This document shows, piece after piece, positions 1 to 64,000 of a DNA stretch of 64,000 nucleotides; position 1 is the first letter of the stretch; the number at the start of each line of letters is the position of its first letter. The notes beneath the pieces were generated by a model, which worked only from the letters and a program-made list of their open reading frames with translations, had not been told where the DNA came from and made no database searches. The stretch is taken from assembly GCF_008919445.1 (NCBI RefSeq), contig NZ_VSLG01000002.1:248001-312000 (forward strand). The letters run 5' to 3'. The stretch comes from Serinicoccus kebangsaanensis. Its GTDB lineage: Bacteria; Actinomycetota; Actinomycetes; Actinomycetales; Dermatophilaceae. The translations under genes were made by a program, and so were the position numbers.

Positions 1-460
1 TGTTGCGGGCGCGGGACATCAGCTGCGAGACGACCTCGGGGTCGAGGGCCGTCCCACCGCCGGCCACGGTGTGCAGCGCGGCCACGAAGTCGCTGGTGTC
101 GGCGACCCGGTCCTTGAGCAGGTAGCCCACCCCGCGCGGACGGCCGGCGAGCAGCTCGGTGGCGTAGCGCTCCTCGACGTACTGGCTCAGCACCACCACC
201 GCCACCTCGGGCAGCTCGGAGCGCACCTCCAGCGCGGCCATGAGGCCCTCGGCGGTGAAGGTGGGGGGCATCCGCACGTCCACGACGACGAGGTCCGGCC
301 GGTGCTCCCGGACCGAGGCGAGGAAGGTCTGCGCGTCCGGGCAGGCGTCGACCACCTCGAAGCCGGTGGCGACCAGGAGCCGGACGATGCCGTCGCGGAG
401 CAGCACCGAGTCCTCGGCGAGGATGACCCGCAGGGGTGCGTCCGGTGCGCTCGTGCTCAT
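1..460 (-). CDS. NarL/LuxR-type response regulator, receiver domain (partial)
   Basis: The visible 153 codons start at the ATG at 460 and run off the left edge. They form a receiver domain: an acidic pair in the early ILAED motif (about residues 15-16), the phospho-acceptor Asp in LVVVDVRMPP (about residue 60) and the switch-region lysine in YLLKDRV. The expected LuxR-type helix-turn-helix would lie outside the window. The start codon overlaps the kinase stop as ATGA, so the two genes are translationally coupled and form a two-component pair. The signal and the target genes cannot be read from the sequence. Confidence 0.9.
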   Translation of the reverse strand, partial: MSTSAPDAPLRVILAEDSVLLRDGIVRLLVATGFEVVDACPDAQTFLASVREHRPDLVVVDVRMPPTFTAEGLMAALEVRSELPEVAVVVLSQYVEERYATELLAGRPRGVGYLLKDRVADTSDFVAALHTVAGGGTALDPEVVSQLMSRARN

Positions 461-1899
461 CGGGTGGTCCTCTCGCGCAGGGGCAGGGTGATCGCGACGG
501 TGGTGCCCGCGCCCACCGGCGAGTGGACGTGCAGCTGACCGTCGACCGCGCCGACGCGCTGCCGCAGGCCGGTGAGGCCGGAGCCGGCGCCGACGAGCGC
601 GCCGCCCGCCCCGTCGTCCGTCACCGAGACGGTGAGCAGGTCGCCGGTCAGGCCCCGGGCGGTGCCCAGCTCGACGCCGGCGCGGTCGGCCTGCGCGTGC
701 TTGGCGATGTTGGTCAGCGCCTCGGAGACGGAGAAGTAGGCGATGGCCTCGACCGTCGGGTCCAGCCGCCCGGCGGGCAGCCGGTTGGTCACCGTGACCG
801 GCACCGGGCTCCGGGCGGCCAGCGCGGACACCGCGGCGTCGAGCCCGCGGTCCGTGAGGATCGGGGGCACGATCCCGCGCGCGACCTGACGCATCTCGGT
901 GATCGCCTCCTTGCTGGAGGAGTGGGCCTCGTCGAGCAGCTGGCGGACGTGTCTGGAGGTCTCCGGGTCGGCGCTGCCGCCGTCCCGGTCGAGCGCGTCC
1001 CGGGCCAGCCCCAGGCTCATGGCGATCGAGACCAGGCGCTGCTGCGGCCCGTCGTGCAGGTCCCGCTCGATCCGCCGACGCTCGGCCTCGACCGAGTCCA
1101 GGGTGTCCTCGCGGGTGGTCGTCAGGGTGTCGACCCGCTCGCTCATCCGGCGGAGCTGGGCCTGGGCGTCCTCGCCGATGAGCCACCGGGCCAGGACGAC
1201 GTCCACGCTGGCCAGACCGCGGGCGATCCACGGCATACCGAGCACCACCGCGACACCCACCAGCCAGGCCACCGTCATGCCCAGCGTCGAGCCGACCCGG
1301 AACAGGCCCATGACCGAGACGCCGTCCCCGAGCCAGGCCCACAGCGGCATCGTCGCGAGCAGGGCGCCGTTGACGAGCAGCGCGAGGCCGAGCGCGCCGG
1401 AGATCAACCCCCACAGTCCGTGCAGGCCGGCCCAGCCGAGCGCCCGGAGCCGGACCTCGTCCAGACCCAGCACCCGTCGCCAGGTGGGGGCGGAGGAGGG
1501 CGGGCGCTCCCCGACGTCGACGCCGAGGAACGCGGCGATGCGGTGCCGCTCGACCAGGGACAGCACGAAGGATCCCCAGATCGCCGGCACCAGGATGAGC
1601 ACCCCGGCCCCCATGCCGAGCAGTGCCGCCATGCCACCCACGGCCACGCCGGCCAGGGCCAGCGCGAAGACCGCGGTGAAGAGTCCGGTGACGACGTAGC
1701 AGACGGTCCACCAGGCATCCAGCAGCCAGCCGAGGACGGCGCCCGGGATCCCGGATGTGGGCCTCGCGGGCGCCGTCGACCCTCCCGCGTCGTCGACGGG
1801 ACCACCCTGCTGCCCGGACGTGGGGCCGGGCACCAGTCGGGCCATGCCGGCCGACTCGAGGTCGGGCGACCCGTCAGCCCGTGCCGTGTCTCCGCTCAT
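457..1899 (-). CDS. Two-component sensor histidine kinase (HisKA_3 family)
   Basis: This 480-aa membrane kinase has hydrophobic segments at about residues 53-115, 155-190 and 205-235, resembling the actinobacterial multi-pass 'putative sensor' domain. The dimerisation box ERDLHDGPQQRL carries the likely phospho-accepting His282. The C-terminus is an HATPase domain with an N box (SEALTNIAKHA) and a G box (GSGLTGLRQRV). This arrangement is typical of the NarX/DesK/LiaS type, which phosphorylates NarL-type regulators such as the overlapping downstream gene. There is no extracellular loop of any size, so the stimulus is probably sensed in or at the membrane. Two inverted repeats lie 60-135 bp upstream of the start. 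Confidence 0.93.
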   Translation of the reverse strand: MSGDTARADGSPDLESAGMARLVPGPTSGQQGGPVDDAGGSTAPARPTSGIPGAVLGWLLDAWWTVCYVVTGLFTAVFALALAGVAVGGMAALLGMGAGVLILVPAIWGSFVLSLVERHRIAAFLGVDVGERPPSSAPTWRRVLGLDEVRLRALGWAGLHGLWGLISGALGLALLVNGALLATMPLWAWLGDGVSVMGLFRVGSTLGMTVAWLVGVAVVLGMPWIARGLASVDVVLARWLIGEDAQAQLRRMSERVDTLTTTREDTLDSVEAERRRIERDLHDGPQQRLVSIAMSLGLARDALDRDGGSADPETSRHVRQLLDEAHSSSKEAITEMRQVARGIVPPILTDRGLDAAVSALAARSPVPVTVTNRLPAGRLDPTVEAIAYFSVSEALTNIAKHAQADRAGVELGTARGLTGDLLTVSVTDDGAGGALVGAGSGLTGLRQRVGAVDGQLHVHSPVGAGTTVAITLPLRERTTR

Positions 1900-2346
1900 A
1901 CGACCTCAACGTAGTCATGCAGGGGCGTGCGGTGCAGGGTGTGCACCCCCGAGCGCTCTGGGGGATAACCCCCGGCAGGTGCCCCCGCAACCCCTGTCCG
2001 GTCGGCGTGGTCGCGCCCGGACAGGCTGTCCGGGGGCAGACGTGAGGGAGGGCGCGTCGGTCCCGTGACAGCCGACGCGCCCTCCTCGACGGACACTCGA
2101 TCCCTCCCGGCGACCGGGACGGGGGCGGACGCGCAGGGGGTGAAGCCCGCATCCGACCCAACGTCGCCTTCGACGTGTCCGGTCGACCGCCGCGAACCCG
2201 AGGAGCGTGCCCCGGGCACCACTGCAGCCGACTCCCTCACGCTAACCCGGGGTCGGCAAAGGGTGGGTATGCCGTGGGTAAGGAATTGGTCAAATCCTGA
2301 CGCAGCGGCAAGGACGTGTGTCGGTGGCGTGGGTCAGACTGCGGGT
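1900..2346. promoter_or_regulatory. Divergent intergenic region with two dyads
   Basis: This 447-bp gap separates the divergent kinase and ligase genes. It holds a GGGGG-ATAA-CCCCC hairpin (1960-1973) and a dyad with 9-bp arms around one base, CCCGGACAG-G-CTGTCCGGG (2016-2034). Either could be an operator for the neighbouring response regulator. One copy of the window-wide GTATGCC motif (2267-2273) also lies here outside any gene. The open frame that continues upstream of the ligase start has no recognisable protein content, so I leave it as non-coding. Confidence 0.4.
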
Positions 2347-3876
2347 ATGCAGCTGGCCCAGGTGACCGGGACGTCCGCCGCGGTGGCGGCCACCCGGTCG
2401 CGCACCGAGAAGACGTCCCTGCTGGCCGACGCGCTGCGGCTGGTGGCCGGATCCGGAGACGCGCGCGAGGTCGAGGTGGTCGCGGACTACCTCGCCGGCA
2501 CGCTGCCGCAGCGGACGGTCGGTGTCGGGTGGCGCAGCCTGCGGGAGCTGCCGCCGGCGGCGACCAGCCCGACCCTGACCGTGCCGGAGGTCGACGCGGC
2601 GCTGACCGACCTCAAGGCGCACGCCGGTGAGGGGTCGGCCGGTGCCCGGGCCGAGGCGGTGCGTGAGCTGATGAGCAGGGCCACCGGGCCGGAGCAGGAC
2701 TGGCTCGTCGGCCTGCTCACGGGTGAGCTGCGGCAGGGCGCCGGTGACGGTGTGCTGCTCCCGGCGATCGCGCTGGCGGCCGACGTGCCGGAGGCGCTGG
2801 TCCGGCGAGCGGTGATGCTCGCGGGCTTCCCGGGCCCGGTGGCGCGGGCGGCCCTGGCCGGCGGGGCGCCGGCCCTGGAGCAGGTGCGGCTCGAGGTCGG
2901 CCGACCGCTGCGGCCGATGCTCGCCGGGTCCGAGCCCGACATCGGCTCCGCCGTCGAGGCGGGCCGGGAGCTGGCCCTCGACCTCAAGCTGGACGGCATC
3001 CGGGTCCAGGCCCACGTCGACCACGACCGTGACCCCGACGCGCCGGTCCGGCTCTTCACCCGGAGCCTGGAGGAGATCACCGACCGTCTGCCCGAGGTGG
3101 TCGCGGCGCTCGCGGCCCTGCCCGCCCGCACCGCCGTCCTCGACGGCGAGGTGATCGCGCTGGCCGCGGACGGCCGCCCCGAGCCGTTCCAGGTCACCGG
3201 GGCCCGCACCGCCTCGCGCACCGACCCCGCCGAGCTGGCCCGCACCACCCCGGTGACGACATACCTCTTCGACCTGCTGCACCTCGACGGCCGGGACCTC
3301 GTCGACGAGCCGGCGCACCGGCGCTGGTCCGCGCTCGCCGAGGTCGCGCCCGGTCTCGTGGTCGAGCGGCTGCGGACCGACGACCCGGCCGCCGCGCAGG
3401 CCTTCTTCGACCGCGTCGTGGACCAGGGCCACGAGGGGGTGGTGGTCAAGGACCCGCTGGCCCCGTATGCCGCCGGTCGCCGTGGTGCCGGCTGGGTGAA
3501 AGTGAAGCCGCGCCGCACCGCCGACCTCGTCGTCATCGCGGTGGAGTGGGGCAGCGGGCGACGGCAGGGTTGGCTGTCCAACATCCACCTGGCGGCCCGG
3601 GGTGCCGACGGGGAGCTGGTGATGGTGGGCAAGACGTTCAAGGGGATGACGGACGAGATCCTGCGGTGGCAGACCGACCGCTTCCTCGGCCTGGAGACGC
3701 GCCGGGAGGGCCACGTGGTGCACGTGCGGCCGGAGCAGGTCGTGGAGATCGCCTACGACGCCGTGCAGACCTCGAGGCGCTACCCCGGCGGCATCGCGCT
3801 GCGGTTCGCGCGGGTGCTGCGCTACCGGGACGACAAGGGTGCCGAGGAGGCGGACACGCTCGACGCGTTGCGCTGA
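2347..3876 (+). CDS. ligB: ATP-dependent DNA ligase (LigB-like)
   Basis: This 509-aa protein matches the length and order of mycobacterial LigB: an N-terminal DNA-binding domain (from about residue 10), an adenylation domain with motif I KLDGIRV (AMP-accepting Lys214), motif III/IIIa (YLFDLLHLDG), motif IV (GHEGVVVKDP), motif V (GWVKVKPRR) and an OB-fold with motif VI near RYPGGIALRFAR. It seals nicks using ATP and is an accessory to the NAD-dependent LigA. I chose the ATG at 2347 because the family begins with a similar MxLxxV segment. No clear ribosome-binding site precedes it, so the mRNA may be leaderless. Confidence 0.93.
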   Translation: MQLAQVTGTSAAVAATRSRTEKTSLLADALRLVAGSGDAREVEVVADYLAGTLPQRTVGVGWRSLRELPPAATSPTLTVPEVDAALTDLKAHAGEGSAGARAEAVRELMSRATGPEQDWLVGLLTGELRQGAGDGVLLPAIALAADVPEALVRRAVMLAGFPGPVARAALAGGAPALEQVRLEVGRPLRPMLAGSEPDIGSAVEAGRELALDLKLDGIRVQAHVDHDRDPDAPVRLFTRSLEEITDRLPEVVAALAALPARTAVLDGEVIALAADGRPEPFQVTGARTASRTDPAELARTTPVTTYLFDLLHLDGRDLVDEPAHRRWSALAEVAPGLVVERLRTDDPAAAQAFFDRVVDQGHEGVVVKDPLAPYAAGRRGAGWVKVKPRRTADLVVIAVEWGSGRRQGWLSNIHLAARGADGELVMVGKTFKGMTDEILRWQTDRFLGLETRREGHVVHVRPEQVVEIAYDAVQTSRRYPGGIALRFARVLRYRDDKGAEEADTLDALR

Positions 3877-3963
3877 GACGGGGACGGGTGCGGCGCTCGT
3901 GAGGACATCGCGGCCCAGGTTTGGCACGATCGGAGCACCCGTCGACACGCAGGAGGGTCAACG

Positions 3964-5490
3964 ATGACCAGTGCCACCGCCAACCTCGCCCACAACCTGT
4001 CCCGGACCGCGGAGCGGGTCCCCGACCGCCCGGCGGTGATCCTGGACGACTTCGTGCTGCCCTACCGCGACCTGGAGCACTCGGTGCGGCAGCTGGCCGG
4101 GTGGCTGCGGGCCCAGGGCATCGGGGAGGGTGACCGGGTCGCCCTGATGCTGCCCAACGTCCCGTCCTTCCCGGTGATCTACTACGCCGCGCTGCGGATC
4201 GGGGCGGTCGTCGTGCCGATGAACCCGCTCTTCAAGCGGCGCGAGATCCAGTTCTACCTCGAGGACTCCGGGGCGCGGCTGCTCGCCGCGATGCCCGGGG
4301 AGGAGGCCGCGGCGGCGGCGGAGCAGACCGGCGTCCAGCTGCTCGCGATCGGGCCGGAGGGCCTGAGCTCCTACGTCCACGGCGACGACGCGGTCGACCC
4401 GGTCGAGGAGATCGTGGAGCGCGCCGGCGAGGACACCGCAGTGATCCTCTACACGTCGGGGACCACCGGGCGTCCCAAGGGCGCCGAGCTCACCTGCGAC
4501 AACCTGCAGACCAACCAGCTGGCCACCACCGAGACCCTGCTCCACCTCGACGAGGACGACGTGGTGATGGGGTGCCTGCCCCTCTTCCACGTCTTCGGCA
4601 TGACGTGCGGGATGAACACCGCCTTCGACACCGGGGCGGCGCTCACGATGATCCCGCGCTTCGACCCGGCCAAGGCGCTGCAGGTGATCGAGCGGGACGC
4701 CGTGACCGTCTTCGAGGGGGTGCCCACGATGTACGGCGCCATGCTCGCCGCCGCCGGCGCCGCGGAGCAGGCGCCCGACCTGTCCACCCTGCGCACCGCC
4801 GTGTCCGGCGGGGCGAGCCTGCCGCTGGAGGTGATGAAGCGCTTCGAGGAGACCTTCGGGGCGACGATCCTCGAGGGCTACGGGCTGTCCGAGACCTCGC
4901 CGGTCGCGTCCTTCAACCACCCGGACTCCGAGCGCAAGGCCGGGTCGATCGGCATACCGATCCGGGGCGTGGAGATGAAGCTCGTCGGCCCGGACGGGGC
5001 CGAGGTGGGCGACAGCGACGAGGAGGACCCGCAGATCGGTGAGATCTGCATCCGCGGGGAGAACATCATGAAGGGCTACTGGGACCGCCCGGACGCCACC
5101 GGCGAGGCGATCGACGCCGACGGGTGGTTCCACTCCGGCGACCTCGCGCGGCGGGACGGCGACGGCTTCTACTTCATCGTGGACCGCAAGAAGGACATGA
5201 TCATCCGCGGTGGCCTCAACATCTACCCGCGGGAGATCGAGGAGCTGCTCTACGAGCACCCCGCCGTCGCCGAGGCCGCCGTCATCGGCGTCCCGCACGA
5301 CGAGCTCGGGGAGGAGGTCGCGGCCTACGTCGTGCTGGCGCCCGACGCCTCGGCCACCGAGGCCGAGCTGATCGAGCACGTGAAGAGCCAGGTCGCGCCG
5401 TACAAGTACCCCCGGTCAGTGACCACGATCGAGGAGCTGCCCAAGGGAGCGACCGGCAAGATCCTCAAGCGGGAGCTGCGGGACTCCTGA
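3964..5490 (+). CDS. Long-chain fatty acid--CoA ligase (AMP-dependent synthetase)
   Basis: This 508-aa enzyme belongs to the ANL adenylating superfamily and forms acyl-CoA through an acyl-AMP intermediate. It has the P-loop YTSGTTGRPKGAEL (about residues 163-176), the A5 motif GYGLSETSPV, the hinge region GDLARRDGDGFYFIVDRKKD and the C-terminal catalytic lysine in GATGKILKREL. Length and hinge fit FadD-type fatty acid activation better than acetate activation, but the chain length is not readable. An AGGAGG ribosome-binding site precedes the ATG. Its last 26 bp overlap the end of the convergent GH35 gene, so neither gene can be terminated without reading into the other. Confidence 0.9.
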   Translation: MTSATANLAHNLSRTAERVPDRPAVILDDFVLPYRDLEHSVRQLAGWLRAQGIGEGDRVALMLPNVPSFPVIYYAALRIGAVVVPMNPLFKRREIQFYLEDSGARLLAAMPGEEAAAAAEQTGVQLLAIGPEGLSSYVHGDDAVDPVEEIVERAGEDTAVILYTSGTTGRPKGAELTCDNLQTNQLATTETLLHLDEDDVVMGCLPLFHVFGMTCGMNTAFDTGAALTMIPRFDPAKALQVIERDAVTVFEGVPTMYGAMLAAAGAAEQAPDLSTLRTAVSGGASLPLEVMKRFEETFGATILEGYGLSETSPVASFNHPDSERKAGSIGIPIRGVEMKLVGPDGAEVGDSDEEDPQIGEICIRGENIMKGYWDRPDATGEAIDADGWFHSGDLARRDGDGFYFIVDRKKDMIIRGGLNIYPREIEELLYEHPAVAEAAVIGVPHDELGEEVAAYVVLAPDASATEAELIEHVKSQVAPYKYPRSVTTIEELPKGATGKILKRELRDS

Positions 5491-7900
5491 CCGCGAGCCG
5501 CACCGCGCGCGCGTCCGGGGCCAGGACCCGCCAGCGCCCCTGCGCCGCCACGACGTCCACCTCCGGGTCCGCGCAGGAGGGTCGACCCCCGGACACCCAC
5601 AGCTCGGTCTGCCGACCCAGGCCCGGCCCGACGGCGAAGCCGTCGTCGCAGAGCTCGGTGAGCTCGGCGTTGGCGGAGTCCAAGCGCACCCCGCAGGGCA
5701 GGTCCAGCCCGAGGGCGAGGATCGCGCCGGTCCGTGGCGGCACGGCCAGCGGCCGCTCCAGCAGGTCGGTGGGGTCGCCCGGGGTCACGGCGACGGAGGC
5801 GGCATACCCCGTCGGGTTGAGGACGTGCAGCATCCGTTCACCCGCGGGAGTGCCGGAGGTCGTGACCACCACGCCCGGCACGTCCGTCTCCAGGCCGAGC
5901 CCGCGCCGGGCTCCGAGCCACTCGGTCAGCAGGGTGAACAGCTGCGGGCTGCTCGGCACCTCCGCGGCGACGACGGCCGCGCGCCCCTCGCCGAGCCGGA
6001 CCCCCAGCCCGCAGAGGTGGCCGTCGACGTCCTCGACGAGGGGGACCGCGCCCTCCGGTCCGCGCAGCTCCTGCCACCAGCCGACCCGCATCTCGCCCCA
6101 GGCCGCGGCCGGCCCGAGGCCACGCACGGAGCCGTAGTGCCGGTGGGTCGACCGGACCCGCTCACCGGCGCTGACCCCGAGGGCGTCGGCGAGGGTGGTG
6201 CACGGTCGACCGCGGGTGTCCGTCGAGGGCACCGGACCGAGCAGCAGCAGACCACCACCGTCACGGACGTGCCGGACCAGCCGCTGCTGCACCCCGTCGT
6301 CCAGCACCTCGCCGCAGGCCAGCGCCACGACGCCCGGGAGCGGCCGCCCGGGGTCGGAGACGTCGACGGCGCTGAACCTCCACCCGTCGAACAGCCAGGA
6401 CCGGCTCATTGCCTTGTGCGGCCCCGGCCCGCGGTGCGCCTCCAGGTCCCGGACGACCCGCGTCATCGGCTCCGAGGAGGGGTGGTGGTACTCGGTGAGG
6501 AAGGCGTCCGGCCAGAAGGCGAGGGCGATGTCGTCCCGCTCCTCGTCGTGGTCGGCCAGCCAGCGCGCGTGCAGGCCCGCCGCGCGGGTCACGGCGGCCG
6601 TCGCCGCGAAGGTGAGGCCGCGCTGCCCCTCCGGTCCGATCGGTGCCGCGGTGCCGTGCCGGCGGCCGGTGAAGGAGATCCGGTCGTTGCCGTCGCCCAC
6701 CTTCTCCTCCAGCGGCGGGTTGATCCCGCCCGCCAGCAGGTAGTAGTTGATCAGCCGGTTGCCCTGCGCCAGGCACAGCCGCACCTTGAGGTCGACGGCG
6801 CAGGCGTCGGTGAGGCGGTCCAGCCCGGCCTCGTAGTCACCGGTCCCGGCCTCGAACTCCAGCGAGGTCAGGGGCTGGTCGGGTCCGTTCACCGCCTCCA
6901 TGACCGCGTTGACGAAGTGGATGTCCGTGGTGGTGGAGCGGTCCATGTCCCCCAGGTAGTGGTCGGACCCGGCCGCGAAGCCCTCCTTGCCGGCGTAGCA
7001 GCGGTAGAGCTGGCTGACCCCGATCGCGAAGGGCACGCCGTTGCCGCCCTCGGTGCCGTGGATGTTGATGAGGAGCGGCAGACCGTCCAGGCCGGCGCCA
7101 CGCACCATCGAGGCGAGGGCGTCGACGTAGGCCGCGAACCGCTCGCGCATGAACAGCCCGAGCTCGACCCGCAGGTCGGCCGCCACCTCCCCGGTCGGGG
7201 TGCGCACCAGGGACCGCCACCAGCCCGGGTCGCTGCCGGCGCTGCGTGCGGCCGCGACGAGCCGCCCCGCTGCCGGACGATCGGCATACCGCTCGCTCAC
7301 CCAGGCGCCGAGGTCGTCGACGAGTCCGTCGGTCAGGTCCGGGGAGTTCGACACCCACGCCAGCATCCCGATCTCGTTGTCCAGCTGCACCCCGATGACC
7401 GGGCCGCCGCGGACGGCGCTGCGGGCGGCGAGCACGGGCAGGACGGCGTCGAACCAGCGCTGCACCTCGGCCAGGAAGGCCGGGGCGAGGTAGTCGACGG
7501 TCCGGGTCGGGGCCGGCCTGGAGTCCCAGCCGACGGGCACGATCTCCGGGTGCTCGGTGTAGAGCCGGTAGGGCAGTCCCTCGTTCTTCAGCTCGGCCAT
7601 GACGAACGGGCCGGGCCGGGCGAGGAAGGTCAGCCCACGCTCGGCGGCCAGGTCGACGAAGGCGCCGAGGTCCCGCTCCGCCCGGCTGCTCCCGGTGACG
7701 TCGAGGGTGCCGTCCGGCAGCTCGTGCCACAGCCAGGGGATGTAGGACGCGACACAGGTGCACCCCGCCTCCACCAGCAGGTCCAGGCGGTCACCCCACT
7801 CCTCGCGGGGCACCCGGAAGTAGTGCACCTCCCCGGCCAGCACCAGGTCGGGTCGGCCGTCGACGAGGATCCTCCGGCGGCGGATCTCGATCCGGGTCAT
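5465..7900 (-). CDS. Glycoside hydrolase family 35 protein
   Basis: This 811-aa cytoplasmic enzyme has an N-terminal GH35 TIM barrel beginning with the family start DGRPDLVLAGEVHYFRVP. The likely acid/base is Glu176 in QLDNEIG and the likely nucleophile is Glu348 in LEFEAG. No signal peptide is present. GH35 is best known for beta-galactosidases, but the family also includes an enzyme acting on beta-1,2-glucosidic linkages. The start overlaps the GH94 stop as ATGA, so the two are one transcript. That pairing with a GH94 phosphorylase suggests trimming of imported beta-glucan oligomers, which is inference. The substrate cannot be fixed from sequence alone. Confidence 0.88.
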   Translation of the reverse strand: MTRIEIRRRRILVDGRPDLVLAGEVHYFRVPREEWGDRLDLLVEAGCTCVASYIPWLWHELPDGTLDVTGSSRAERDLGAFVDLAAERGLTFLARPGPFVMAELKNEGLPYRLYTEHPEIVPVGWDSRPAPTRTVDYLAPAFLAEVQRWFDAVLPVLAARSAVRGGPVIGVQLDNEIGMLAWVSNSPDLTDGLVDDLGAWVSERYADRPAAGRLVAAARSAGSDPGWWRSLVRTPTGEVAADLRVELGLFMRERFAAYVDALASMVRGAGLDGLPLLINIHGTEGGNGVPFAIGVSQLYRCYAGKEGFAAGSDHYLGDMDRSTTTDIHFVNAVMEAVNGPDQPLTSLEFEAGTGDYEAGLDRLTDACAVDLKVRLCLAQGNRLINYYLLAGGINPPLEEKVGDGNDRISFTGRRHGTAAPIGPEGQRGLTFAATAAVTRAAGLHARWLADHDEERDDIALAFWPDAFLTEYHHPSSEPMTRVVRDLEAHRGPGPHKAMSRSWLFDGWRFSAVDVSDPGRPLPGVVALACGEVLDDGVQQRLVRHVRDGGGLLLLGPVPSTDTRGRPCTTLADALGVSAGERVRSTHRHYGSVRGLGPAAAWGEMRVGWWQELRGPEGAVPLVEDVDGHLCGLGVRLGEGRAAVVAAEVPSSPQLFTLLTEWLGARRGLGLETDVPGVVVTTSGTPAGERMLHVLNPTGYAASVAVTPGDPTDLLERPLAVPPRTGAILALGLDLPCGVRLDSANAELTELCDDGFAVGPGLGRQTELWVSGGRPSCADPEVDVVAAQGRWRVLAPDARAVRLAVRSPAAPA

Positions 7901-10900
7901 GCGCAGTGCACCTCCAGGGCGGCACCGGACCCGAGGGCCGCGGCGAGGTCGTCGCTGCGCACCGCCACGCCCGCGGTGCGGTAGGGGTTGTCCAGCGGGG
8001 TCGTGGTGAGGTCGGTGCTCCCGGCCCGGACCGTGACGGGCCCGTGCCCACGGGCGCCGGGGTGGATACGGACGGTATGCCGTCGCCCGAGCACCGTGAG
8101 CTCGGCCTGGACGGTGCCGAGGGCGGGGTCCAGGACCGGGTCGAGGTGCACGAGGTCGCCGTGATGGCGCACCCCGAGCAGGTGCTGGGTAACGATCTCG
8201 AGGAACAGTCCCGGCCCGGAGGAGTAGACGCGCCAGCCGCTCTCCAGCGGCACCTCCCCGGCGACGACCTCGGCGTACTGCTCCGCGGCGGCCACCCGGT
8301 CGGCCACCGCGGCGTCGGAGGAGGAGAAGTAGGTGTTGGCCTGCCGTGGCTGTGCCGGGGCGACGACGTCCTGCAGGCCGACCGGGTTCGCCTGGGCGAG
8401 CGCGTGCAACAGGCCCGGGCCGTCACCGAGCCGGGCCAGTGCCTCGGCCCAGCGCAGGTGCGCGTGCATGTACATGATCCCGACCTCGCGACCGAAGAAG
8501 GTGCTCGCCTCGGCGCGCTGGAAGATCTCCATCGGTCCACCCCGGTAGGCGACGGGGCGGTCGAAGAGACGGGCGCCGTCCGGGCCGGTGAGGTGCTCCC
8601 GCACGATGCGGGTGTGCCGTCGCACCTCCTCCGGCGTGAGCAGGTCGCCGCTGATGGCGTGGATGATCGGCAGCACCGAGTAGGTCAGCCCGGTCATCTC
8701 GTCCCGCGGATGGATGAGCGGGCGGAAGGAGCCGTCCTCCTCGCGGACGCCGTACCCGGCCAGCACCCCGTCGACCAGCAGGTGTCGCCGCAGGTCGGTG
8801 ACGCCGCGGTCGGCGATCGCCCGGCACCGCTCGGCGAGCTCGGGGTCGGCCCCGCCGACACCCTCGGCGAGGGTGCGCAGGGCGTGGGCCTGCAGCACCA
8901 CGGTCCAGGTCGAGACCATCCGCCGGGCCAGGGAGGGGTCGGCCGGCTGCAGCGAGTCGTTCCAGTCACCGTGCCCGTAGGCCGGCAGACCCGTCCCCTC
9001 GATCAGGGTGCCCTCGACGGCGTCCACCGCGCGCCGGAGGTGCTCGCCGACCGTGGCGTCCCGTCCCTCCTCCGCGGCGGCGAACGGCACCCGCTCGGTC
9101 AGCAGGCCGGTGTCGCCGCTGGCCTGGAGGTACTGCCCGGTCGCCAGCAGCGGCCAGTAGACGACGTCGCCGTGCGCGTCGCCGAGACCCGTGCTGCGGT
9201 GGCGCGGCAGGAAGTCGAAGGCCTGCGGCCAGTCTCCCCGCTCCTGCTGCGCACCCAGCACGAGCAGCAGCAGGTCGCGCCAGGCACCGTGCTCCCCGAG
9301 CGAGCGCAGCAGACCGACGGGCCCCTGCGAGACGTCGCGCGTGCCCCAGGCGCCGCCGGTGTGCTGCTCCAGCCCGCGCGGCGACAGGTAGTGGACGAGG
9401 GCGTCGTGGGCGAACCACGGCAGCACCTGGACCAGGGCGGACAGCGAGGTCGCGGCCGGCCCGTCGCCGCCGGGTGCGGACAGGGCCAGCCGCTCGCCCA
9501 GGTCGGTCCAGAAGGCGTCGGCGGCGGGGGCGGCAGGCTCACCGTCCACCTCGCTGAGACGAGGGGACAGCTCCAGCGTCCACGCGGCGTGCGGGGTGAC
9601 GGTGGCGGTCACCCAGGGCTCACCGCGCGAGGCCCCGTCGTCGAAGAGCGGGCCGTCGTCGCCCGGCACGTCCAGGGCGCCGACGCTCCAGCGCAGCCGC
9701 AGCGCGCTCGCCGCGGAGGACCGGGCGGCGTTGCTGCCCGGAGGGGCGGTGACGAGCACCTCGTCCGGCCCCTCGGCGCCGACCGCCCCCACCTGTCCCG
9801 GCGCGCCGGCCCAGTCGATGCCCAGGGCCACGAGCACCGGCACCGGGTCGCCGGCGAGCTGGTCCACCTCGACGGTCACCGACGAGCCCGCGGCGGGTGC
9901 GGTGGTGCGCACCCGCAGGATCCGCTCGCCACGGGCATACCACCACGTGGCGTGGTCGAACCCGTTGCTCCACAGGGAGGGCGTGCCCAGCAGGGCCCAC
10001 CCCTGCCCGTCGTCGACGAAGAGCCGGAGCCCGTGGGCGCGGTTCAGGCCCAGGTAGCTGCGCCGCAGCGAGGTCAGCACCCCGAGGCTCACGTGACCCT
10101 GCGCGAGCTGGGAGCAGAAGGAGCCGTCCATCCAGACCGTGGTGGTCACGTCCCGCTCGTCCGGGACCAGTCGGTCCCCGGTCCGCAGCAGCTGACCGTG
10201 CGGGCGCAGCACCGCGGCCTGCTTCTGCGGCGTCACGACGTGGTCGCCCTCGGGGGTGAACCAGCTGATGGGTATGCCCTCGTCCAGCTCGACCTGGCGC
10301 CGCTCCTCGGCGGGGCCGACGGCCTGCTCCAGCTCGGCGGTCGTGAGCTGGCGGCACCGGAGGCCGGGGCGGTCCGCCGCGAACAGGCTCCGGGGCGCGG
10401 CCGGTCCCGATCCGGCCGCGTCCTCGCCCGGTCGCCCGACGACCAGCCCCAGGTCGTCGGCCTCGATGCCGGTGGCGTGGCGGGCGTCGTCCGGCCCGCT
10501 CGCGTCCGGGTGGTCGGCCACGGTGACGACGAAGAACCCGCTGGTCAGCGACTCCCCTGGGGCGAGCCGGTGCGGACGGCTCGTCAGGGCCGCGAGGGTG
10601 TGCTCCCGCTGGAACCGGGCGGAGGGCAGCTCCTGCGCCAGCCCGGGCCAGGGCTCACCCTCGACCCGCCCCCGGCCGGTGAGCTGGATCGCGTCGGTCG
10701 CGAAGGCGTCCGCCCCGGTCAGGCACCCCAGCATCCCCCACGGGGAGGTCGGGCCGGGCATGTTCTGCCGGATCGCCAGGGCCGTGCCGCGCTCGCCGAC
10801 GTCGACCGGCGTGACGTCGAGGTACTGGCTGACGTAGAGCGCGCTGCCGGCCACGGCGCCCGGCCCGGCCAGGGCCAGGTCCTGCACGCAGAGCAGGTCG

Positions 10901-11277
10901 ACCTCGACGGTCGAGGCGCCGGTGTTGGTCACCTCCACCGTCCAGGTCCATCCGGGGGAGTCGTGGTGCGCGCGGCGCACCCAGCGCCACGCCAGCCCGC
11001 CCGCGAGGTCCCGCCCCACGCGGGCCACGGCCCCGTCCACCTGGACGTGCGCCACCGGGCCGTCCGAGGCGGTGCCGACCAGCGGCAGCGGATGGATCCC
11101 CGCGTGGTCGCGCCGCCTGAGCCACAGCCCGGCCACCCCGTCCTCGAGCTCGCTCGCCGGATACAGCAGCAGGTCAGCGACCTGCGACGACGCCGAGCGC
11201 AGGGCCCCGCTCGAGGTCGAGCGCAGGATCGTCGCAGGGCCGGCCGAGGCGTCCTCGCCGCTTGCGCTTTCGCTCAT
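7897..11277 (-). CDS. GH94 family phosphorylase, 1,2-beta-oligoglucan phosphorylase-like
   Basis: At 1126 aa this is far longer than cellobiose phosphorylase (about 800 aa) and close to the roughly 1,110-aa 1,2-beta-oligoglucan (sophoro-oligosaccharide) phosphorylases. The C-terminal alpha/alpha barrel carries GTRDVSQGPV and the catalytic motif GDWNDSLQP, with Asp774 as the probable general acid. These enzymes split beta-1,2-glucan oligomers with phosphate to give glucose 1-phosphate. There is no export signal. I chose the ATG at 11277 because the longer frame upstream would cover the operator at 11289-11300 and run into the divergent sulfatase. The GH94 class is well supported; the linkage specificity is inferred from length, motif and gene context. 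Confidence 0.85.
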   Translation of the reverse strand: MSESASGEDASAGPATILRSTSSGALRSASSQVADLLLYPASELEDGVAGLWLRRRDHAGIHPLPLVGTASDGPVAHVQVDGAVARVGRDLAGGLAWRWVRRAHHDSPGWTWTVEVTNTGASTVEVDLLCVQDLALAGPGAVAGSALYVSQYLDVTPVDVGERGTALAIRQNMPGPTSPWGMLGCLTGADAFATDAIQLTGRGRVEGEPWPGLAQELPSARFQREHTLAALTSRPHRLAPGESLTSGFFVVTVADHPDASGPDDARHATGIEADDLGLVVGRPGEDAAGSGPAAPRSLFAADRPGLRCRQLTTAELEQAVGPAEERRQVELDEGIPISWFTPEGDHVVTPQKQAAVLRPHGQLLRTGDRLVPDERDVTTTVWMDGSFCSQLAQGHVSLGVLTSLRRSYLGLNRAHGLRLFVDDGQGWALLGTPSLWSNGFDHATWWYARGERILRVRTTAPAAGSSVTVEVDQLAGDPVPVLVALGIDWAGAPGQVGAVGAEGPDEVLVTAPPGSNAARSSAASALRLRWSVGALDVPGDDGPLFDDGASRGEPWVTATVTPHAAWTLELSPRLSEVDGEPAAPAADAFWTDLGERLALSAPGGDGPAATSLSALVQVLPWFAHDALVHYLSPRGLEQHTGGAWGTRDVSQGPVGLLRSLGEHGAWRDLLLLVLGAQQERGDWPQAFDFLPRHRSTGLGDAHGDVVYWPLLATGQYLQASGDTGLLTERVPFAAAEEGRDATVGEHLRRAVDAVEGTLIEGTGLPAYGHGDWNDSLQPADPSLARRMVSTWTVVLQAHALRTLAEGVGGADPELAERCRAIADRGVTDLRRHLLVDGVLAGYGVREEDGSFRPLIHPRDEMTGLTYSVLPIIHAISGDLLTPEEVRRHTRIVREHLTGPDGARLFDRPVAYRGGPMEIFQRAEASTFFGREVGIMYMHAHLRWAEALARLGDGPGLLHALAQANPVGLQDVVAPAQPRQANTYFSSSDAAVADRVAAAEQYAEVVAGEVPLESGWRVYSSGPGLFLEIVTQHLLGVRHHGDLVHLDPVLDPALGTVQAELTVLGRRHTVRIHPGARGHGPVTVRAGSTDLTTTPLDNPYRTAGVAVRSDDLAAALGSGAALEVHCA

Positions 11278-11288
11278 GACAGGACAAA

Positions 11289-11300
11289 GTAAGCGCTTAC
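11289..11300. promoter_or_regulatory. LacI-type operator, perfect 12-bp palindrome
   Basis: The perfect palindrome GTAAGCGCTTAC with a central CG is the classic form of a LacI/GalR operator. It lies in the 64 bp between the divergent GH94 and sulfatase starts, so one bound repressor could block both transcripts. An identical copy lies at 16583-16594 upstream of the sugar ABC operon. The probable binding protein is the LacI regulator encoded at 12823-13833. Confidence 0.85.
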
Positions 11301-11341
11301 GAGCGATGGCGCAACGGACAGCGGAGGAGCAGCACCACCAG

Positions 11342-12787
11342 ATGACCCGCCGGCCCAACGTCCTGCTGATCCTCACCGACGACCACGCCTCCCACGCCGT
11401 GGGCGCCTACGGCTCGCGGATCAACACCACCCCGCACCTGGACCGGATCGCCGACCGGGGCGTGCGTTTCGACCGGTGCTTCGTCACCAACTCGCTCTGC
11501 ACGCCGAGCCGCGCCTCGATCCTCACCGGGACCTACAGCCACGTCAACGGCGTGACCACGTTGTCCACCCCGATCGACCCCACCCAGCCGACGTTCCCCT
11601 CACTGCTGCGGGAGGCGGGCTACCGCACCGGGCTGGTGGGCAAGTGGCACCTGGGGGAGGGGCCCGCGCACCAGCCGCAGGGGTTCGACCACTGGGAGAT
11701 CCTGGTCGACCAGGGGGAGTACGTCGACCCCACGATCGTCAGCGCCTCCGGCACCCGGACCGAGCCGGGCTACGCCACCGACGTGCTCACGGACCTCGCG
11801 CTGCGGTGGTTGGACTCGCTGGACGGTGAGGAGCCCTGGTGCCTGCTGCTGTGGCACAAGGCACCGCACCGGCCCTGGATCCCCGCGCCACGGCATACCG
11901 GCATGTTCGTCGACCCCATCCCGCTGCCGGAGACCTTCGAGGACGACCACGACGGACGCGCCGAGGCCGTGCGACGGGTCTGGATGAGCGTGGCCGACCA
12001 CCTGGGCGCCGAGGACCTCAAGGTCGACCCGCCGCCGGAGCTGTCCGGGGCGGAGCTGACCCGGTGGAAGTACCAACGATGGATGGAGGACTACCTGCGC
12101 TGCGTGCAGGCGGTCGACGAGAGCGTGGGGGCGGTCACCGAGGCGCTCTCCTCCCGCGGGGAGCTCGACGACACCGTGCTCGCCTACAGCTCGGACCAGG
12201 GCTTCTTCCTCGGGGACCACGGATGGTTCGACAAACGGTTGATGTTCGAGGAGTCGATCCGGATGCCGCTGCTGGTGTCCTACCCGCGGTCCGTCGGCGC
12301 CGGCGGCGTCCACGACGGCATCGTCTCGAACGTCGACCTCGCGCCGACCATCCTCGAGGCGTGCGGGGTGCCGGCCCATCCCCGGATGCAGGGGCGCAGC
12401 TTCTGGCGTGACCTCGTCGGGGGCGACGCCCCATCACCCGCGGAGGGGCTGTACTACCGCTACTGGGAGCACGCGGACGGCAACCACAACGCCCCCGCCC
12501 ACTACGGCTACCGGACGACGACGCACAAGATCGTCTACTACTACAACGACCCGATGGGGCTGCCGGGCACGACCGGCGAGGCAGGCCCGCCGGAGTGGGA
12601 GCTCTACGACCTGCTGGACGACCCGGCTGAGCTGCGCAACGTCGCCGACGACCCCGCCTACGCGCAGGTGCGGGAGGAGCTGGAGGCCCGGCTGTGGCGC
12701 GCCCAGGCCGAGCTCGGCGACGAGCCGCACCCCGGTCAGCCGGTGCCGCGGCTGCTGGAGGGGACCCGGGAAGCGACCGGAGGGTAA
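11342..12787 (+). CDS. Sulfatase-family hydrolase with formylglycine motif
   Basis: This 481-aa protein belongs to the alkaline phosphatase/sulfatase superfamily. It starts with the metal-binding LLILTDDHAS block, carries the formylglycine signature CTPSRAS (Cys53, converted by a formylglycine-generating enzyme), then GKWHLGEG and the second metal site SSDQGFFLGDHG. No signal peptide is visible, so it probably acts in the cytoplasm on imported substrate. I preferred the ATG at 11342, with GGAGGA 13 nt upstream, over 11306, which directly abuts the operator. Family members cleave sulfate esters, but relatives with the same CxPxR motif are phosphonate monoester or phosphodiester hydrolases, so a phosphoester substrate is possible. 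Confidence 0.87.
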   Translation: MTRRPNVLLILTDDHASHAVGAYGSRINTTPHLDRIADRGVRFDRCFVTNSLCTPSRASILTGTYSHVNGVTTLSTPIDPTQPTFPSLLREAGYRTGLVGKWHLGEGPAHQPQGFDHWEILVDQGEYVDPTIVSASGTRTEPGYATDVLTDLALRWLDSLDGEEPWCLLLWHKAPHRPWIPAPRHTGMFVDPIPLPETFEDDHDGRAEAVRRVWMSVADHLGAEDLKVDPPPELSGAELTRWKYQRWMEDYLRCVQAVDESVGAVTEALSSRGELDDTVLAYSSDQGFFLGDHGWFDKRLMFEESIRMPLLVSYPRSVGAGGVHDGIVSNVDLAPTILEACGVPAHPRMQGRSFWRDLVGGDAPSPAEGLYYRYWEHADGNHNAPAHYGYRTTTHKIVYYYNDPMGLPGTTGEAGPPEWELYDLLDDPAELRNVADDPAYAQVREELEARLWRAQAELGDEPHPGQPVPRLLEGTREATGG

Positions 12788-12822
12788 CCTTCCGTGAGCT
12801 GCGCAGGGACGAGGAGGTGCCG

Positions 12823-13833
12823 ATGAGCTCTGACGGGACGGGCCGGCGGCCGACCATCTACTCGGTGGCGGACCGGGCCCAGGTGTCCATCGCCACGGTG
12901 TCCCGGGTGCTCCGTCGCCCCGACGAGGTGCGGCCCGCCACACGGGACCGGGTGCTCCAGGTCGTGGACGAGCTCGGCTACGTCCCGGACGGCGCGGCGC
13001 GGTCGCTCGCGGTCAAGTCGCACGAGGCGCACGGCCTGGTCCTGCCCGAGCTCGGCGGGCCGTACTACGCGGACCTGCTCACGGGGTACGAGCAGGGTGC
13101 GGCCGACGGCGGCGCGAGCGTGGTCGTGCTGCTCACCGACGGGAAGGCGGACGTGGACCTGCTGGTCCGCCGGCTGGCCGGCCGGGTGGACGGCATCGTC
13201 CTCATGGGGGCCGTGCAGGTGGCGCCGACCACGGTCGCGGCGATCCGGCGCAAGCTGCCGGTGCTGGGTCTGGCGAACAGCCACGAGGAGTCGGTGGAGA
13301 GCTTCGTGACGGAGAACGTGCACAGCGCGGAGGAGCTCACCCGCCACCTGGTGGAGGTGCACGGGCGACGCCGGCTGCGCTTCGTCGGGTCACCCGACAT
13401 CGCGGACGACGTCCACGACCGGTATGCCGGATTCGTCGCCGCGCACCAGGCGGCAGGTCTGGAGGCGGCGCCGCCGGTCCCCGCGACCTTCAGGGAGGAG
13501 GACGGTCCGCGGGTGGCCGCCCTGCTGCTGGAGGGCGAGCTGGAGGCGGACGCCCTGGTCTGCGCCAACGACGAGCTCGCCCTGTCGGTGATGCGGCACC
13601 TGAGCGCCGGCGGGGTGTCCGTGCCCGACCAGGTCAGCGTGACCGGCTGGGACGACGGCATGGCCGCGCGCTACGTCACCCCGGGGCTCACCACGGTGAG
13701 CCAGCCGGTCCGCGAGCTGGGTCGGCAGGTGGCCGTGCGCATGCGGGCCCTGCTGGAGGACCCGACGTCGGTGCCGGAGCAGCACCTGCTCCCGACCACG
13801 CTGGTGGTCCGGCAGTCCTGCGGCTGTCCGTGA
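12823..13833 (+). CDS. LacI-family transcriptional regulator (glucan locus)
   Basis: The 336-aa repressor has an N-terminal LacI helix-turn-helix (IYSVADRAQVSIATVSRVLRR, about residues 11-31) with the hinge GYVPDGAARSLA, then a periplasmic-binding-protein-like sugar sensor domain ending with SVTGWDDG and a C-terminal CGCP tail. A GAGGAGG ribosome-binding site sits just before the ATG. It lies 35 bp after the sulfatase and is probably cotranscribed, so it would be autoregulated through the operator at 11289-11300. The same operator upstream of the ABC transporter makes it the likely regulator of both arms of the locus. The inducer is probably an oligosaccharide or a sugar phosphate. Confidence 0.92.
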   Translation: MSSDGTGRRPTIYSVADRAQVSIATVSRVLRRPDEVRPATRDRVLQVVDELGYVPDGAARSLAVKSHEAHGLVLPELGGPYYADLLTGYEQGAADGGASVVVLLTDGKADVDLLVRRLAGRVDGIVLMGAVQVAPTTVAAIRRKLPVLGLANSHEESVESFVTENVHSAEELTRHLVEVHGRRRLRFVGSPDIADDVHDRYAGFVAAHQAAGLEAAPPVPATFREEDGPRVAALLLEGELEADALVCANDELALSVMRHLSAGGVSVPDQVSVTGWDDGMAARYVTPGLTTVSQPVRELGRQVAVRMRALLEDPTSVPEQHLLPTTLVVRQSCGCP

Positions 13834-13869
13834 GGGGACTGTCCGCAGGCCCTGCCGGTGCCACCCTGC

Positions 13870-14427
13870 TCAGAAGTTGAACTTCTTGCGATCGTGTCGG
13901 CGACACACGCTCGGGTGGCGGAAGATGACCCGACCGCCGCGGCGGGCGACGAACCTGCCGTCGCTGCAGAACACGTTGCGTGGTCCCGTGTTGGGCCCTT
14001 CGTTCCGCAGCCACCGCCACGCGTTCTTGTCGGCGCAGCTGCTGAACCGGCGGAAGTACTCGTAGCGGACACCGTCCCGGACACGGGAGTCGGTGCGGTG
14101 GTACTTGCCACCGGGCACGCAGAAGCTGGTGCCGACGTAGCCGTCCACGGACCCGTTGGGGTTGCACCACTTCCACGGCTCCGAGTAGGTGGGGTGGCCG
14201 CTGTAGTCGCGGCACCACCACCAGGTCGACGGCGCCGCCATCGCAGGCCGTGCCCCGGGCACGGACTGCAGGGTCGTCAGTCCGAGGCTCACGCTGAGCA
14301 CGCCGACCGCGCGGAACATCGAGCGGCGCGAGAAGGCCGACCTGATGATGTCGAGCCGGACCTGGCTCTTGCTCGATGTCTGTGGGCGGACCTCCGTGCT
14401 GGGCAGGTCCTGCAGGGACAGGGTCAT
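13870..14427 (-). CDS. Tat-exported small cysteine-rich protein of redox cluster
   Basis: I do not recognise this 185-aa protein. A twin-arginine signal (FSRRSMFRAVG, about residues 32-42) is followed by a hydrophobic stretch and an A-rich cleavage site near residue 64. The mature part of about 120 residues is rich in Trp, Arg and Tyr and has six cysteines in separate contexts (WWWC, KWC, SFC, SSC, VFC, SVC), enough for three disulfides. It is the last gene of a five-gene operon with a MauD-like thioredoxin, and its start overlaps the preceding gene as ATGA. The layout recalls the small subunit of methylamine dehydrogenase, which is also Tat-exported and disulfide-rich, but no heavy-subunit gene is present and the cysteine number is too low. 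Confidence 0.75.
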   Translation of the reverse strand: MTLSLQDLPSTEVRPQTSSKSQVRLDIIRSAFSRRSMFRAVGVLSVSLGLTTLQSVPGARPAMAAPSTWWWCRDYSGHPTYSEPWKWCNPNGSVDGYVGTSFCVPGGKYHRTDSRVRDGVRYEYFRRFSSCADKNAWRWLRNEGPNTGPRNVFCSDGRFVARRGGRVIFRHPSVCRRHDRKKFNF

Positions 14428-15185
14428 GACGTCGCTCCCTTCTGCTCCCAGGAGAGCGATCGAAGCTCGTCCAGGAAGCGCAGTGGCTCGCGTTGCTGGG
14501 CGTCCCCCGTGTCGGTCGGGATGACGTTGACGACCGCGGACCTGGACGCGAGGCGGAGTCCGTACTGCGGTCGCGGATCCTCGTCCAGGGTCAGGTCCAC
14601 GCGCCACACCTCTCCTGCTCGGACGCGGGCACCGGACCACTGCGGCACCGCCGCCAGGCTCGCCGTGGCCGGGGTGATCTCCACCTCGCCGACGCCCTCC
14701 ACGCCGGTCGCGAACTCGGCGACCATGACCCCCAGCTCTCGGTCCGCGGTGGGCCTGACCTGCAGGCCGTCGGGGGTGTCGTCGAACAGCAGCCCGTCGA
14801 AGAGGGAGAGCGCGTCGGAGTCCTTCTCCCCGGGCAGGAGCAGCGTGGACATCTCGTGCCACCGGCCCTCCCAGACCGCGATGCCCTGGGTCTCCCGCTC
14901 CCGGCTGTGGGCCACGAGGAGCGTGCCACCCTGCATGGAGATCTGTTGCGCCACGTCGGCGGCGAGCAGGTGCTCCATCAGACCCCGGGCATTTCCGCGC
15001 GGCGAGATGTTGAACTCGTGGTTGAAGGCGGCATCCGGGCGACGCCCGTCGACCTTGCCGCGTCGGACGATGACCCGTTGGTTCCAGATGTCGTTCACCT
15101 GGAACCCCGGCACGTCCAGGACGACGGTGGAGCCGTCTGCCATGGTGCACCTCAACGAGGGCGTGGTCTTGGCCTCGACTGTCAT
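14424..15185 (-). CDS. Conserved hypothetical protein of redox cluster
   Basis: I cannot name this 253-aa protein. It has no signal peptide, no membrane segment and a single cysteine near the start. The composition (alternating hydrophobics, many Gly, Asp and Thr) suggests a beta-rich fold. It sits between a membrane protein and the Tat-exported cysteine-rich protein, overlapping the latter by ATGA. The protein at 62597-63319 holds the same position beside a MauE/MauD pair and shows faint similarity in its middle part (a Leu-Asp-Gly segment near residues 130-160), so the two may be distant members of one family. A chaperone or assembly role for the exported partner is only a guess. Confidence 0.7.
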   Translation of the reverse strand: MTVEAKTTPSLRCTMADGSTVVLDVPGFQVNDIWNQRVIVRRGKVDGRRPDAAFNHEFNISPRGNARGLMEHLLAADVAQQISMQGGTLLVAHSRERETQGIAVWEGRWHEMSTLLLPGEKDSDALSLFDGLLFDDTPDGLQVRPTADRELGVMVAEFATGVEGVGEVEITPATASLAAVPQWSGARVRAGEVWRVDLTLDEDPRPQYGLRLASRSAVVNVIPTDTGDAQQREPLRFLDELRSLSWEQKGATS

Positions 15186-15213
15186 GAACTCCAGTCCTTT
15201 CCGAGGATCTGAG

Positions 15214-15765
15214 CTAGTGGTTGGTGAGGTAGATCGTGACGATGGAGACGAGTGCCGCGATCAGCATCGCGACTTTCACCACCCCCTCCCGTGCTGCGAG
15301 CCGGGCGTCCCATGCCGCCCGGTCGTGAGAGGCGTGTCGCGAGAGGGACATCAGGGCCCGCCCGGCGCCGAACGATGCCCCGGCGATCAGGGCTGCCGGA
15401 AGATCGGCCCACGCGACGACGGCCACCAGGGCCAGGTGAGGCACGGGACTGGTCATGAAGGTGCGCAGCCCCGTCCCCATCTCGACGCCGAACTGGAGCG
15501 GACCGGCCCGCGGGCCGCGGCCCTCGATGTACTCGGGCACCTGACGAGCGTTCTGCGGCAGGGGGATCGGCAGCCCGGCCTGGCGGGCCAGCGCCAGCAC
15601 GGCCACCAGGGCGACCAGGGCGTTCAGCAGTGCGTCCGGCATCCAGGGGCGCAGCAGGGCAGCACCGAGGACGCACGCCGCCGCCGCCGTGAAGACCCCT
15701 CCCACCAGGAGACCCACGACGAACCATCCGTGACTCGCGCCTCGCCAGACCGACGAGCTCAGCAT
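15214..15765 (-). CDS. Multi-pass membrane protein of redox cluster
   Basis: This 183-aa protein has four to five hydrophobic segments (about residues 12-38, 43-62, 105-125, 127-145 and 162-180) and a short charged loop PLPQNARQVPE between segments two and three. It has only one cysteine, so it does not itself provide a CxxC or CxC redox pair. It is likely a membrane partner of the MauD-like thioredoxin encoded two genes upstream. The ATG at 15765 follows the stop of the small membrane gene by a few codons in the same frame. A role as a MauE substitute is possible but not shown. Confidence 0.7.
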   Translation of the reverse strand: MLSSSVWRGASHGWFVVGLLVGGVFTAAAACVLGAALLRPWMPDALLNALVALVAVLALARQAGLPIPLPQNARQVPEYIEGRGPRAGPLQFGVEMGTGLRTFMTSPVPHLALVAVVAWADLPAALIAGASFGAGRALMSLSRHASHDRAAWDARLAAREGVVKVAMLIAALVSIVTIYLTNH

Positions 15766-15780
15766 CGCTGAGTTGTGGCT

Positions 15781-15957
15781 TCATACCGAGCCCGAGATGG
15801 CATACCCGGCGGCGAGGGCGAGGACGACCCAGGGCAGGACTCCCTGACCTGCGGGCAGCGTGGCTGCGAGGACGGCCAGGGTGCCGATGAGGAGGGCAGG
15901 CGCGGCGGGCCGACCCAGCAGTGCCTGGAGGACCGTCGGCCGGTCAGACGCGGTCAC
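15781..15957 (-). CDS. Small membrane protein, 58 aa
   Basis: This short gene starts with a GTG at 15957 that overlaps the MauD-like stop (GTGA). The 58-aa product is almost entirely two hydrophobic segments (about residues 14-32 and 38-55) separated by a Gly-Gln-Gly turn, and it has no cysteine. It has no recognisable family. The tight overlap and conserved order suggest translational coupling with the thioredoxin-like gene. It may be a small subunit or stabiliser of the membrane redox complex. Confidence 0.55.
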   Translation of the reverse strand: MTASDRPTVLQALLGRPAAPALLIGTLAVLAATLPAGQGVLPWVVLALAAGYAISGSV

Positions 15958-16472
15958 GCGCCCTCCCGCGCCAGATCCGCGGTCAGCTGCGCCATCACGT
16001 CTGCCAGCACCTCGGGCGAGCCGACCGGCTCGACTCCCACGATGCTCCCGGTCTGCTCCACCAGGACCAGCGCGGGTGTCCACCCTGGCTCGACCGAGCG
16101 GAAGGCCGAGGTGTCCAGGACGACGTCGACGTCGGAGTCCTGGGGCACGCCGCTCGGGGTGTCGTCCCAGCTGAGGACGACCGCCCGCACGGTCGCGGGG
16201 AGGCCGGTGGCGCAGCGCAGGAAGGTGGGCAGGACAGCCTCGCAGCTCTCGCACCCGGGTGAGGTCACCAGGATGGCCGAGACTCGGGCCGGCATCGAGG
16301 GACGCAGGACGTCGGCAGCGAGATCACGGTCTCCCCCGACGCTCACCGCCCGCTGCAGCCGTGCCACCTCTCGGCGGAGCTGCCCCATCTGGCCGACCAG
16401 ACCGACTCCGGCCAGGACCAGGAGCACCACGCCGGCCAGGGCGATCAGCGCGACAGCCTCGTAGAAATCCAC
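15954..16472 (-). CDS. MauD-like membrane-anchored thioredoxin-fold protein
   Basis: The 172-aa product starts with one N-terminal membrane helix (about residues 4-27) followed by a short coiled segment and a thioredoxin-like domain. The redox motif CESC gives Cys74 and Cys77 in TSPGCESCEAVLPTF. This layout, including length, is that of MauD, which works with MauE in forming or shuffling disulfides in the methylamine dehydrogenase small subunit. The start is the GTG at 16472 behind a strong GGGAGGGG site. It leads the operon that ends with a cysteine-rich exported protein, its likely client. The 200 bp upstream are shared with the divergent sugar ABC operon. Confidence 0.82.
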   Translation of the reverse strand: MDFYEAVALIALAGVVLLVLAGVGLVGQMGQLRREVARLQRAVSVGGDRDLAADVLRPSMPARVSAILVTSPGCESCEAVLPTFLRCATGLPATVRAVVLSWDDTPSGVPQDSDVDVVLDTSAFRSVEPGWTPALVLVEQTGSIVGVEPVGSPEVLADVMAQLTADLAREGA

Positions 16473-16582
16473 TCCTACCCCTCCCGTGGTTGTCGTCAAC
16501 CTAGCGCTGGCTCCGCACCACCGCAACCAACCGCGTCACCCCCTTGTGCGTCCCGGTGGGTGCGTGTACGGTAGCCGAAGAT

Positions 16583-16594
16583 GTAAGCGCTTAC
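16583..16594. promoter_or_regulatory. LacI-type operator, second copy
   Basis: The 12-bp palindrome GTAAGCGCTTAC is identical to the one at 11289-11300. It lies about 80 bp upstream of the solute-binding-protein start and about 110 bp upstream of the divergent MauD-like gene. The LacI regulator at 12823-13833 is the best candidate to bind it. This places the ABC/GH144-like/GH3 operon in the same regulon as the GH94 and sulfatase genes. Confidence 0.85.
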
Positions 16595-16672
16595 GACGCG
16601 GTGAGTGACGGACGGCGGCCACCCGGACGCCGCAGCCTCATCGCCTCGGCGAAGGAAGATGAGGAGTTCTCC

Positions 16673-17962
16673 ATGCGACGTTCCACCCTGCTGGTCGCCC
16701 TGACGACCACCGCGCTGGCGCTCACCGGCTGCGGCCGCGACGAAGGGGGCTCCGGCGCCGACGGGGCACCCCAGACGGGCGAGGCGGTGTCCACCGACAA
16801 CCTCTCCGGCGAGCTCGAGGTCTGGGCCATGGGGGCGGAGGGTGAGGCGCTGCCCGATCTGGTCGCGGGCTTCGAGGAGGAGTACCCCGACGTGTCCGTC
16901 AACGTCACGCCCGTGCCGTGGGACTCCGCCCACGAGAAGTTCGTGAACTCCATCACCGCCGGGACGACGCCGGACGTCGCCATGATCGGCACCACCTGGA
17001 TGGGCGAGTTCGCCGGGATGGACGCCCTGGACCCGACCCCCGGCTCGATCGACACCTCGAAGTTCTTCGAGGGGGCGCAGGGCACGACCGAGGTGGACGG
17101 CACGTCCTACGGCGTGCCGTGGTACGTCGAGACCCGGATGGTCTACTACCGGTCCGACATCGCGGGCGAGGCCGGCTACGACGATGTCCCGACCGACCAG
17201 GCGGGCTTCAAGGAGATGGCCGCCGCGATGCAGGAGCAGGACGGCGTCGAGTGGGGCATCAGCCTCCAGCCCGGCCAGACCGGCTCCTGGCAGACGGTCG
17301 TCCCCTTCGCCTGGTCCGGGGGCGCGGAGATCGCCAGCGACGAGGCATACACCCTCGACACCCCGGAGATGGCGTCGGCCGTCGACTACTTCGGCAGCTT
17401 CTTCACCGACGAGATCGCCGACGCCAACCCGCCGGAGGGCCAGACCGAGGCCACCTTCACCGACGGCAGCGTCCCGATGTTCGTCTCCGGCCCCTGGATG
17501 ATGAGCCTGGTCGAGGACTTCGCCGCCGAGGGTGGCGAGGACGGCTTCGGCGAGATGTACGACGTCGCGCCGATCCCCGCCACCGAGGGTGGCGAGTCCA
17601 GCTCCTTCATCGGCGGCTCCAACCTCGGCGTCTTCGCCGACACGGAGAACCGGGACGCCGCGTGGGCGCTGGTCGACTGGCTGACCCAGCCCGAGACGCA
17701 GGTGGAGTGGTACGACATGACCAGCGCCCTGCCGTCGGTGCAGTCCGCCTGGGACGACTCGGCGCTGACTGAGGACGACAAGCTGGCCAAGTTCGGCGAG
17801 GAGCTGACCACCGCGCAGGCACCGCCGTCCTTCCCCACCTGGGAGCAGGTCGCGGCCGCCTTCGACGCGGAGATGGAGAAGGTCGCCAAGCAGGGCCTGT
17901 CCGGCCAGGAGGCCGTGCAGACCGCGCAGTCCCAGGCCGACTCGATCGGCACCGGGCAGTAA
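16673..17962 (+). CDS. Sugar ABC transporter substrate-binding lipoprotein
   Basis: The 429-aa protein is a family 1 (maltose type) solute-binding protein. A signal peptide ends in the lipobox LTGC, so it is anchored to the outer face of the membrane by lipid at about Cys18. The mature part has the typical start of a two-lobed binding protein (ELEVWAMGAEGEAL) and acidic surface composition. A GAGGAG site precedes the chosen ATG. It heads a five-gene operon with two permeases, a glucanase-like protein and GH3, behind the LacI operator. Given the enzymes it probably captures beta-1,2-glucan oligomers, which is inference. Confidence 0.92.
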   Translation: MRRSTLLVALTTTALALTGCGRDEGGSGADGAPQTGEAVSTDNLSGELEVWAMGAEGEALPDLVAGFEEEYPDVSVNVTPVPWDSAHEKFVNSITAGTTPDVAMIGTTWMGEFAGMDALDPTPGSIDTSKFFEGAQGTTEVDGTSYGVPWYVETRMVYYRSDIAGEAGYDDVPTDQAGFKEMAAAMQEQDGVEWGISLQPGQTGSWQTVVPFAWSGGAEIASDEAYTLDTPEMASAVDYFGSFFTDEIADANPPEGQTEATFTDGSVPMFVSGPWMMSLVEDFAAEGGEDGFGEMYDVAPIPATEGGESSSFIGGSNLGVFADTENRDAAWALVDWLTQPETQVEWYDMTSALPSVQSAWDDSALTEDDKLAKFGEELTTAQAPPSFPTWEQVAAAFDAEMEKVAKQGLSGQEAVQTAQSQADSIGTGQ

Positions 17963-17972
17963 GCCACCGCCG

Positions 17973-18941
17973 ATGACCACCGCGACGTCCTCGTCGCCGG
18001 CGCAGCAGCCCGGCTCCACCGGCTCCCGTGACACCCGCCGGTCACGCTCCTCGCGCGCCCCTGGCGCGGCGCGCGAGGAGCGGGCCGGATGGCTGCTCAC
18101 GCTGCCGTTCCTGCTGCTCTTCGGGATCTTCACGGCCTGGCCGGTCATCCAGTCGGTGTTCTTCTCCGTCACCGACATCACCAACCGCGACCTGCGAACC
18201 CCGTTCCAGGTCAACTTCGTCGCCTTCGAGCAGTACGCCAAGGCCTTCGCCGACCCGGTCTTCCGGCAGGCCGCGCTCAACACCGCATACTTCGTCCTCA
18301 TCGGGGTCCCGCTGACGATGACGGTCGCGCTGGCCGCCGCCGTCGCCCTCAACACCGGGATCACGCGGTTCCGGTCCGTCTACCGGCTCGGGTTCTACAC
18401 CCCGGTCATCACCTCGATCGTCGCCGTGGCGGTGGTCTGGCGCTTCCTGCTGCACCCCGACAGCGGGCTGGTCAACACCGTCCTCGGCTGGGTCGGGATC
18501 GACGGCCCCAACTGGCTCGGCTCCACCACCTGGGCGATGCCGTCGCTCATCGCGATGGCGGTCTGGCGCAACTTCGGCACCGCGATGATCATCTTCCTCG
18601 CCGGTCTGCAGTCGGTCCCGCAGCAGCTGCACGAGGCGGCGGCGATCGACGGCGCGAACGCCTGGCAGCGCTTCGTCAACGTGACGGTGCCGATCCTGCG
18701 GCCGACCATCCTCTTCGTCTCGGTCACCACCGCCATCGGCTACCTGCAGTTCTTCGAGGAGCCCTTCGTCATGACCCAGGGCGGGCCGCTGAACAGCACC
18801 ATCTCGGCGTCGATGTACACCTACCAGCAGTTCAGCTTCGGCAACTACGGGTATGCCGCCGCCCTCAGCTACCTCATCTTCCTCGTCATCGCGATCGTCA
18901 CCGCGCTGCAGTTCCGCTTCCTCTCCGAGAAGGAGGACTGA
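17973..18941 (+). CDS. Sugar ABC transporter permease (MalF type)
   Basis: The 322-aa integral membrane protein has six predicted helices after a disordered, Arg-rich N-terminus of about 35 residues. The EAA loop that docks the ATPase is visible as EAAAIDGANAWQRFVNVTVP. It forms the transmembrane channel together with the next gene product, 3 nt downstream. No ATPase gene is in the operon, as is usual for actinobacterial carbohydrate importers that share an MsiK-type ATPase. Confidence 0.92.
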   Translation: MTTATSSSPAQQPGSTGSRDTRRSRSSRAPGAAREERAGWLLTLPFLLLFGIFTAWPVIQSVFFSVTDITNRDLRTPFQVNFVAFEQYAKAFADPVFRQAALNTAYFVLIGVPLTMTVALAAAVALNTGITRFRSVYRLGFYTPVITSIVAVAVVWRFLLHPDSGLVNTVLGWVGIDGPNWLGSTTWAMPSLIAMAVWRNFGTAMIIFLAGLQSVPQQLHEAAAIDGANAWQRFVNVTVPILRPTILFVSVTTAIGYLQFFEEPFVMTQGGPLNSTISASMYTYQQFSFGNYGYAAALSYLIFLVIAIVTALQFRFLSEKED

Positions 18942-18944
18942 GCG

Positions 18945-19772
18945 ATGGGTGGCGTCGGTGCCCGCTCCCGGTGGTGGCTCTACCTGCTGCTGACCGTGGC
19001 GCTCCTGGTGGTCATCACCCCCTTCATCTGGATGGTGCTGGGGTCGTTCAAGACCAACGCCGAGCTGCGCCAGGTGCCGCCGACCTGGTGGCCGGAGAAC
19101 GCCACGCTGGAGAACTTCCGGCAGCTGTTCAGCCGGCTGTCGTTCGGCACCTACTTCCGCAACTCCACGGTCGTCGCCGTCGTCGTCACGGTCGGCAACC
19201 TGCTCTTCTGCTCGATGGTGGGGTATGCCCTCGCGATGCTCCGGTTCCGCGGGAAGCGGCTGATCTTCGCGCTGATCCTGGGCACCCTGATGATCCCCGG
19301 CGTCGTCACCTTCGTGCCGCTCTTCGTGCTGGTCGCCAACCTCGGTCTGGTGGACACCCTGCCCGGCCTGTTCCTGCCCTTCCTCGTCGGACCCTTCGGC
19401 GTCTTCCTCATGCGGCAGTTCGTGCTGGGGCTGCCCAAGGACCTGGTCGAGGCGGCCCGGATCGACGGCGCCGGCGAGTTCCGGATCTTCTTCCAGGTCA
19501 TCCTGCCGCTGCTGACCCCGGCGCTGGCGACCCTGGGGATCCTGACCTTCCTCGGCAGCTGGAACAACTTCCTCTGGCCCCTCGTGGTGGCACAGACCAA
19601 CGACACCTACACCCTCCCGGTCGCGCTCGCGCTCTACTCGACGGGGCAGAACGAGCAGCAATACGGCCTGCTCATGGCGGGCGCCACCATCGTCGTGCTG
19701 CCCGTGCTCGTCGTCTTCCTCATCTTCCAGCGGCGGTTCATCCAGGGGATCGCCACCACCGGCATCAAGTGA
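18945..19772 (+). CDS. Sugar ABC transporter permease (MalG type)
   Basis: The 275-aa second permease of the importer has six helices and an EAA loop EAARIDGAGEFRIFFQVILP. Its start follows the MalF-type stop by 3 nt and it is followed after 36 nt by the Tat-exported glucanase-like gene. With the upstream lipoprotein it makes a complete importer except for the ATPase. The C-terminal IFQRRFIQGI tail is typical of MalG-type subunits. Confidence 0.92.
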   Translation: MGGVGARSRWWLYLLLTVALLVVITPFIWMVLGSFKTNAELRQVPPTWWPENATLENFRQLFSRLSFGTYFRNSTVVAVVVTVGNLLFCSMVGYALAMLRFRGKRLIFALILGTLMIPGVVTFVPLFVLVANLGLVDTLPGLFLPFLVGPFGVFLMRQFVLGLPKDLVEAARIDGAGEFRIFFQVILPLLTPALATLGILTFLGSWNNFLWPLVVAQTNDTYTLPVALALYSTGQNEQQYGLLMAGATIVVLPVLVVFLIFQRRFIQGIATTGIK

Positions 19773-19808
19773 CCACAGCCGAGAAGTCCGCTCCGAAGGA
19801 GAGATGAG

Positions 19809-21356
19809 ATGTCCCACCTCGACCCACGTCATACCCCGCTGTCCCGGCGGGCCGTCCTCGCCGGCGGCCTCACGGCCGGCGCCGCGGTGGCGGCCCCGGT
19901 CCCCGCGCTCGCCGGTGACCGGGGGCACCCCCGCCCGCACCCGCGACCGCACCTCAAGGCCGTGCGGCGCTGGACGAAGGACACCTGGGCCTCGATGGTC
20001 GCCATGACCGACGAGGGCACCGGGCTGGTATCGGACAACATCACCGGCGACCTCGCCACCCCAGGTCTCTACACGTCGCCCACCAACATCGGCGGCTATC
20101 TCTGGTCGACCATCGTGGCGCGCGACCTGGGCCTCATCAACCGCGGCCAGGCGTCCAAGCGGATCCGGCAGACGCTGCGGACCCTCGAGGGCATGGAGCA
20201 CCACGAGGCCAGCGGGATGTACTTCAACTGGTACGACCCCCGCGACGGCTCGGTCATCTACGAGTGGCCGGAGAGCGGCGACCCGGTCGTGCCCTTCGTC
20301 TCCAGCGTCGACGCCGCGTGGCTGGGGTGCGCCCTGCTCGTCGTGCGCAACGCCGACCGGGCCAACCGCAGGCTGGCCGGGCGGATGTTCGAGCGGATGC
20401 GCTTCGACGTCTTCGCCGACCCGACCTTCGACAAGCCCTACCTCAACTACGGCGGGTTCTACCTGGAGGAGCCGACCCGGCTGCTCAGCCCGCCGGCGAC
20501 CGAGCCGCGCGACCTCATCGACGCGGGCGAGCCGGTCTGGTACACCGCCGACCACCACTACGACACCATCGTGTCGGAGACCCGGATCACCACCTACCTG
20601 GCGATCGCCAAGGGCCAGGTGCCGCCGCAGGCCTACTTCCAGGCCTGGCGGACTTTCCCGCCGGACTGGACCTGGCCGGAGATGCCGCCGGTGGGCGAGT
20701 GGCAGACCTACCTCGGCGTGGACGTCTTCGAGGGCGCGCACGACTACCTGGGCCGGGCGACCGTGCCGGGCTGGGGCGGTTCGATGTTCGAGGAGCTCAT
20801 GCCCAACGTCTTCGTGCCGGAGGAGCGCTGGGCGCCGAGGTCGTGGGGCCGCAACCACCCGAACCACGTCGCGGTGCAGCGGCTGCACGGGATGGAGGAG
20901 TACGGCTACTGGGGCTTCTCCCCGGCCAGCCACCCGGCCGGCGGCTACTCCGAGTGGGGCGTGGACGCGCTCGGGCTGAACCCCGAGGGCTACTTCTCCG
21001 ACGTCGAGCGCACCGACCGGGTGCACGGCCAGCCCGAGCCCGACTACGGCGACGGCGTCGTCACCCCGCACGCCGCCTTCCTGGCGATGATGCACGAGCC
21101 GCGGGAGGCCTACCGCAACCTCGCCAACATCGAGGCGGACTTCGACAGCTACGGCCCCGGCGGGTTCTACGACGCCATCGCCACCCAGTCCGGTCAGGTG
21201 GCGCAGCGCTACCTGTCCCTGGACCAGGCGATGATCATGGGAGCGCTGGGCAACGTGCTCGGCCACGGGATGCTGCAGCGCTACTTCGTCCGGGGCGAGG
21301 TCGAGTCGCAGCTGCGCCCGGTGATCGCACCCGAGGAGTTCGGCGCCAGCGCATGA
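19809..21356 (+). CDS. Tat-exported glucanase-like protein (GH144/glycoamylase-like fold)
   Basis: The 515-aa protein starts with a twin-arginine signal (PLSRRAVLAGG, cleavage near ALA-G at about residue 36). The mature part carries blocks typical of the alpha/alpha-barrel 'glycoamylase' and GH144-related families: TSPTNIGGYLWS, ARDLGLI, FNWYDP, a VSSVD segment and, late, YGDGVVTPHAAF. Such proteins include endo-beta-1,2-glucanases. It would release oligomers outside the membrane for the ABC importer encoded upstream. Its stop overlaps the GH3 start (ATGA). Family assignment is from motif memory; the enzymatic specificity is inferred from the GH94 and GH3 partners. Confidence 0.72.
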   Translation: MSHLDPRHTPLSRRAVLAGGLTAGAAVAAPVPALAGDRGHPRPHPRPHLKAVRRWTKDTWASMVAMTDEGTGLVSDNITGDLATPGLYTSPTNIGGYLWSTIVARDLGLINRGQASKRIRQTLRTLEGMEHHEASGMYFNWYDPRDGSVIYEWPESGDPVVPFVSSVDAAWLGCALLVVRNADRANRRLAGRMFERMRFDVFADPTFDKPYLNYGGFYLEEPTRLLSPPATEPRDLIDAGEPVWYTADHHYDTIVSETRITTYLAIAKGQVPPQAYFQAWRTFPPDWTWPEMPPVGEWQTYLGVDVFEGAHDYLGRATVPGWGGSMFEELMPNVFVPEERWAPRSWGRNHPNHVAVQRLHGMEEYGYWGFSPASHPAGGYSEWGVDALGLNPEGYFSDVERTDRVHGQPEPDYGDGVVTPHAAFLAMMHEPREAYRNLANIEADFDSYGPGGFYDAIATQSGQVAQRYLSLDQAMIMGALGNVLGHGMLQRYFVRGEVESQLRPVIAPEEFGASA

Positions 21357-23191
21357 GCCGGCTCCGCCGCAGCACCACCCCGGACGGCGTCAGCTACCGC
21401 GACCTCAACGGCAACGGCCGGCTGGACCCCTTCGAGGACAGCCGGCTCGACCCGGCCGAGCGGACCTCGGACCTGCTCGGCCGGCTCGGCCTGGACGAGA
21501 AGATCGGCCTGCTCTTCCACACGGTGATCGAGTCGGGCCCCGGCGGGACCGTGCTCGACGGCCCCGGGGCGATCAGCAAGTCGGGCACCCGGCACGTCGT
21601 CGTCGACAAGGGCGTCAACCACTTCAACGTGCACGCCCTCGGCACCGCCCGCGAGGCGGCCCGGTGGCACAACGCGGTGCAGGAGCTCGCCGAGACCACG
21701 CCCCACGGCATACCCGTCACCATCTCGACCGACCCCCGCCACGGCTTCAGCGAGAACGTCGGGGCCAGCTTCGCCGCCGGGCACTTCTCCCAGTGGCCCG
21801 AGCCGCTGGGCATCGCGGCGCTGGGCGACGTGGACGTGTGCCGGCGGTACGCCGAGGCGGTCCGGTCGGAGTACGTCGCCGTCGGGATCCGCGCCGCGCT
21901 GCACCCGACCCTGGACCTGGCGACCGAGCCGCGGTGGGCCCGCCAGATGCATACCTTCGGGTCGGACCCGCGCCTGGTCTCGGAGCTCGGCCTGGAGTTC
22001 CTCCGCGGGCTGCAGGGAGAGCGGCTCGGTCCGGGCAGCGTGGCGGGCACGGCCAAGCACTTCCCCGGCGGCGGGCCGCAGGCGGACGGCGAGGACGCCC
22101 ACTTCCCCTACGGCCGGGAGCAGGTCTATCCGGGGGGTCGGTTCGCCGACCACCTCGCGCCCTTCCGGGAGGCGGTCGCGGCCGGCACGGCGGCGGTCAT
22201 GCCGTACTACGGCATGCCGGTCGGGCTCGACCTCGACGGCGGCGCGGTGCCCGAGGTGGGCTTCGGCTTCAACGAGCGGATCATCACCGGGCTGCTGCGC
22301 GGCGAGCTCGGCTACGACGGCGTGGTCCTCACCGACTGGGAGCTGGTCAACGACAACCACGTGGGCGACCAGGTGCTGCCGGCCCGCGCCTGGGGCGTCG
22401 AGCACCTGGACCCCGCCGGCCGGATGCAGCTGCTGCTGGAGGCCGGGTGCGACCAGTTCGGCGGCGAGGAGTGCGTGGAGGTCCTGGCCGGGCTGGTGCG
22501 GTCCGGGCGGGTGAGCGAGGAGCGGATCGACGCCTCGGCGAGGCGGGTGCTGCTGGTGAAGATGCAGCTCGGGCTGTTCGACGACCCCTTCGTGGACGAG
22601 GACGCCGCCGAGGCGGCGGTGGGGTCACCCGACACGGTCGCGGCCGGGCTGGAGGCCCAGGCGGCGTCGGTCACCGTGCTCGCGGACGAGGGCGGACTGC
22701 TCCCGCTCGAGGGCACCGACCGCCGCGTCTACGTCGAGGGTATGCCGGTGGAGGCGGCCCGCGCGCTCGGCACCGTGGTGGAGCGTCCCGAGGACGCCGA
22801 CCTGGCGGTCCTGCGGCTCGCGGCGCCGCACGAGCCCCGCTCCGACCTCTTCCTCGAGGCGTGGTTCCACCAGGGCTCGCTGGACTTCCCGCCCGGCCTC
22901 CCGGTGCGGCTGGCCCGGCTGCGCGCGCACTGCCCGGTCGTCGTGGACGTCACCCTGGACCGGCCCGCGGTGCTGGGCCCCGTCATCGACGCCGTCGACG
23001 CGGTCGTCGCGAGCTTCGGCTCCGGGGCCCCGGCGCTGGTGCGGGCGCTGCAGGGCGAGGCCCGTGGGCGACTGCCCTTCGACCTCCCCCGGTCCATGGC
23101 CGACGTGCGGGCGCACCACCCGGACCAGCCCGGCTTCGACGACCCGCTGCTGCCGCGGGGACACGGCATACCCCTCGGCGTGCGGGTCTGA
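21353..23191 (+). CDS. Glycoside hydrolase family 3 (beta-glucosidase-like)
   Basis: The 612-aa cytoplasmic enzyme begins with the calcium-loop-like segment YRDLNGNGRLDPFED seen in many bacterial GH3 proteins, then a TIM barrel with GTAKHFPGGGPQ and the nucleophile motif GVVLTDWEL (Asp328), followed by an alpha/beta sandwich domain. There is no signal peptide, so it acts on imported oligosaccharides. It is the last gene of the operon, overlapping the glucanase-like gene by ATGA. GH3 enzymes hydrolyse sophorose or short beta-glucans in known beta-1,2-glucan loci, which matches the GH94 gene here. Convergent with the next gene, 26 bp apart. Confidence 0.92.
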   Translation: MSRLRRSTTPDGVSYRDLNGNGRLDPFEDSRLDPAERTSDLLGRLGLDEKIGLLFHTVIESGPGGTVLDGPGAISKSGTRHVVVDKGVNHFNVHALGTAREAARWHNAVQELAETTPHGIPVTISTDPRHGFSENVGASFAAGHFSQWPEPLGIAALGDVDVCRRYAEAVRSEYVAVGIRAALHPTLDLATEPRWARQMHTFGSDPRLVSELGLEFLRGLQGERLGPGSVAGTAKHFPGGGPQADGEDAHFPYGREQVYPGGRFADHLAPFREAVAAGTAAVMPYYGMPVGLDLDGGAVPEVGFGFNERIITGLLRGELGYDGVVLTDWELVNDNHVGDQVLPARAWGVEHLDPAGRMQLLLEAGCDQFGGEECVEVLAGLVRSGRVSEERIDASARRVLLVKMQLGLFDDPFVDEDAAEAAVGSPDTVAAGLEAQAASVTVLADEGGLLPLEGTDRRVYVEGMPVEAARALGTVVERPEDADLAVLRLAAPHEPRSDLFLEAWFHQGSLDFPPGLPVRLARLRAHCPVVVDVTLDRPAVLGPVIDAVDAVVASFGSGAPALVRALQGEARGRLPFDLPRSMADVRAHHPDQPGFDDPLLPRGHGIPLGVRV

Positions 23192-23217
23192 CCAGAGTCG
23201 GCGAGCAGTCGCGGGTC

Positions 23218-24468
23218 CTAGGAGGTCCCGCCGCGGCGCTGCAGATAGCCCTCGGCGGCCCGCTGCCCGCTCACCATCGCGCCCTGGATGGAGCCGGTGT
23301 CCATGTGGTCACCGGCCAGGATCAGCCCCGGCTCCACCTCCAGCGCCGTCCGGTCGCGCAGCGGCGCCGGCTGGGCGGGGAGGGCGTAAGGGATGTCGTC
23401 GCGCCGGAGCAGCTCCCAGTCCTGGGTCGGCATGCCGTAGATGCCGCCGAGCTGGCGCAGCACCGCCTGGTCGTCGACGGGCTGCTGCCCCGCCCGGAGC
23501 AGGCTGCTGGCCTGGACCAGGTGCCGACCAGAGGGTGCGTAGGACGGTGCCGCGTTGGAGATGACCGCCGTGTTGACCACGGGGCCACGCGCCTCCCGCT
23601 GGTCGATGACGAGCAGCGCGTGCTCGGTCGGTGCGTCGGGGACGGCATACCAGTGGGTGGTGACCCCCTTGGCCGCCGGCGCCTCGTGGCCGGTGAGGGC
23701 GGTGGCCGCCTCGGCGCCGGTGGCGACCACCACCAGCTCGGCGGTGATCTCCTCGCCGTCGGCGCTCCGCACCTTCCCGGGCTCGACGGAGACCACCTCG
23801 GTGCCGAGCTCGACCGGGGTGTGCAGGGTGCCGGCCAGCTGGTCGGGCAGCGCCTGCATGCCGCGCTCCGGCAGCGCAGGTCGGCCGAGCGCGAACATGC
23901 GGGTGAGCATGTGGGTGAAGGCCGTCGAGGTGCTCCCGTCGTCCTCCAGCAGCACGCCGCTGAGGAACGTGTCGACCACCCGCCGGAGGGGACCGTGCAG
24001 GCCGGCGGCATCCATCGTCTCCACGCGCGAGCGGTCCTCGCGGCCGTCGCGCAGCGTCCAGTCCGCCCGCATCGCCGGGGCCGCCCAGCGCGCCAGCGAG
24101 GCCAGGCTGGAGGGGTGCAGCTTGCCCGAGCGCATGGTCTGACCGATGAGCTGCGGCTCGCGTCGGGGGTCGGCCATGACCAGCAGCTGGTCGGTGCGGT
24201 CCGAACGGGCGGCCAGGCCGGCGCGGAACGGCTGCAGTCGCAGGGCCGAGACGTCGATGTGCGACTGCACCATGGGGTAGGCGGGGTTGAGCAGCTGAAA
24301 CCCGCGGTCCAGCAGGAAGCCGTCCACCTCGTCGGTCCTGACCCGACCTCCGACCGCGTCAGCGGCCTCGAGCACGCGGACGCTCACCTGCCGCTCCTGG
24401 AGGGTGCGGGCACACGTGAGGCCGGCCAGACCAGCCCCGACGACGACGACATCGACAGACGTGGACAT
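23218..24468 (-). CDS. FAD-dependent amine oxidase/desaturase-type oxidoreductase
   Basis: The 416-aa flavoprotein has an N-terminal Rossmann dinucleotide motif VVVGAGLAGLTCARTL (about residues 6-21), then GGRVRT and a C-terminal FAD-binding block GLILAGDHMDTGSIQGAM. This is the amine oxidase/phytoene desaturase-like family (NAD(P)/FAD-dependent). The substrate cannot be told: relatives act on amines, carotenoids, protoporphyrinogen or lipids. I chose the ATG at 24468 because the dinucleotide fold begins four residues later. It stands alone, with the amidase gene 22 bp upstream on the same strand. Confidence 0.85.
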   Translation of the reverse strand: MSTSVDVVVVGAGLAGLTCARTLQERQVSVRVLEAADAVGGRVRTDEVDGFLLDRGFQLLNPAYPMVQSHIDVSALRLQPFRAGLAARSDRTDQLLVMADPRREPQLIGQTMRSGKLHPSSLASLARWAAPAMRADWTLRDGREDRSRVETMDAAGLHGPLRRVVDTFLSGVLLEDDGSTSTAFTHMLTRMFALGRPALPERGMQALPDQLAGTLHTPVELGTEVVSVEPGKVRSADGEEITAELVVVATGAEAATALTGHEAPAAKGVTTHWYAVPDAPTEHALLVIDQREARGPVVNTAVISNAAPSYAPSGRHLVQASSLLRAGQQPVDDQAVLRQLGGIYGMPTQDWELLRRDDIPYALPAQPAPLRDRTALEVEPGLILAGDHMDTGSIQGAMVSGQRAAEGYLQRRGGTS

Positions 24469-24490
24469 GCGCTCCAGCGTAGGACCAGGT

Positions 24491-25930
24491 CTAGCTGGCG
24501 TCCTGTTGTGGCGAGGGGTCGTGCTCACCGGGCCGCTGGGCCTCGACCACGTGCATCGCGGCCAGCACCCCGCGGTCGTCGAAGGGCCGGCCCACGACCT
24601 GCACCCCGAGGGGGCGGCCGTCTGCCGTGCGACCCACGTCGGCGGTCCCGGCCGGCTGGCCGGTCATGTTCCACGGCATGGTGAAGTTGATGTGCCACAT
24701 GCCTCTGCCCTCGTCGGGGTAGGGCATCGGGAGCTCGGCGGCGAAGGCCGCGCACGGGGCGACGGGGGACAGCAGCAGGTCCGGGTCGCCGGCCGCCGCC
24801 CACGCGGCCGTCGTCCGCGCCTGCACCTGGGCGAAGGCGTGGTAGGCGTCCATCACCTCGGTGCCGCTCAGCCCACGCGCCCGGGAGACCCAGTCGGCGA
24901 TGTAGGGGAGCACCTGGGACTGGCGGTCGGGTGCGAGCCGGGAGTAGTCCGCCCACGAGCGCGCCTGCCAGAAGCGGTTGACGCCGTCGAGCAGGTCCTG
25001 CGAGAGCCAGGGTCCGACGCGCCGGACCTGGGCGCCCGCGTCGGCGAGGCGGTCTGCGGCTGCCTCCACGGCGGCGCGGACCTCGGGCTCCGGCTCCACG
25101 CCGTAGCCGGCCTCGGTCCACAGCGCGACCCGCAGTCCGGTGACGTCGAGGTCGAGGTCGTCCCAGTCGATGTGCTGCGGTGGCAGCGAGGTCCAGTCCA
25201 CCGGGTCCGGCCCCGCGAGCGCGGACATCAGCAGCGCGCAGTCGCGGGCGGTGCGGGCCATCGGTCCGGCGGCGCGACCCAGATAGGGCGCGTGCAGAGG
25301 TATGCGCCCGGCGCTCGGCTTGAGGGTGGCGAGGCCGAGCCAGGTGCCGGGTAGCCGGATCGAGCCGCCGATGTCGGTGCCCACGTGCAGCGGGCCGTAC
25401 CCCGCGGCCGCCCCCGCGCCGGCACCGGAGCTCGAGCCTCCCGTGGTCCAGGCGGGGTCGAGCGGCGACCGGGTGATGCCGTGCAGGCTCGAGACGCCCG
25501 AGGAGAGCATGCCCCAGTCCGGCATGACCGTGGACCCGAGGACGATCAGGCCGGCCTCGCGGCAGCGTCGGGCGACGGGCGAGTCGACCTCGGGCACCAC
25601 CGGGTCGACCCCGGCGCAGCCCACCTGCATGGGGACGCCCGCGCGGGCGATGTTCTCCTTCAGCGTGACGGTCAGACCGTCCAGCGCACTCCGCGGCTCT
25701 CCGCGCTCCCAGCGCCGCGCCGAGTCCTGCGCCTGACGCATCGTCCCCTCGACGTCGGCCCGCACCGCCAGGGCGCCCAGCTCCCCCTCCCGCGCATCGA
25801 CGACCGCGTGCACCTCGGCGAGGACGTCGACCGGGGAGAGCGAGCCGTCGGCATACCCCGCGGCGGTCGAGATCGCGTCACGGTGCGCGTCACGGTGCAG
25901 GGCATCTCGGTGTCGCGCGTCACGGTGCAT
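24491..25930 (-). CDS. Amidase (amidase signature family)
   Basis: The 479-aa hydrolase carries the Ser-cisSer-Lys triad: Lys91 in TLKENIA, the cis-Ser in TTGGSSSGAG and the nucleophile Ser190 in GTDIGGSIR. It cleaves carboxamides; GatA-like relatives act in tRNA amidation, but no gatB or gatC gene is nearby, so this is a stand-alone amidase. The first 19 residues are a low-complexity run with three HRDA units, written in DNA as three GCACCGTGACGC copies (25875-25928). That N-terminus is not part of the fold, so the true start could lie further inside. Confidence 0.88.
   Translation of the reverse strand: MHRDARHRDALHRDAHRDAISTAAGYADGSLSPVDVLAEVHAVVDAREGELGALAVRADVEGTMRQAQDSARRWERGEPRSALDGLTVTLKENIARAGVPMQVGCAGVDPVVPEVDSPVARRCREAGLIVLGSTVMPDWGMLSSGVSSLHGITRSPLDPAWTTGGSSSGAGAGAAAGYGPLHVGTDIGGSIRLPGTWLGLATLKPSAGRIPLHAPYLGRAAGPMARTARDCALLMSALAGPDPVDWTSLPPQHIDWDDLDLDVTGLRVALWTEAGYGVEPEPEVRAAVEAAADRLADAGAQVRRVGPWLSQDLLDGVNRFWQARSWADYSRLAPDRQSQVLPYIADWVSRARGLSGTEVMDAYHAFAQVQARTTAAWAAAGDPDLLLSPVAPCAAFAAELPMPYPDEGRGMWHINFTMPWNMTGQPAGTADVGRTADGRPLGVQVVGRPFDDRGVLAAMHVVEAQRPGEHDPSPQQDAS
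25875..25928. repeat. Three short direct repeats in amidase 5' end
   Basis: The 12-mer GCGTCACGGTGC occurs at 25875-25886, 25887-25898 (directly adjacent) and 25917-25928. On the coding strand it encodes HRDA units at the extreme N-terminus of the amidase. The adjacent pair is 12 bp, so change in copy number would keep the reading frame. Confidence 0.7.
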
Positions 25931-25972
25931 CAGGCTTCTCCAAGGTCAGGCACGGATCCACCCTAGGCTCCC

Positions 25973-26024
25973 GAATTCGACCTCTCGAATCGTCGCCATG
26001 GCAACGATTCGAGAGGTCGAATTC
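25973..26024. repeat. 52-bp intergenic palindromic repeat, copy A
   Basis: Two perfect 21-bp arms (starting GAATTCGACCTCTCGAATC) flank the inner palindrome GCCATGGC; the only unpaired bases are 25994 and 26003. Copy A lies between the nei stop and the amidase start. It is far less GC-rich than its surroundings. It is 46/52 identical to copy B at 26926-26977. As RNA or DNA it would form a very stable hairpin, so it could stop transcription between the genes, but family membership (REP- or MITE-like) seems more likely. Confidence 0.88.
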
Positions 26025-26039
26025 CGGCGGCGTGGGCGG

Positions 26040-26891
26040 TCAGCCGTGGAGGACTTGGCAACCGGGGCACCAGTAAGCCGTCTGCAGCCCCATCCGCTCA
26101 GCCAGCACCGCCGCGCCGCAGCGCGGGCACGGGCGGCCGCGTCGGAGGTAGACGGCATACCTCTTGGGCCAGCGCGGGACCGGCTCATCCCGGACCAGCA
26201 GGTCACGCGCCGCGACCAGCTGCTCCGGGTGGGTGACGATCCAGCCGGCCCCGAGCCCGACCGTCATGAGCTCGATGGCGTCCTGCCACAGCGTGCGCAG
26301 CGCCTCGACCGGCACGGCGTTGCCCGGCGAGTGCGGGTCGATCCGCGCCCGCCAGAGCAGCTCGGCGCGATAGACGTTGCCGATCCCGGACACGACGCTC
26401 TGGTCGAGCAGGAGCAGCCCCAGGGCGCGACGGGACCGGTGCAGCCGCGCGACCGCCGCCGCCGGGTCGGCGTCGTCGCGCAGCGGGTCCGGACCGAGCC
26501 GGGCATGCAGCGCGGTGAGGCCGTCCGGGTCGAGCAGCTCGCAGATCGTGGGTCGGGTGACCTCCAGGAGGTATGCGGACGTGAGCCAGCGCCAGGCCAG
26601 GCCCTCGCGGACGGGAGGATCCGTCCGCGGCAGACCGTCCGGCCCCAGTGCCCGCCGGTGCCGGCGCACCGAGACGCGTCCGTGCATGCCGAGGTGGAAG
26701 TGGCCCGACCACGCGGTGTCGGCGACGTGCACGAGCAGGTGCTTGCCGTGCGCCTCGGCGCCGCTCACCGCCAGCCCGTCGAGCAGCTCCGGGTCGAAGG
26801 CGTCGGTCGCCGGCCCGCTGGACCGACCTCGCTGCCCCACCAGCTGGCGCACCCGCCCGGCCATCCCGTGGACGGCGTGACCCTCGGCCAT
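26040..26891 (-). CDS. Fpg/Nei-family DNA glycosylase with Ala in place of catalytic Pro
   Basis: The 283-aa protein has the H2TH-type DNA glycosylase layout: an N-terminal domain with GKHLLVH and HFHLGMHGR, a helix-two-turn-helix region (SGIGNVYRAELLWRARIDP) and a C-terminal zinc finger with CPRC and CPGC. Family members excise oxidised bases using the N-terminal proline exposed after Met removal. Here the start reads MAEGH instead of MPEGH, so residue 2 is Ala while Glu3 is kept. The chosen ATG is the only sensible start. The protein may be inactive as a lyase, or use another amine. The gene is bracketed by copies A and B of the 52-bp palindromic repeat. Confidence 0.88.
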   Translation of the reverse strand: MAEGHAVHGMAGRVRQLVGQRGRSSGPATDAFDPELLDGLAVSGAEAHGKHLLVHVADTAWSGHFHLGMHGRVSVRRHRRALGPDGLPRTDPPVREGLAWRWLTSAYLLEVTRPTICELLDPDGLTALHARLGPDPLRDDADPAAAVARLHRSRRALGLLLLDQSVVSGIGNVYRAELLWRARIDPHSPGNAVPVEALRTLWQDAIELMTVGLGAGWIVTHPEQLVAARDLLVRDEPVPRWPKRYAVYLRRGRPCPRCGAAVLAERMGLQTAYWCPGCQVLHG

Positions 26892-26925
26892 GCGGTCGAC
26901 CTTACGGAACTCACAAGCTCTGCAG

Positions 26926-26977
26926 GATTTCGACCTCTGGAATCGTCGCCATGGCGACGAAAGGAGAGGTCGAATTC
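26926..26977. repeat. 52-bp intergenic palindromic repeat, copy B
   Basis: This copy lies between the nei start and the SDR stop and differs from copy A at six positions. Its outer arms (TCGACCTCT/AGAGGTCGA) and the inner 18-bp palindrome TCGTCGCCATGGCGACGA are intact, while the four bases between them (GGAA versus AAGG) no longer pair. Together the two copies bracket the 852-bp nei gene. Confidence 0.85.
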
Positions 26978-27023
26978 GGGCGGAGCGGGCGGAACAGGGC
27001 TCGCGGGGATCGTCCCTCAGGCG

Positions 27024-27827
27024 TCAGGCGTCGAGTGGCGTGACGTAGGCCGAGCTGATGCCGCCGTCCACGAGGAACTCGCTGGCCGTCATGAAGGAGC
27101 TGTCGTCGCTGGCCAGGAAGGCCACCGCGGCGGCCATCTCCTCCGGCTCGCCGAAGCGGCCCATCGGCACGTGCACCAGCCGGCGCTGCGCCCGCTCCGG
27201 GTCGGAGGCGAAGAGCTCCTGCAGCAGCGGGGTGTTCACCGGCCCGGGGCAGAGCGCGTTGACCCGCACGCCCGACCGGGCGAACTGCACGCCCAGCTCG
27301 CGGGTCATCGACAGCACCCCGCCCTTGGACGCGGAGTAGGAGATCTGCGAGGTGGCCGCACCCATGACCGCGACGAACGAGGCGGTGTTGATGATCGACC
27401 CCCGGCGCTGCTCGATCATGTAGGGCAGCGCGGCCTGGCAGCACAGGTAGACGCTGGTCAGGTTGACCTCCTGCACGCGTCGCCAGGTGGTCAGGTCGGT
27501 GTCCAGGATGGAGTCGTCCTCCGGCGGCGAGATGCCGGCGTTGTTGAAGGCGACGTCCACGCTGCCGTAGGTCTGCTTCGCGGTGCGGAACAGGTGCTCG
27601 ACCTGGTCGGGGTCGGTGACGTCGGTCCGCACGAAGAGGCCGCCGAGCTCCGCGGCCATCCCCTCGCCGGTCGTCTCCTCGCAGATGTCCGCGAGCACGA
27701 CGGTGGCGCCCTCCGCCGCCAGCCGGCGCGCACTGGCCAGGCCGATGCCGCTGGCTCCGCCGGTGACGACGCAGACGCGGCCGGCGAGCCGCTGGGTCAG
27801 GTCGATGCTCGTGTCGTGGTGGCTCAT
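27024..27827 (-). CDS. Short-chain dehydrogenase/reductase (SDR)
   Basis: The 267-aa classical SDR has the cofactor motif TGGASGIG (about residues 22-29), NNAG, a catalytic Ser in NTASFVAVMG and the YSASK catalytic pair. An Asp after the second strand (VLADI) favours NAD(H) over NADP(H). It is the last gene of the operon with the aldehyde dehydrogenase, 15 bp downstream of it. Such a pairing fits oxidation of an alcohol to an aldehyde that the neighbour then oxidises to acid. In the proposed route the alcohol would be gamma-glutamylethanolamide. Confidence 0.9.
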   Translation of the reverse strand: MSHHDTSIDLTQRLAGRVCVVTGGASGIGLASARRLAAEGATVVLADICEETTGEGMAAELGGLFVRTDVTDPDQVEHLFRTAKQTYGSVDVAFNNAGISPPEDDSILDTDLTTWRRVQEVNLTSVYLCCQAALPYMIEQRRGSIINTASFVAVMGAATSQISYSASKGGVLSMTRELGVQFARSGVRVNALCPGPVNTPLLQELFASDPERAQRRLVHVPMGRFGEPEEMAAAVAFLASDDSSFMTASEFLVDGGISSAYVTPLDA

Positions 27828-27842
27828 GGTCGTCCCCTCGTC

Positions 27843-29204
27843 TCAGTCGGTGGTGGCGATGAAGATGGTCTTGGTGTCGGTGAAGGCGTCCAGGGCGTGC
27901 GGCCCGAGCTCACGACCGAGCCCGGACTGCTTGAAGCCGCCGAACGGGGTGGAGTAGCGCACCGAGCTGTGGCTGTTGACGGCGATGTTGCCGGCCTCGA
28001 GCCCGCGGCCGACGCGCATCGCCCGCCCCACGTCCCGCGTCCAGATCGACCCGGACAGCCCGTATGCCGTGTCGTTGGCGATGCGCAACGCCTCCGCCTC
28101 GTCCCGGAACGGCAGCACCGAGATCACCGGACCGAAGATCTCCTCGGTGAACGCGGGGTCGGTCTCGGACCGGGTGCGGAGCACCGTCGGCGGGTGCCAG
28201 AAGCCTGGTCCCGGCGGTGCCGCACCCTGGATGAGCACCTCCGCGTCACTGACGTAGCCGGCCACGACGTCGCGCTGACCTGCGGAGATGAGCGGGCCCA
28301 TCCCGCTCGCGTCCTCGCCGGGGTCGCCGCAGACGAAGCCCTGGACCGCGGGCTCCAGCAGGCCCAGGAACTCCTCCAGCACCTCCGCCTGCACCAGCAG
28401 CCGGGAGCGGGCGCAGCAGTCCTGGCCGGCGTTGTCGAAGGCCCCGCCGGGGGCGGCCGCGGCGGCTGCGGCCAGGTCGGCGTCCGCGAAGACGATGTTG
28501 GCGTTCTTGCCGCCCAGCTCCAGCGTCACCCGCTTCACCTGGTCCGCGCACCCGGCCATCACCCTCTTGCCCACCTCGGTGGACCCGGTGAAGACCACCT
28601 TGCGCACAAGCGGGTGGGTGACGAACCGCTCGCCGACGACGGACCCACGGCCCGGGAGCACCTGCAGCACCCCCTCGGGCAGCCCCGCCTCGAGCGCGAG
28701 CTCGGCGAGCCGCATCGCGGTGAGCGGGGTGAGCTCGGCCGGCTTGAGGACCACCGTGTTGCCGGCGGCCAGGGCCGGCCCGATCGCCCAGCCGGCGATC
28801 GGCATCGGGAAGTTCCACGGCACGATGACGCCGACGACGCCGAGCGGTTCGGCATACGTCAGGGCGACGCCGCCGTCCACCGGGATGGTGTCGCCGACCG
28901 GCCGCTCGGGCGCTCCCGAGTAGTAGTTGAGGACGTCCCGGACGTTGCCCGCCTCCCACCGGGCGTTGCCGATGGTGTGCCCGGCGTTGCGGACCTCCAG
29001 CGAGGCGAGCTCCTCGACGTGCTCGTCGACGACGGCGGCGAACCGTCGCAGTAGCCGCGCCCGGTCCGCCGGCGACACCTGGCGCCAGCTGCCGAACGCC
29101 CGGTGGGCGGCCTCGATCACCCGGTCGGTCTCCGCCTCGTCGGCCAGCTCGAGGGTGGTGATGACCTCCTCGGTCGCGGGGTTGACGACATCGGTCGTGC
29201 TCAT
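27843..29204 (-). CDS. Aldehyde dehydrogenase family protein
   Basis: The 453-aa NAD(P)-dependent enzyme has the substrate-channel block GVIVPWNFPMP, the glycine motif FTGSTEVGKRV, the glutamate motif LELGGKNANIV and the catalytic cysteine in GQDCCARSR. The C-terminus GFKQSGLGRELG is common in betaine- and gamma-aminobutyraldehyde-type enzymes. The length is slightly below the usual 480-500 aa. It starts a few bases after the PuuD-type stop, so it belongs to the same operon and probably oxidises a gamma-glutamyl amino-aldehyde. Confidence 0.92.
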   Translation of the reverse strand: MSTTDVVNPATEEVITTLELADEAETDRVIEAAHRAFGSWRQVSPADRARLLRRFAAVVDEHVEELASLEVRNAGHTIGNARWEAGNVRDVLNYYSGAPERPVGDTIPVDGGVALTYAEPLGVVGVIVPWNFPMPIAGWAIGPALAAGNTVVLKPAELTPLTAMRLAELALEAGLPEGVLQVLPGRGSVVGERFVTHPLVRKVVFTGSTEVGKRVMAGCADQVKRVTLELGGKNANIVFADADLAAAAAAAPGGAFDNAGQDCCARSRLLVQAEVLEEFLGLLEPAVQGFVCGDPGEDASGMGPLISAGQRDVVAGYVSDAEVLIQGAAPPGPGFWHPPTVLRTRSETDPAFTEEIFGPVISVLPFRDEAEALRIANDTAYGLSGSIWTRDVGRAMRVGRGLEAGNIAVNSHSSVRYSTPFGGFKQSGLGRELGPHALDAFTDTKTIFIATTD

Positions 29205-29208
29205 CTGC

Positions 29209-29928
29209 TCAGGACCTCCTCGGGGTCGGGTGCGGGACCGTGGCCTGGGCCACGAGGGCGTCGAAGAGTCGGCGGTCGGCCGGGTTCTCCTCCGGGTGGA
29301 ACTGCACCCCGACCGCCCAGCCGGGAGCGTCGGTGGGCTCCAGCGCCTGGATGACGCCGTCGTCCGAGCGCGCAGTGACGGTCAGCCCGTCGGCGACGCG
29401 GTCGACGCCCTGGTGGTGGTAGCACGGCGAGGACGCCTCCTCGCCCAGCACCTCGGCGATCCGCGAGCCTGGCTCGGTCCGGAAGCTCACCTCGCCGAAG
29501 ACGCCCGGGCTCGGCTGGTATGCCGTGTGCCCCAGCCGCTCGGGCAGGTGCTGGTCGAGCGTGCCGCCCAGGGCGACGTTGAGCACCTGCACCCCGCGGC
29601 AGATCGCCAGCAGGGGGACCCCGCGATCCAGCGCGGCCCGTGCCAGCGCCAGCTCCGGGTCGTCGCGCACCGGCTCGGGCGCGGTGGTCGGGTGCGGCGC
29701 GGCGGCATACTGCCCGGCGTCCACGTCGGCCCCGCCGATCAGGACCAGGCCGTCGAGTACGTCCAGGACCGCGGGGTCGGCACCCACCGGCGGCAGCAGC
29801 ACGGGGGCGCCGCCCGCCGAGGCCACCCCCTCGACGTACACGGCCGGGACGACGGCGGCCGGACGGCGCCAGACACCCCAGGCTGCCTCCTTGTAGTAGG
29901 TGGTCAGCCCGATCCGCGGTCGGCTCAC
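29209..29928 (-). CDS. Gamma-glutamyl-gamma-aminobutyrate hydrolase family protein (PuuD-like)
   Basis: This 239-aa class I glutamine amidotransferase-like hydrolase (peptidase C26) has its nucleophile Cys in LLAICRGVQVLN and the catalytic His in the late segment GVQFHPEEN, with CYHHQGVD between. It releases glutamate from gamma-glutamyl amides. The GTG start overlaps the ligase stop, showing coupling with the gamma-glutamyl ligase gene. In the E. coli Puu route the substrate is gamma-glutamyl-GABA; here the permease type suggests a gamma-glutamylglycine-like product of ethanolamine, which is inference. Confidence 0.9.
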   Translation of the reverse strand: MSRPRIGLTTYYKEAAWGVWRRPAAVVPAVYVEGVASAGGAPVLLPPVGADPAVLDVLDGLVLIGGADVDAGQYAAAPHPTTAPEPVRDDPELALARAALDRGVPLLAICRGVQVLNVALGGTLDQHLPERLGHTAYQPSPGVFGEVSFRTEPGSRIAEVLGEEASSPCYHHQGVDRVADGLTVTARSDDGVIQALEPTDAPGWAVGVQFHPEENPADRRLFDALVAQATVPHPTPRRS

Positions 29929-31289
29929 AGGCGCTCGAACCCCCGCCGCAGCTCCCAGTCGGTGACCGCCGCGTCGAAGGCGGTGATCTCGACGTCCGCC
30001 ATGTTGACGTAGTGGTCGACGACGTCCTGCCCGAACGCCGCCCGGGCCACCTCCGAGCCGGCGAACAGGTCGCGGGCCTCCCGCAGCGTGTGCGGCACGA
30101 GCGGTGCGTCGGACTCGTAGGCGTTGCCGGTCATCATCGGCTCCAGCTCCAGCTCGGCCTCGATGCCGTGCAGACCTCCGGCCATCATCGCCGCGACCGC
30201 GAGGTAGGGGTTGCAGTCGCCGCCGGGCACCCGGTTCTCCATCCGCGCCGCCGACCCCTCCCCGACGATCCGCACCGAGCAGGTCCGGTTGTCCTGCCCC
30301 CAGGCCACCGCGGTGGGGGCGAAGGACCCCTCGGCGAACCGCTTGTAGGAGTTGATGTTGGGAGCGTAGAAGAGGGTGAACTCGCGCATGGTCGCCAGGA
30401 CCCCGGCGATGAAGTGGTCGTAGAGCGCGGTCCGCTCACCGTCCTCCCAGAAGACGGTGGAGCCGTCCAGGCCGCGCAGGGACAGGTGGATGTGGCAGGA
30501 GTTGCCCTCCCGCTCGTTCGGCTTGGCCATGAAGGTCAGCGATTGGTCCAGGTCCGCGGCGATCATCTTGGCGCCGGTCTTGTAGACGCTGTGGTTGTCG
30601 CACGTGGTCACCACGTCGTCGAAGAGGAAGCCGATCTCGTGCTGGCCGAAGTTGCACTCACCCTTGGCCGACTCGACCGTCATCCCCGCCTTCCACATGT
30701 CCGAGCGGATCCGGCGCAGCAGCGGCTCGACCCGGCCGGAGCCGACGATCGAGTAGTCGACGTTGTATTGGTTCGCCGGAGTGAGACCGGTATACCCCTT
30801 GGTCCAGGCCTCCTCGTAGGAGTCGCGGTAGACGACGAACTCCAGCTCGGTGCCGGCGACCGCCGACCACCCGTGCCCGGCGGCGCGCTCCACCTGTGAG
30901 GTGAGCATGGCGCGGGGCGACATGGGGACGGGTGTGCCGTCGGTGAGCGCCAGGTCGCACTGGATCATCACCGTGCGCTCCAGCCAGGGGATCCACCGGA
31001 TGGTGTCCAGGTCGAGGGTGAACTCCATGTCGCCGTAGCCCGCCTCCCACGAGGAGATGGCGTAGCCGTCCACGGTGTTCATGTCGGTGTCGACCGCCAG
31101 CAGGTAGTTGCACCCCTCGACGCCGTGCCCGAGCGCGTGCTCGACGAAGTACGCGGCGTGGAGGTACTTGCCCTGCAGCCGGCCCTGCATGTCGGTGAAG
31201 GCGACGACGACGGTCTCGATGCTCTCGTCGGCGACACCGGCCCGGAGCTGGTCGACGGTGAGCATCCGCTCGCTGCGCGGGTGGGTCAT
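29925..31289 (-). CDS. Glutamine synthetase-like gamma-glutamyl ligase (GlnA4/PuuA type)
   Basis: The 454-aa enzyme has a glutamine synthetase fold: N-terminal beta-grasp, then metal and glutamate sites ELEFVVYRD, KGECNFGQHE, NSCHIHLSL and the ATP/ammonia-loop region NRTCSVRI with ENRVPGGDCNPYLA. It lacks the canonical adenylylation region of GlnA. Such proteins ligate glutamate to an amine: putrescine (PuuA, GlnA3) or ethanolamine (GlnA4). Its ATG at 31289 overlaps the permease stop. The neighbouring ethanolamine-type permease and the absence of a PuuB-like amine oxidase in the operon make ethanolamine the better guess. Confidence 0.88.
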   Translation of the reverse strand: MTHPRSERMLTVDQLRAGVADESIETVVVAFTDMQGRLQGKYLHAAYFVEHALGHGVEGCNYLLAVDTDMNTVDGYAISSWEAGYGDMEFTLDLDTIRWIPWLERTVMIQCDLALTDGTPVPMSPRAMLTSQVERAAGHGWSAVAGTELEFVVYRDSYEEAWTKGYTGLTPANQYNVDYSIVGSGRVEPLLRRIRSDMWKAGMTVESAKGECNFGQHEIGFLFDDVVTTCDNHSVYKTGAKMIAADLDQSLTFMAKPNEREGNSCHIHLSLRGLDGSTVFWEDGERTALYDHFIAGVLATMREFTLFYAPNINSYKRFAEGSFAPTAVAWGQDNRTCSVRIVGEGSAARMENRVPGGDCNPYLAVAAMMAGGLHGIEAELELEPMMTGNAYESDAPLVPHTLREARDLFAGSEVARAAFGQDVVDHYVNMADVEITAFDAAVTDWELRRGFERL

Positions 31290-32719
31290 CGCAGGCGTCC
31301 CTCGGCCTCGGTCAGCTGGTCGAACTCTTCCTCCGGCGCGGAGGAGACCAGGTGGTGGCGGCTGTAGAACCAGAAGTAGGCCACGAAGGCGACGAAGACC
31401 GCTGCGGTGATCCCGGCGGCGGTGCGGTCCACGATGAAGGTCGCGATGACCGCGACGACGCTCAGCGCCAGGGCGACGCCGGTGGTCACCACGCCGCCCG
31501 GCGTGCGGTAGCCGCGCTCCAGGTCCGGCTCGCGGCGCCGCAGCACGATGTGCGAGAGGTTGAGCAGGACGTAGGAGACGGTGGCGCCGAAGACGGCGAT
31601 GTTGATGAGCAGGGCGCCGTTCTGGGTGAGCGCCGCGAGGAGGAAGCCGATGGTGCCGGGCACGACCAGCGCCACCCAGGGCGTCTTCCGGCTGCCGGTG
31701 AGCGACAGGAACCGCGGCAGGTAACCCGCGCGGGAGAGGGCGAAGAGCTGGCGCGAGTAGGCGTAGATGATGGAGAAGAAGCTCGCGATGAGCCCGGCCA
31801 GCCCGGCGTAGTTGACGAAGCCGGCGATCCAGGAGTCCTCGCCCAGCGCCGTCCGCAGCGCCAGCGGGAGCGGGTTGTCCGACTCGCGGACCGTCTCCGC
31901 GCCGGCGGAGCCCGGGATCAGCACCAGCATGAAGGCGGCGAAGACGAGCAGCACGCCCATCGCGACGATGATGCCGCGCGGCATGTCGCGCTTGGGGTCG
32001 GCCGTCTCCTCGGCCGCCAGCGGCACGCCCTCGACGGCGAGGAAGAACCAGATGCCGTAGACGAGGGCCGCGAGGGCGCCGGCGAAGCCGAAGGGGAGGA
32101 AGCCGCTGGCGCCGGCCGCGTCGGTGACGGCGATGTCGAAGAGGTTGTCGACCCGGAAGTGCGGCAGCAGCCCCACGACCGTGGCGACGAGCGCGAGCAC
32201 GGCCACCACGGTGATGGCGAACATCACCTTGAGCGCCTCGCCGACGCCCCAGATGTGCAGCCCGATGAAGATGAGGTAGGCCACCAGGTAGACCGGCCAG
32301 GAGTTGGTCAGCCCGAACAGGCCGAGCGCCTCGACGTAGCCGCCGATGAAGACCGCGATCGCGGCGGGCGCGACGGCATACTCGATGAGCACCGCGACGC
32401 CGGTCGCGTAGCCGCCGAGCGGGCCCAGCGCGCGCCGGGCGAAGCCGTAGCCAGCGCCCGCCGTCGGCAGGGTGGAGGACATCTCCGCCAGGCCGAAGAC
32501 CATGCAGGTGTACATCACCCCCATGAGCACCGTCGCGATGAGCAGGCCGCCCCAGCCACCCTCGTCCAGCCCGAAGTTCCACCCGGCGAAGTCGCCGGAG
32601 ATGACGTAGCTGACGCCGAGTCCCGCCAGCAGCACCCAGCCGGCCGCCCCCTTCTTCAGCTGGCGGTGCTGGTGGTAGTCGGCGGCGACGTCCTGGTAGT
32701 CGACCCTGCGCTTGGCCAT
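31286..32719 (-). CDS. APC-superfamily permease, ethanolamine transporter-like
   Basis: The 477-aa transporter has about 12 membrane helices after a hydrophilic N-terminus. Blocks such as GWNFGLDEGGWGG, GYGFARRALGPLGG and the segment WFFLAVEGVPLAAEE with TADPKRDMPRG are those I associate with the ethanolamine transporter (EAT) branch of the amino acid/polyamine/organocation superfamily. It heads a five-gene operon with the gamma-glutamyl ligase, hydrolase and two dehydrogenases, and would supply the amine. Amino acids or putrescine remain possible substrates. The divergent FadR-type regulator lies 111 bp upstream. Confidence 0.88.
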   Translation of the reverse strand: MAKRRVDYQDVAADYHQHRQLKKGAAGWVLLAGLGVSYVISGDFAGWNFGLDEGGWGGLLIATVLMGVMYTCMVFGLAEMSSTLPTAGAGYGFARRALGPLGGYATGVAVLIEYAVAPAAIAVFIGGYVEALGLFGLTNSWPVYLVAYLIFIGLHIWGVGEALKVMFAITVVAVLALVATVVGLLPHFRVDNLFDIAVTDAAGASGFLPFGFAGALAALVYGIWFFLAVEGVPLAAEETADPKRDMPRGIIVAMGVLLVFAAFMLVLIPGSAGAETVRESDNPLPLALRTALGEDSWIAGFVNYAGLAGLIASFFSIIYAYSRQLFALSRAGYLPRFLSLTGSRKTPWVALVVPGTIGFLLAALTQNGALLINIAVFGATVSYVLLNLSHIVLRRREPDLERGYRTPGGVVTTGVALALSVVAVIATFIVDRTAAGITAAVFVAFVAYFWFYSRHHLVSSAPEEEFDQLTEAEGRLR

Positions 32720-32739
32720 GGAGAACCTTCCTGGGAGTC

Positions 32740-32763
32740 AATGGATCATCACTGGCCCATTGG
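32740..32763. promoter_or_regulatory. Inverted repeat between permease and GntR-type regulator
   Basis: Arms CAATGG and CCATTG are spaced by 12 bp in the 111-bp gap between the divergent permease operon and the regulator gene. This location fits an operator for the FadR-type protein. The arm spacing is wider than the usual FadR-family half-site arrangement, so the assignment is tentative. Confidence 0.4.
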
Positions 32764-32830
32764 GGATGGGACGAGTCTGTCGCTGCTCCGGCGCTCGCGT
32801 CAAGGGTGCGGGAGACCTACATTGGCGCGT

Positions 32831-33532
32831 ATGCAGCGGCCTGGGATGCCGCGGGTCGGTCCGGTCCGCAGCGGCAACGTCTTCGAGGAGACGATGGAGC
32901 ACCTGCTGCGGCTGCTCCGGCTCGGCACCTTCCCCCCAGGGTCGAAGCTGCCGGCCGAGCGCGAGCTCGCCGAGTCGCTGCGGGTCTCGCGCACCACGCT
33001 GCGGGACGTCCTCGCCCAGCTGCAGGAGGCGGGCTACGTCCGGGTGGAGCGGGGGCGGTACGGCGGCACCCGGGTCACGGAGGAGCCCCCGCCGCGTGCC
33101 GGTCAGGGGCCGCTGGACGCGAGCGACGTGGAGGACCTGCTGACGCTGCGGCTCATCGTCGAGCCCGCCGCCGCCGGCCTGGCGGCCCGGCGCGAGCTCT
33201 CCGCCGCCGAACGGGGCCGGGTGGAGCAGGCCGCGGCGGACTGCGCCGCGGCGACGGTGGAGCAGTACCGCCCGTTCGACGCGCGCTTCCACCTCGCCCT
33301 GGCCGAGCTCAGCGGGTCACCGAGCCTCGCCGGCGTGGTCGCGGACGTGCGGGACCGGGTCAACGCGATGCTGGACCGGATCCCCCTCATCCCCCCGAAC
33401 CTGGCTCACTCGACCGAGCAGCACCAGGCGGTCGTCGCAGCCGTCCTGGCGGGTCGACCCGCTGCCGCCGACGAGGCGATGCGCGAGCACCTGGAGGGCA
33501 CCGCGGCCCTCCTGCGCGGATTCCTCTCCTGA
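32831..33532 (+). CDS. GntR-family regulator, FadR subfamily
   Basis: The 233-aa regulator has an N-terminal winged helix (PPGSKLPAERELAESLRVSR, about residues 35-54, then TTLRDVLAQLQEAGYV) and an all-helical FCD effector domain with Asp and His metal ligands (DARFHLALAEL). It is transcribed away from the amine operon and is its likely repressor. The ATG at 32831 has no close ribosome-binding site; one at 32846 is an alternative. The effector is probably the amine or a gamma-glutamyl intermediate. Confidence 0.88.
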   Translation: MQRPGMPRVGPVRSGNVFEETMEHLLRLLRLGTFPPGSKLPAERELAESLRVSRTTLRDVLAQLQEAGYVRVERGRYGGTRVTEEPPPRAGQGPLDASDVEDLLTLRLIVEPAAAGLAARRELSAAERGRVEQAAADCAAATVEQYRPFDARFHLALAELSGSPSLAGVVADVRDRVNAMLDRIPLIPPNLAHSTEQHQAVVAAVLAGRPAAADEAMREHLEGTAALLRGFLS

Positions 33533-33549
33533 CGCCGTCGCCCGGCGTC
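33531..33549. terminator. Possible terminator hairpin between convergent genes
   Basis: A 7-bp stem GACGCCG/CGGCGTC with a 5-nt loop begins at the last base of the regulator stop codon, in the 49-bp gap to the convergent FHA gene. There is no T-run, so this is a weak call. Confidence 0.35.
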
Positions 33550-33581
33550 GGAGGCGAGGCCCGCTCCGGCGGGGCGCGCGG

Positions 33582-34457
33582 TCAGCGCTCGTAGCGGCGG
33601 GGCCTGGACTGGGGGCGCTGGCGGCTGAACTCCCCACCCTCACGACCGCCGTACGGCCGCCCGTGATCGGCATACTCCTCGCGCACGTAGACGAAGGTCT
33701 GGTCGCCGCAGGTCACAGTGGCGCCAGTGCGCAGCACGATGCCGTCGTGGGCCGGTGCGCCACCGACGCTCGCGACGTCCTCCACCGCGTGCAGCAGGTA
33801 CTCGTCGGTGGTCGCGTCGCGACGGATCTCGGCGTGCCGCGCCGCGAGACCGGGGACGACGACGTCGTTGTCCGGCGCGGAGCCGATGGTGGTGGTGCCG
33901 CGCCGCAGCGGCGCGACCAGCCGCGGTGCGCCCTGCTCCGGGCCGGGCGGTCGGTAGTAGACCAGCCGGGGCTCGCCACCCCCGAGCGGGTCGTGGGTGG
34001 TGGTGACCCGGCGTCGCCGCAGCCGCGCCACGGTCGGTGCGAGGGGCCACGGCGTGCCGGGCGGGAGCAGGTCGGCGAGCGAGGGGCCGTCCGTCCGCGC
34101 CGCCCGGAGCAGCCGCAGCGCGGCGCGCCGGTCCCGCACGGCGACGTGTCGCGAGCCGGTGACGGCCCGGTCCAGCAGACGCGACCGGACCTGCCCGAGC
34201 GACAGCACCGGACCGTCCGGACCCGCGATCGAGACGGTCAGGCCGGCGTCCGCCGCCGCCGCGGCGATGTCGGACACGATGTCCGTGGCGGCGCGGCGCC
34301 CCAGCCCCAGCGGCACCCCGCCGAGCTCGTCGAGCTGGACCTGCAGCTCGGTGCCGGTGCCCTGGACGGTCGCCGAGAAGTGCTCGGACGGTCGACCGTC
34401 CGTCTCCGGCACCGAGATCGTCAGCCGGAGGTCCGCGTCGATGTGCAGCTGCCCCAT
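33582..34457 (-). CDS. FHA-domain protein
   Basis: The 291-aa protein ends in a forkhead-associated phosphothreonine-binding domain (about residues 185-270) with TTIGSAPDNDVVVPG, the RHAEI block and VGGAPAHDGIVLRTG. The usual serine after the GR motif is replaced by a degenerate context, so binding is uncertain. The N-terminal part is unrecognised: a beta-rich stretch (HIDADLRLTISVPE) then a helical region. No kinase gene is nearby. It follows a small gene by 8 bp and the pair is likely cotranscribed. The start at 34457 is preferred because longer frames cover the small gene. Confidence 0.75.
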   Translation of the reverse strand: MGQLHIDADLRLTISVPETDGRPSEHFSATVQGTGTELQVQLDELGGVPLGLGRRAATDIVSDIAAAAADAGLTVSIAGPDGPVLSLGQVRSRLLDRAVTGSRHVAVRDRRAALRLLRAARTDGPSLADLLPPGTPWPLAPTVARLRRRRVTTTHDPLGGGEPRLVYYRPPGPEQGAPRLVAPLRRGTTTIGSAPDNDVVVPGLAARHAEIRRDATTDEYLLHAVEDVASVGGAPAHDGIVLRTGATVTCGDQTFVYVREEYADHGRPYGGREGGEFSRQRPQSRPRRYER

Positions 34458-34465
34458 GACGTCGG

Positions 34466-34702
34466 TCAGGCTGCGCCGTGCTCGCGGTCCTCGGTCGTGA
34501 TCCGCAGCGTGCCGTCCAGCTTCCAGGTGGCGCGAGGAGCGTCCGGACCCGTGTCGCGGGGGACCTCCACGGCCATGTCCTGGAAGGTGTAGTTGATCGC
34601 CGCACCCTGCCCGGTGAGGTAGTTCCACATCTCCTTGCCGAGATCGGTCCACGACACCTGCTGGCCGTCGGTCCCGGTCATCTGTCCCTGGTTCTCGGTC
34701 AT
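34466..34702 (-). CDS. Small protein upstream of FHA gene, 78 aa
   Basis: I do not recognise this 78-aa protein. It starts at the second of two adjacent ATGs, 6 nt after a consensus AGGAGG site. The sequence is acidic, with a helical middle (WTDLGKEMWNYLTGQG) and a beta-like C-terminus (ATWKLDGTLRITTED). That C-terminus resembles the start of the downstream FHA protein (DADLRLTISVPETD), hinting that the two share a fold or interact. No signal peptide or membrane segment. Confidence 0.6.
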   Translation of the reverse strand: MTENQGQMTGTDGQQVSWTDLGKEMWNYLTGQGAAINYTFQDMAVEVPRDTGPDAPRATWKLDGTLRITTEDREHGAA

Positions 34703-34853
34703 CATGCGCCTCCTGGCATCGGGTCGGACGAGGTGCCCGGACCCTGGTGGAATGCCTGTCAGTCTTGACCCGGTGCACCGCGTTGACAAGCGGAAACGGG
34801 TGAGACAAAGGCAACACCACCTTTCCCGCCGACGGTGAATCCGCAGCCCCCTC

Positions 34854-34880
34854 TCCGCCCGTAGTTCAGGTGAGGGCGGA
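34854..34880. promoter_or_regulatory. Inverted repeat upstream of DUF4397 gene
   Basis: Arms TCCGCCC and GGGCGGA with a 13-nt loop lie 38 bp before the DUF4397 start, in the likely 5' untranslated region. They could form an RNA hairpin or an operator. A TTGACA-like hexamer lies near 34783 but I see no matching -10 box. Confidence 0.35.
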
Positions 34881-34918
34881 ACACGTCCGCCCCGAGCTGC
34901 GATGAAGGAGCACCCCTC

Positions 34919-35731
34919 ATGCGGAAGGTCACAACCACCAGCGCCATCGCCCTGATGGCCGGCGCCAGCACCGTCGCCCTCGCCGGTCCGGCGATGGCGG
35001 ACAACCACGAGGCGAGCGTCTCCGTGCTGCACGCCGTCCCCGGCCTGACGGTCGATGTCTACGTCAACGGCGAGGAGACGGTCCCCGACTTCGAGCCGGG
35101 CACCCTGACCGACCCGCTGACGCTGCCCGAGGGTAGCTACGACATCGCGGTGTATGCCGACGGCGACGACCCCGAGTCGGCCGAGCCGGCCATCTCCGCG
35201 GAGGGCGTGGAGGTGCCGGGCGGGGCGAACGTCACGCTCGCCGCACACCTGGCCGAGGACGGCACCCCGATGCTGTCCGCCTTCGCCAACGACACCTCGA
35301 TGCTGGACGCCGGTCAGGCCCGTCTGACCGTCCGGCACGCGGCGGCCGCGCCTGCGGTCGACGTGCGCGCCGGTGGCAGCCCGGTGGTCGAGGGCCTCAC
35401 GAACCCGGGCGAGCAGGTGCTCGACCTCGAGGCCGCCATGGTGTCGGCGGACGTGGTGCTCGCGGGCACCGAGGAGGTCGTGCTCGGCCCGGCCGACCTC
35501 GACCTGATGGAGGGCACGAACACCATCGTGTATGCCTGGGGCTCCGCGGAGGACGGCACCCTGGACCTCGCGGTCCAGACCATCGACGGGCTGCACGGCG
35601 ACCCGGGCGGCGTGCCGTCCGGGCAGGGAGGTCTGGCCGGCGCGGGGCCGGTCATGGCCATCCTGCTCATGGCTGGCGCTGCCGGCGCGGTGCTCGCCGG
35701 CAGCCGCCTGGTCCGTCGCGAGGCCGCCTGA
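34919..35731 (+). CDS. Secreted DUF4397-domain protein with C-terminal membrane anchor
   Basis: The 270-aa protein has a Sec signal peptide (cleavage after AMA near residue 27), then about 180 residues with the DUF4397 pattern of beta-sandwich repeats (VSVLHAVPGLTVDVYVNG and, later, LTVRHAAAAPAVDVRAGG). It ends with a Gly-rich linker, a hydrophobic helix and a basic RLVRREAA tail, the shape of a cell-wall sorting signal, but no LPxTG is visible. The class F sortase gene starts 3 nt downstream, a recurrent association in actinobacteria. An AAGGAG site precedes the ATG. Confidence 0.85.
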   Translation: MRKVTTTSAIALMAGASTVALAGPAMADNHEASVSVLHAVPGLTVDVYVNGEETVPDFEPGTLTDPLTLPEGSYDIAVYADGDDPESAEPAISAEGVEVPGGANVTLAAHLAEDGTPMLSAFANDTSMLDAGQARLTVRHAAAAPAVDVRAGGSPVVEGLTNPGEQVLDLEAAMVSADVVLAGTEEVVLGPADLDLMEGTNTIVYAWGSAEDGTLDLAVQTIDGLHGDPGGVPSGQGGLAGAGPVMAILLMAGAAGAVLAGSRLVRREAA

Positions 35732-35734
35732 CCC

Positions 35735-36472
35735 TTGCATCGGACCCAGCCCCGCCGCGGCCGGATCGCTCCGGCCGCGGCGGCGGCTCTTCTCTGCTCC
35801 CTCGCGGTCGTCGCGGTCGCCCTGTGGGGGCTGCTCGGCGGTGGGCCGACGCCCGCCGCCGCGGACTTCGGGACCCCGGGCGCCGGGGTCGAGCGGCGCG
35901 ATGCCGTGCCGTCGCCGGGTGTCGCCGATGCCCCTGCCGGGGCGACGCCCACCGCGGCGGCCAGGGCAGGTGCCGAGCGGCCCGGCACGCGCGAGGCGTC
36001 CGTCGAGGCCGCCGCGACGGACCGGGGTCCCCGCCCGGTCCGACTGCTCGCACCAGAGCTAGGGCTGGACGTCCCCCTCGATGCGGTCGGCGTGACCGGC
36101 GCCGGGCTGATGGAGATCCCCGAGGACGCCGACCGTGCCGGGTGGTACCGCCACGGGCCGCGGCCCGGCGACGCCGAGGGCTCGGCCGTCGTGGCGGGGC
36201 ACGTGGACGACCGCGCCGGACCGGGCGCGTTCCTGGCGCTCACCCGCGCCGAGAAGGGCATGACCGTCAGCATCGTGCGCGAGGACGGCTCGCAGCTGGA
36301 CTACACCGTCACCGCACGTCAGACCACCGACAAGAAGGAGCTTCGGCTCGATGACCTCTTCGACCGTGAGGGGCCACCCAGGCTGCAGCTGGTCACCTGC
36401 ACCGGCGCCTGGTCCGAGCGTGCCGGGAGCTACTCCGACAACCTCGTCCTCACCGCGGTGCCGGCGACCTGA
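35735..36472 (+). CDS. Class F sortase
   Basis: The 245-aa protein has an N-terminal signal anchor (about residues 12-33), an Ala-rich disordered spacer of about 70 residues and a sortase domain. The catalytic residues are probably His156 in VVAGHVD, Cys222 in LVTCTG and Arg229. The start is a TTG at 35735, directly after the DUF4397 stop. Class F sortases are actinobacterial transpeptidases that anchor surface proteins. The upstream DUF4397 protein is the obvious client by position but lacks a standard motif. Confidence 0.85.
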   Translation: MHRTQPRRGRIAPAAAAALLCSLAVVAVALWGLLGGGPTPAAADFGTPGAGVERRDAVPSPGVADAPAGATPTAAARAGAERPGTREASVEAAATDRGPRPVRLLAPELGLDVPLDAVGVTGAGLMEIPEDADRAGWYRHGPRPGDAEGSAVVAGHVDDRAGPGAFLALTRAEKGMTVSIVREDGSQLDYTVTARQTTDKKELRLDDLFDREGPPRLQLVTCTGAWSERAGSYSDNLVLTAVPAT

Positions 36473-36479
36473 CGCCGGC

Positions 36480-37754
36480 TCAGCCCGACCGGCGCAGCAG
36501 CAGCTGGTCGACGCCCATCCTGCCGGAGGCGAAGGTCCACGCCCCGCCCGCGAGGTAGAGCTCCCAGACGCGCGTCACCTCCTCGCCCACGAGGGCGAGC
36601 ACGTCGGCGCGACGCTCCCGCAACCGCTGCTCCCAGGAGCGGATCGTCCAGGCGTAGTGCTCGCGCAGGGCCTGCACGCCGCGCAGCTCGAGGCCGGCCC
36701 GCTCCAGCAGCTCGATCGTCGTGCCGACCGGCCGCATGGACATGTCCGGGGCGATGAAGGACTCGATGAACGGCCCACCGCCCGGGTTCTTGCCCGGCCG
36801 GCTCATCTGCTGGACCAGCACGTGCGCGCCCGGGGCCGCCAGCCGGTGCAGCGTCGAGGCATACGTCCGGTAGTTCTTGTCACCGACGTGCTCGCCCATC
36901 TCGATCGAGGCGACCGCGTCGAAGTCGGACTCGGGGACCTCCCGGTAGTCCTGCAGCCGCACGTCGACGCGGTCGGCCACCCCCTGCTCCTGCGCCCGGG
37001 CCTGCACGAAGGCCTGCTGCTCCCGGCTGATGGTCACCGCCACGACCCGCGCACCGTGCTCCCGCGCCGCGTGGAGGGTGAGCGACCCCCACCCGCAGCC
37101 GACGTCGACGAAGCGCTGGTCCGGGCGGGTGTGCAGCCCCAGCTTGGTGCAGACCAGCTCCAGCTTGTCGAACTGCGCCTGCTCCAGCGTGTATGCCTCG
37201 TCCTCCCGTCCCCGCACCAGGTCGGCACCGTCCTGGGTCACGTAGCCGCAGGAGTAGGCCATCTGGGAGTCCAGGATGAGCTCGTAGAAGTCGTTGGAGA
37301 GGTCGTAGTGGTGGCTGATCGCCGCGCGGTCCCGCCCCAGGCTGTGCAGCCGGCCCTTGACCACGGCCTGCGAGGCGGGCGGGGCCGGACGTGCCCCCAG
37401 CAGCCCCAGGTCCTTGGCGAGCACGCCCAGACCGGCGATGGCCTTCGCGCGCTCGGCCGGGCTCGGGCGGGGTTGCCGGCGCACCAGCTCGTCCCGCACG
37501 TGGGCCAGCGCGTCGCCGAGGTCGCCGTCGACCTCGACCTCACCGGTGACGAAGGCCTGGGCCGCCCCGAGCTCGCCCGGCGCCCACATCAGCCGGCGCA
37601 ACGCCTGCGGCGAGCAGATCCGGACCGTGGGACTCTCAGCCGGGTCCGCCCCGGCGGTGGAGCCGTCCCAGGCGACCAGGTGCGCGGGCACCGTGCCGCC
37701 GGCGAGCGGCGCGAGGAGGTCGTGCAGACGTGGCGCGACGGGAGGTGCTGGCAT
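36480..37754 (-). CDS. Cyclopropane-fatty-acyl-phospholipid synthase-like methyltransferase
   Basis: The 424-aa SAM-dependent enzyme has the CFA-synthase order: an N-terminal lipid-binding part, then SHHYDLSNDFYELILD, the SAM-binding block VDVGCGWGSLTLHAA, the EMGEHVG segment and a late YAWTIRSWEQRL. It transfers a methylene or methyl group to phospholipid acyl-chain double bonds at the membrane surface. It is divergent from the sigma-factor gene 59 bp away, and a paralogue is encoded at 42935-44176. I used the ATG at 37754; an in-frame extension upstream overlaps the sigma-factor promoter region and has no family similarity. Confidence 0.9.
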   Translation of the reverse strand: MPAPPVAPRLHDLLAPLAGGTVPAHLVAWDGSTAGADPAESPTVRICSPQALRRLMWAPGELGAAQAFVTGEVEVDGDLGDALAHVRDELVRRQPRPSPAERAKAIAGLGVLAKDLGLLGARPAPPASQAVVKGRLHSLGRDRAAISHHYDLSNDFYELILDSQMAYSCGYVTQDGADLVRGREDEAYTLEQAQFDKLELVCTKLGLHTRPDQRFVDVGCGWGSLTLHAAREHGARVVAVTISREQQAFVQARAQEQGVADRVDVRLQDYREVPESDFDAVASIEMGEHVGDKNYRTYASTLHRLAAPGAHVLVQQMSRPGKNPGGGPFIESFIAPDMSMRPVGTTIELLERAGLELRGVQALREHYAWTIRSWEQRLRERRADVLALVGEEVTRVWELYLAGGAWTFASGRMGVDQLLLRRSG

Positions 37755-37813
37755 GGAGCCGACCCTAGCGGGATCGGACTGCCCCCTCGCACCCAGTCGC
37801 CTAGGGTTGCGGC

Positions 37814-38356
37814 ATGACCGAGGCGGCCAGCGGTGACGACCATGCGATCGCACTGGCGTGGGTGGACGGCGAGCACGACGTCCTCGAGCAGGTCTACCGC
37901 CGGTGGGCCGGACTGGTCCACGGCCTGGCCCGCCGCGCCGTCGGCCCGGACGAGGCCGACGACGTCACCCAGGCGGTGTTCGTGTCCGCGTGGAAGGGCC
38001 GGACCACCTACGACCCGGAGCTCGGCCCGCTGGGCGCCTGGCTCGTCGGGATCACCCGGCGCACGATCGCCGACCATCTGCGCGTGCGGCAACGACAGAC
38101 CGCGCCGGCCACCCTCGCCGCGCAGACCCGCGTGGACGACGCCTGGTCCCAGGCCGACAGTGCCGATCTGCTCACGATCTACGAGGAGCTGGAGCGGATC
38201 GGAGACCCACAACGACGGATCATCCTGCTGGCCTATGTGGAAGACCTGACGCAGCGGGAGATCGCCGAACGGCTGGACCTGCCGCTCGGCACCGTCAAGA
38301 CCCATACGAACCGAACCTTGGCTCGGCTCCGAACACTCCTCGGAGGTGCGCGATGA
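37814..38356 (+). CDS. sigK: ECF RNA polymerase sigma factor (SigK-like)
   Basis: The 180-aa group 4 sigma factor has region 2 (VYRRWAGLVHGLARRAVG followed by DEADDVTQAVFVSAWKG) and region 4 (QRRIILLAYVEDLTQREIAERL with the helix-turn-helix LPLGTVKTHTNR). Its stop overlaps the anti-sigma start as ATGA. The gene set that follows (FAD oxidoreductase, DUF1365, CFA-like methyltransferase) parallels the mycobacterial SigK region, so I suggest SigK by position. Targets probably include these neighbours, but I could not pick out a shared promoter motif. Confidence 0.88.
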   Translation: MTEAASGDDHAIALAWVDGEHDVLEQVYRRWAGLVHGLARRAVGPDEADDVTQAVFVSAWKGRTTYDPELGPLGAWLVGITRRTIADHLRVRQRQTAPATLAAQTRVDDAWSQADSADLLTIYEELERIGDPQRRIILLAYVEDLTQREIAERLDLPLGTVKTHTNRTLARLRTLLGGAR

Positions 38357-39018
38357 CCGATGACCGGGCCGCCGACCGGCGGCCGACCGACGACCCGGGT
38401 CCAGACCGGGTCGAGGCGCTGCTGCGGCGTGCCGGATCGGTGGAGAGCGCGCCCCCGGACCACGTGTGGGCCAGCATCCGGGCCGAGGTCGACAGCTCGG
38501 TGCCGGAGATCTCCGGCGAGCCCGCCTCCCTGCGGCCGCGGGGTCCGCGGCCCGCCCGCTGGCCCCTCCTGGCGGCCGCTGCCGTCGGAGCCCTCGTGGC
38601 CTGGGTCGGCACGGCCGTGCTGGGCGGGGTCTCCGAGGACGAGGTGGTGGTGGCCGACGCCACCCTGGAGGACCTCCCCGAGGCCGGCGCCGCGATCGAG
38701 GGCACGGCCGAGGTGGTCACCGTGGACGGCGAGCGTCGGCTGCGGCTGCAGCTGGCCGAGCGCCCGGACGCGGGAGAGGGTTATCTCGAGGTGTGGCTGC
38801 TGCGCCCCGACGTGAGCGGCATGGTCACTGTCGGCGTCATCTCCGGGACCGAGGCCGAGTTCGCCCTGCCGGACGGCGTCGACGTGTCGGAGTACCCCGT
38901 GGTGGACATCTCCCGGGAGCAGCTCGACGGCGACCCGACCCACGGGGGCCGGAGCGTGGTGCGCGGTGAGCTGAGCGAGGCGTCCGCCGGACCGCACGGT
39001 CCTCCGCCACGGGACTGA
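38353..39018 (+). CDS. rskA: Anti-sigma factor (RskA-like membrane protein)
   Basis: The 221-aa protein has a cytoplasmic N-terminus of about 70 residues, one membrane helix (about 75-95, RWPLLAAAAVGALVAWVG) and an extracellular domain of about 120 residues with the RskA-type core LRLQLAERPDAGEGYLEVWLL. No zinc-binding HxxxCxxC motif is visible. It overlaps the sigma gene and would hold the sigma factor at the membrane until regulated proteolysis. The extracellular domain ends in a Pro-rich tail. Confidence 0.85.
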   Translation: MTDDRAADRRPTDDPGPDRVEALLRRAGSVESAPPDHVWASIRAEVDSSVPEISGEPASLRPRGPRPARWPLLAAAAVGALVAWVGTAVLGGVSEDEVVVADATLEDLPEAGAAIEGTAEVVTVDGERRLRLQLAERPDAGEGYLEVWLLRPDVSGMVTVGVISGTEAEFALPDGVDVSEYPVVDISREQLDGDPTHGGRSVVRGELSEASAGPHGPPPRD

Positions 39019-39066
39019 CCCACGTCCCCCGAGCACATCCACCCACCTGACCAGGAAGGCACGACC

Positions 39067-39603
39067 ATGACCGAGCAGCACGACTCCAGCCCGTCCGACC
39101 CGGCGACCGTCACCGACGACCCCGAGGCGGTCGCCAAGGCGCACGAGGTGATGTCCGGCATGGACATCGCCATGCTCACGACCGTCGACTCCAGCTCCGG
39201 CGACGGGAGGCTCACCAGCCGTCCGCTGTCCACGCAGGTGCACGAGGAGGACGGCGACGTCCTCTTCCTCGTCCGCGCCAGCAGCGCGGTGGCCAGCGAC
39301 GTGCGCGCCCACCCGCACGTCAACGTCGCCTACTCCTCGATGAAGGCGTGGGTGTCGCTCGCCGGCACGGCGAGCGTCATCGACGACCGCAGCCTGGTCC
39401 AGCAGCTCTGGTCCAAGGGTGCCGACGCCTTCATGGACGGTGGCCCGGAGAACCCGGACAACGTCGTGCTGAAGGTCAGTGGCGACACGGTGATGTACTG
39501 GGGCGGCGACTCGCTGGTCGGGACCGCCGTCGACACGCTGAAGATGATCACGGGCAAGGGTGACCAGCAGGACGCCGGCCCCACCGTCGTGGAGCTGCCG
39601 TGA
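39067..39603 (+). CDS. Pyridoxamine 5'-phosphate oxidase-like stress protein
   Basis: The 178-aa protein has the split-barrel flavin-binding fold of the general-stress-protein-26 family: IAMLTTVDSSSGDGRLTSRPL, then DVLFLVRASSAVASDV and a core NVAYSSMKAWVSLAGTASV. It probably binds FMN or a deazaflavin, but the substrate is unknown. It is 48 bp after the anti-sigma gene and overlaps the next start as GTGA or ATGA type coupling, so it may be a member of the sigma-factor regulon. Confidence 0.85.
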   Translation: MTEQHDSSPSDPATVTDDPEAVAKAHEVMSGMDIAMLTTVDSSSGDGRLTSRPLSTQVHEEDGDVLFLVRASSAVASDVRAHPHVNVAYSSMKAWVSLAGTASVIDDRSLVQQLWSKGADAFMDGGPENPDNVVLKVSGDTVMYWGGDSLVGTAVDTLKMITGKGDQQDAGPTVVELP

Positions 39604-40040
39604 GCGACACCCTCCGTCCCGCGCGTCTCGGCGCCGGCCGCTGGCTGGCCTCGCTCGCCGCCACCGGCGTCGCCTTCGGTGCGCTCGACGCCCTGTGGCT
39701 GGGCGTGCTCGCCAAGGAGAAGTACGCCTCCAGCTTCGGGTCGCTGATGGCCGACCCCGTCAACGTGCCTGCTGCCGCCGCCTTCTACGGCATCTACACC
39801 GTGGGCCTGACCCACTTCGCCACGGCACCCGGCGTCGCGTCCGGCAGCGTCGCCCGGGCCGCGGGCCAGGGTGCGGCGCTCGGCCTGGTGGCCTATGCCG
39901 CCTACGACCTCACCAGCCTGGCCGTGATCGAGGGCTTCCCGGCCGACGTCGTCCCGCTGGACCTCGCCTGGGGCGCCGTCGCCAGCGGGGTCGCCGCGGC
40001 CGTGGCCACCGCGGTCCTGCGCCGACGGAGCGACCGATGA
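39600..40040 (+). CDS. DUF2177 family membrane protein
   Basis: The 146-aa protein has four membrane helices and the DUF2177 pattern GALDALWLG early and AYDLTSLAVIEGFP late. The function of the family is unknown. It occupies the place where the mycobacterial SigK cluster carries a DUF1295 membrane enzyme. GTG at 39600 overlaps the previous stop. Confidence 0.82.
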   Translation: MSDTLRPARLGAGRWLASLAATGVAFGALDALWLGVLAKEKYASSFGSLMADPVNVPAAAAFYGIYTVGLTHFATAPGVASGSVARAAGQGAALGLVAYAAYDLTSLAVIEGFPADVVPLDLAWGAVASGVAAAVATAVLRRRSDR

Positions 40041-40858
40041 GCGTCCGGGCCCAGCAGCTGCTGGTCACCCTCGCCGCCGTCCTGTGGATCGGCGGGACGC
40101 TGATCGGCACCGGCGCCGTGGCCGGCGGCGGGGTCGAGACCCAGGGCGGCGGGCTGTTCTCCGACAGCGCCACGCTCATCGCGCCCCAGGGGCCGGCCTT
40201 CTCGATCTGGTCGGTCATCTACCTCGGGCTGGCCGGGTATGTCGTGTGGCAGTGGCTCCCACGCGTCGCGGACTCCCGCTGGGCGAGGGTCACGCGTGCC
40301 CCCGCGGCGGCGGCGATCGCGCTGAACGGCCTCTGGCTGCTCGTCGTCTTCGCCGGGTGGGTGTGGCTGTCGGTCATCGTCATGATCGGCATCGTGGTCT
40401 CGCTGGGGTGGATGCTGCGGACCACCAGCGGGCTGGACCGGCAGGGATGGGGCGCCGACGTCTGGGTCTCGGCCACGTTCGGGCTCTACCTCGGCTGGAT
40501 CTGCGTGGCCACCTGCGCCAACATCGCCTCGTGGCTGGTCGGCCTCGGGGTCCCCGCCGACGGCACCGCGTCGACCTGGATCACGGTGGCGGTGCTGGCC
40601 GTGGTCGTGGGCATCACCGCCCGGCTGCTGCTGCGCACCGACCAGCGCCTCTTCCGGCTGGGGCTGGCCGCCGCCGTCGTGTGGGGCACCGCCTGGGTGT
40701 CCTCGGGACGGCTCACCGGTGAGCTCCGGTCCGAGGTCGTCGGCATCGCGGCCGGGGTCACCGCCCTCGCCGTCGCGGGCCTGGGCCTGTGGGCCGTGGC
40801 CCGCCGGTCGTCCGACCTGTCCGCCCCCTCCGACCTGCACGAAAGGCATCCTGCGTGA
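40037..40858 (+). CDS. TspO/MBR-like tryptophan-rich membrane protein
   Basis: The 273-aa protein has about seven to eight helices and is rich in Trp. The segment GPAFSIWSVIYLGLAGYVVWQ is like the conserved entry of TspO/tryptophan-rich sensory proteins, but the length is nearly twice that of classical TspO (about 160 aa), so it is a larger relative. It overlaps the DUF2177 stop and the next gene's start is 3 nt away, consistent with one operon. TspO proteins bind porphyrins and relate to oxidative stress; that role is inferred. Confidence 0.7.
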   Translation: MSVRAQQLLVTLAAVLWIGGTLIGTGAVAGGGVETQGGGLFSDSATLIAPQGPAFSIWSVIYLGLAGYVVWQWLPRVADSRWARVTRAPAAAAIALNGLWLLVVFAGWVWLSVIVMIGIVVSLGWMLRTTSGLDRQGWGADVWVSATFGLYLGWICVATCANIASWLVGLGVPADGTASTWITVAVLAVVVGITARLLLRTDQRLFRLGLAAAVVWGTAWVSSGRLTGELRSEVVGIAAGVTALAVAGLGLWAVARRSSDLSAPSDLHERHPA

Positions 40859-42174
40859 GCGACCTCCGACCCACCGCCGCCGTGATCGGGGCCGGCATCG
40901 CCGGCCTGAGCGCGGCATACCACCTGCGCCGCACCCACCGGGTGCTGCTGCTGGAGGCCGACGAGCGGCTCGGTGGGCATGCCGACACCCACGACGTCCG
41001 CACGCCGGACGGCGAGGACCTGTCGATCGACTCCGGCTTCATCGTCCACAACGACCGGACCTACCCGGTGCTGCGGCAGATCTTCGCCGAGCTCGACATC
41101 CCCACCCAGGAGACGGAGATGTCGATGTCGATCACGTGCGACGAGTGCGGGCTCTCCTTCGCCGGCGCCAAGGGCCTGTCGGGGCTGCTGGCGCAGCCGG
41201 GCCGGATGCTGGACCGTCGCTACCGCCGCCTGCTGCGGGAGGTGCCCCGCTTCCACCGGGCCGCGGTCGCCGAGCTCGCCTCAGCCAGGGCCGGGGAGGC
41301 ACCCCCCATCACCTGGGGCGGCTTCCTCGAGCGGGAGGCCTTCGACCCCTACTTCGTGCAGCACTACGCCATCCCGCTGATCTCCTGCGTCTGGTCCTCG
41401 GGGCACGACGACGCCGCGGCCTACCCCGCCCACCACCTGTTCGAGTTCCTCGACCACCACGGTCTGCTCACCATCGGCGGGTCGCCGACCTGGCGCACGG
41501 TCGTCGGAGGCAGCCGCGTCTACGTCGAGCGGATCCGTGCCGCGCTGCACGCCGCCGGCTCGCAGGTCCGCACCTCGGCCCCCGTCACCGGGGTCCGCCG
41601 GCACGCCGACGGTGTCGAGGTTCAGGTGGGCGGTGCGCACCCGGTGACCGAGCAGGTGGACCAGGTGGTGGTGGCCACGCACGCCGACGTCGCGCTGCGG
41701 CTGCTGACCGACGCGACCGAGGAGGAGCGGGCCGACCTGGAGGCCATCCGCTACTCGGTCAACCCGACCGTGCTGCACACCGACCCCGAGGTGCTGCCCA
41801 CCGCGCGTCGGGCAAGGGCCTCGTGGAACTACCGGCTCACCGGCTGCACCGCCAGGGACGACCGCGTCCTGGTGAGCTACTGGATGAACAACCTGCACCG
41901 GCTGCCGGCCGACGTGGGCGCCGACTACGTCGTCACCCTCAATCACGTCGGGCGGGTCGACCCCGCGCAGGTCCTGGTCGAGCGCGAGTACGCCCACCCG
42001 GTCTTCACGCACCAGGCGATCGAGGCCGCCGCGCGGCTGCGCTCCGCCGGTGGTCCCCGCCTCGCCTTCGCCGGGGCGCACCTGGGCTGGGGCTTCCACG
42101 AGGACGGCGCACGATCCGGCCTGCAGGCGGTGGAACGGCTCGAGGGCGACCGGGCGCTCGACGGAGTCGCATGA
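40855..42174 (+). CDS. NAD(P)/FAD-dependent oxidoreductase of SigK-type lipid cluster
   Basis: The 439-aa flavoprotein starts at a GTG at 40855 that overlaps the preceding stop. It has the dinucleotide fold VIGAGIAGLSAAYHLR (about residues 10-25), then ERLGGHADTHD and a late LAFAGAHLGWGFHEDG block. This is the amine oxidase-like protein regularly found beside DUF1365 and CFA-like methyltransferase genes (Rv0449c type). It probably modifies unsaturated acyl chains or reduces a methylated intermediate, an inference from the cluster. Confidence 0.88.
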   Translation: MSDLRPTAAVIGAGIAGLSAAYHLRRTHRVLLLEADERLGGHADTHDVRTPDGEDLSIDSGFIVHNDRTYPVLRQIFAELDIPTQETEMSMSITCDECGLSFAGAKGLSGLLAQPGRMLDRRYRRLLREVPRFHRAAVAELASARAGEAPPITWGGFLEREAFDPYFVQHYAIPLISCVWSSGHDDAAAYPAHHLFEFLDHHGLLTIGGSPTWRTVVGGSRVYVERIRAALHAAGSQVRTSAPVTGVRRHADGVEVQVGGAHPVTEQVDQVVVATHADVALRLLTDATEEERADLEAIRYSVNPTVLHTDPEVLPTARRARASWNYRLTGCTARDDRVLVSYWMNNLHRLPADVGADYVVTLNHVGRVDPAQVLVEREYAHPVFTHQAIEAAARLRSAGGPRLAFAGAHLGWGFHEDGARSGLQAVERLEGDRALDGVA

Positions 42175-42938
42175 GCTCGCGCCCCTCCGACCCGCCGTTC
42201 GAGCCACCACCGGTGCCCGCGCTGGTGGTGGGCACCGTCGCGCACACCCGGCACCGTCCGGTGCATCACGCGTTCCGCTACCGCACCTACCAGTGGCTGG
42301 TGGACGTCGACGAGCTCCCGCAGCACCAGGGACCGCTGCGCTGGATCAGCGGCTTCGACGCCGCCGACCACCTCGACTCGGGGCGGCTCGGCGGCGGGAT
42401 CCGGGGTGACCTGGAGCGCTTCCTCGCCCACCGTGGCGTGCAGCTGCGCCCGACCGACCGGGTGCTCATGCTGGCCAACGCCCGCGTCCTGGGTTATGTC
42501 TTCGACCCGCTGACGGTCTTCTGGTGCCTCGACCCCGACGACGGCGTGCGGGCCGTGGTCTTCGAGGTGCACAACACCTACGGCGAGCGCCACGCCTACC
42601 TGCTCGACGTGGACGGCACGGGGCGGTCGGGCATGGACAAGGCGTTCTACGTCTCGCCGTTCAACGACACCCGCGGCCGGTATGCCGTCTCGCTCCGGCT
42701 CACGCCCCACCGGGTCGTCGTGAGCGTGGGGCTGGACCGCGACGACGAGCGGGTGCTCACCGCCGTGACCGACGGCGTGCCCGAACCCGCCACCGGGCGT
42801 GGCATCCGGCGCGCGGCGTTGCGGCACGCCTTCATGCCCCAGGTCGTCACGTTGCTGATCCGCTTGCACGGTCTGCGGCTGTGGCGCAAACTCCCCATCC
42901 AGGACCGCCCGACCCACCCGAAGGAGGCCGTCCGATGA
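42171..42938 (+). CDS. DUF1365 domain protein
   Basis: The 255-aa protein has the DUF1365 blocks HTRHRPVHHAFRYRTYQWL at the N-terminus, LGYVFDPLTVFWC in the middle and KAFYVSPFNDTRGRY later. Function is unknown. It overlaps both neighbours as ATGA and is always seen with the FAD oxidoreductase and CFA-like methyltransferase in this type of cluster, where it may help bind or modify the lipid. No signal peptide. Confidence 0.88.
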   Translation: MSSRPSDPPFEPPPVPALVVGTVAHTRHRPVHHAFRYRTYQWLVDVDELPQHQGPLRWISGFDAADHLDSGRLGGGIRGDLERFLAHRGVQLRPTDRVLMLANARVLGYVFDPLTVFWCLDPDDGVRAVVFEVHNTYGERHAYLLDVDGTGRSGMDKAFYVSPFNDTRGRYAVSLRLTPHRVVVSVGLDRDDERVLTAVTDGVPEPATGRGIRRAALRHAFMPQVVTLLIRLHGLRLWRKLPIQDRPTHPKEAVR

Positions 42939-44176
42939 ACGGACCTGCGCCGATCCCCGTCCGCACCCACCCCGTCGGCCGCGCCAGGGCGGCGGCGGCC
43001 CGCACGGTCATGGACCAGGTGCTGCGGAAGGTGGACGTCGACGTCCTGACCGACCCCGCGAGGGCGACCGCGGGCCGGCCGGCGATCGTCATGCACGACC
43101 CGGACAGCTTCTACGCCCGATTGGGCGCCTCGCACAAGGTCGCCGTCGGGGAGGGCTACACCGAGGGTGACTGGAGCCCGGCGCCCGGGCACGACCTGGC
43201 CGCCGTGCTGCGGCCCTTCGCCGAGCGGCTGGGCGACGGTCTGCCGCGCCCGCTGCGCGCGATGCGGCACCTCGCCGACCAGGCGCTCCCGCGCTCCACG
43301 CGCAACACCCTGACCGGCTCGCGGCGCAACATCGAGGCGCACTACGACCTGTCCAACGAGATGTTCGCGGCCTTCCTCGACCCGTCCATGACCTACTCCT
43401 GCGCGCTCTTCGACGAGAACGAGCCGTGGGAGGACCAGACGCTCACCGACGCCCAGCTGCGCAAGACGGACGCCGCCCTGGACCGGGCCGGCGTCGGGGA
43501 GGGCACCCGGTTGCTCGAGATCGGCACCGGCTGGGGCACCCTGGCGATCCGGGCGGCCGAGCGCGGTGCCGAGGTCGTGACGATCACCCTGTCCCGGGAG
43601 CAGGCGGCCTACGCCGAGAAGCGCCTGGCCGAGGCGGGGCTGAGCGACCGGGTCGAGGTGCGGCTGCAGGACTACCGCGAGGTGGACGGGGACTTCGACG
43701 CCGTCGTGTCGATCGAGATGGTCGAGGCGGTCGGGGAGGAGTTCTGGCCCACCTACTTCGGGACGATCGACGACCGGCTGGCCCCCGGGGGCACGGCCGT
43801 GGTGCAGGCGATCACCCTCCCGCACGAGAGATACCTGTCCACCCGCAACACCTATGGGTGGATCCAGAAGTACATCTTCCCCGGAGGTGCGCTGCCCAGC
43901 GTCCAGGCCGTCGAACGCGCCTGCGCCGGGCACACCGCCCTCCGGGTGCGCTCGGTCCACGCCTTCGGCCAGCACTACGCCGAGACCCTCCGCCGCTGGC
44001 GGACGGCCTTCCTGGCCGCCTGGCCGACGGTGGAGGAGCTGGGCTTCGACGACCGGTTCCGGCGGATCTGGGAGTTCTACCTCGCCTACTGCCAGGCGGG
44101 CTTCTCCGCCGGCGCCCTGGACGTCGACCAGATCGTGCTCGACCGCCCGCCGCGCGGGCCGGTCGCCGCCGGCTGA
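42935..44176 (+). CDS. CFA-synthase-like methyltransferase (UfaA type)
   Basis: The 413-aa SAM-dependent methyltransferase has NIEAHYDLSNEMFAAFLDPS, the SAM block LEIGTGWGTLAIRAA, VSIEMVEAVGEEFWP and YGWIQKYIFPGG, as in mycobacterial UfaA1. It is a paralogue of the enzyme at 36480-37754 but more similar to the lipid-cluster branch. It is cotranscribed with DUF1365 (ATGA overlap). Products may be cyclopropane or methyl-branched acyl chains; which one cannot be told from sequence. Confidence 0.9.
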   Translation: MNGPAPIPVRTHPVGRARAAAARTVMDQVLRKVDVDVLTDPARATAGRPAIVMHDPDSFYARLGASHKVAVGEGYTEGDWSPAPGHDLAAVLRPFAERLGDGLPRPLRAMRHLADQALPRSTRNTLTGSRRNIEAHYDLSNEMFAAFLDPSMTYSCALFDENEPWEDQTLTDAQLRKTDAALDRAGVGEGTRLLEIGTGWGTLAIRAAERGAEVVTITLSREQAAYAEKRLAEAGLSDRVEVRLQDYREVDGDFDAVVSIEMVEAVGEEFWPTYFGTIDDRLAPGGTAVVQAITLPHERYLSTRNTYGWIQKYIFPGGALPSVQAVERACAGHTALRVRSVHAFGQHYAETLRRWRTAFLAAWPTVEELGFDDRFRRIWEFYLAYCQAGFSAGALDVDQIVLDRPPRGPVAAG

Positions 44177-44189
44177 GGTGCCCTGACCC

Positions 44190-44933
44190 GTGCCCCGCGA
44201 GTCACCCTGGCGACTGAACCCGCTGACCGAGCTGCGGGCCTTCCTGCGCGCCGCCCTGGTCACGCCGGTGCCACGGGACCACCGGGACCCCGCCCCGGTG
44301 CTCCGGCGCCGACGGCTGGTCTCCGGGGTGACCCTCGTCGTGGGTGCCGTCGTCCTGTGGTGGTCGTTGCGGCTGCCGCCGGGGGACCCGTGGTTCTACG
44401 CCTGGACCACCGTGCTGGCCGGGCTGTGGGTCGGTGGCGCCTTCCTGTCCGGCCGGCTCTACCTGGGTCGGGGACACACCCGGGCGGGAGACTACGCCCG
44501 GCCGGTGGTCCAGTCGCTCGCCCTCGGGCTGCTGCTGCTGGTGGTCTTCCTCGGTGGCGCCCTCCTCGTCGGCCAGATCCCCTGGTTGGCCGGTCCGGTG
44601 AACGACCTGCTCGACCACGTCCGCTTCGCCTCGGTCCCGATCGTGCTGGTCATCACCGTGATGAACGGGGTGGCGGAGGAGATCTTCTTCCGCGGTGCGC
44701 TGTATGCCGCCATCCCGCAGCGGTGGACCGTGCCGGCGACCACGGCGCTCTACGCCCTCGTCACCATCGGCTCCGGCGTCCCGCTGCTCGTCTTCGCCGC
44801 CGTCCTCCTCGGTCTCGTCTGCAGCCTCCAGCGGCGGGTGACCGGGGGGATCCTCGGCCCGGCCATCACCCACATCACCTGGTCCGCAGGCATGCTCCTG
44901 CTCCTCCCGCCCCTCCTCGAGATCGTGAGCTGA
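44190..44933 (+). CDS. CPBP-family intramembrane metalloprotease
   Basis: The 247-aa membrane protein has six to eight helices and the CPBP (Abi/CAAX) motifs: EEIFFRG with the Glu pair, and later GPAITHITWS with the second His. Such proteins are putative metalloproteases of the membrane, often tied to bacteriocin immunity or protein maturation. It starts at a GTG 13 bp after the methyltransferase and is followed after 3 bp by an NAD-binding gene, so it may be the tail of the SigK-type operon. Confidence 0.85.
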   Translation: MPRESPWRLNPLTELRAFLRAALVTPVPRDHRDPAPVLRRRRLVSGVTLVVGAVVLWWSLRLPPGDPWFYAWTTVLAGLWVGGAFLSGRLYLGRGHTRAGDYARPVVQSLALGLLLLVVFLGGALLVGQIPWLAGPVNDLLDHVRFASVPIVLVITVMNGVAEEIFFRGALYAAIPQRWTVPATTALYALVTIGSGVPLLVFAAVLLGLVCSLQRRVTGGILGPAITHITWSAGMLLLLPPLLEIVS

Positions 44934-44936
44934 ACG

Positions 44937-45860
44937 ATGAACGACGCCACCGACACCCCCCGCCGCGCCCTGGTCACCGGGGCCACCGGCTACATCGGCG
45001 GGCTGGTCGTGCCGCTCCTGCTGGAGCGCGGGCATACCGTGCGCGTGCTCACCCGCTCCCCGGACAAGCTGCCGGACGAGTGGTCCGGTCGGGTCGAGGT
45101 CACCGAGGGCGACGCGACCGAGCCGTCCGACCTCGCGCGGGCGCTGGACGGGGTGGAGCTGGCCTACTACCTCATCCACTCGATGGACGGCTCCGGCGAC
45201 TTCGTCGAGCGGGACCGCCGGCTCGCCCGCGAGTTCGGCCGCGCGGCCCGGGAGGCCGGGGTCGGCCGGATCGTCTACCTGTCCGGCCTGCATCCCCAGG
45301 GCAAGCTGTCCAAGCACCTGGCCTCCCGGGTGGAGGTGGGGGAGATCCTCATGGCCTCCGGGGTGCCGACCGCGGTGCTGCAGGCGGCGACGGTCATCGG
45401 GTCCGGCTCGGCCAGCTTCGAGATGCTGCGGCACCTGACCAAGCGGCTGCCGGTCATGGTGGCCCCGAAGTGGCTGAAGAACCGGATCCAGCCGATCGGC
45501 ATCGACGACGTGCTGCACTACCTCGTGTCCGCCGCGGAGCTGCCGCGCGACGTCAACCGCACCTTCGACATCGGTGGCCCCGACGTCCTCACCTACAAGG
45601 CGATGATGCAGGGCTTCGCGGAGGAGACCGGACTCGCGCACCGGCTGATCGTCACCGTGCCGGTGCTGACCCCGTGGTTGGCCAGCCACTGGGTGGGTCT
45701 GGTCACCCCGGTGGACGCCGGCGTGGCCAAGCCGCTGGTCGGGTCGCTGGTGCACGAGGTGGTCTGCCAGGAGAGCGACCTGGGCGAGCTCGTCGGCGTC
45801 CCGCCGGGCGGCCCCACGCCCTACCGGCAGGCGGTGCGAGAGGCCGTGGCCCACAGCTGA
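44937..45860 (+). CDS. NAD(P)H-binding protein, atypical SDR
   Basis: The 307-aa protein has the Rossmann motif VTGATGYIGGLV (about residues 12-23) followed by EGDATEPSDL and a Tyr-containing segment LAYYLIHSMDGSGDF, typical of NmrA/atypical SDR (a5) proteins. No classical YxxxK pair stands out, so it may act as a sensor or a reductase. It is the last gene on this strand before a 131-bp gap and probably ends the long SigK-type transcription unit. Confidence 0.85.
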   Translation: MNDATDTPRRALVTGATGYIGGLVVPLLLERGHTVRVLTRSPDKLPDEWSGRVEVTEGDATEPSDLARALDGVELAYYLIHSMDGSGDFVERDRRLAREFGRAAREAGVGRIVYLSGLHPQGKLSKHLASRVEVGEILMASGVPTAVLQAATVIGSGSASFEMLRHLTKRLPVMVAPKWLKNRIQPIGIDDVLHYLVSAAELPRDVNRTFDIGGPDVLTYKAMMQGFAEETGLAHRLIVTVPVLTPWLASHWVGLVTPVDAGVAKPLVGSLVHEVVCQESDLGELVGVPPGGPTPYRQAVREAVAHS

Positions 45861-45991
45861 CCCCGGCCGCACCCGCCCGGCACGTCCGCGGACTTCGTGG
45901 ACGGGGGTGCAGCGCTGACGGCGCACACCGCACGTCGAGGCTGGCGGGTTTGAGGGTGCCCCTGTCGGTGCCACCCCGTAGGGTCTGACGA

Positions 45992-47053
45992 ATGATCCGC
46001 TTCGAGGGCGTGACCAAGAGGTATGCCGACGGCGTCACGGCGGTCGACGACCTCAGTCTGGAGGTTCCCCAGGGCGGTATCACCGTCTTCGTCGGGCCCT
46101 CGGGCTGCGGGAAGACCACCAGCCTGCGGATGATCAACCGGATGGTGGAGCCCACCGAGGGGCGGATCCTCATCAACGACCAGGACGTCGCGGCCCGCAA
46201 GCCCGCGCAGCTGCGCCGCTCGATCGGCTACGTCATCCAGCACGCCGGCCTGTTCCCGCACCGCACGGTGCTGAAGAACGTCATGACGGTCCCCCGCCTC
46301 ATCGGGTGGGACCAGGCCCGGGCCCGCTCGGCCGCGATGGAGGCGATCGAGAAGGTCGGGCTGACCGCCGACCAGGCCGAGCGCTACCCCGCCCAGCTGT
46401 CCGGCGGCCAGCAGCAGCGCGTCGGGGTGGCCCGGGCGCTCGCGAGCGACCCCGAGGTCGTCCTCATGGACGAGCCGTTCAGCGCCGTCGACCCGCTGGT
46501 GCGGATGGACCTGCAGGCGGAGGTCAGGCGGCTGCAGCGCGAGCTCGGGATCACCGTGGTCCTGGTCACGCACGACATCGACGAGGCGATCGGCCTGGGC
46601 GACCACGTCGCGGTGCTGCGTCAGGGAGGGAGGCTGGCGCAGCTGGCGACACCCGGTGAGCTGCTGCGCGAGCCGGCGGACGACTTCGTCGCCAGCTTCG
46701 TCGGCAAGGACCGTGGCTATCGCAAGCTGGGCTTCACCGGGGCCGACCTCGACCCGGCGCCGGAGCAGACCGTGCGGCTCGGCGAGGACGTGCCGACCGG
46801 GCGAGGGTGGGTCCTCGCGGTGGGTGAGGGTGGCGAGCCGCTCGGCTGGGTGGACCGGCACACCTCGGGTGGCCCCGTGGGCGAGGACGAGCTGCACCGG
46901 ATGGGCTCGCTCGCCGAGGTCGGCGACAGCGCCCGGGTCTTCCTCGACGCCGCGCTGTCCGCCCCCTCGCGACGCGGGGTGGTCGTCCAGGACGGCCGGG
47001 TGATCGGCACCGTCTCGGCCCAGCAGGTGGTCGACTCCCTGGAGCGCACGTGA
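45992..47053 (+). CDS. opuCA: Glycine betaine/choline ABC transporter ATP-binding protein (OpuCA type)
   Basis: The 353-aa ATPase has Walker A GPSGCGKTTS (about residues 36-45), the signature LSGGQQQRVG, Walker B VVLMDEPFS and the switch His in LVTHDIDEAIG. A C-terminal extension of about 100 residues carries a CBS-like regulatory domain, as in OpuCA. It imports osmoprotectants together with the next three genes. Overlapping starts indicate one operon. Confidence 0.92.
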   Translation: MIRFEGVTKRYADGVTAVDDLSLEVPQGGITVFVGPSGCGKTTSLRMINRMVEPTEGRILINDQDVAARKPAQLRRSIGYVIQHAGLFPHRTVLKNVMTVPRLIGWDQARARSAAMEAIEKVGLTADQAERYPAQLSGGQQQRVGVARALASDPEVVLMDEPFSAVDPLVRMDLQAEVRRLQRELGITVVLVTHDIDEAIGLGDHVAVLRQGGRLAQLATPGELLREPADDFVASFVGKDRGYRKLGFTGADLDPAPEQTVRLGEDVPTGRGWVLAVGEGGEPLGWVDRHTSGGPVGEDELHRMGSLAEVGDSARVFLDAALSAPSRRGVVVQDGRVIGTVSAQQVVDSLERT

Positions 47054-47691
47054 TCGGCGGCGTCGCCTGGTCCACGGTGGGGGAGCTCGTGCTCAGGCAC
47101 CTCTACCTCGCCGGGCTCCCGCTGCTGCTCGGGCTCCTCATCAGCCTCCCGCTGGGCTGGCTGGCGACCCGCTACCGCTGGCTGGCGCCGCCGATGATCG
47201 CCGGGACCGGCCTGCTCTACACCATCCCCTCCCTCGCCCTCTTCATCCTGCTGCCGCTGCTGCTCGGCACCCGGGTGCTGGACGACGCCAACGTCCTGGT
47301 GGCGATGACGCTCTACACCATCGCCCTGCTCACCCGCACGGTCGCGGACGGCCTCGGGTCGGTGCCGGGCGCGACCCGTCAGGCCGCGACCGCCATGGGC
47401 TACGGCGAGCTGCGTCGCACCCTCGTCGTCGACCTGCCGCTCGCCGTGCCGGTCATCACGGCGGGCCTGCGCGTCGCCGCGGTCAGCAACGTCTCCATCG
47501 TGTCGGTGGCCGCGCTGATCGGGGTGAGCCAGCTGGGTCAGCTCTTCACCGAGGGGTTCAACCGCAACGACATGGGCCCGATCCTCGTCGGCATCGGCGC
47601 CTGCGTCGCCCTGGCTCTGGTGCTGGACGCGGGCATCGCGGCGCTCTCCCGGGTGCTGACGCCGTGGCTGCGGGCGGGGGCGGCCCGATGA
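47050..47691 (+). CDS. opuCB: Betaine ABC transporter permease (OpuCB type)
   Basis: The 213-aa permease has about six helices; the EAA-like loop is around GATRQAATAMGYGELRRTL. The GTG start overlaps the ATPase stop by GTGA and its stop overlaps the next permease start. OpuCB and OpuCD type subunits are commonly encoded as such short paired permeases. Confidence 0.9.
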   Translation: MIGGVAWSTVGELVLRHLYLAGLPLLLGLLISLPLGWLATRYRWLAPPMIAGTGLLYTIPSLALFILLPLLLGTRVLDDANVLVAMTLYTIALLTRTVADGLGSVPGATRQAATAMGYGELRRTLVVDLPLAVPVITAGLRVAAVSNVSIVSVAALIGVSQLGQLFTEGFNRNDMGPILVGIGACVALALVLDAGIAALSRVLTPWLRAGAAR

Positions 47692-48377
47692 TCTCGCTGA
47701 CCTGGCAGTGGCTCACCGACCCGGCGACGTGGACCGGGCCCGGTGGCATCCTCGCGCAGAGCGTGACCCACCTGCGGATCTCGGTCATCGCGCTGGCGCT
47801 CGCCGCGCTCGTCGCGGTGCCGGTCGGCCTCTTCATCGGCCACACCGGGCGCGGCCGCTGGCTGGCGATCAACGTCGCCGGTGCCTTCCGCGCGATCCCC
47901 TCGCTGGGGGTGCTCTTCGTCGCGACGCTGATCCTGCTGCCCCGGCTGAGCGGTGACCTGGCCTTCGAGCTGCCGGTCATCCTGGTCCTCGTGCTGCTGG
48001 CCGTCCCACCTGTCCTCTCCGGCACGTATGCCGGCGTGGAGGCGGTCGACCCGGCGGCCCGCGACGCCGCGCGAGGCGTCGGGATGACGGAGTCGCAGAT
48101 CCTGTGGCAGGTGGAGGTGCCCGCCGCGCTGCCGCTGGTGCTCTCCGGCCTGCGCTCGGCGATGCTGCAGATCATCGCCACGGCGACGATCGCCGCCATC
48201 GTCGGGATCGGCGGGCTGGGCCGCTACCTCATCGACGGCCAGGCCTCGCGGCAGTACGAGGTGATGGCCGGCGGGGCCATCGTCGTGGCCGCGCTGGCGC
48301 TGCTGGTGGACCTCGTCATGGCCGGGATCCAGCGGGTCGTCGTCTCCCGCGGCCTGGTCGAGGCCAGAGCGGGGTGA
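47688..48377 (+). CDS. opuCD: Betaine ABC transporter permease (OpuCD type)
   Basis: The 229-aa second permease has the loop DPAARDAARGVGMTESQIL and typical membrane segments. It overlaps OpuCB by ATGA. A 114-bp gap separates it from the substrate-binding protein, containing one GGCATAC motif (48425). Confidence 0.9.
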   Translation: MISLTWQWLTDPATWTGPGGILAQSVTHLRISVIALALAALVAVPVGLFIGHTGRGRWLAINVAGAFRAIPSLGVLFVATLILLPRLSGDLAFELPVILVLVLLAVPPVLSGTYAGVEAVDPAARDAARGVGMTESQILWQVEVPAALPLVLSGLRSAMLQIIATATIAAIVGIGGLGRYLIDGQASRQYEVMAGGAIVVAALALLVDLVMAGIQRVVVSRGLVEARAG

Positions 48378-48491
48378 CCGGCCGGCAGCATCGTGGACCG
48401 TGACCAGATCGTGACCCGCGCGGAGGCATACCCGTGACGGGCGAGATGTTCGACCTGACCAGAGAGCGCACCCGACCGGGAGGACCCCATC

Positions 48492-49427
48492 GTGCGACGT
48501 AGCACCCTCATCACCCTTGCCCTGAGCGCAACCCTCGGCCTGGCCGCCTGCGGCGGCGGGGGCGACCCGATGGACACCGGCGGGGGTGAGGGCGACGCCG
48601 GCGGCGGCGACGCCTCGAGCGCTCCCGGCAGCCTCACCGTAGGATCGGCCAACTTCCCGGAGAACGAGCTGCTCGCCGAGATCTACGCAGCCGCCCTGTC
48701 CGACGCCGGGGTCGAGGTCGACACCCAGCTGAACATCGGCTCCCGCGAGGCCTACATCGCCGGGATCCAGGACGGGTCCATCGACGCGCTGCCGGAGTAC
48801 ACCGGTGGCCTGGCCACCTACCTCAACCCGGAGATCACCGCGACCTCCTCCGAGGACGTGCTCGCCGACCTGCAGGAGAACCTCCCCGACGACCTGCAGG
48901 TGCTGGAGATCAGCGAGGCCGAGGACAAGGACTCGCTGGTGGTCACGCGCGAGACGGCGGACGAGCTGGGGCTCACGTCCATCGCCGACCTCGCCGACGA
49001 CGCCGGTGACCTGACCCTCGGTGGTCCGCCCGAGTTCGAGACCCGTCCCAACGGGGTCGACGGCCTGGCGGAGGTCTACGGGCTGGAGTTCGGCGGCTTC
49101 CGCTCGCTGGCGGCCGGGGCCAACCTGACGGTGCAGTCGCTGGCCAACGGCCAGGTGGACGTCGCCAACATCTTCACCACCAACCCGGCGATCGAGGAGA
49201 ACGACTTCGTCGTGCTCGAGGACCCGGAGTCGCTCTTCGCCGCGCAGAACGTCGTGCCCCTGATCCGCTCCGACGCGGTCAACCCCACGATCGAGGAGAC
49301 GCTGAACGAGGTGTCGGCCGCGCTGAACACCGACAACCTCACCTCGATGATGGTGCAGGTGCAGACCGACGGCGAGGACCCGGCGGACGTCGCCCGGGAG
49401 TTCGTGGACGCCAACCTCGGGGGCTGA
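48492..49427 (+). CDS. opuCC: Betaine ABC transporter substrate-binding lipoprotein (OpuCC type)
   Basis: The 311-aa lipoprotein has a signal peptide with lipobox LAAC (about Cys20) and a Gly/Asp linker, then TVGSANFPENELLAEIYA, the start typical of OpuAC/OpuCC family proteins. The Tyr- and Gly-rich pocket is plausible for quaternary ammonium compounds. The start is a GTG after a GGGAGG-like site. It completes the four-gene importer. Confidence 0.9.
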   Translation: MRRSTLITLALSATLGLAACGGGGDPMDTGGGEGDAGGGDASSAPGSLTVGSANFPENELLAEIYAAALSDAGVEVDTQLNIGSREAYIAGIQDGSIDALPEYTGGLATYLNPEITATSSEDVLADLQENLPDDLQVLEISEAEDKDSLVVTRETADELGLTSIADLADDAGDLTLGGPPEFETRPNGVDGLAEVYGLEFGGFRSLAAGANLTVQSLANGQVDVANIFTTNPAIEENDFVVLEDPESLFAAQNVVPLIRSDAVNPTIEETLNEVSAALNTDNLTSMMVQVQTDGEDPADVAREFVDANLGG

Positions 49428-49448
49428 GCAGCGGCCGACCGCCGCTCA
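49425..49448. terminator. Bidirectional terminator hairpin overlapping two stop codons
   Basis: The arms TGAGCAGCGG and CCGCCGCTCA pair over 10 bp with one mismatch around a CCGA loop. The left arm contains the opuCC-type stop codon and the right arm contains the stop of the convergent glucosidase gene. No T-run follows. Confidence 0.55.
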
Positions 49449-51440
49449 CACCGCGCTGGCGTCCAGCTCGACCGGCCGCCCGCCCACGACCACCCCGTGC
49501 AGCGCCCACCCCTGCGGGAGCAGCGGTGAGGGCTTGGTGCTGAGGATCCCGGCCGGCACGTCGACGCGCAGGCCGACGGCCGCGGTCATCATGGCGGCGG
49601 CCGCGGCGGCCGACCACGCCTGCGGCCGGCAGGACGCCGGGTAGGGAGCGGCGCTGCGCCCCACGGCCTCCCCGGACAGCAGCTCGGGGAAGCGGCCCTG
49701 CGTGGCCCCGGCCAGTCGCAGCAGCGCCTCGATCAGCGTGTCGGCCTCGCGGCGGTGACCGGTGGCGGCCAGGCCCCGCAGGGCGATGGCGGTGTCGTGG
49801 GTCCAGACGGACCCGGTGTGGTAGCCGAGCGGGTTGTAGGCGGGGTTCTCCGACGACAGCGTGCTGATGCCGAAGGGCGTCAGCAGGTCGGGGCGCATGA
49901 GCCGTCGGGCCACGAGGGTGACCTCGTCCGGCGTGAGCAGCCCGGTCTCGAGCACGTGCCCCATGTTCGACCCCACCCCGTCGACCGGGCGGCCGTCGCG
50001 GTCCAGCGCCATCGCCAGGTAGGCGTCCTCGCCACTGCCGACCCAGAACCGCTCGCGCACGCGCGCGGACAGGGCGTCGGCCCACTCGCGCCAGCGTCGC
50101 CCGTCCTGACCGGCGACCGCCTCCAGCAGGTCCGCGGCGCCACGGGCCGCCTCGACGGCATACCCCTGTGCCTCCAGCAGGGCGATCGGTGCCGGCGCGA
50201 CGGAGCCCTCCGCCGTGCGCATGGAGTCCCCGGAGTCCTTCCACCCCTGGTTGGCCAGGCCCGTCCCGGTCGTGTCGAGGTAGCGCAGGAAGCCGTCCGG
50301 CGACTCCGCCACCATCCGCTCCATCCACGACAGCGCGGCCCGGACGTGGGGCAGCAGGGGCTCGACCTGGTCGGTGGGGACGCCCCAGCGCCACAGGTCG
50401 TGGACCAGGCAGAGCCACAGCGGAGTGGCGTCCACGGTGCCGAAGTAGACGGGGGCCAGATCGATCTCGTGGTCGCGGAACGTCTCGCGGCGCACCTCGT
50501 GCAGGATCTTGCCCGCCTCGGCCCCGATGCTCGGGTCGTCGTGCCGGGCCTGGCGCCGGGCGAGGACGCGGGCCGTGCCCAGCGCGAGGCGGGGGGCGAA
50601 GGGGATGAGGAACCGGGCGGTCCAGATGGCGTCCCGCCCGAAGAGCGTGAGGTACCACGGGGAGCCGGCCGCGATGAACGAGTCCTCCGGGTGCTCCGGG
50701 TCGGTCTGGGCCAGATGGCTCAGGTCCGCCAGGTTGGTGGTCGTCGCGAGCTCCCACCGGGCGTCGGCGTCCAGCCGCGCCCCGGACAGGTCGCAGCGGC
50801 CCGGGCGGGAGTCGAACGAGGTCGGGACCCGCCTCTCGGCGGTGACGCGCACGCTCACCTGCGCCCGACCATGGGCAGGCAGGTCCAGGGCCCAGCGCAG
50901 CCGTGCCCCACCATGCTCGCCGAGCAGGCCGGTGTCCGCGGGTGGCGGCTCGGCGGTCACGGAGGTGAGGTGCCGACGGTCGCTCCAGCTCACCCGCTCG
51001 TGCTCCACGGCCGTCTCCAGCGCCGGGGAGGAGTCGGCGAGTCCGGACTTCACGCGGGACAGCGTCGCCCCGTCTCCGCCGACGTCCAAGGTGAGGTCGA
51101 CGCGCTGGCCCGAGGCCGAACGGGACACCAGGTCGATCTGCTCGTGGAGCTCGTCGTCCCGCAGCACCCGGCGGCGGTGCACCTGGAGCGTGGGGTCGGG
51201 GGTCGGGCCGGACACGGCGCGGGCGACCCCGAGGAGCTCGGTGGTGTCGCCGCCCGAGTGGGACGCCACCGCGACGGGGCGCTCCCCGGCGACACGGAGG
51301 TCGAGCAGCGAGACGACGCGCTGGTCGTCGAGGAACCAGCCGGTGCCGGGAGCGCCGATCGTGCCCTCGCGGTCGCTGAGCACGGTGGAGGGGCCGTCCA
51401 CCGCGATCTCCAGCTCATGGAGCCAGGGTTGTTGCGGCAC
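49446..51440 (-). CDS. Amylo-alpha-1,6-glucosidase/GDE-type glycoside hydrolase
   Basis: The 664-aa enzyme has an N-terminal beta-sandwich domain (TGWFLDDQRVVSLLDLR) and a C-terminal alpha/alpha barrel with the glycogen debranching-type blocks GRDAIWTARFLIPFAP, DATPLWLCLVHDLWRWG and NPLGYHTGSVWTHDTAIAL. I moved the start to the GTG at 51440, which has AGGAGG 5 nt upstream; an upstream TTG has none. Such proteins debranch alpha-glucans or act on other glucosides. It is divergent from a LacI gene, with an operator between them. Confidence 0.88.
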   Translation of the reverse strand: MPQQPWLHELEIAVDGPSTVLSDREGTIGAPGTGWFLDDQRVVSLLDLRVAGERPVAVASHSGGDTTELLGVARAVSGPTPDPTLQVHRRRVLRDDELHEQIDLVSRSASGQRVDLTLDVGGDGATLSRVKSGLADSSPALETAVEHERVSWSDRRHLTSVTAEPPPADTGLLGEHGGARLRWALDLPAHGRAQVSVRVTAERRVPTSFDSRPGRCDLSGARLDADARWELATTTNLADLSHLAQTDPEHPEDSFIAAGSPWYLTLFGRDAIWTARFLIPFAPRLALGTARVLARRQARHDDPSIGAEAGKILHEVRRETFRDHEIDLAPVYFGTVDATPLWLCLVHDLWRWGVPTDQVEPLLPHVRAALSWMERMVAESPDGFLRYLDTTGTGLANQGWKDSGDSMRTAEGSVAPAPIALLEAQGYAVEAARGAADLLEAVAGQDGRRWREWADALSARVRERFWVGSGEDAYLAMALDRDGRPVDGVGSNMGHVLETGLLTPDEVTLVARRLMRPDLLTPFGISTLSSENPAYNPLGYHTGSVWTHDTAIALRGLAATGHRREADTLIEALLRLAGATQGRFPELLSGEAVGRSAAPYPASCRPQAWSAAAAAAMMTAAVGLRVDVPAGILSTKPSPLLPQGWALHGVVVGGRPVELDASAV

Positions 51441-51511
51441 CGGTTCCTCCTGACGTCGGGTCAACCCTTGACAGTAGGCGAGTCAGGGGTCCATGCTCAC
51501 ATCGAGCGGGT

Positions 51512-51525
51512 TTTGAACGTTCAAA
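51512..51525. promoter_or_regulatory. LacI-type operator in alpha-glucan locus
   Basis: The perfect 14-bp palindrome TTTGAACGTTCAAA with a central CG lies 72 bp from the glucosidase start and 56 bp from the LacI start. It is probably the site where the LacI protein at 51581-52660 controls both divergent transcripts. It differs from the operator of the first LacI system, so the two regulons are separate. Confidence 0.82.
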
Positions 51526-51580
51526 TCACGCAGGTCCAAGCCAACACGGCCACCCCGGTCGACGTCAAGGGAGACGCAGC

Positions 51581-52660
51581 ATGTCGCGAGCCAGCGCCGC
51601 GCGCCGCGCCACGATCAACGACGTGGCGCAGGCCGCAGCCGTGTCCCGGCAGACGGTCTCCAACGTCCTCAACCGCCCCCACCTGGTGCGGGCGCAGACG
51701 CTGGAGCGGGTGCGGCTGGAGGTGGAGCGGCTCGGCTACCGCCCCAGCCAGGCGGCGCAGGGGATGCGCAGCCAGCGGGCGGGCGCCGTCGGGATCGAGC
51801 TGAACGCCGTCCACCGCGGCGCCTCGGACGTCGCCCAGCTCTTCCTCACCGAGCTGACGGTGGCGGCACCGCGCTTCGACGTGCACCTCGTGCCCTTCGC
51901 CGATGCCGGTACCTTCCCGGCGGTCGACGGCTACCGCGACATGGTCCGTCGTCGGCTGGTCGACGCCTTCGTGCTCTCCGACACCCATGTCGGTGACACC
52001 AGGCCGGGGTGGCTGCTCGACAGCGGCATCCCGTTCGCCGCCTTCGGCCGCATCTACGACCAGCCGGACCTCACCTGCTGGGCCGACGTCGACGGCGCGG
52101 CGGGCACCACCCAGGCGGTCGAGCACCTGCACGCCCGGGGCTACCGCACGGTCGCCTACCTGGGCTGGCCGCACGGACAGCCCGCGTCGGCCGTGGCGGA
52201 CGCCCGCCGCGAGGGCTGGCGACGCACCGCCGGGTCCCTGGGCACGCTCGGACCGGAGAGCGCCTGCGAGCAGGACCTGGCGGACGCCGCCCTCGCGGCG
52301 GGCGCCCTGCTCGACCAGCTGCAGCCGGGGGACGCCGTCGTCTGCGCGTCCGACCTGCTCGCCCTGGGCGTCGTGTATGCCGCGTCCGCCCGGCGGTGGC
52401 GGATCGGACCGGACCTCGGGGTGGTCGGCTTCGACGGCTCGCTCACCGCGTCCCGGCACGCGCTCACCACCGTCCAGCAGCCGCTGGCGGACATCGCCGC
52501 AGCGGTGCTGCGACGGATCACCGACCAGCTGACCGGAGGCGCCGACGACCCCTCCGGTCAGCTGCTCGTCCCGACGTTGACCCCCGGCCCGTCCACGGAC
52601 CGGTCGACGGCGACGGCATACATCCCCCTCCCCGCGCCGGAGCAGGACCACCGTCGGTGA
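51581..52660 (+). CDS. LacI-family transcriptional regulator (alpha-glucan locus)
   Basis: The 359-aa repressor has its helix-turn-helix in TINDVAQAAAVSRQTVSNVL (about residues 10-29) followed by the hinge LGYRPSQAAQGM, and a sugar-binding sensor domain ending in GVVGFDGS and the late TTVQQPLADI block. It lies upstream of a maltose-type ABC importer, 31 bp from the binding-protein gene, and divergent from the glucosidase. It likely represses all of these without an alpha-glucoside inducer. Confidence 0.92.
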   Translation: MSRASAARRATINDVAQAAAVSRQTVSNVLNRPHLVRAQTLERVRLEVERLGYRPSQAAQGMRSQRAGAVGIELNAVHRGASDVAQLFLTELTVAAPRFDVHLVPFADAGTFPAVDGYRDMVRRRLVDAFVLSDTHVGDTRPGWLLDSGIPFAAFGRIYDQPDLTCWADVDGAAGTTQAVEHLHARGYRTVAYLGWPHGQPASAVADARREGWRRTAGSLGTLGPESACEQDLADAALAAGALLDQLQPGDAVVCASDLLALGVVYAASARRWRIGPDLGVVGFDGSLTASRHALTTVQQPLADIAAAVLRRITDQLTGGADDPSGQLLVPTLTPGPSTDRSTATAYIPLPAPEQDHRR

Positions 52661-52691
52661 CCCCGGCGGTCCAACCAGGAAGGCACCACCC

Positions 52692-53957
52692 ATGAAGCAC
52701 ATCACCCGCACCTTCGCCCTGGCCGCAACCGGGGTCCTGACGTTGAGCCTCGCCGCCTGCGGCGGCGAGGGCTTCGAGGACGACGGCGGAGGGGACGGCG
52801 AGGCCGGACAGTCCGAGGCCCCGGCGTCGGCCGACGGCCCGGCGAGCCTGCAGATGCTCATCGCCTCCTCCGGCGACGCCGAGACCCAGGCGGTCGAGGA
52901 GGCCGCCGCAGCGTGGGCGGAGGACAGCGGCAACACGGTGGACGTCACCGTGGCCTCGGACATGGGTCAGGAGCTGGCCCAGGGCTTCGCCGGCGGATCG
53001 CCGGCCGACGTCTTCTACCTGGACGCCGGCGCTTTCGCCACGAACGCCGAGGCCGGCAACCTGTACGCCTACGAGGCCGAGGACAACGACGACTTCTACG
53101 AGCCGCTGCGCGAGGCCTTCACCTACGAGGACCAGCAGTACTGCGCCCCGAAGGACTTCTCCACCCTCGGCCTGATCATCAACCAGAGCATGTGGGAGGA
53201 GGCCGGTCTCACCGAGGACGACCTGCCGACGACCTACGACGAGCTGGCGCAGGTGGCCGAGACGCTCACCACCGGGGACGTGACCGGGCTGGTCCTCTCG
53301 CCCGGCATCGACCGCGCAGGCGCCTTCGTGGTCGGCTCCGGGGGCTGGTGGATGAACGAGGACAACACCGCCCCGACGGCGAACACCCCGGAGGTCGTCG
53401 CCGGCCTGCAGGTGGTGCAGGACATGATCAGCTCGGGCTCGGCGGCCCTGTCCAGCCAGGTCGACACCGGCTGGGGCGGAGAGGCCTTCGGCACCGGCCG
53501 GGCGGCCATGACGATCGAGGGCAACTGGATCAAGGGCGCTATGAGCAACGACTACCCGGACCTGGACTACCTCGTGGCCGAGCTGCCCGAGGGCCCGGCC
53601 GGTCCGGGCACGCTGCTGTTCACCCAGTGCTGGGGCGTGGCGGCGCAGTCCGAGGCGCAGGCGCAGGCCGTCGAGCTGGTCAACTACCTGACCAGCGCCG
53701 AGCAGCAGATGGCCTTCGCCGACGCCTTCGGGGTGATGCCGTCCCGTCAGTCGGCCTCCGAGGACTACACCGCGGCCTACCCCGAGGACGAGGCCTTCAT
53801 CGCCGGCGGTGACTACGGCCACGGCCCGATCAACGTCCCCGGCATCGCGGACGTGGTGGCCGACCTGAACTCCCAGCTGGAGAACATCGGCAGCGCCGAC
53901 CTCGAGTCCGTCGTCGAGTCCTTCGACAGCAACGTGCAGGCGGTGCTGGGCCGGTGA
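52692..53957 (+). CDS. Sugar ABC transporter substrate-binding lipoprotein (alpha-glucan locus)
   Basis: The 421-aa family 1 binding protein has a signal peptide with lipobox LAAC (about Cys23), an acidic Gly/Glu linker, and the mature start SLQMLIASSGDAETQAVEEA. The Trp/Tyr-rich pocket segment GSGGWWMNED is compatible with sugar stacking. AGGAAGG lies before the ATG. It forms an operon with two permeases; the GTG of the next gene overlaps its stop. Confidence 0.92.
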   Translation: MKHITRTFALAATGVLTLSLAACGGEGFEDDGGGDGEAGQSEAPASADGPASLQMLIASSGDAETQAVEEAAAAWAEDSGNTVDVTVASDMGQELAQGFAGGSPADVFYLDAGAFATNAEAGNLYAYEAEDNDDFYEPLREAFTYEDQQYCAPKDFSTLGLIINQSMWEEAGLTEDDLPTTYDELAQVAETLTTGDVTGLVLSPGIDRAGAFVVGSGGWWMNEDNTAPTANTPEVVAGLQVVQDMISSGSAALSSQVDTGWGGEAFGTGRAAMTIEGNWIKGAMSNDYPDLDYLVAELPEGPAGPGTLLFTQCWGVAAQSEAQAQAVELVNYLTSAEQQMAFADAFGVMPSRQSASEDYTAAYPEDEAFIAGGDYGHGPINVPGIADVVADLNSQLENIGSADLESVVESFDSNVQAVLGR

Positions 53958-55060
53958 GCTCCCGGGACCCGCAGCGCCAGCCGGTCGCGGGGTGGCTGTT
54001 CATCACCCCGATGCTCGTCGTCCTGGGGCTGTTCCTCGCCGCCCCGATCGTCATGGCGCTGTGGGTCTCGGTCTCGGACTGGACGGGCCGCGGGAGCCCG
54101 TTCTCCTCCGAGGTCAGCTTCGTCGGTGCCCAGCACTACCGCGACCTGCTCGCCACCGACGGTCTCGCGCGCCAGGACTTCATGACCTCGATGCGCAACA
54201 CGTTCTACTACGTGCTGGGCGTGGTGCCGGCCCAGACCGTCCTCGCGCTGACCCTCGCGGTGATCGTCAACCAGCGCTTCCTGCGCGGGCGCACCTTCTT
54301 CCGCACCGCGTTCTACTTCCCCTCCGTCGTGAGCTCGGTGGCGATCTCGCTGGTCTTCCTCTTCCTCTTCACCGGCACCGGGGCGGTGAACCAGTTCCTC
54401 GGCCTGTTCGGGATCTCCGGACCCAACTGGTTCGCCGACTCGCGCGGCGTGCTGCACGTCGCCGGTGACGCCGTGGGTCTGTGGGACGCCTCCGCACCGC
54501 CCTCCGGCCTGGCCGGCACCGAGGTGCTGAGCCTGTCCCTGTGGGAGTGGCTCGCCGGACCGTCCGTCGCCCTGAGCGCCATCATGCTGCAGGTCGTCTG
54601 GACGACCGCGGGGACCTTCATGCTGATGTTCCTGGCTGCGCTGCAGGACCTGCCGGCCGAGGTCGACGAGGCGGCGATGGTGGACGGCGCCAACCGGTGG
54701 CAGCGGTTCATGAACGTCACGGTGCCGCACCTGCGGCCCACCATCCTGCTGGTCATCACCCTGGGCATCATCGGCACCTGGCAGGTCTTCGACCAGGTCT
54801 ACATCATGACCGACGGCGGCCCGGCCAAGACGACGCTCACCCCGGCCTACCTCAGCTTCCAGACGGCCTTCGAGAACATCGACTTCCCGAAGGGCGCCGC
54901 CATCGCCTTCCTGCTGTTCGCCCTCATCTTCGTGCTGACCCAGCTGCAGCGCTTCCTGCTGCGGGACCGCGACGAGGCGCGCCAGCGCCGGGCCGAGCGG
55001 CAGCAGCGCCGGCAGCGACGGCATACCCCCGCCCGACCGACCTCGGAGGTGTCCGCATGA
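53954..55060 (+). CDS. Sugar ABC transporter permease (MalF type)
   Basis: The 368-aa permease has a larger extracytoplasmic insertion than the first system (about residues 150-195), six core helices and the EAA loop DEAAMVDGANRWQRFMNVTV. It ends in an Arg-rich cytoplasmic tail of about 30 residues. It overlaps both neighbours (GTGA and ATGA). Confidence 0.92.
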   Translation: MSSRDPQRQPVAGWLFITPMLVVLGLFLAAPIVMALWVSVSDWTGRGSPFSSEVSFVGAQHYRDLLATDGLARQDFMTSMRNTFYYVLGVVPAQTVLALTLAVIVNQRFLRGRTFFRTAFYFPSVVSSVAISLVFLFLFTGTGAVNQFLGLFGISGPNWFADSRGVLHVAGDAVGLWDASAPPSGLAGTEVLSLSLWEWLAGPSVALSAIMLQVVWTTAGTFMLMFLAALQDLPAEVDEAAMVDGANRWQRFMNVTVPHLRPTILLVITLGIIGTWQVFDQVYIMTDGGPAKTTLTPAYLSFQTAFENIDFPKGAAIAFLLFALIFVLTQLQRFLLRDRDEARQRRAERQQRRQRRHTPARPTSEVSA

Positions 55061-55941
55061 GTACGACGACCCGGACGGCTGCGCCGAAGACGAGCGCGCC
55101 CGCCGTCGGCGAGCGCGACACCTCGGTCAAGAAGGTGGTCGTGTATGCCGCGCTCATCGCCTTCGCGATCATCTACATCTACCCCTTCGTGGTCCAGCTG
55201 GTCACGGCGTTCAAGACCAACGCGGACGCGGTGGACCACCCGCTGTCCCTGATCCCGGACCCGTTCAGCCTGGACGCGTGGAACCGGCTGCTGGACACGC
55301 AGTTCCCGCTGTGGTTCACCAACTCGTTCGTCGTGACGATCTTCGTCACGGTGATGCGGGTGCTGTTCTGCTCGATGGCGGGGTATGCCCTCGCCCGGCT
55401 GAAGTTCTTCGGCCGGGACACCGTCTTCCTGCTGCTGCTGGCCGTGATGTCGGTGCCGGGCATCGTGCTGCTCATCCCCAAGTTCCTGGTCATCAACTAC
55501 CTGGGCATCTACAACTCCTACCCGGCGCTGATCCTGCCGCTGGCCGTGGACGCGGCGGGCGTGTTCATCATGAAGCAGTTCTTCGAGCAGATCCCGCCCT
55601 CGATCGAGGAGGCCGCGCGGATCGACGGTGCCGGGCCGTTCCGGACCTTCTGGTCCGTGGTGCTGCCGATGGCCAGGCCGGCGCTCATCACGCTGACTAT
55701 CCTGTCCTTCCAGGGGTCGTGGAACGAGCTGGGGCACTTCATCATCGCCACCAACGACTCGGACCTCTACACCCTCACGCGCGGGTTGGCGAGCCTGACC
55801 AGCGGTGGTCTGGGGTCCGGCAACCAGTTCCCGATCACGATGATGGCGGGCCTGCTCATGACCATCCCGTCGGCCATCGTCTTCATCTTCTTCCAGCGCT
55901 ACTTCACCCAGGGCGCCAACGCCGGCGCCGAGAAGGGCTGA
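55057..55941 (+). CDS. Sugar ABC transporter permease (MalG type)
   Basis: The 294-aa permease has six helices and the EAA loop EEAARIDGAGPFRTFWSVVL. Together with the MalF-type partner and the lipoprotein it forms an importer without its own ATPase. A strong hairpin terminator follows 27 bp after the stop. Confidence 0.92.
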   Translation: MSTTTRTAAPKTSAPAVGERDTSVKKVVVYAALIAFAIIYIYPFVVQLVTAFKTNADAVDHPLSLIPDPFSLDAWNRLLDTQFPLWFTNSFVVTIFVTVMRVLFCSMAGYALARLKFFGRDTVFLLLLAVMSVPGIVLLIPKFLVINYLGIYNSYPALILPLAVDAAGVFIMKQFFEQIPPSIEEAARIDGAGPFRTFWSVVLPMARPALITLTILSFQGSWNELGHFIIATNDSDLYTLTRGLASLTSGGLGSGNQFPITMMAGLLMTIPSAIVFIFFQRYFTQGANAGAEKG

Positions 55942-55967
55942 GCCGGGGCGAGGACCACGGACGGCGA

Positions 55968-55998
55968 AGGGCCGCCACCCCTGACGGGTGGCGGCCCT
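55968..55998. terminator. Hairpin terminator
   Basis: A perfect 13-bp stem (AGGGCCGCCACCC with its complement) around a CTGAC loop lies in the 89-bp gap between the importer operon and the convergent 5'-nucleotidase gene. There is no T-run, as is usual in high-GC actinobacteria; it can act in both directions. Confidence 0.75.
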
Positions 55999-56030
55999 GT
56001 CGCGGACTCAGGCTGACTCGGCCTGATGCC

Positions 56031-58745
56031 TCACAGGCCGCTGACGCGGTCCTCGGGGGCGCTCAGGTCCGGGTTGGCCTCGAGGTAGTCGACCAGGTTG
56101 GCGAGGTCCTCCGGACCGCCGACCAGGTCGGTGCCCTCGGTGAAGGCGGTGAAGCTGTCGCCGCCCTGCTGGAGGAAGTTCAGGGTCGAGACCCGGTAGG
56201 TCTGATCCATCTCCAGCGCGACGCCGTCGAGCTGCATGTCGCTCACCTTGCCGCCCTCGGGCTGGCTGTCGTCCCAGGTGTAGGTGAAGCCCTCGGAGAC
56301 GCCCAGCGCGAGGTAGGGGCGACCGCGGTCCGGGACGTACTGCTGCTCCAGGACCGCCTTGATCTGCTCGCCGGTCATGTCGATCGAGACCAGGATGTTG
56401 CCGAACGGCATCACGTTGTACGTCTCCTGGTAGGTGACCTCGCCCGGCGCCTCCTCGTTGCTGATCTGGTCCACCAGCAGGCTGGCCCGGACGCCGCCGA
56501 CGTTCATGAACGAGATCTGCGCCCCGCCCTCGTCGTCGCCGTCGGTGCCCCAGAGGATGGAGTCGGCCACGAGGCCGGCCATCGGGGTCTCGATGCCGCG
56601 GTCACCGCCGGCGTCGCCGGTGATGTCCTCGGTCACGGTGCCGACCACCTCGCCGGCGAGCACGGCGGACCGCGCGACCCACTTGTCGACCACGCTGACC
56701 ATCTCCGGGTCGTCGGTGATGGACTGCAGCACCAGGTGGTTGTCCGCCCGGGCCCGGTCACGCGTCACGTCACCGGTCTCCCGGGAGATGGTCAGTGCCG
56801 TCTCGGTGACCACCCGGCCGTACTGGTTGGCGCTGGTGACCAGCCGGTCGGCACCGGCCGGGTCCGGGATGGAGCACACGTAGGGCTGGTGCGTGTGGCC
56901 GGTGACCACCGCGTCGATGGCCGGGTCGAGGTTCTCCGCGATCTCGACGACCGGGCCGGAGATGCCCTCACAGCCGTTGAAGACGCCGGTCTGGTAGCCG
57001 CCCTCGTGCAGCAGCACCACGATCGACTCGACACCCTGCTCGCGCAGGCTGGCCGCCTGGGCGTTGGCCGTCTCGACCTCGTCCAGGAAGTCGACGGTGG
57101 ACACGCCGCCCGGGCTCACCAGGGTCGGGGTGTCCTCGAGCGTCATGCCGATGAAGCCGACGTCGACGCCCTCGACCGAGCGCACCTCGGTGGCGGGCAG
57201 GATCGGCTCACCAGTCTCGTTGTCCACGACGTTGGCGGCCAGCCACTGGAAGTCCGCGCCGTCGTAGGGCTCCTCCTCGAAGCACCCACGCTCGGGGTGG
57301 CAGCCGCCGTTCTGCATCCGCAGCAGCTCCTCGACGCCCTCGTCGAACTCGTGGTTGCCGACACCGGAGATGTCCAGGCCCGCGACCTCCAGGGTCTCGA
57401 CCGAGGGCTCGTCCTGGAAGAGACCGGAGACGAAGGTGGAGCCACCGATGAGGTCACCGGCCGCGACCGTCAGGGTCTGCTCCTCGAAGGAGCGGGTCCG
57501 CAGCGCATCCAGGGTGGCGGAGAGGTTGATCGCCCCGCCGACGAGGTTCTGGTCGGGGTCCTGCTCCGGGTCCAGGACGCCGTCCTCCTCCTCGATGTGA
57601 CCGTGGTAGTCGTTGAACGACAGCATCTGCAGGACCATCTCGTCGACCCAGGCCGGCAGCGCGGCGTCCAGCGCGGCCGCGACGTTGTCGTCGTCGAGCG
57701 CGGCCGCACCACCGAAGAGGACGGCGCCCTGCGGCGACATCGCGTCGAGCGCGGCGAGGGTGGTCGCCGGGATGCCGCCCGGACGGCTGAGCAGCAGCGG
57801 ACCCTCGTGGTATGCCGCGAACGCGCCGCCGCTGAGGGCGTCCGGGTAGTTCTCGCCGCTGGCGAGGTAGGCGACCGAGTCGTACTCGTAGGACGAGGCC
57901 AGGGCCACGGCCGTGGCATACCGGTCCGGGCCGAAGACCCGACTGGTGTCGGGCACCAGCTCGGTCACGGCCGCGACGACGTCGTCGGAGACGGCACCCG
58001 AGCCACCGAGGACGACCACGGAGGCGGGTTGCAGGTCGGCGATGACCTCGGCGGTGCTGTCCTGCAGCGTGTCCGGGTCGGTCAGCAGCATCGGGACGCC
58101 GTCGCGTCCGGCGCGGGCGCCACCGGTCAGCGCGTCCGGGAAGTCCTCGCCGGTCGCGAGGTAGAGCACCGGGAGTCCGGTCGGGAAGAGGCTCGCGAGC
58201 TCGGCCGAGGTGTCGTAGCGGTCCTCGCCGGAGATGCGCTCGACGTCGGCCCCGAAGCCCTCGAGCTCGGTCTCCACGTCCTCGGAGATCGCGGCCTCGC
58301 CGCCGACGACGATGATCTGGCTGGGTGCGAGGTCGGTGAGCGCCGAGGCGGTCGCGTCGGGGAGCTGGTCCTGCCTGGTGAGCAGCATCGGGGTGGGGAG
58401 ACCCGCACCCTCGACGTCCGGCTCGGCCACGCCACCGGCGACACCCGACATCGACGCGGGGAGCTGGGCGCTCAACGCGTCCGGGAAGAGCTCACCGGAG
58501 GCGATCAGCACGGTGCCGGTGGCGTCCTGCGGGAAGGCTCGGGCGATCTCGGCGGCCGTCCCGTAGCGGTCAGGTCCGGAGATGCGCAGCACCTCCGTCG
58601 GGTCCTCGATCTCGGGGGCTGCCGGCAACGCCGACGGCGGGGCTGCCGGCGAGGTGGCGGCCACCGCGGCACCTCCGCTCACGAGCGCGGCCGCGGCGCC
58701 TGCGGCCACCAGGCCGCGACGCGCGAAGAGGGTTGGGTGGGACAT
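56031..58745 (-). CDS. 5'-nucleotidase/UDP-sugar hydrolase with N-terminal CWB2 repeats
   Basis: The 904-aa exported protein has a signal peptide (about residues 1-30), then three cell-wall-binding repeat 2 (CWB2) units beginning RISGPDRYGTAAEIA, RISGEDRYDTSAELA and RVFGPDRYATAVALA (about residues 50-330), a metallophosphoesterase domain with SFNDYHGHIEE and GVGNHEFDEG, and a C-terminal 5'-nucleotidase domain (NVMPFGNILV and TLNFLQQGGDSF). It probably hydrolyses extracellular nucleotides while bound to the cell wall. CWB2 usually comes with peptidases or amidases, so the order is unusual. Start chosen at the ATG 10 nt after GAGGAG. Confidence 0.9.
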   Translation of the reverse strand: MSHPTLFARRGLVAAGAAAALVSGGAAVAATSPAAPPSALPAAPEIEDPTEVLRISGPDRYGTAAEIARAFPQDATGTVLIASGELFPDALSAQLPASMSGVAGGVAEPDVEGAGLPTPMLLTRQDQLPDATASALTDLAPSQIIVVGGEAAISEDVETELEGFGADVERISGEDRYDTSAELASLFPTGLPVLYLATGEDFPDALTGGARAGRDGVPMLLTDPDTLQDSTAEVIADLQPASVVVLGGSGAVSDDVVAAVTELVPDTSRVFGPDRYATAVALASSYEYDSVAYLASGENYPDALSGGAFAAYHEGPLLLSRPGGIPATTLAALDAMSPQGAVLFGGAAALDDDNVAAALDAALPAWVDEMVLQMLSFNDYHGHIEEEDGVLDPEQDPDQNLVGGAINLSATLDALRTRSFEEQTLTVAAGDLIGGSTFVSGLFQDEPSVETLEVAGLDISGVGNHEFDEGVEELLRMQNGGCHPERGCFEEEPYDGADFQWLAANVVDNETGEPILPATEVRSVEGVDVGFIGMTLEDTPTLVSPGGVSTVDFLDEVETANAQAASLREQGVESIVVLLHEGGYQTGVFNGCEGISGPVVEIAENLDPAIDAVVTGHTHQPYVCSIPDPAGADRLVTSANQYGRVVTETALTISRETGDVTRDRARADNHLVLQSITDDPEMVSVVDKWVARSAVLAGEVVGTVTEDITGDAGGDRGIETPMAGLVADSILWGTDGDDEGGAQISFMNVGGVRASLLVDQISNEEAPGEVTYQETYNVMPFGNILVSIDMTGEQIKAVLEQQYVPDRGRPYLALGVSEGFTYTWDDSQPEGGKVSDMQLDGVALEMDQTYRVSTLNFLQQGGDSFTAFTEGTDLVGGPEDLANLVDYLEANPDLSAPEDRVSGL

Positions 58746-59114
58746 GCGTTCAGATCTCCTCACGGGGTCGGACCGAGCTCGTCGTCGAGCTCGTCAACAG
58801 CAACGTAGCCCATACCTCACCGGCTCGACCCGGCGAGCGGGCTGCGGTCAGGTGAACGGCCCCTGGACAGCCGGGGAACGGTGATGAGGAGCGTGTGACT
58901 GATGTGATCGATGGGGTTCGTGGTGCACTCTTCGTCACGAGTTGGCAAACATTGTGCAGGTGGGGGTACCGCCCGGACGCCCCCCGACGTAGGCTTCCCA
59001 CCAGCGTCGGGAGACCACATCGCGGTGTCGCTCGGCGCTACGCAGTGCTTACAGGCAGAATCGGTTCACATGCGGCGGCGCCTCGGCCCGCCGGGTCAAG
59101 GGGTTGACGGGCAC
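58746..59114. other. Divergent intergenic region
   Basis: This 369-bp gap separates the 5'-nucleotidase and the peptidoglycan-binding protein genes and includes the promoters of both. A TTGGCA hexamer (near 58943) could be a -35 box. The block near 58960-58990 is a G/C-rich imperfect hairpin. I checked for the conserved parts of the c-di-AMP (ydaO) riboswitch, which often precedes cell-wall hydrolases, and did not find them. Confidence 0.35.
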
Positions 59115-60959
59115 ATGGCAGGCAGCGGGGGATCTCGACGTCCCGGGGGAGCGCGGCTGCTCGCGTCGTCCATGCTCACCGGGGCGCTGGTGCTGTCCGG
59201 GACGATGGCCCTGGCGGACGGCGAGGACCAGACCGTCGTCGACCCGGCCGCACCCGCCACGCCCGCGGACGGGACCGACCAGATGGTGGTCGCCGCTCCC
59301 GACCAGGGCACCGACGAGAGCGGCACGACGGACCAGCACGGGTCCCCGTCCACCGGCACCGGCTTCCGCTACGGCGGGATGCCGGCCGGCCCGGCGACCC
59401 TGGTCACGCTCCCCGAGGACCCGGCATACCCGGTCCCCGAACCGCCGGAGAACGACGCTCTCCCGACCCAGGTGGACGAGGACACCAGCTATCAGGACCA
59501 GGTGTCCTGCGATCCGGAGGACCGCCCCGGGGTGACCGCCTTCGCGATGCTGCTGTCCGAGCACTACGGCCGGACGGCCTGGAGCGGTGCCCGCGCCTGC
59601 ATCGACTACATGAGCCAGCATCACGACGGCCGCGCGCTGGACTGGTCGCTCAACGCCTTCGACCCGCAGGACCGCCGCATCGGCGACGCCGCCGTCACCT
59701 GGCTGACCGAGAACGACGGCGAGATGATGCGCCGCTTCGGGATCGAGTACGTCATCTGGAACGGCCTCATCTACATGAAGGACGACAACGCCTGGCGTCA
59801 CTACGTCGGCGCGAGCCCGCACACCGACCACGTGCACCTGTCCTTCACCTGGGACGGCGCCATGATGCGGACCTCGTGGTGGACCGGGGTCGCGGTGACC
59901 GAGCCCGACCTCGGGCCGTGCGCCACGACATCGGCGCAGTATGCCGCGATCCACACCTTCCCCCGGTTCGAGGCGTGCTCCGACACGGCGATCGGGACGC
60001 CCTCCACCGAGTTCGGTCGGGTGCGCCCGGGTGAGGCCGGGCCGGGCGTCTCCATGCTGCAGACGGTGCTCGGGATCGAGCCGAGCGGGGTGCTGGACGA
60101 GGCGACCCGCACCGCGCTGATCGACTGGCAGACCGAGCACGACCTCCCGGCCACGGGTGTGGCCGACGCCGTCACCTACGCGGCGGCCCAGGGGATCGAG
60201 CTGGGCGAGGTGCCGGAGTCGGCGCTGGCGGTCCTCCCCGAGGACTGGCAGGTCTCGGAGTTCACCCCCTACCGGCGGACGACGCTCACCCAGGGTGCCG
60301 AGGGCAAGGCCGTGGTCGTCGTGCAGGAGGCCCTGGGCGCCGAGCCGGACGGTGTCTTCGGGCCCAAGACCGCCGAGGCCCTGGCCGCCTTCGAGGAGAC
60401 CGTCCCGGTGCTGGCCGAGCAGGCCGAGCGGCGGGGCGACGAGCCGGCCGCGGTCACACCCCTGACCTGGCTGTTCCTGGAGCGTGCCGTGCACCCCACG
60501 ATGGCGCTGCGCGACATCGAGCTCGCCGAGGGCAGCAGGGACATGGCCGGGGACCCGGACGGAGAGCTCGCCGCGGCGGCGACCCTGGAGGGTCGCACCG
60601 ACAGCCCGTATGCCGGTGGCGCCGTCACCCTGCTGCAGGAGCTGGTGGACGTCGAGGCGGACGGCATCTTCGGTCCGCTGACCGCCGAGGCCGTGGCCGA
60701 GCTGCAGGAGGCCGCGGGCCTCGAGCCGACCGGCGTCGTCGACGGACCCACCTGGGCGGCGGTCGAGGAGGTCGCCATCGAGACGGAGCGGCTCGCCGGG
60801 GCGCCCGGCCTGGAGGCCCAGCGGGAGCGCGAGCGTCGCGAGGCCGAGAAGCGCGAGGCGCAGGAGCAGGAGCGCCGCGAGGCGCAGGAGAAGGAGCGCG
60901 AGGAGCAGGAGCGGCGCGAGGCCGAGCACGAGGCCGCCGTCGCCAACGCCGACCGCTGA
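59115..60959 (+). CDS. Secreted peptidoglycan-binding protein with three PG_binding_1 repeats
   Basis: The 614-aa protein has an N-terminal signal (about residues 1-36), an acidic disordered stretch, a domain with GRALDWSLNAFDPQDRRIG and SPHTDHVHLSFTWDG that resembles a family of actinobacterial cell-wall proteins related to D-Ala-D-Ala metallopeptidases (His residues visible), then three peptidoglycan-binding repeats (GPGVSMLQTVLGIEPSGV, GKAVVVVQEALGAEPDGV, GGAVTLLQELVDVEADGI). The last 60 residues are a highly charged Glu/Arg/Gln helix, a probable coiled coil. It likely acts on or anchors to the cell wall. An alternative ATG lies at 59070. Confidence 0.8.
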   Translation: MAGSGGSRRPGGARLLASSMLTGALVLSGTMALADGEDQTVVDPAAPATPADGTDQMVVAAPDQGTDESGTTDQHGSPSTGTGFRYGGMPAGPATLVTLPEDPAYPVPEPPENDALPTQVDEDTSYQDQVSCDPEDRPGVTAFAMLLSEHYGRTAWSGARACIDYMSQHHDGRALDWSLNAFDPQDRRIGDAAVTWLTENDGEMMRRFGIEYVIWNGLIYMKDDNAWRHYVGASPHTDHVHLSFTWDGAMMRTSWWTGVAVTEPDLGPCATTSAQYAAIHTFPRFEACSDTAIGTPSTEFGRVRPGEAGPGVSMLQTVLGIEPSGVLDEATRTALIDWQTEHDLPATGVADAVTYAAAQGIELGEVPESALAVLPEDWQVSEFTPYRRTTLTQGAEGKAVVVVQEALGAEPDGVFGPKTAEALAAFEETVPVLAEQAERRGDEPAAVTPLTWLFLERAVHPTMALRDIELAEGSRDMAGDPDGELAAAATLEGRTDSPYAGGAVTLLQELVDVEADGIFGPLTAEAVAELQEAAGLEPTGVVDGPTWAAVEEVAIETERLAGAPGLEAQRERERREAEKREAQEQERREAQEKEREEQERREAEHEAAVANADR

Positions 60960-61091
60960 GCCTGTCGCAGCGGTCCGAGGCTGCCGCGACCTGCCCGGCG
61001 ACCCAGGAAGCACACACCGGGGCGAGGCAACGTGCCAGCGGGCCCGTCGCGTCCTAGGGTGGACCGGACCGAGGCGACGGAGGGTGCATCG

Positions 61092-62582
61092 ATGAGGCGG
61101 ACATGGGTGGCGACGGTGGCCGGGCTGACCGTGGCCCTCGGTCTCAGCGGGGCCGGACTGACGTCCCTGGCGAGCAGCGCCGACGCCGACATCCCCGAGA
61201 CCCAGGCCACCAGCACCGCCGTGCGCTGGAGCGGGCTGGGGCCGGCGCCCTGCCCGGAGGGCATGACCCGCAGGGTGAGCATCTACCGCAACGGCATGGA
61301 CGGCTCGCTGCCACAGCCACGCTTCAACAACGGCTGGACCTCGGTCTCCTCCAGGGACGGTTCGGCGGCCCGGGCCTCGGTCTCCTCCGGTGACACCAGC
61401 GACCACCTCTTCCTGCCCTACGACCGGGTCGACGTCGACCGGCGGACCATGCTCGGGTTCTCGACGCGCAGCACCCAGGGCAACTCGACGCACACCCGTG
61501 CCCAGGTCAACTCGGTGGACCTGCGGGTGCAGGCGAGCCAGTCCTGGGACGGGCGGGTCTACGACGTCACCGCGGCCACCGACGACGAGGGCGGCCAGCT
61601 CGGCACCTGGTTCGAGCACACCAGCGCGGGCGCCAGCACCCGGTGGGACCTCGACAATGTGCAGATCTACACCTGCCGCAACGCGCCGGTCTCCCGGGTC
61701 TCGGGGTCGGACCGGTATGCCTCGGCCGCCCAGATCGCCGCCACCTACCCGGCGGACGTCCCGGTGGCCTACCTCGCGACGGGGGAGAACTTCCCGGACG
61801 CGATCGGTGCCTCCGCCCTCGCCGGACACCGCAACGCACCGGTGCTGCTGACCCGACCGGGCAGCCTGTCGGCGTCCACCGCGGCGCAGCTGGACCGGCT
61901 CTCGCCCGAGCGGCTCGTGGTGCTCGGCGGCGGCGCGGCGGTGAGCAACGCGGTGGCCCGGGAGGCGGGCGGCTATGCCGGGTCGACGACCCGGATCACG
62001 GGTGCCACCCGCTATGACGTCTCTGCGGGGGTCGCCGCGTCCTACTCCCCGGGCGGCTCGGTCCTCTACGTCGCGACCGGGGACAACTTCCCCGACGCGC
62101 TCGCGATCGGCGCGCTGGCCGGTGACCAGGGCGCGCCGGTGCTGCTCACGCCGCAGGGAGGGCTGCACCCGGCGGTGGAGAGCGAGATCGCCCGGCTGAA
62201 CCCGGGCCGGATCGTCGTGGTGGGTGGCTCGGCCGCCGTGTCGAACACCGTCCTCACCCAGCTGCGACGGCATACCGCCGGGTCGGTCACCCGCATCTCC
62301 GGCCCGAACAGGTATGCCACCGCCTCGCGCATCGCCCAGCGCTTCGACCCCGACCCCGCCCGGGTCTACGTCGCCACCGGCGAGAACTTCCCGGACGCGC
62401 TCGTCGGTGCGGCGCGCGGCGGAAGCCAGGGGGTGCCGGTGGTCCTGACCCCGCAGGCGCAGCTGTCCCGCGAGGGGCGCTACGCCCTGCGCGCGCTCGA
62501 GGCCCGCCGGGGCGTGCTGCTCGGCGGGTGGGCCGCGATCAGCTCGGTGGCCATGGACCAGGTCGGCGCGCACGTCGGGTGA
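61092..62582 (+). CDS. Secreted CWB2-repeat protein with unknown N-terminal domain
   Basis: The 496-aa exported protein has a signal peptide (about residues 1-33), an unrecognised beta-rich domain of about 165 residues with repeated TSVSS and DVTAATDD segments, and three C-terminal CWB2 repeats (RVSGSDRYASAAQIA, RITGATRYDVSAGVA, RISGPNRYATASRIA). The CWB2 units bind cell-wall polymers non-covalently. It differs from the 5'-nucleotidase in having the repeats at the C-terminus. It lies 14 bp upstream of the next gene and may be cotranscribed with the redox cluster that follows. Confidence 0.85.
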   Translation: MRRTWVATVAGLTVALGLSGAGLTSLASSADADIPETQATSTAVRWSGLGPAPCPEGMTRRVSIYRNGMDGSLPQPRFNNGWTSVSSRDGSAARASVSSGDTSDHLFLPYDRVDVDRRTMLGFSTRSTQGNSTHTRAQVNSVDLRVQASQSWDGRVYDVTAATDDEGGQLGTWFEHTSAGASTRWDLDNVQIYTCRNAPVSRVSGSDRYASAAQIAATYPADVPVAYLATGENFPDAIGASALAGHRNAPVLLTRPGSLSASTAAQLDRLSPERLVVLGGGAAVSNAVAREAGGYAGSTTRITGATRYDVSAGVAASYSPGGSVLYVATGDNFPDALAIGALAGDQGAPVLLTPQGGLHPAVESEIARLNPGRIVVVGGSAAVSNTVLTQLRRHTAGSVTRISGPNRYATASRIAQRFDPDPARVYVATGENFPDALVGAARGGSQGVPVVLTPQAQLSREGRYALRALEARRGVLLGGWAAISSVAMDQVGAHVG

Positions 62583-62596
62583 CGGAGGAGACCAGC

Positions 62597-63319
62597 ATGG
62601 AGACGACACATCGGCTGCTGTCCGGCGAGACGGTGCGGATCGAGGTGCCGGACGCCGCCGGGCTGCCGAGCGGGACCTCGCTGGGCGTGCTCGCGCTCGA
62701 GGGGGCCGGCCAGCTCGAGGTCACCTCCGGGCTGGAGGCGGACCTCGCCTTCTACCTCGAGGTCACCGGGACCAGGCTGGAGCGTGAGGTGAGCCTGCGG
62801 GACGGCCGGACCCTGCGCTACGGCCGCTTCGGCGGCGACCCGGAGCAGGGCTTCGGCTGGGCCGTCGCGGTCGACGCCCACCAGCTCTACGGCTTCACCG
62901 TGCCCGTCATGGGCATCGAGGAGCTGACCGGCTATCTCGCCGACGTCGACGTCCAGGGGGATCGGCTCGGCCCGGTGCTGACGCCCTCCGGTCGGGTCGG
63001 CTGGTCCGACTACCGCACGCAGACGGTGGCGCAGGTGGTGGAGCTGGCGGGCACCTCGCCCGGAGGCGGGGACGGCACCGGTCAGCTGGGCTATCTGCTC
63101 GACATCCGGCGGGCCCGGACCGGCCAGCTGCAACCGGGGCAGTCCGCGGGGACGCGGGTGCGAGGGGGACTGCTGTCGCGGTCCTCGGACGCCGAGCGGC
63201 ACCCGTATGCCGTGCTGGAGAACGCGGACTTCGTCACCTACGGCATGCCCGGCAACGAGGAGATCGTCGACGCCGTGATCACCTCGATGTCGGAGACCGT
63301 CGTGGAGCTGGGCCGATGA
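62597..63319 (+). CDS. Conserved hypothetical protein beside MauE/MauD genes
   Basis: I do not recognise this 240-aa protein. It has no signal, membrane segment or cysteine, and a beta-rich sequence with ETVRIEVPDAAGLPSG at the start and GFGWAVAVDAHQLYGFTVPV in the middle. It overlaps the MauE start as ATGA. The protein at 14424-15185 has the same position in the first redox cluster and faint similarity in this middle part. It may assist assembly of an exported client encoded beyond the window. Confidence 0.7.
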   Translation: METTHRLLSGETVRIEVPDAAGLPSGTSLGVLALEGAGQLEVTSGLEADLAFYLEVTGTRLEREVSLRDGRTLRYGRFGGDPEQGFGWAVAVDAHQLYGFTVPVMGIEELTGYLADVDVQGDRLGPVLTPSGRVGWSDYRTQTVAQVVELAGTSPGGGDGTGQLGYLLDIRRARTGQLQPGQSAGTRVRGGLLSRSSDAERHPYAVLENADFVTYGMPGNEEIVDAVITSMSETVVELGR

Positions 63320-63894
63320 GCCTGCTCGGCAGCGCCGCCGGACTCGCGGTGGGCCTGGTGCTGCTCGCCGCGGGCAGCGCCCACCTGCGGCGACCGCAGG
63401 AGACCGTCCGCGCCCTGCGGGCGCACACCCTGCTGCCGTCCGCCCTGGCCCGACCTGTCGCGCTGGGCCTGGGGCCGGTGGAGGTCGCGCTGGGGGTCGG
63501 TCTGCTGGCGGCGGGGGCCGGGGCGCTGGGGGCCGGTCCGGCCCGCCTGCTCGCCCTCGGAGCCGCCCTGCTGTGCTCCGCCTTCACCGGATACCTGTGG
63601 GCCGTCCAGCGCCGCGTGGCCGGGACCGGGGCCGAGGTGCCCTGCGGCTGCGGCCTGGGCACGACGCCGGTGACCCACTGGGCCGTGCTGCGGGCCGGGG
63701 TGCTGACCCTGCTCGCGCTAGTGGTGCTCGTCGCGGCCCCCGCCGGGTGGCAGGCCGAGCCGGGCGCGCCCGTGTGGGCCCAGGTCTGCGTGGCCGGCTG
63801 CGCCGGACTGGCGCTGGCGGTGGCCACCGCGGCCCTGCCGGCCGCTCGCGCCGTGCCCGCCGGCCTGACCACGGTGGGCCAGGTGGCCCGATGA
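63316..63894 (+). CDS. MauE-like membrane redox protein
   Basis: The 192-aa protein has five membrane helices and the redox pair in PCGCGLGTTPVTHWAVLR (Cys110 and Cys112), the pattern of MauE, a DoxX-like quinone-side partner in methylamine dehydrogenase maturation. It overlaps the preceding gene (ATGA) and the MauD-like gene (ATGA). It probably passes electrons between the membrane and the MauD-type thioredoxin. Confidence 0.85.
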   Translation: MSLLGSAAGLAVGLVLLAAGSAHLRRPQETVRALRAHTLLPSALARPVALGLGPVEVALGVGLLAAGAGALGAGPARLLALGAALLCSAFTGYLWAVQRRVAGTGAEVPCGCGLGTTPVTHWAVLRAGVLTLLALVVLVAAPAGWQAEPGAPVWAQVCVAGCAGLALAVATAALPAARAVPAGLTTVGQVAR

Positions 63895-64000
63895 GCTTCA
63901 CCGCCTCGGCGCTGGTCCTCGCCTTCGTCGCGATCGCCCTGCTCGCCCTCGGCCTGGCCGGGCTGCTGCGCCAGGTCAGCCTGCTCACCCGCCAGCTGGA
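63891..64000 (+). CDS. MauD-like protein, N-terminal membrane helix (partial)
   Basis: Only the first 36 codons are visible. They encode one membrane helix followed by LRQVSLLTRQL, closely like the start of the MauD-like protein at 15954-16472 (VGLVGQMGQLRREVARL). The thioredoxin domain would lie beyond the right edge. Position directly after MauE supports the call. Confidence 0.65.
   Translation, partial: MSFTASALVLAFVAIALLALGLAGLLRQVSLLTRQL

Follow-up and report, generated by a model that had tools for sequence, protein, structure and literature searches.

A candidate DNA uptake sequence, GGCATAC, in Serinicoccus kebangsaanensis and its actinobacterial family

The 64-kb stretch of Serinicoccus kebangsaanensis DNA analyzed here (the window) raises the question of why one heptamer, GGCATAC (GTATGCC on the complementary strand), recurs throughout its length. 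The original prediction counted 53 strand-balanced copies, nine times the expected number, and listed as possible roles the target of an orphan methyltransferase, a DNA uptake or nucleoid signal and a recombination site. Our recount on the plus strand likewise gave n = 53, comprising 27 GGCATAC and 26 GTATGCC, with the first copy at 1232 and the last starting at 63205. When ranked against Markov models of order 1 and order 2 (expected counts of 2.4 and 2.6), the word and its own complement were tied as the top heptamer, and at order 3 (expected 5.4) the word came second after the overlapping TATGCCG. The excess over Markov expectation is ∼10- to 22-fold for orders 1 to 3, so the over-representation is real and its size had been understated. 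The copies are as follows.

1232..1238, + strand, GGCATAC copy
2267..2273, - strand, GGCATAC copy
3465..3471, - strand, GGCATAC copy
4951..4957, + strand, GGCATAC copy
5801..5807, + strand, GGCATAC copy
7283..7289, + strand, GGCATAC copy
8075..8081, - strand, GGCATAC copy
9934..9940, + strand, GGCATAC copy
10272..10278, - strand, GGCATAC copy
11892..11898, + strand, GGCATAC copy
13422..13428, - strand, GGCATAC copy
15799..15805, + strand, GGCATAC copy
17344..17350, + strand, GGCATAC copy
18851..18857, - strand, GGCATAC copy
19223..19229, - strand, GGCATAC copy
21707..21713, + strand, GGCATAC copy
22740..22746, - strand, GGCATAC copy
23165..23171, + strand, GGCATAC copy
23644..23650, + strand, GGCATAC copy
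25850..25856, + strand, GGCATAC copy
26154..26160, + strand, GGCATAC copy
28062..28068, - strand, GGCATAC copy
28851..28857, + strand, GGCATAC copy
29518..29524, - strand, GGCATAC copy
29704..29710, + strand, GGCATAC copy
32375..32381, + strand, GGCATAC copy
33669..33675, + strand, GGCATAC copy
35152..35158, - strand, GGCATAC copy
35530..35536, - strand, GGCATAC copy
36858..36864, + strand, GGCATAC copy
37191..37197, - strand, GGCATAC copy
40914..40920, + strand, GGCATAC copy
42680..42686, - strand, GGCATAC copy
44702..44708, - strand, GGCATAC copy
45031..45037, + strand, GGCATAC copy
46021..46027, - strand, GGCATAC copy
48026..48032, - strand, GGCATAC copy
48425..48431, + strand, GGCATAC copy
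50157..50163, + strand, GGCATAC copy
52375..52381, - strand, GGCATAC copy
52615..52621, + strand, GGCATAC copy
55020..55026, + strand, GGCATAC copy
55143..55149, - strand, GGCATAC copy
55383..55389, - strand, GGCATAC copy
57810..57816, - strand, GGCATAC copy
57915..57921, + strand, GGCATAC copy
59423..59429, + strand, GGCATAC copy
59939..59945, - strand, GGCATAC copy
60608..60614, - strand, GGCATAC copy
61715..61721, - strand, GGCATAC copy
62269..62275, + strand, GGCATAC copy, orientation opposite to the copy at 62312
62312..62318, - strand, GGCATAC copy, orientation opposite to the copy at 62269
63205..63211, - strand, GGCATAC copy

Reading frames, codons and mutation bias

The genes of the window, which are our own GC3-based calls (these cover only 29% of G014), hold 44 copies, versus 4.4 ± 2.0 after within-gene synonymous shuffling (maximum of 10 in 500 shuffles) and 3.3 after pooled synonymous shuffling (maximum of 8 in 500 shuffles). 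Dipeptide or codon composition as the source of the word is thereby ruled out. Inside the word lie 27 of the 41 TAT codons and two of the three ATA codons of these genes. On the 409-kb home contig, six of six frame/orientation classes are occupied, and each of the six frames shows an excess of the rare codon that completes the word, which bears out the claim that all frames are used and rare codons forced. Word context held TAT in 141/158 cases versus 140/1963 elsewhere on this contig, ATA in 29/69 versus 23/3426, GTA in 13/26 versus 105/10513, CAT in 21/36 versus 288/2853, and GCA in 57/154 versus 719/14662; the word contains 29 of the 52 ATA codons in home-contig genes. For the GT-ATG-CC frame, enrichment was found only for Gly (14/25) and Ser (2/5) and not for Arg (1/6). 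The data thus support the predicted selection at the DNA level, or a drive: what is favored is the word as DNA, whatever the protein, the frame or the direction of replication.

One rival is neutral mutation that is biased toward the word, for example by methyl-C deamination turning GTACGCC into GTATGCC. It would fit the near emptying of the transition precursor CGGCGTAC (11 seen versus 64.8 expected) and the finding of TAC in only 17/158 cases of G-TAy-GCC. However, transversion routes converge too, with ATC to ATA, GTC to GTA and GCC to GCA all enriched in context, which leaves mutation bias barely credible. The six-frame codon test contradicts C-to-T deamination as the sole cause.

Genome-wide spacing and orientation

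Across the whole 3.50-Mb genome we found 2,643 copies (1320 and 1323 by strand) versus 124 (57 and 67) for a control in which the pattern was read backwards, so the enrichment does not dissolve into expectation at genome scale. The genome as a whole carries 0.75 copies/kb and the home contig 0.82/kb, with a mean spacing of 1.2 kb, and the extended form of the word in this genome is CGGCATACC. Spacing on the home contig was more even than random (CV of 0.886 versus 0.996 ± 0.054; 73/5000 as low), and the evenness was weaker against a potential-site null (218/5000 as low). Around the home-contig origin, a region with DnaA, DnaN, ParB and YidC families, 159 copies were leading and 176 lagging (p 0.38). 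This lack of replication-strand bias rules out replication polarity as the cause of the word, which, as first proposed, is unlike KOPS-type polarity sequences.

Orientation did matter at short range. Neighbors in the same orientation within 500 bp were depleted (31 seen versus 56.1 ± 6.9 expected; 0/1000 as low), whereas those in the opposite orientation were not (76 seen versus 65.5 ± 7.3 expected). This depletion is a new feature and hints at strand-specific reading of GGCATAC. A directional reader of this kind, together with the shortness and asymmetry of the word, would suit a Chi-like hotspot, at which an end-resecting recombinase of the RecBCD/AdnAB type reads one strand and switches to recombination, so that the word aids repair or recombination and is enriched for that reason. 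Known Chi sites are usually leading-strand biased, however, and GGCATAC is not; its enrichment also exceeds the level known for Chi, and part of the relatives pair their copies into hairpins. We therefore consider a Chi-like role unlikely.

Two stretches of possibly foreign origin were also counted. The 112-151 kb segment of the contig, one of glycan type that was picked after the profile had been seen, held 15 copies versus 33.7, and a phage of one family member held three copies versus 2.3-3.7 expected, being neither enriched nor below expectation.

Distribution in the family, dialects and paired copies

Relatives were scored by density (rounded genome sizes; threshold of 0.2/kb) because the reversed-pattern control can be inflated where the word ends in ACGG, as CATACGG overlaps the control. 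In the comparison with related genera that had been proposed, 119 genomes of a single actinobacterial family were sampled; 63 of them, spread over 31 genera, carried the word at 0.2/kb or more, and 22 of the 53 sampled genera stayed below 0.2/kb throughout; no sampled genome outside the family reached this density, including those from 19 other families of the same order. A ComEC tree of 30 of the 119 genomes needed seven changes of the enriched label, five of them forced by well-supported branches, versus a mean of 10.0 for shuffled labels (as low as seven in 20/500); this tree, built on one gene and with two long-branched rows, does not show a single origin of enrichment.

The word also varies in form. 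We found the dialects CG[GTCA]CATAC in G003, CGCATACC in G020 and G080, and CGGCATCC in G016 and, more weakly, in G001. An unrelated word, CCCCCTTCG, occurs at 0.40-0.55/kb in five genomes of genera g38 and g39 and has no orientation effect on its neighbors beyond 60 bp. CGNCGTAC was also considered as a dialect but dropped, because loci of the outgroups Kribbella, Nocardioides and Actinopolymorpha show an excess of words of this kind as well.

This drift among genera, with the many genera of low density, speaks against an architectural signal for a nucleoid or chromosome-organizing protein, as does a neighbor depletion that, within 500 bp, is confined to same-orientation copies; mildly even spacing and balanced strands would agree with such a signal, which we rate as very improbable. 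The nucleoid and recombination-site roles of the original prediction gained no positive evidence of their own, the Chi-like version being weakened by the strand count.

The dialects and the unrelated word in two genera are likewise hard to fit to an orphan or restriction-linked DNA methyltransferase whose target copies are selected as methylation marks, even though the asymmetry, the seven-base length and the adenines of GGCATAC are reminiscent of type IIG/IIL or type III targets. Our search covered four families in 24 of the 119 genomes and matched MmeI_Mtase in 13, N6_N4_Mtase in nine, Eco57I in 17 and DNA_methylase in 16. None of the four was common to all enriched genomes among the 24, and G007 (4,856 copies; a draft that is 98% complete) matched none of them. 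None of the four families searched thus tracks the word; the proposed methyltransferase role is not supported, and we find it quite improbable.

Of the 63 enriched genomes, 36 had more inverted hairpin pairs than the chance ceiling allows (Poisson P < 0.001), as did 18 of the 31 enriched genera. S. kebangsaanensis showed no such excess (five pairs versus a ceiling of 15.5), nor did its three congeners; in all, 26 enriched genomes of the 63 other than S. kebangsaanensis lacked it. Individual copies can be followed between congeners: 13 of 15 copies of a congener were common to S. kebangsaanensis, versus 44% for other three-A/T heptamers (p 0.0009), and in the reverse direction 13 of 23 were shared (p 0.16).

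Proposed DNA uptake and comparison with known systems

Among the listed roles, a DNA uptake signal is the best supported. We think it probable that GGCATAC serves a naturally transformable family as its DNA uptake sequence and is maintained there by transformation that favors it, and the pattern suggests that enriched members recognize and preferentially import DNA of their own kind. A putative surface receptor of a Flp/Tad-pilus and ComEA/ComEC machine would prefer word-bearing DNA, and we propose that this DNA, once imported, is recombined into the chromosome. A chance mutation creating the word would then be copied from cell to cell more frequently than the competing variant, and by such molecular drive the word would build up until its spacing is close to the length of an imported fragment. 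Competence, the receptor, biased uptake and recombination are what we infer here from genome sequences; we know of no uptake or competence experiment in this family.

Gene content bears on this machine. ComEC is present in 115 and a T2SSE-family ATPase in 118 of the 119 family genomes; in S. kebangsaanensis, comEC adjoins the gene of a ComEA-like SLBB/HHH protein and one T2SSE-family ATPase gene adjoins a T2SSF gene. Both are near-universal and also occur in relatives without the word, so the machinery does not predict the word and neither presence is its determinant. Nor is a type IV pilus, given that PilM occurs in only five of the 119 genomes and is absent from S. kebangsaanensis. Known DUS receptors are type IV pilus components, and the rarity of PilM means that a ComP-type receptor is not expected. 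Our look for a candidate receptor took in the genes of one Tad-like cluster and yielded no identification.

Uptake is supported by a density and spacing near the ∼1-1.5 kb published for DUS/USS (PMC7811141, PMC2397512), by synonymous convergence in every frame, the absence of strand bias and even spacing, and by the restriction to one family, the dialects, the hairpin pairs, the near-universal ComEC and ATPase, the thinned segment and the congener's shared copies. Against it stand the rarity of PilM, the machinery in genomes without the word, the missing hairpin excess in S. kebangsaanensis, the weaker reverse sharing, the undepleted opposite neighbors, the evenness that weakens under the potential-site null, a phage not below its own expectation and the post hoc choice of the depleted segment. 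A fuller scenario, in which the family has its own uptake system of Tad/Flp type with a new type of receptor, the dialects and the replacement by CCCCCTTCG belong to it, and one-strand reading of GGCATAC sets the imported strand or side, is offered tentatively and may well not hold as a whole; it is made less likely because CCCCCTTCG lacks an orientation effect beyond 60 bp.

HIP1 of cyanobacteria is a highly iterated short palindromic word linked to methyltransferases; GGCATAC too is short and highly iterated, but is non-palindromic and unlinked to the four methyltransferase families tested. In the USS, a core of 9-10 bp is accompanied by additional AT-rich segments; in GGCATAC, strong information spans only ∼9 bp, and fainter base preferences reach from -10 to +9. 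Micrococcus luteus belongs to another family than S. kebangsaanensis; no genome sampled from the order's 19 other families carried the word at 0.2/kb or more. The natural transformation of M. luteus uses Flp/Tad pili and ComEA/ComEC (PMC4322843), and the gene types ComEC, ComEA-like and T2SSE-family ATPase of this actinobacterial machine are found here; the phrase "uptake sequence" is absent from the text of that paper.

The likeness to Neisseriaceae DUS takes in several features: these too are short, non-palindromic, present at ∼1/kb and family-wide with some genomes devoid, occur in dialects (PMC3630211, PMC2397512) and as inverted hairpin pairs (PMC2397512; here in part of the genomes), lack chromosomal orientation bias and are scarce in acquired DNA (here in one segment only, chosen post hoc). 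GGCATAC differs in its unrelated sequence, its high-GC Gram-positive host phylum, the scarcity of PilM, the same-orientation depletion and the unrelated word in two genera. With Pasteurellaceae USS it shares copy density, frequent placement in coding sequence, balanced orientation and a molecular-drive pattern (PMC7811141, PMC1939737). Uptake by H. influenzae is reported to be orientation-independent (PMC1939737), unlike the neighbor depletion of GGCATAC.

No uptake sequence in Actinobacteria appeared among the literature matches listed, and those for the heptamer lay, by their titles and abstracts, only outside bacterial genetics. To our knowledge, uptake sequences are known from two Gram-negative families. 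If GGCATAC is one, it would have arisen independently, in another phylum and with another pilus, implying that evolution has repeatedly produced self-tags for DNA uptake, and it would predict transformable genera among dozens that are little studied and provide a simple handle for their genetics. How uptake words get read could be probed through the dependence of spacing on orientation, which offers a testable clue.

Abundance of the heptamer and its mutational and coding context

The heptamer GGCATAC/GTATGCC was predicted to be in excess in the window, and we found the 53 copies claimed, 27 and 26 by strand. No heptamer of the window is more over-represented when the expectation comes from a Markov model of order 1 (2.4 copies) or order 2 (2.6); with order 3 (5.4), only the overlapping TATGCCG ranks above it. 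The excess extends genome-wide, with 1,320 + 1,323 copies in the 3.50-Mb genome versus 57 + 67 for a control with its letters in reverse order. Among the 335 copies on the home contig, the flanks lengthen the word to CGGCATACC, with C before it in 68% and C after it in 63%. When single letters of CGGCATAC were changed, variants at the first position were still enriched, 11.1 fold with G, 7.8 fold with A, and 2.7 fold with T; A and T at the third position gave a weak excess (3.3 and 2.0 fold), and all other variants reached 1.6 fold or less.

Protein content and codon usage were considered as the cause of the word and ruled out by synonymous shuffles and all-frame convergence. Within-gene synonymous-codon shuffling left 4.4 +/- 2.0 copies in the called genes of the window (maximum 10 in 500) versus 44 observed. 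The original prediction that copies use all frames and force rare codons was borne out on the 409-kb home contig, of which the window is a part, where synonymous choice converges on the word in every frame. There, Tyr is encoded by TAT in 141/158 cases between G and GCC versus 140/1963 elsewhere, Ile by ATA in 29/69 between GGC and C versus 23/3426, and Val by GTA in 13/26 before TGC|C versus 105/10513; in word context, His CAT accounts for 21/36 versus 288/2853 and Ala GCA for 57/154 versus 719/14662. In the GT|ATG|CC frame, Gly GGT is raised (14/25), Ser AGT weakly so (2/5, p 0.035), and Arg CGT not (1/6). Since several of these convergence routes are transversions, C-to-T deamination was likewise ruled out as the sole cause. 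The transition precursor CGGCGTAC is almost emptied (11 observed versus 64.8 expected), and on the same contig the word is about as dense outside called genes as inside (59 copies versus 48 expected by length).

Taxonomic range, dialects, and an unrelated word

In the sampled family, which we take to be Dermatophilaceae in GTDB terms, 63 of 119 genomes and 31 of 53 genera (the Serinicoccus genome included) carry the word at 0.2/kb or more, with a maximum of 1.38/kb; 22 genera stay below this density throughout and three are mixed. None of 184 genomes from 19 other families of the same order reached it, nor did any of 243 genomes in a second sample outside the family. The densest genome outside, with 377 copies in 1.9 Mb (0.198/kb), belongs to f28, a distant small-genome family whose sampled members have GGCATAC at 1.1 to 4.6 times the control, all under 0.2/kb. 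Genomes matched to Knoellia remsis and Terrabacter sp. Root85 are enriched; those matched to Intrasporangium flavum and Dermacoccus abyssi are not. At the level of loci (25 of 80 fetched were analyzed), CGGCATAC was over threshold in 13/20 family or unplaced Micrococcales loci versus 0/5 outgroup loci. Mapped on a ComEC tree covering 30 of the 119 genomes, enrichment switches state 7 times, with 5 of the switches forced; the closest ComEC relatives of the Serinicoccus genome in one scan were Ornithinimicrobium species. A 40-kb congener alignment (80% identity) has 13/23 Serinicoccus and 13/15 congener copies in common, versus 44% for other three-A/T heptamers, and only the congener-side fraction differs significantly. 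A Tetrasphaera jenkinsii phage holds 3 copies versus 2.3-3.7 expected.

Codon-aware counts revealed dialects in several relatives. Genome G003 uses CG[GTCA]CATAC (41, 25, 14, and 9 observed versus 3.2, 2.3, 1.6, and 1.3), G020 uses CGCATACC (8 versus 0.9), and G016 uses CGGCATCC (37 versus 8.0), which is weaker in G001 (13 versus 4.8). The congener G080 carries CGCATACC (15 versus 1.5) alongside CGGCATAC (15 versus 2.5); CAACTCA is also enriched there (35 versus 6.2, codon-aware; stretches L022, L058-L060). We left out CGNCGTAC as a dialect because outgroups are enriched for it as well. Individual loci of Actinopolymorpha, Kribbella, and Nocardioides, outside the family, have words of the CGNCGTAC or CGTACGTC type at an excess of ~3 to 5 fold:

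L108, L110, L120, L139: outgroup loci with CGNCGTAC/CGTACGTC

An unrelated, strand-balanced 9-mer, CCCCCTTCG, occurs in all frames at 0.40-0.55/kb where GGCATAC is sparse, in genera g38 and g39 (five genomes):

G037, G038, G074, G101, G117 (stretches L014, L015, L050, L051, L213-L232): genomes with CCCCCTTCG

In G038, 81 copies lie in genes versus 9.3 expected, with strands at 55/54. Eight other genomes tested lacked enrichment of this 9-mer. Six genomes (G009, G010, G014, G041, G045, G049) had none of the listed related words in 40-60 kb each, and a de novo search of 20-40 kb each turned up no word of similar strength, this second search being weak for G014.

Layout of copies

Same-orientation pairs of the word less than 500 bp apart numbered 31 versus 56.1 +/- 6.9 expected (0/1000 as low), and opposite-orientation pairs 76 versus 65.5 +/- 7.3. 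In relatives (36 stretches and loci, 693 kb in all, drawn from ten further enriched genomes and 13 named loci), pairs within 500 bp, summed over three bins against a uniform null, were direct in 36 cases versus about 87 and inverted in 99 versus about 87. This orientation-dependent depletion is a striking layout feature that recurs in other enriched genomes. For CCCCCTTCG in G038, adjacent pairs under 60 bp were 10 inverted and 1 direct, with inverted-to-direct counts of 8 to 9 at 60-250 bp and 6 to 12 at 250-500 bp; CCCCCTTCG therefore shows no GGCATAC-type orientation effect there beyond 60 bp.

Two regions of the home contig bear on position:

G000:C20 about 155800, ~92 kb left of the window: dnaA-dnaN-parB-yidC region, likely replication origin
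G000:C20:112000-151000: word-poor segment, 15 copies versus 33.7 expected (P 2.5e-4), picked after the profile was seen

The first holds DnaA, DnaN, YidC, and ParB family genes together; with the origin taken there, 159 contig copies are leading and 176 lagging (p 0.38). Spacing is mildly even (CV 0.886 versus 0.996 +/- 0.054 for random positions, 73/5000 as low; 218/5000 against randomly chosen one-mismatch sites). The word-poor segment, with half the expected number, holds some glycan-type genes; the four scanned encode a glycosyltransferase, an ABC-2 transporter, an acyltransferase/SGNH protein, and an inositol-phosphate synthase.

The word also forms the outer stem of hairpins in relatives, e.g. 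L208:2460 and L020:11334. Six hairpins chosen by eye, one of them from Serinicoccus, gave better folds than their shuffled versions, by 3.7 to 9.0 standard deviations. The pattern GTATGCCG-6..36-CGGCATAC was found in 71/119 genomes (reversed control at most 3) and exceeds a chance ceiling set from copy density (Poisson P < 0.001) in 36/63 enriched genomes and 18/31 enriched genera, for example in G043 (220 versus 21.6) and G098 (83 versus 9.4). Such an excess is absent from the Serinicoccus genome, where 5 occurrences stand below the ceiling of 15.5, and from its congeners G047, G080, and G104.

Uptake and methylation as possible explanations

Excerpts from the literature describe uptake sequences (DUS/USS) as having ~1-kb spacing, no chromosomal orientation bias, and dialects, as well as inverted hairpin pairs and scarcity in acquired DNA (PMC7811141, PMC1939737, PMC3630211, PMC2397512, PMC2346458); published DUS often lie within such terminator hairpins (PMC2397512). 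The word resembles them in the first three traits and only partly in the last two. Its depletion of same-orientation neighbors is unlike anything in these excerpts, one of which describes DNA uptake by H. influenzae as independent of orientation (PMC1939737). Because its layout features largely match those in the literature, we consider it probable, by analogy, that the word works like a DNA uptake sequence, as a putative member of that class.

Machinery for uptake is widespread in the family: ComEC is present in 115/119 genomes, and a T2SSE-family ATPase in 118/119 (116 above the family cut-off). PilM is found in 5/119. The T2SSE family takes in Tad/Flp ATPases among others, and one such gene in the Serinicoccus genome adjoins a T2SSF gene, which fits a putative Tad cluster. 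The intact comEC adjoins a ComEA-like SLBB + helix-hairpin-helix protein. Micrococcus luteus is described as transforming via Flp/Tad pili with ComEA/ComEC (PMC4322843). Since low genomes carry ComEC and T2SSE genes too, the machinery permits the word and does not predict it.

The word could instead be the target of a DNA methyltransferase. Among 24 genomes (18 chosen as word-bearing, two of these bearing it chiefly in another dialect, and 6 word-less), MmeI_Mtase is matched in 13, N6_N4_Mtase in 9, Eco57I in 17, and DNA_methylase in 16, and G007 (a draft, 98% complete), with 4,856 copies of the word, lacks all four families, which argues against this alternative. In the whole genome of G060 there are eight N6_N4_Mtase matches, two of which are pieces of one open frame.
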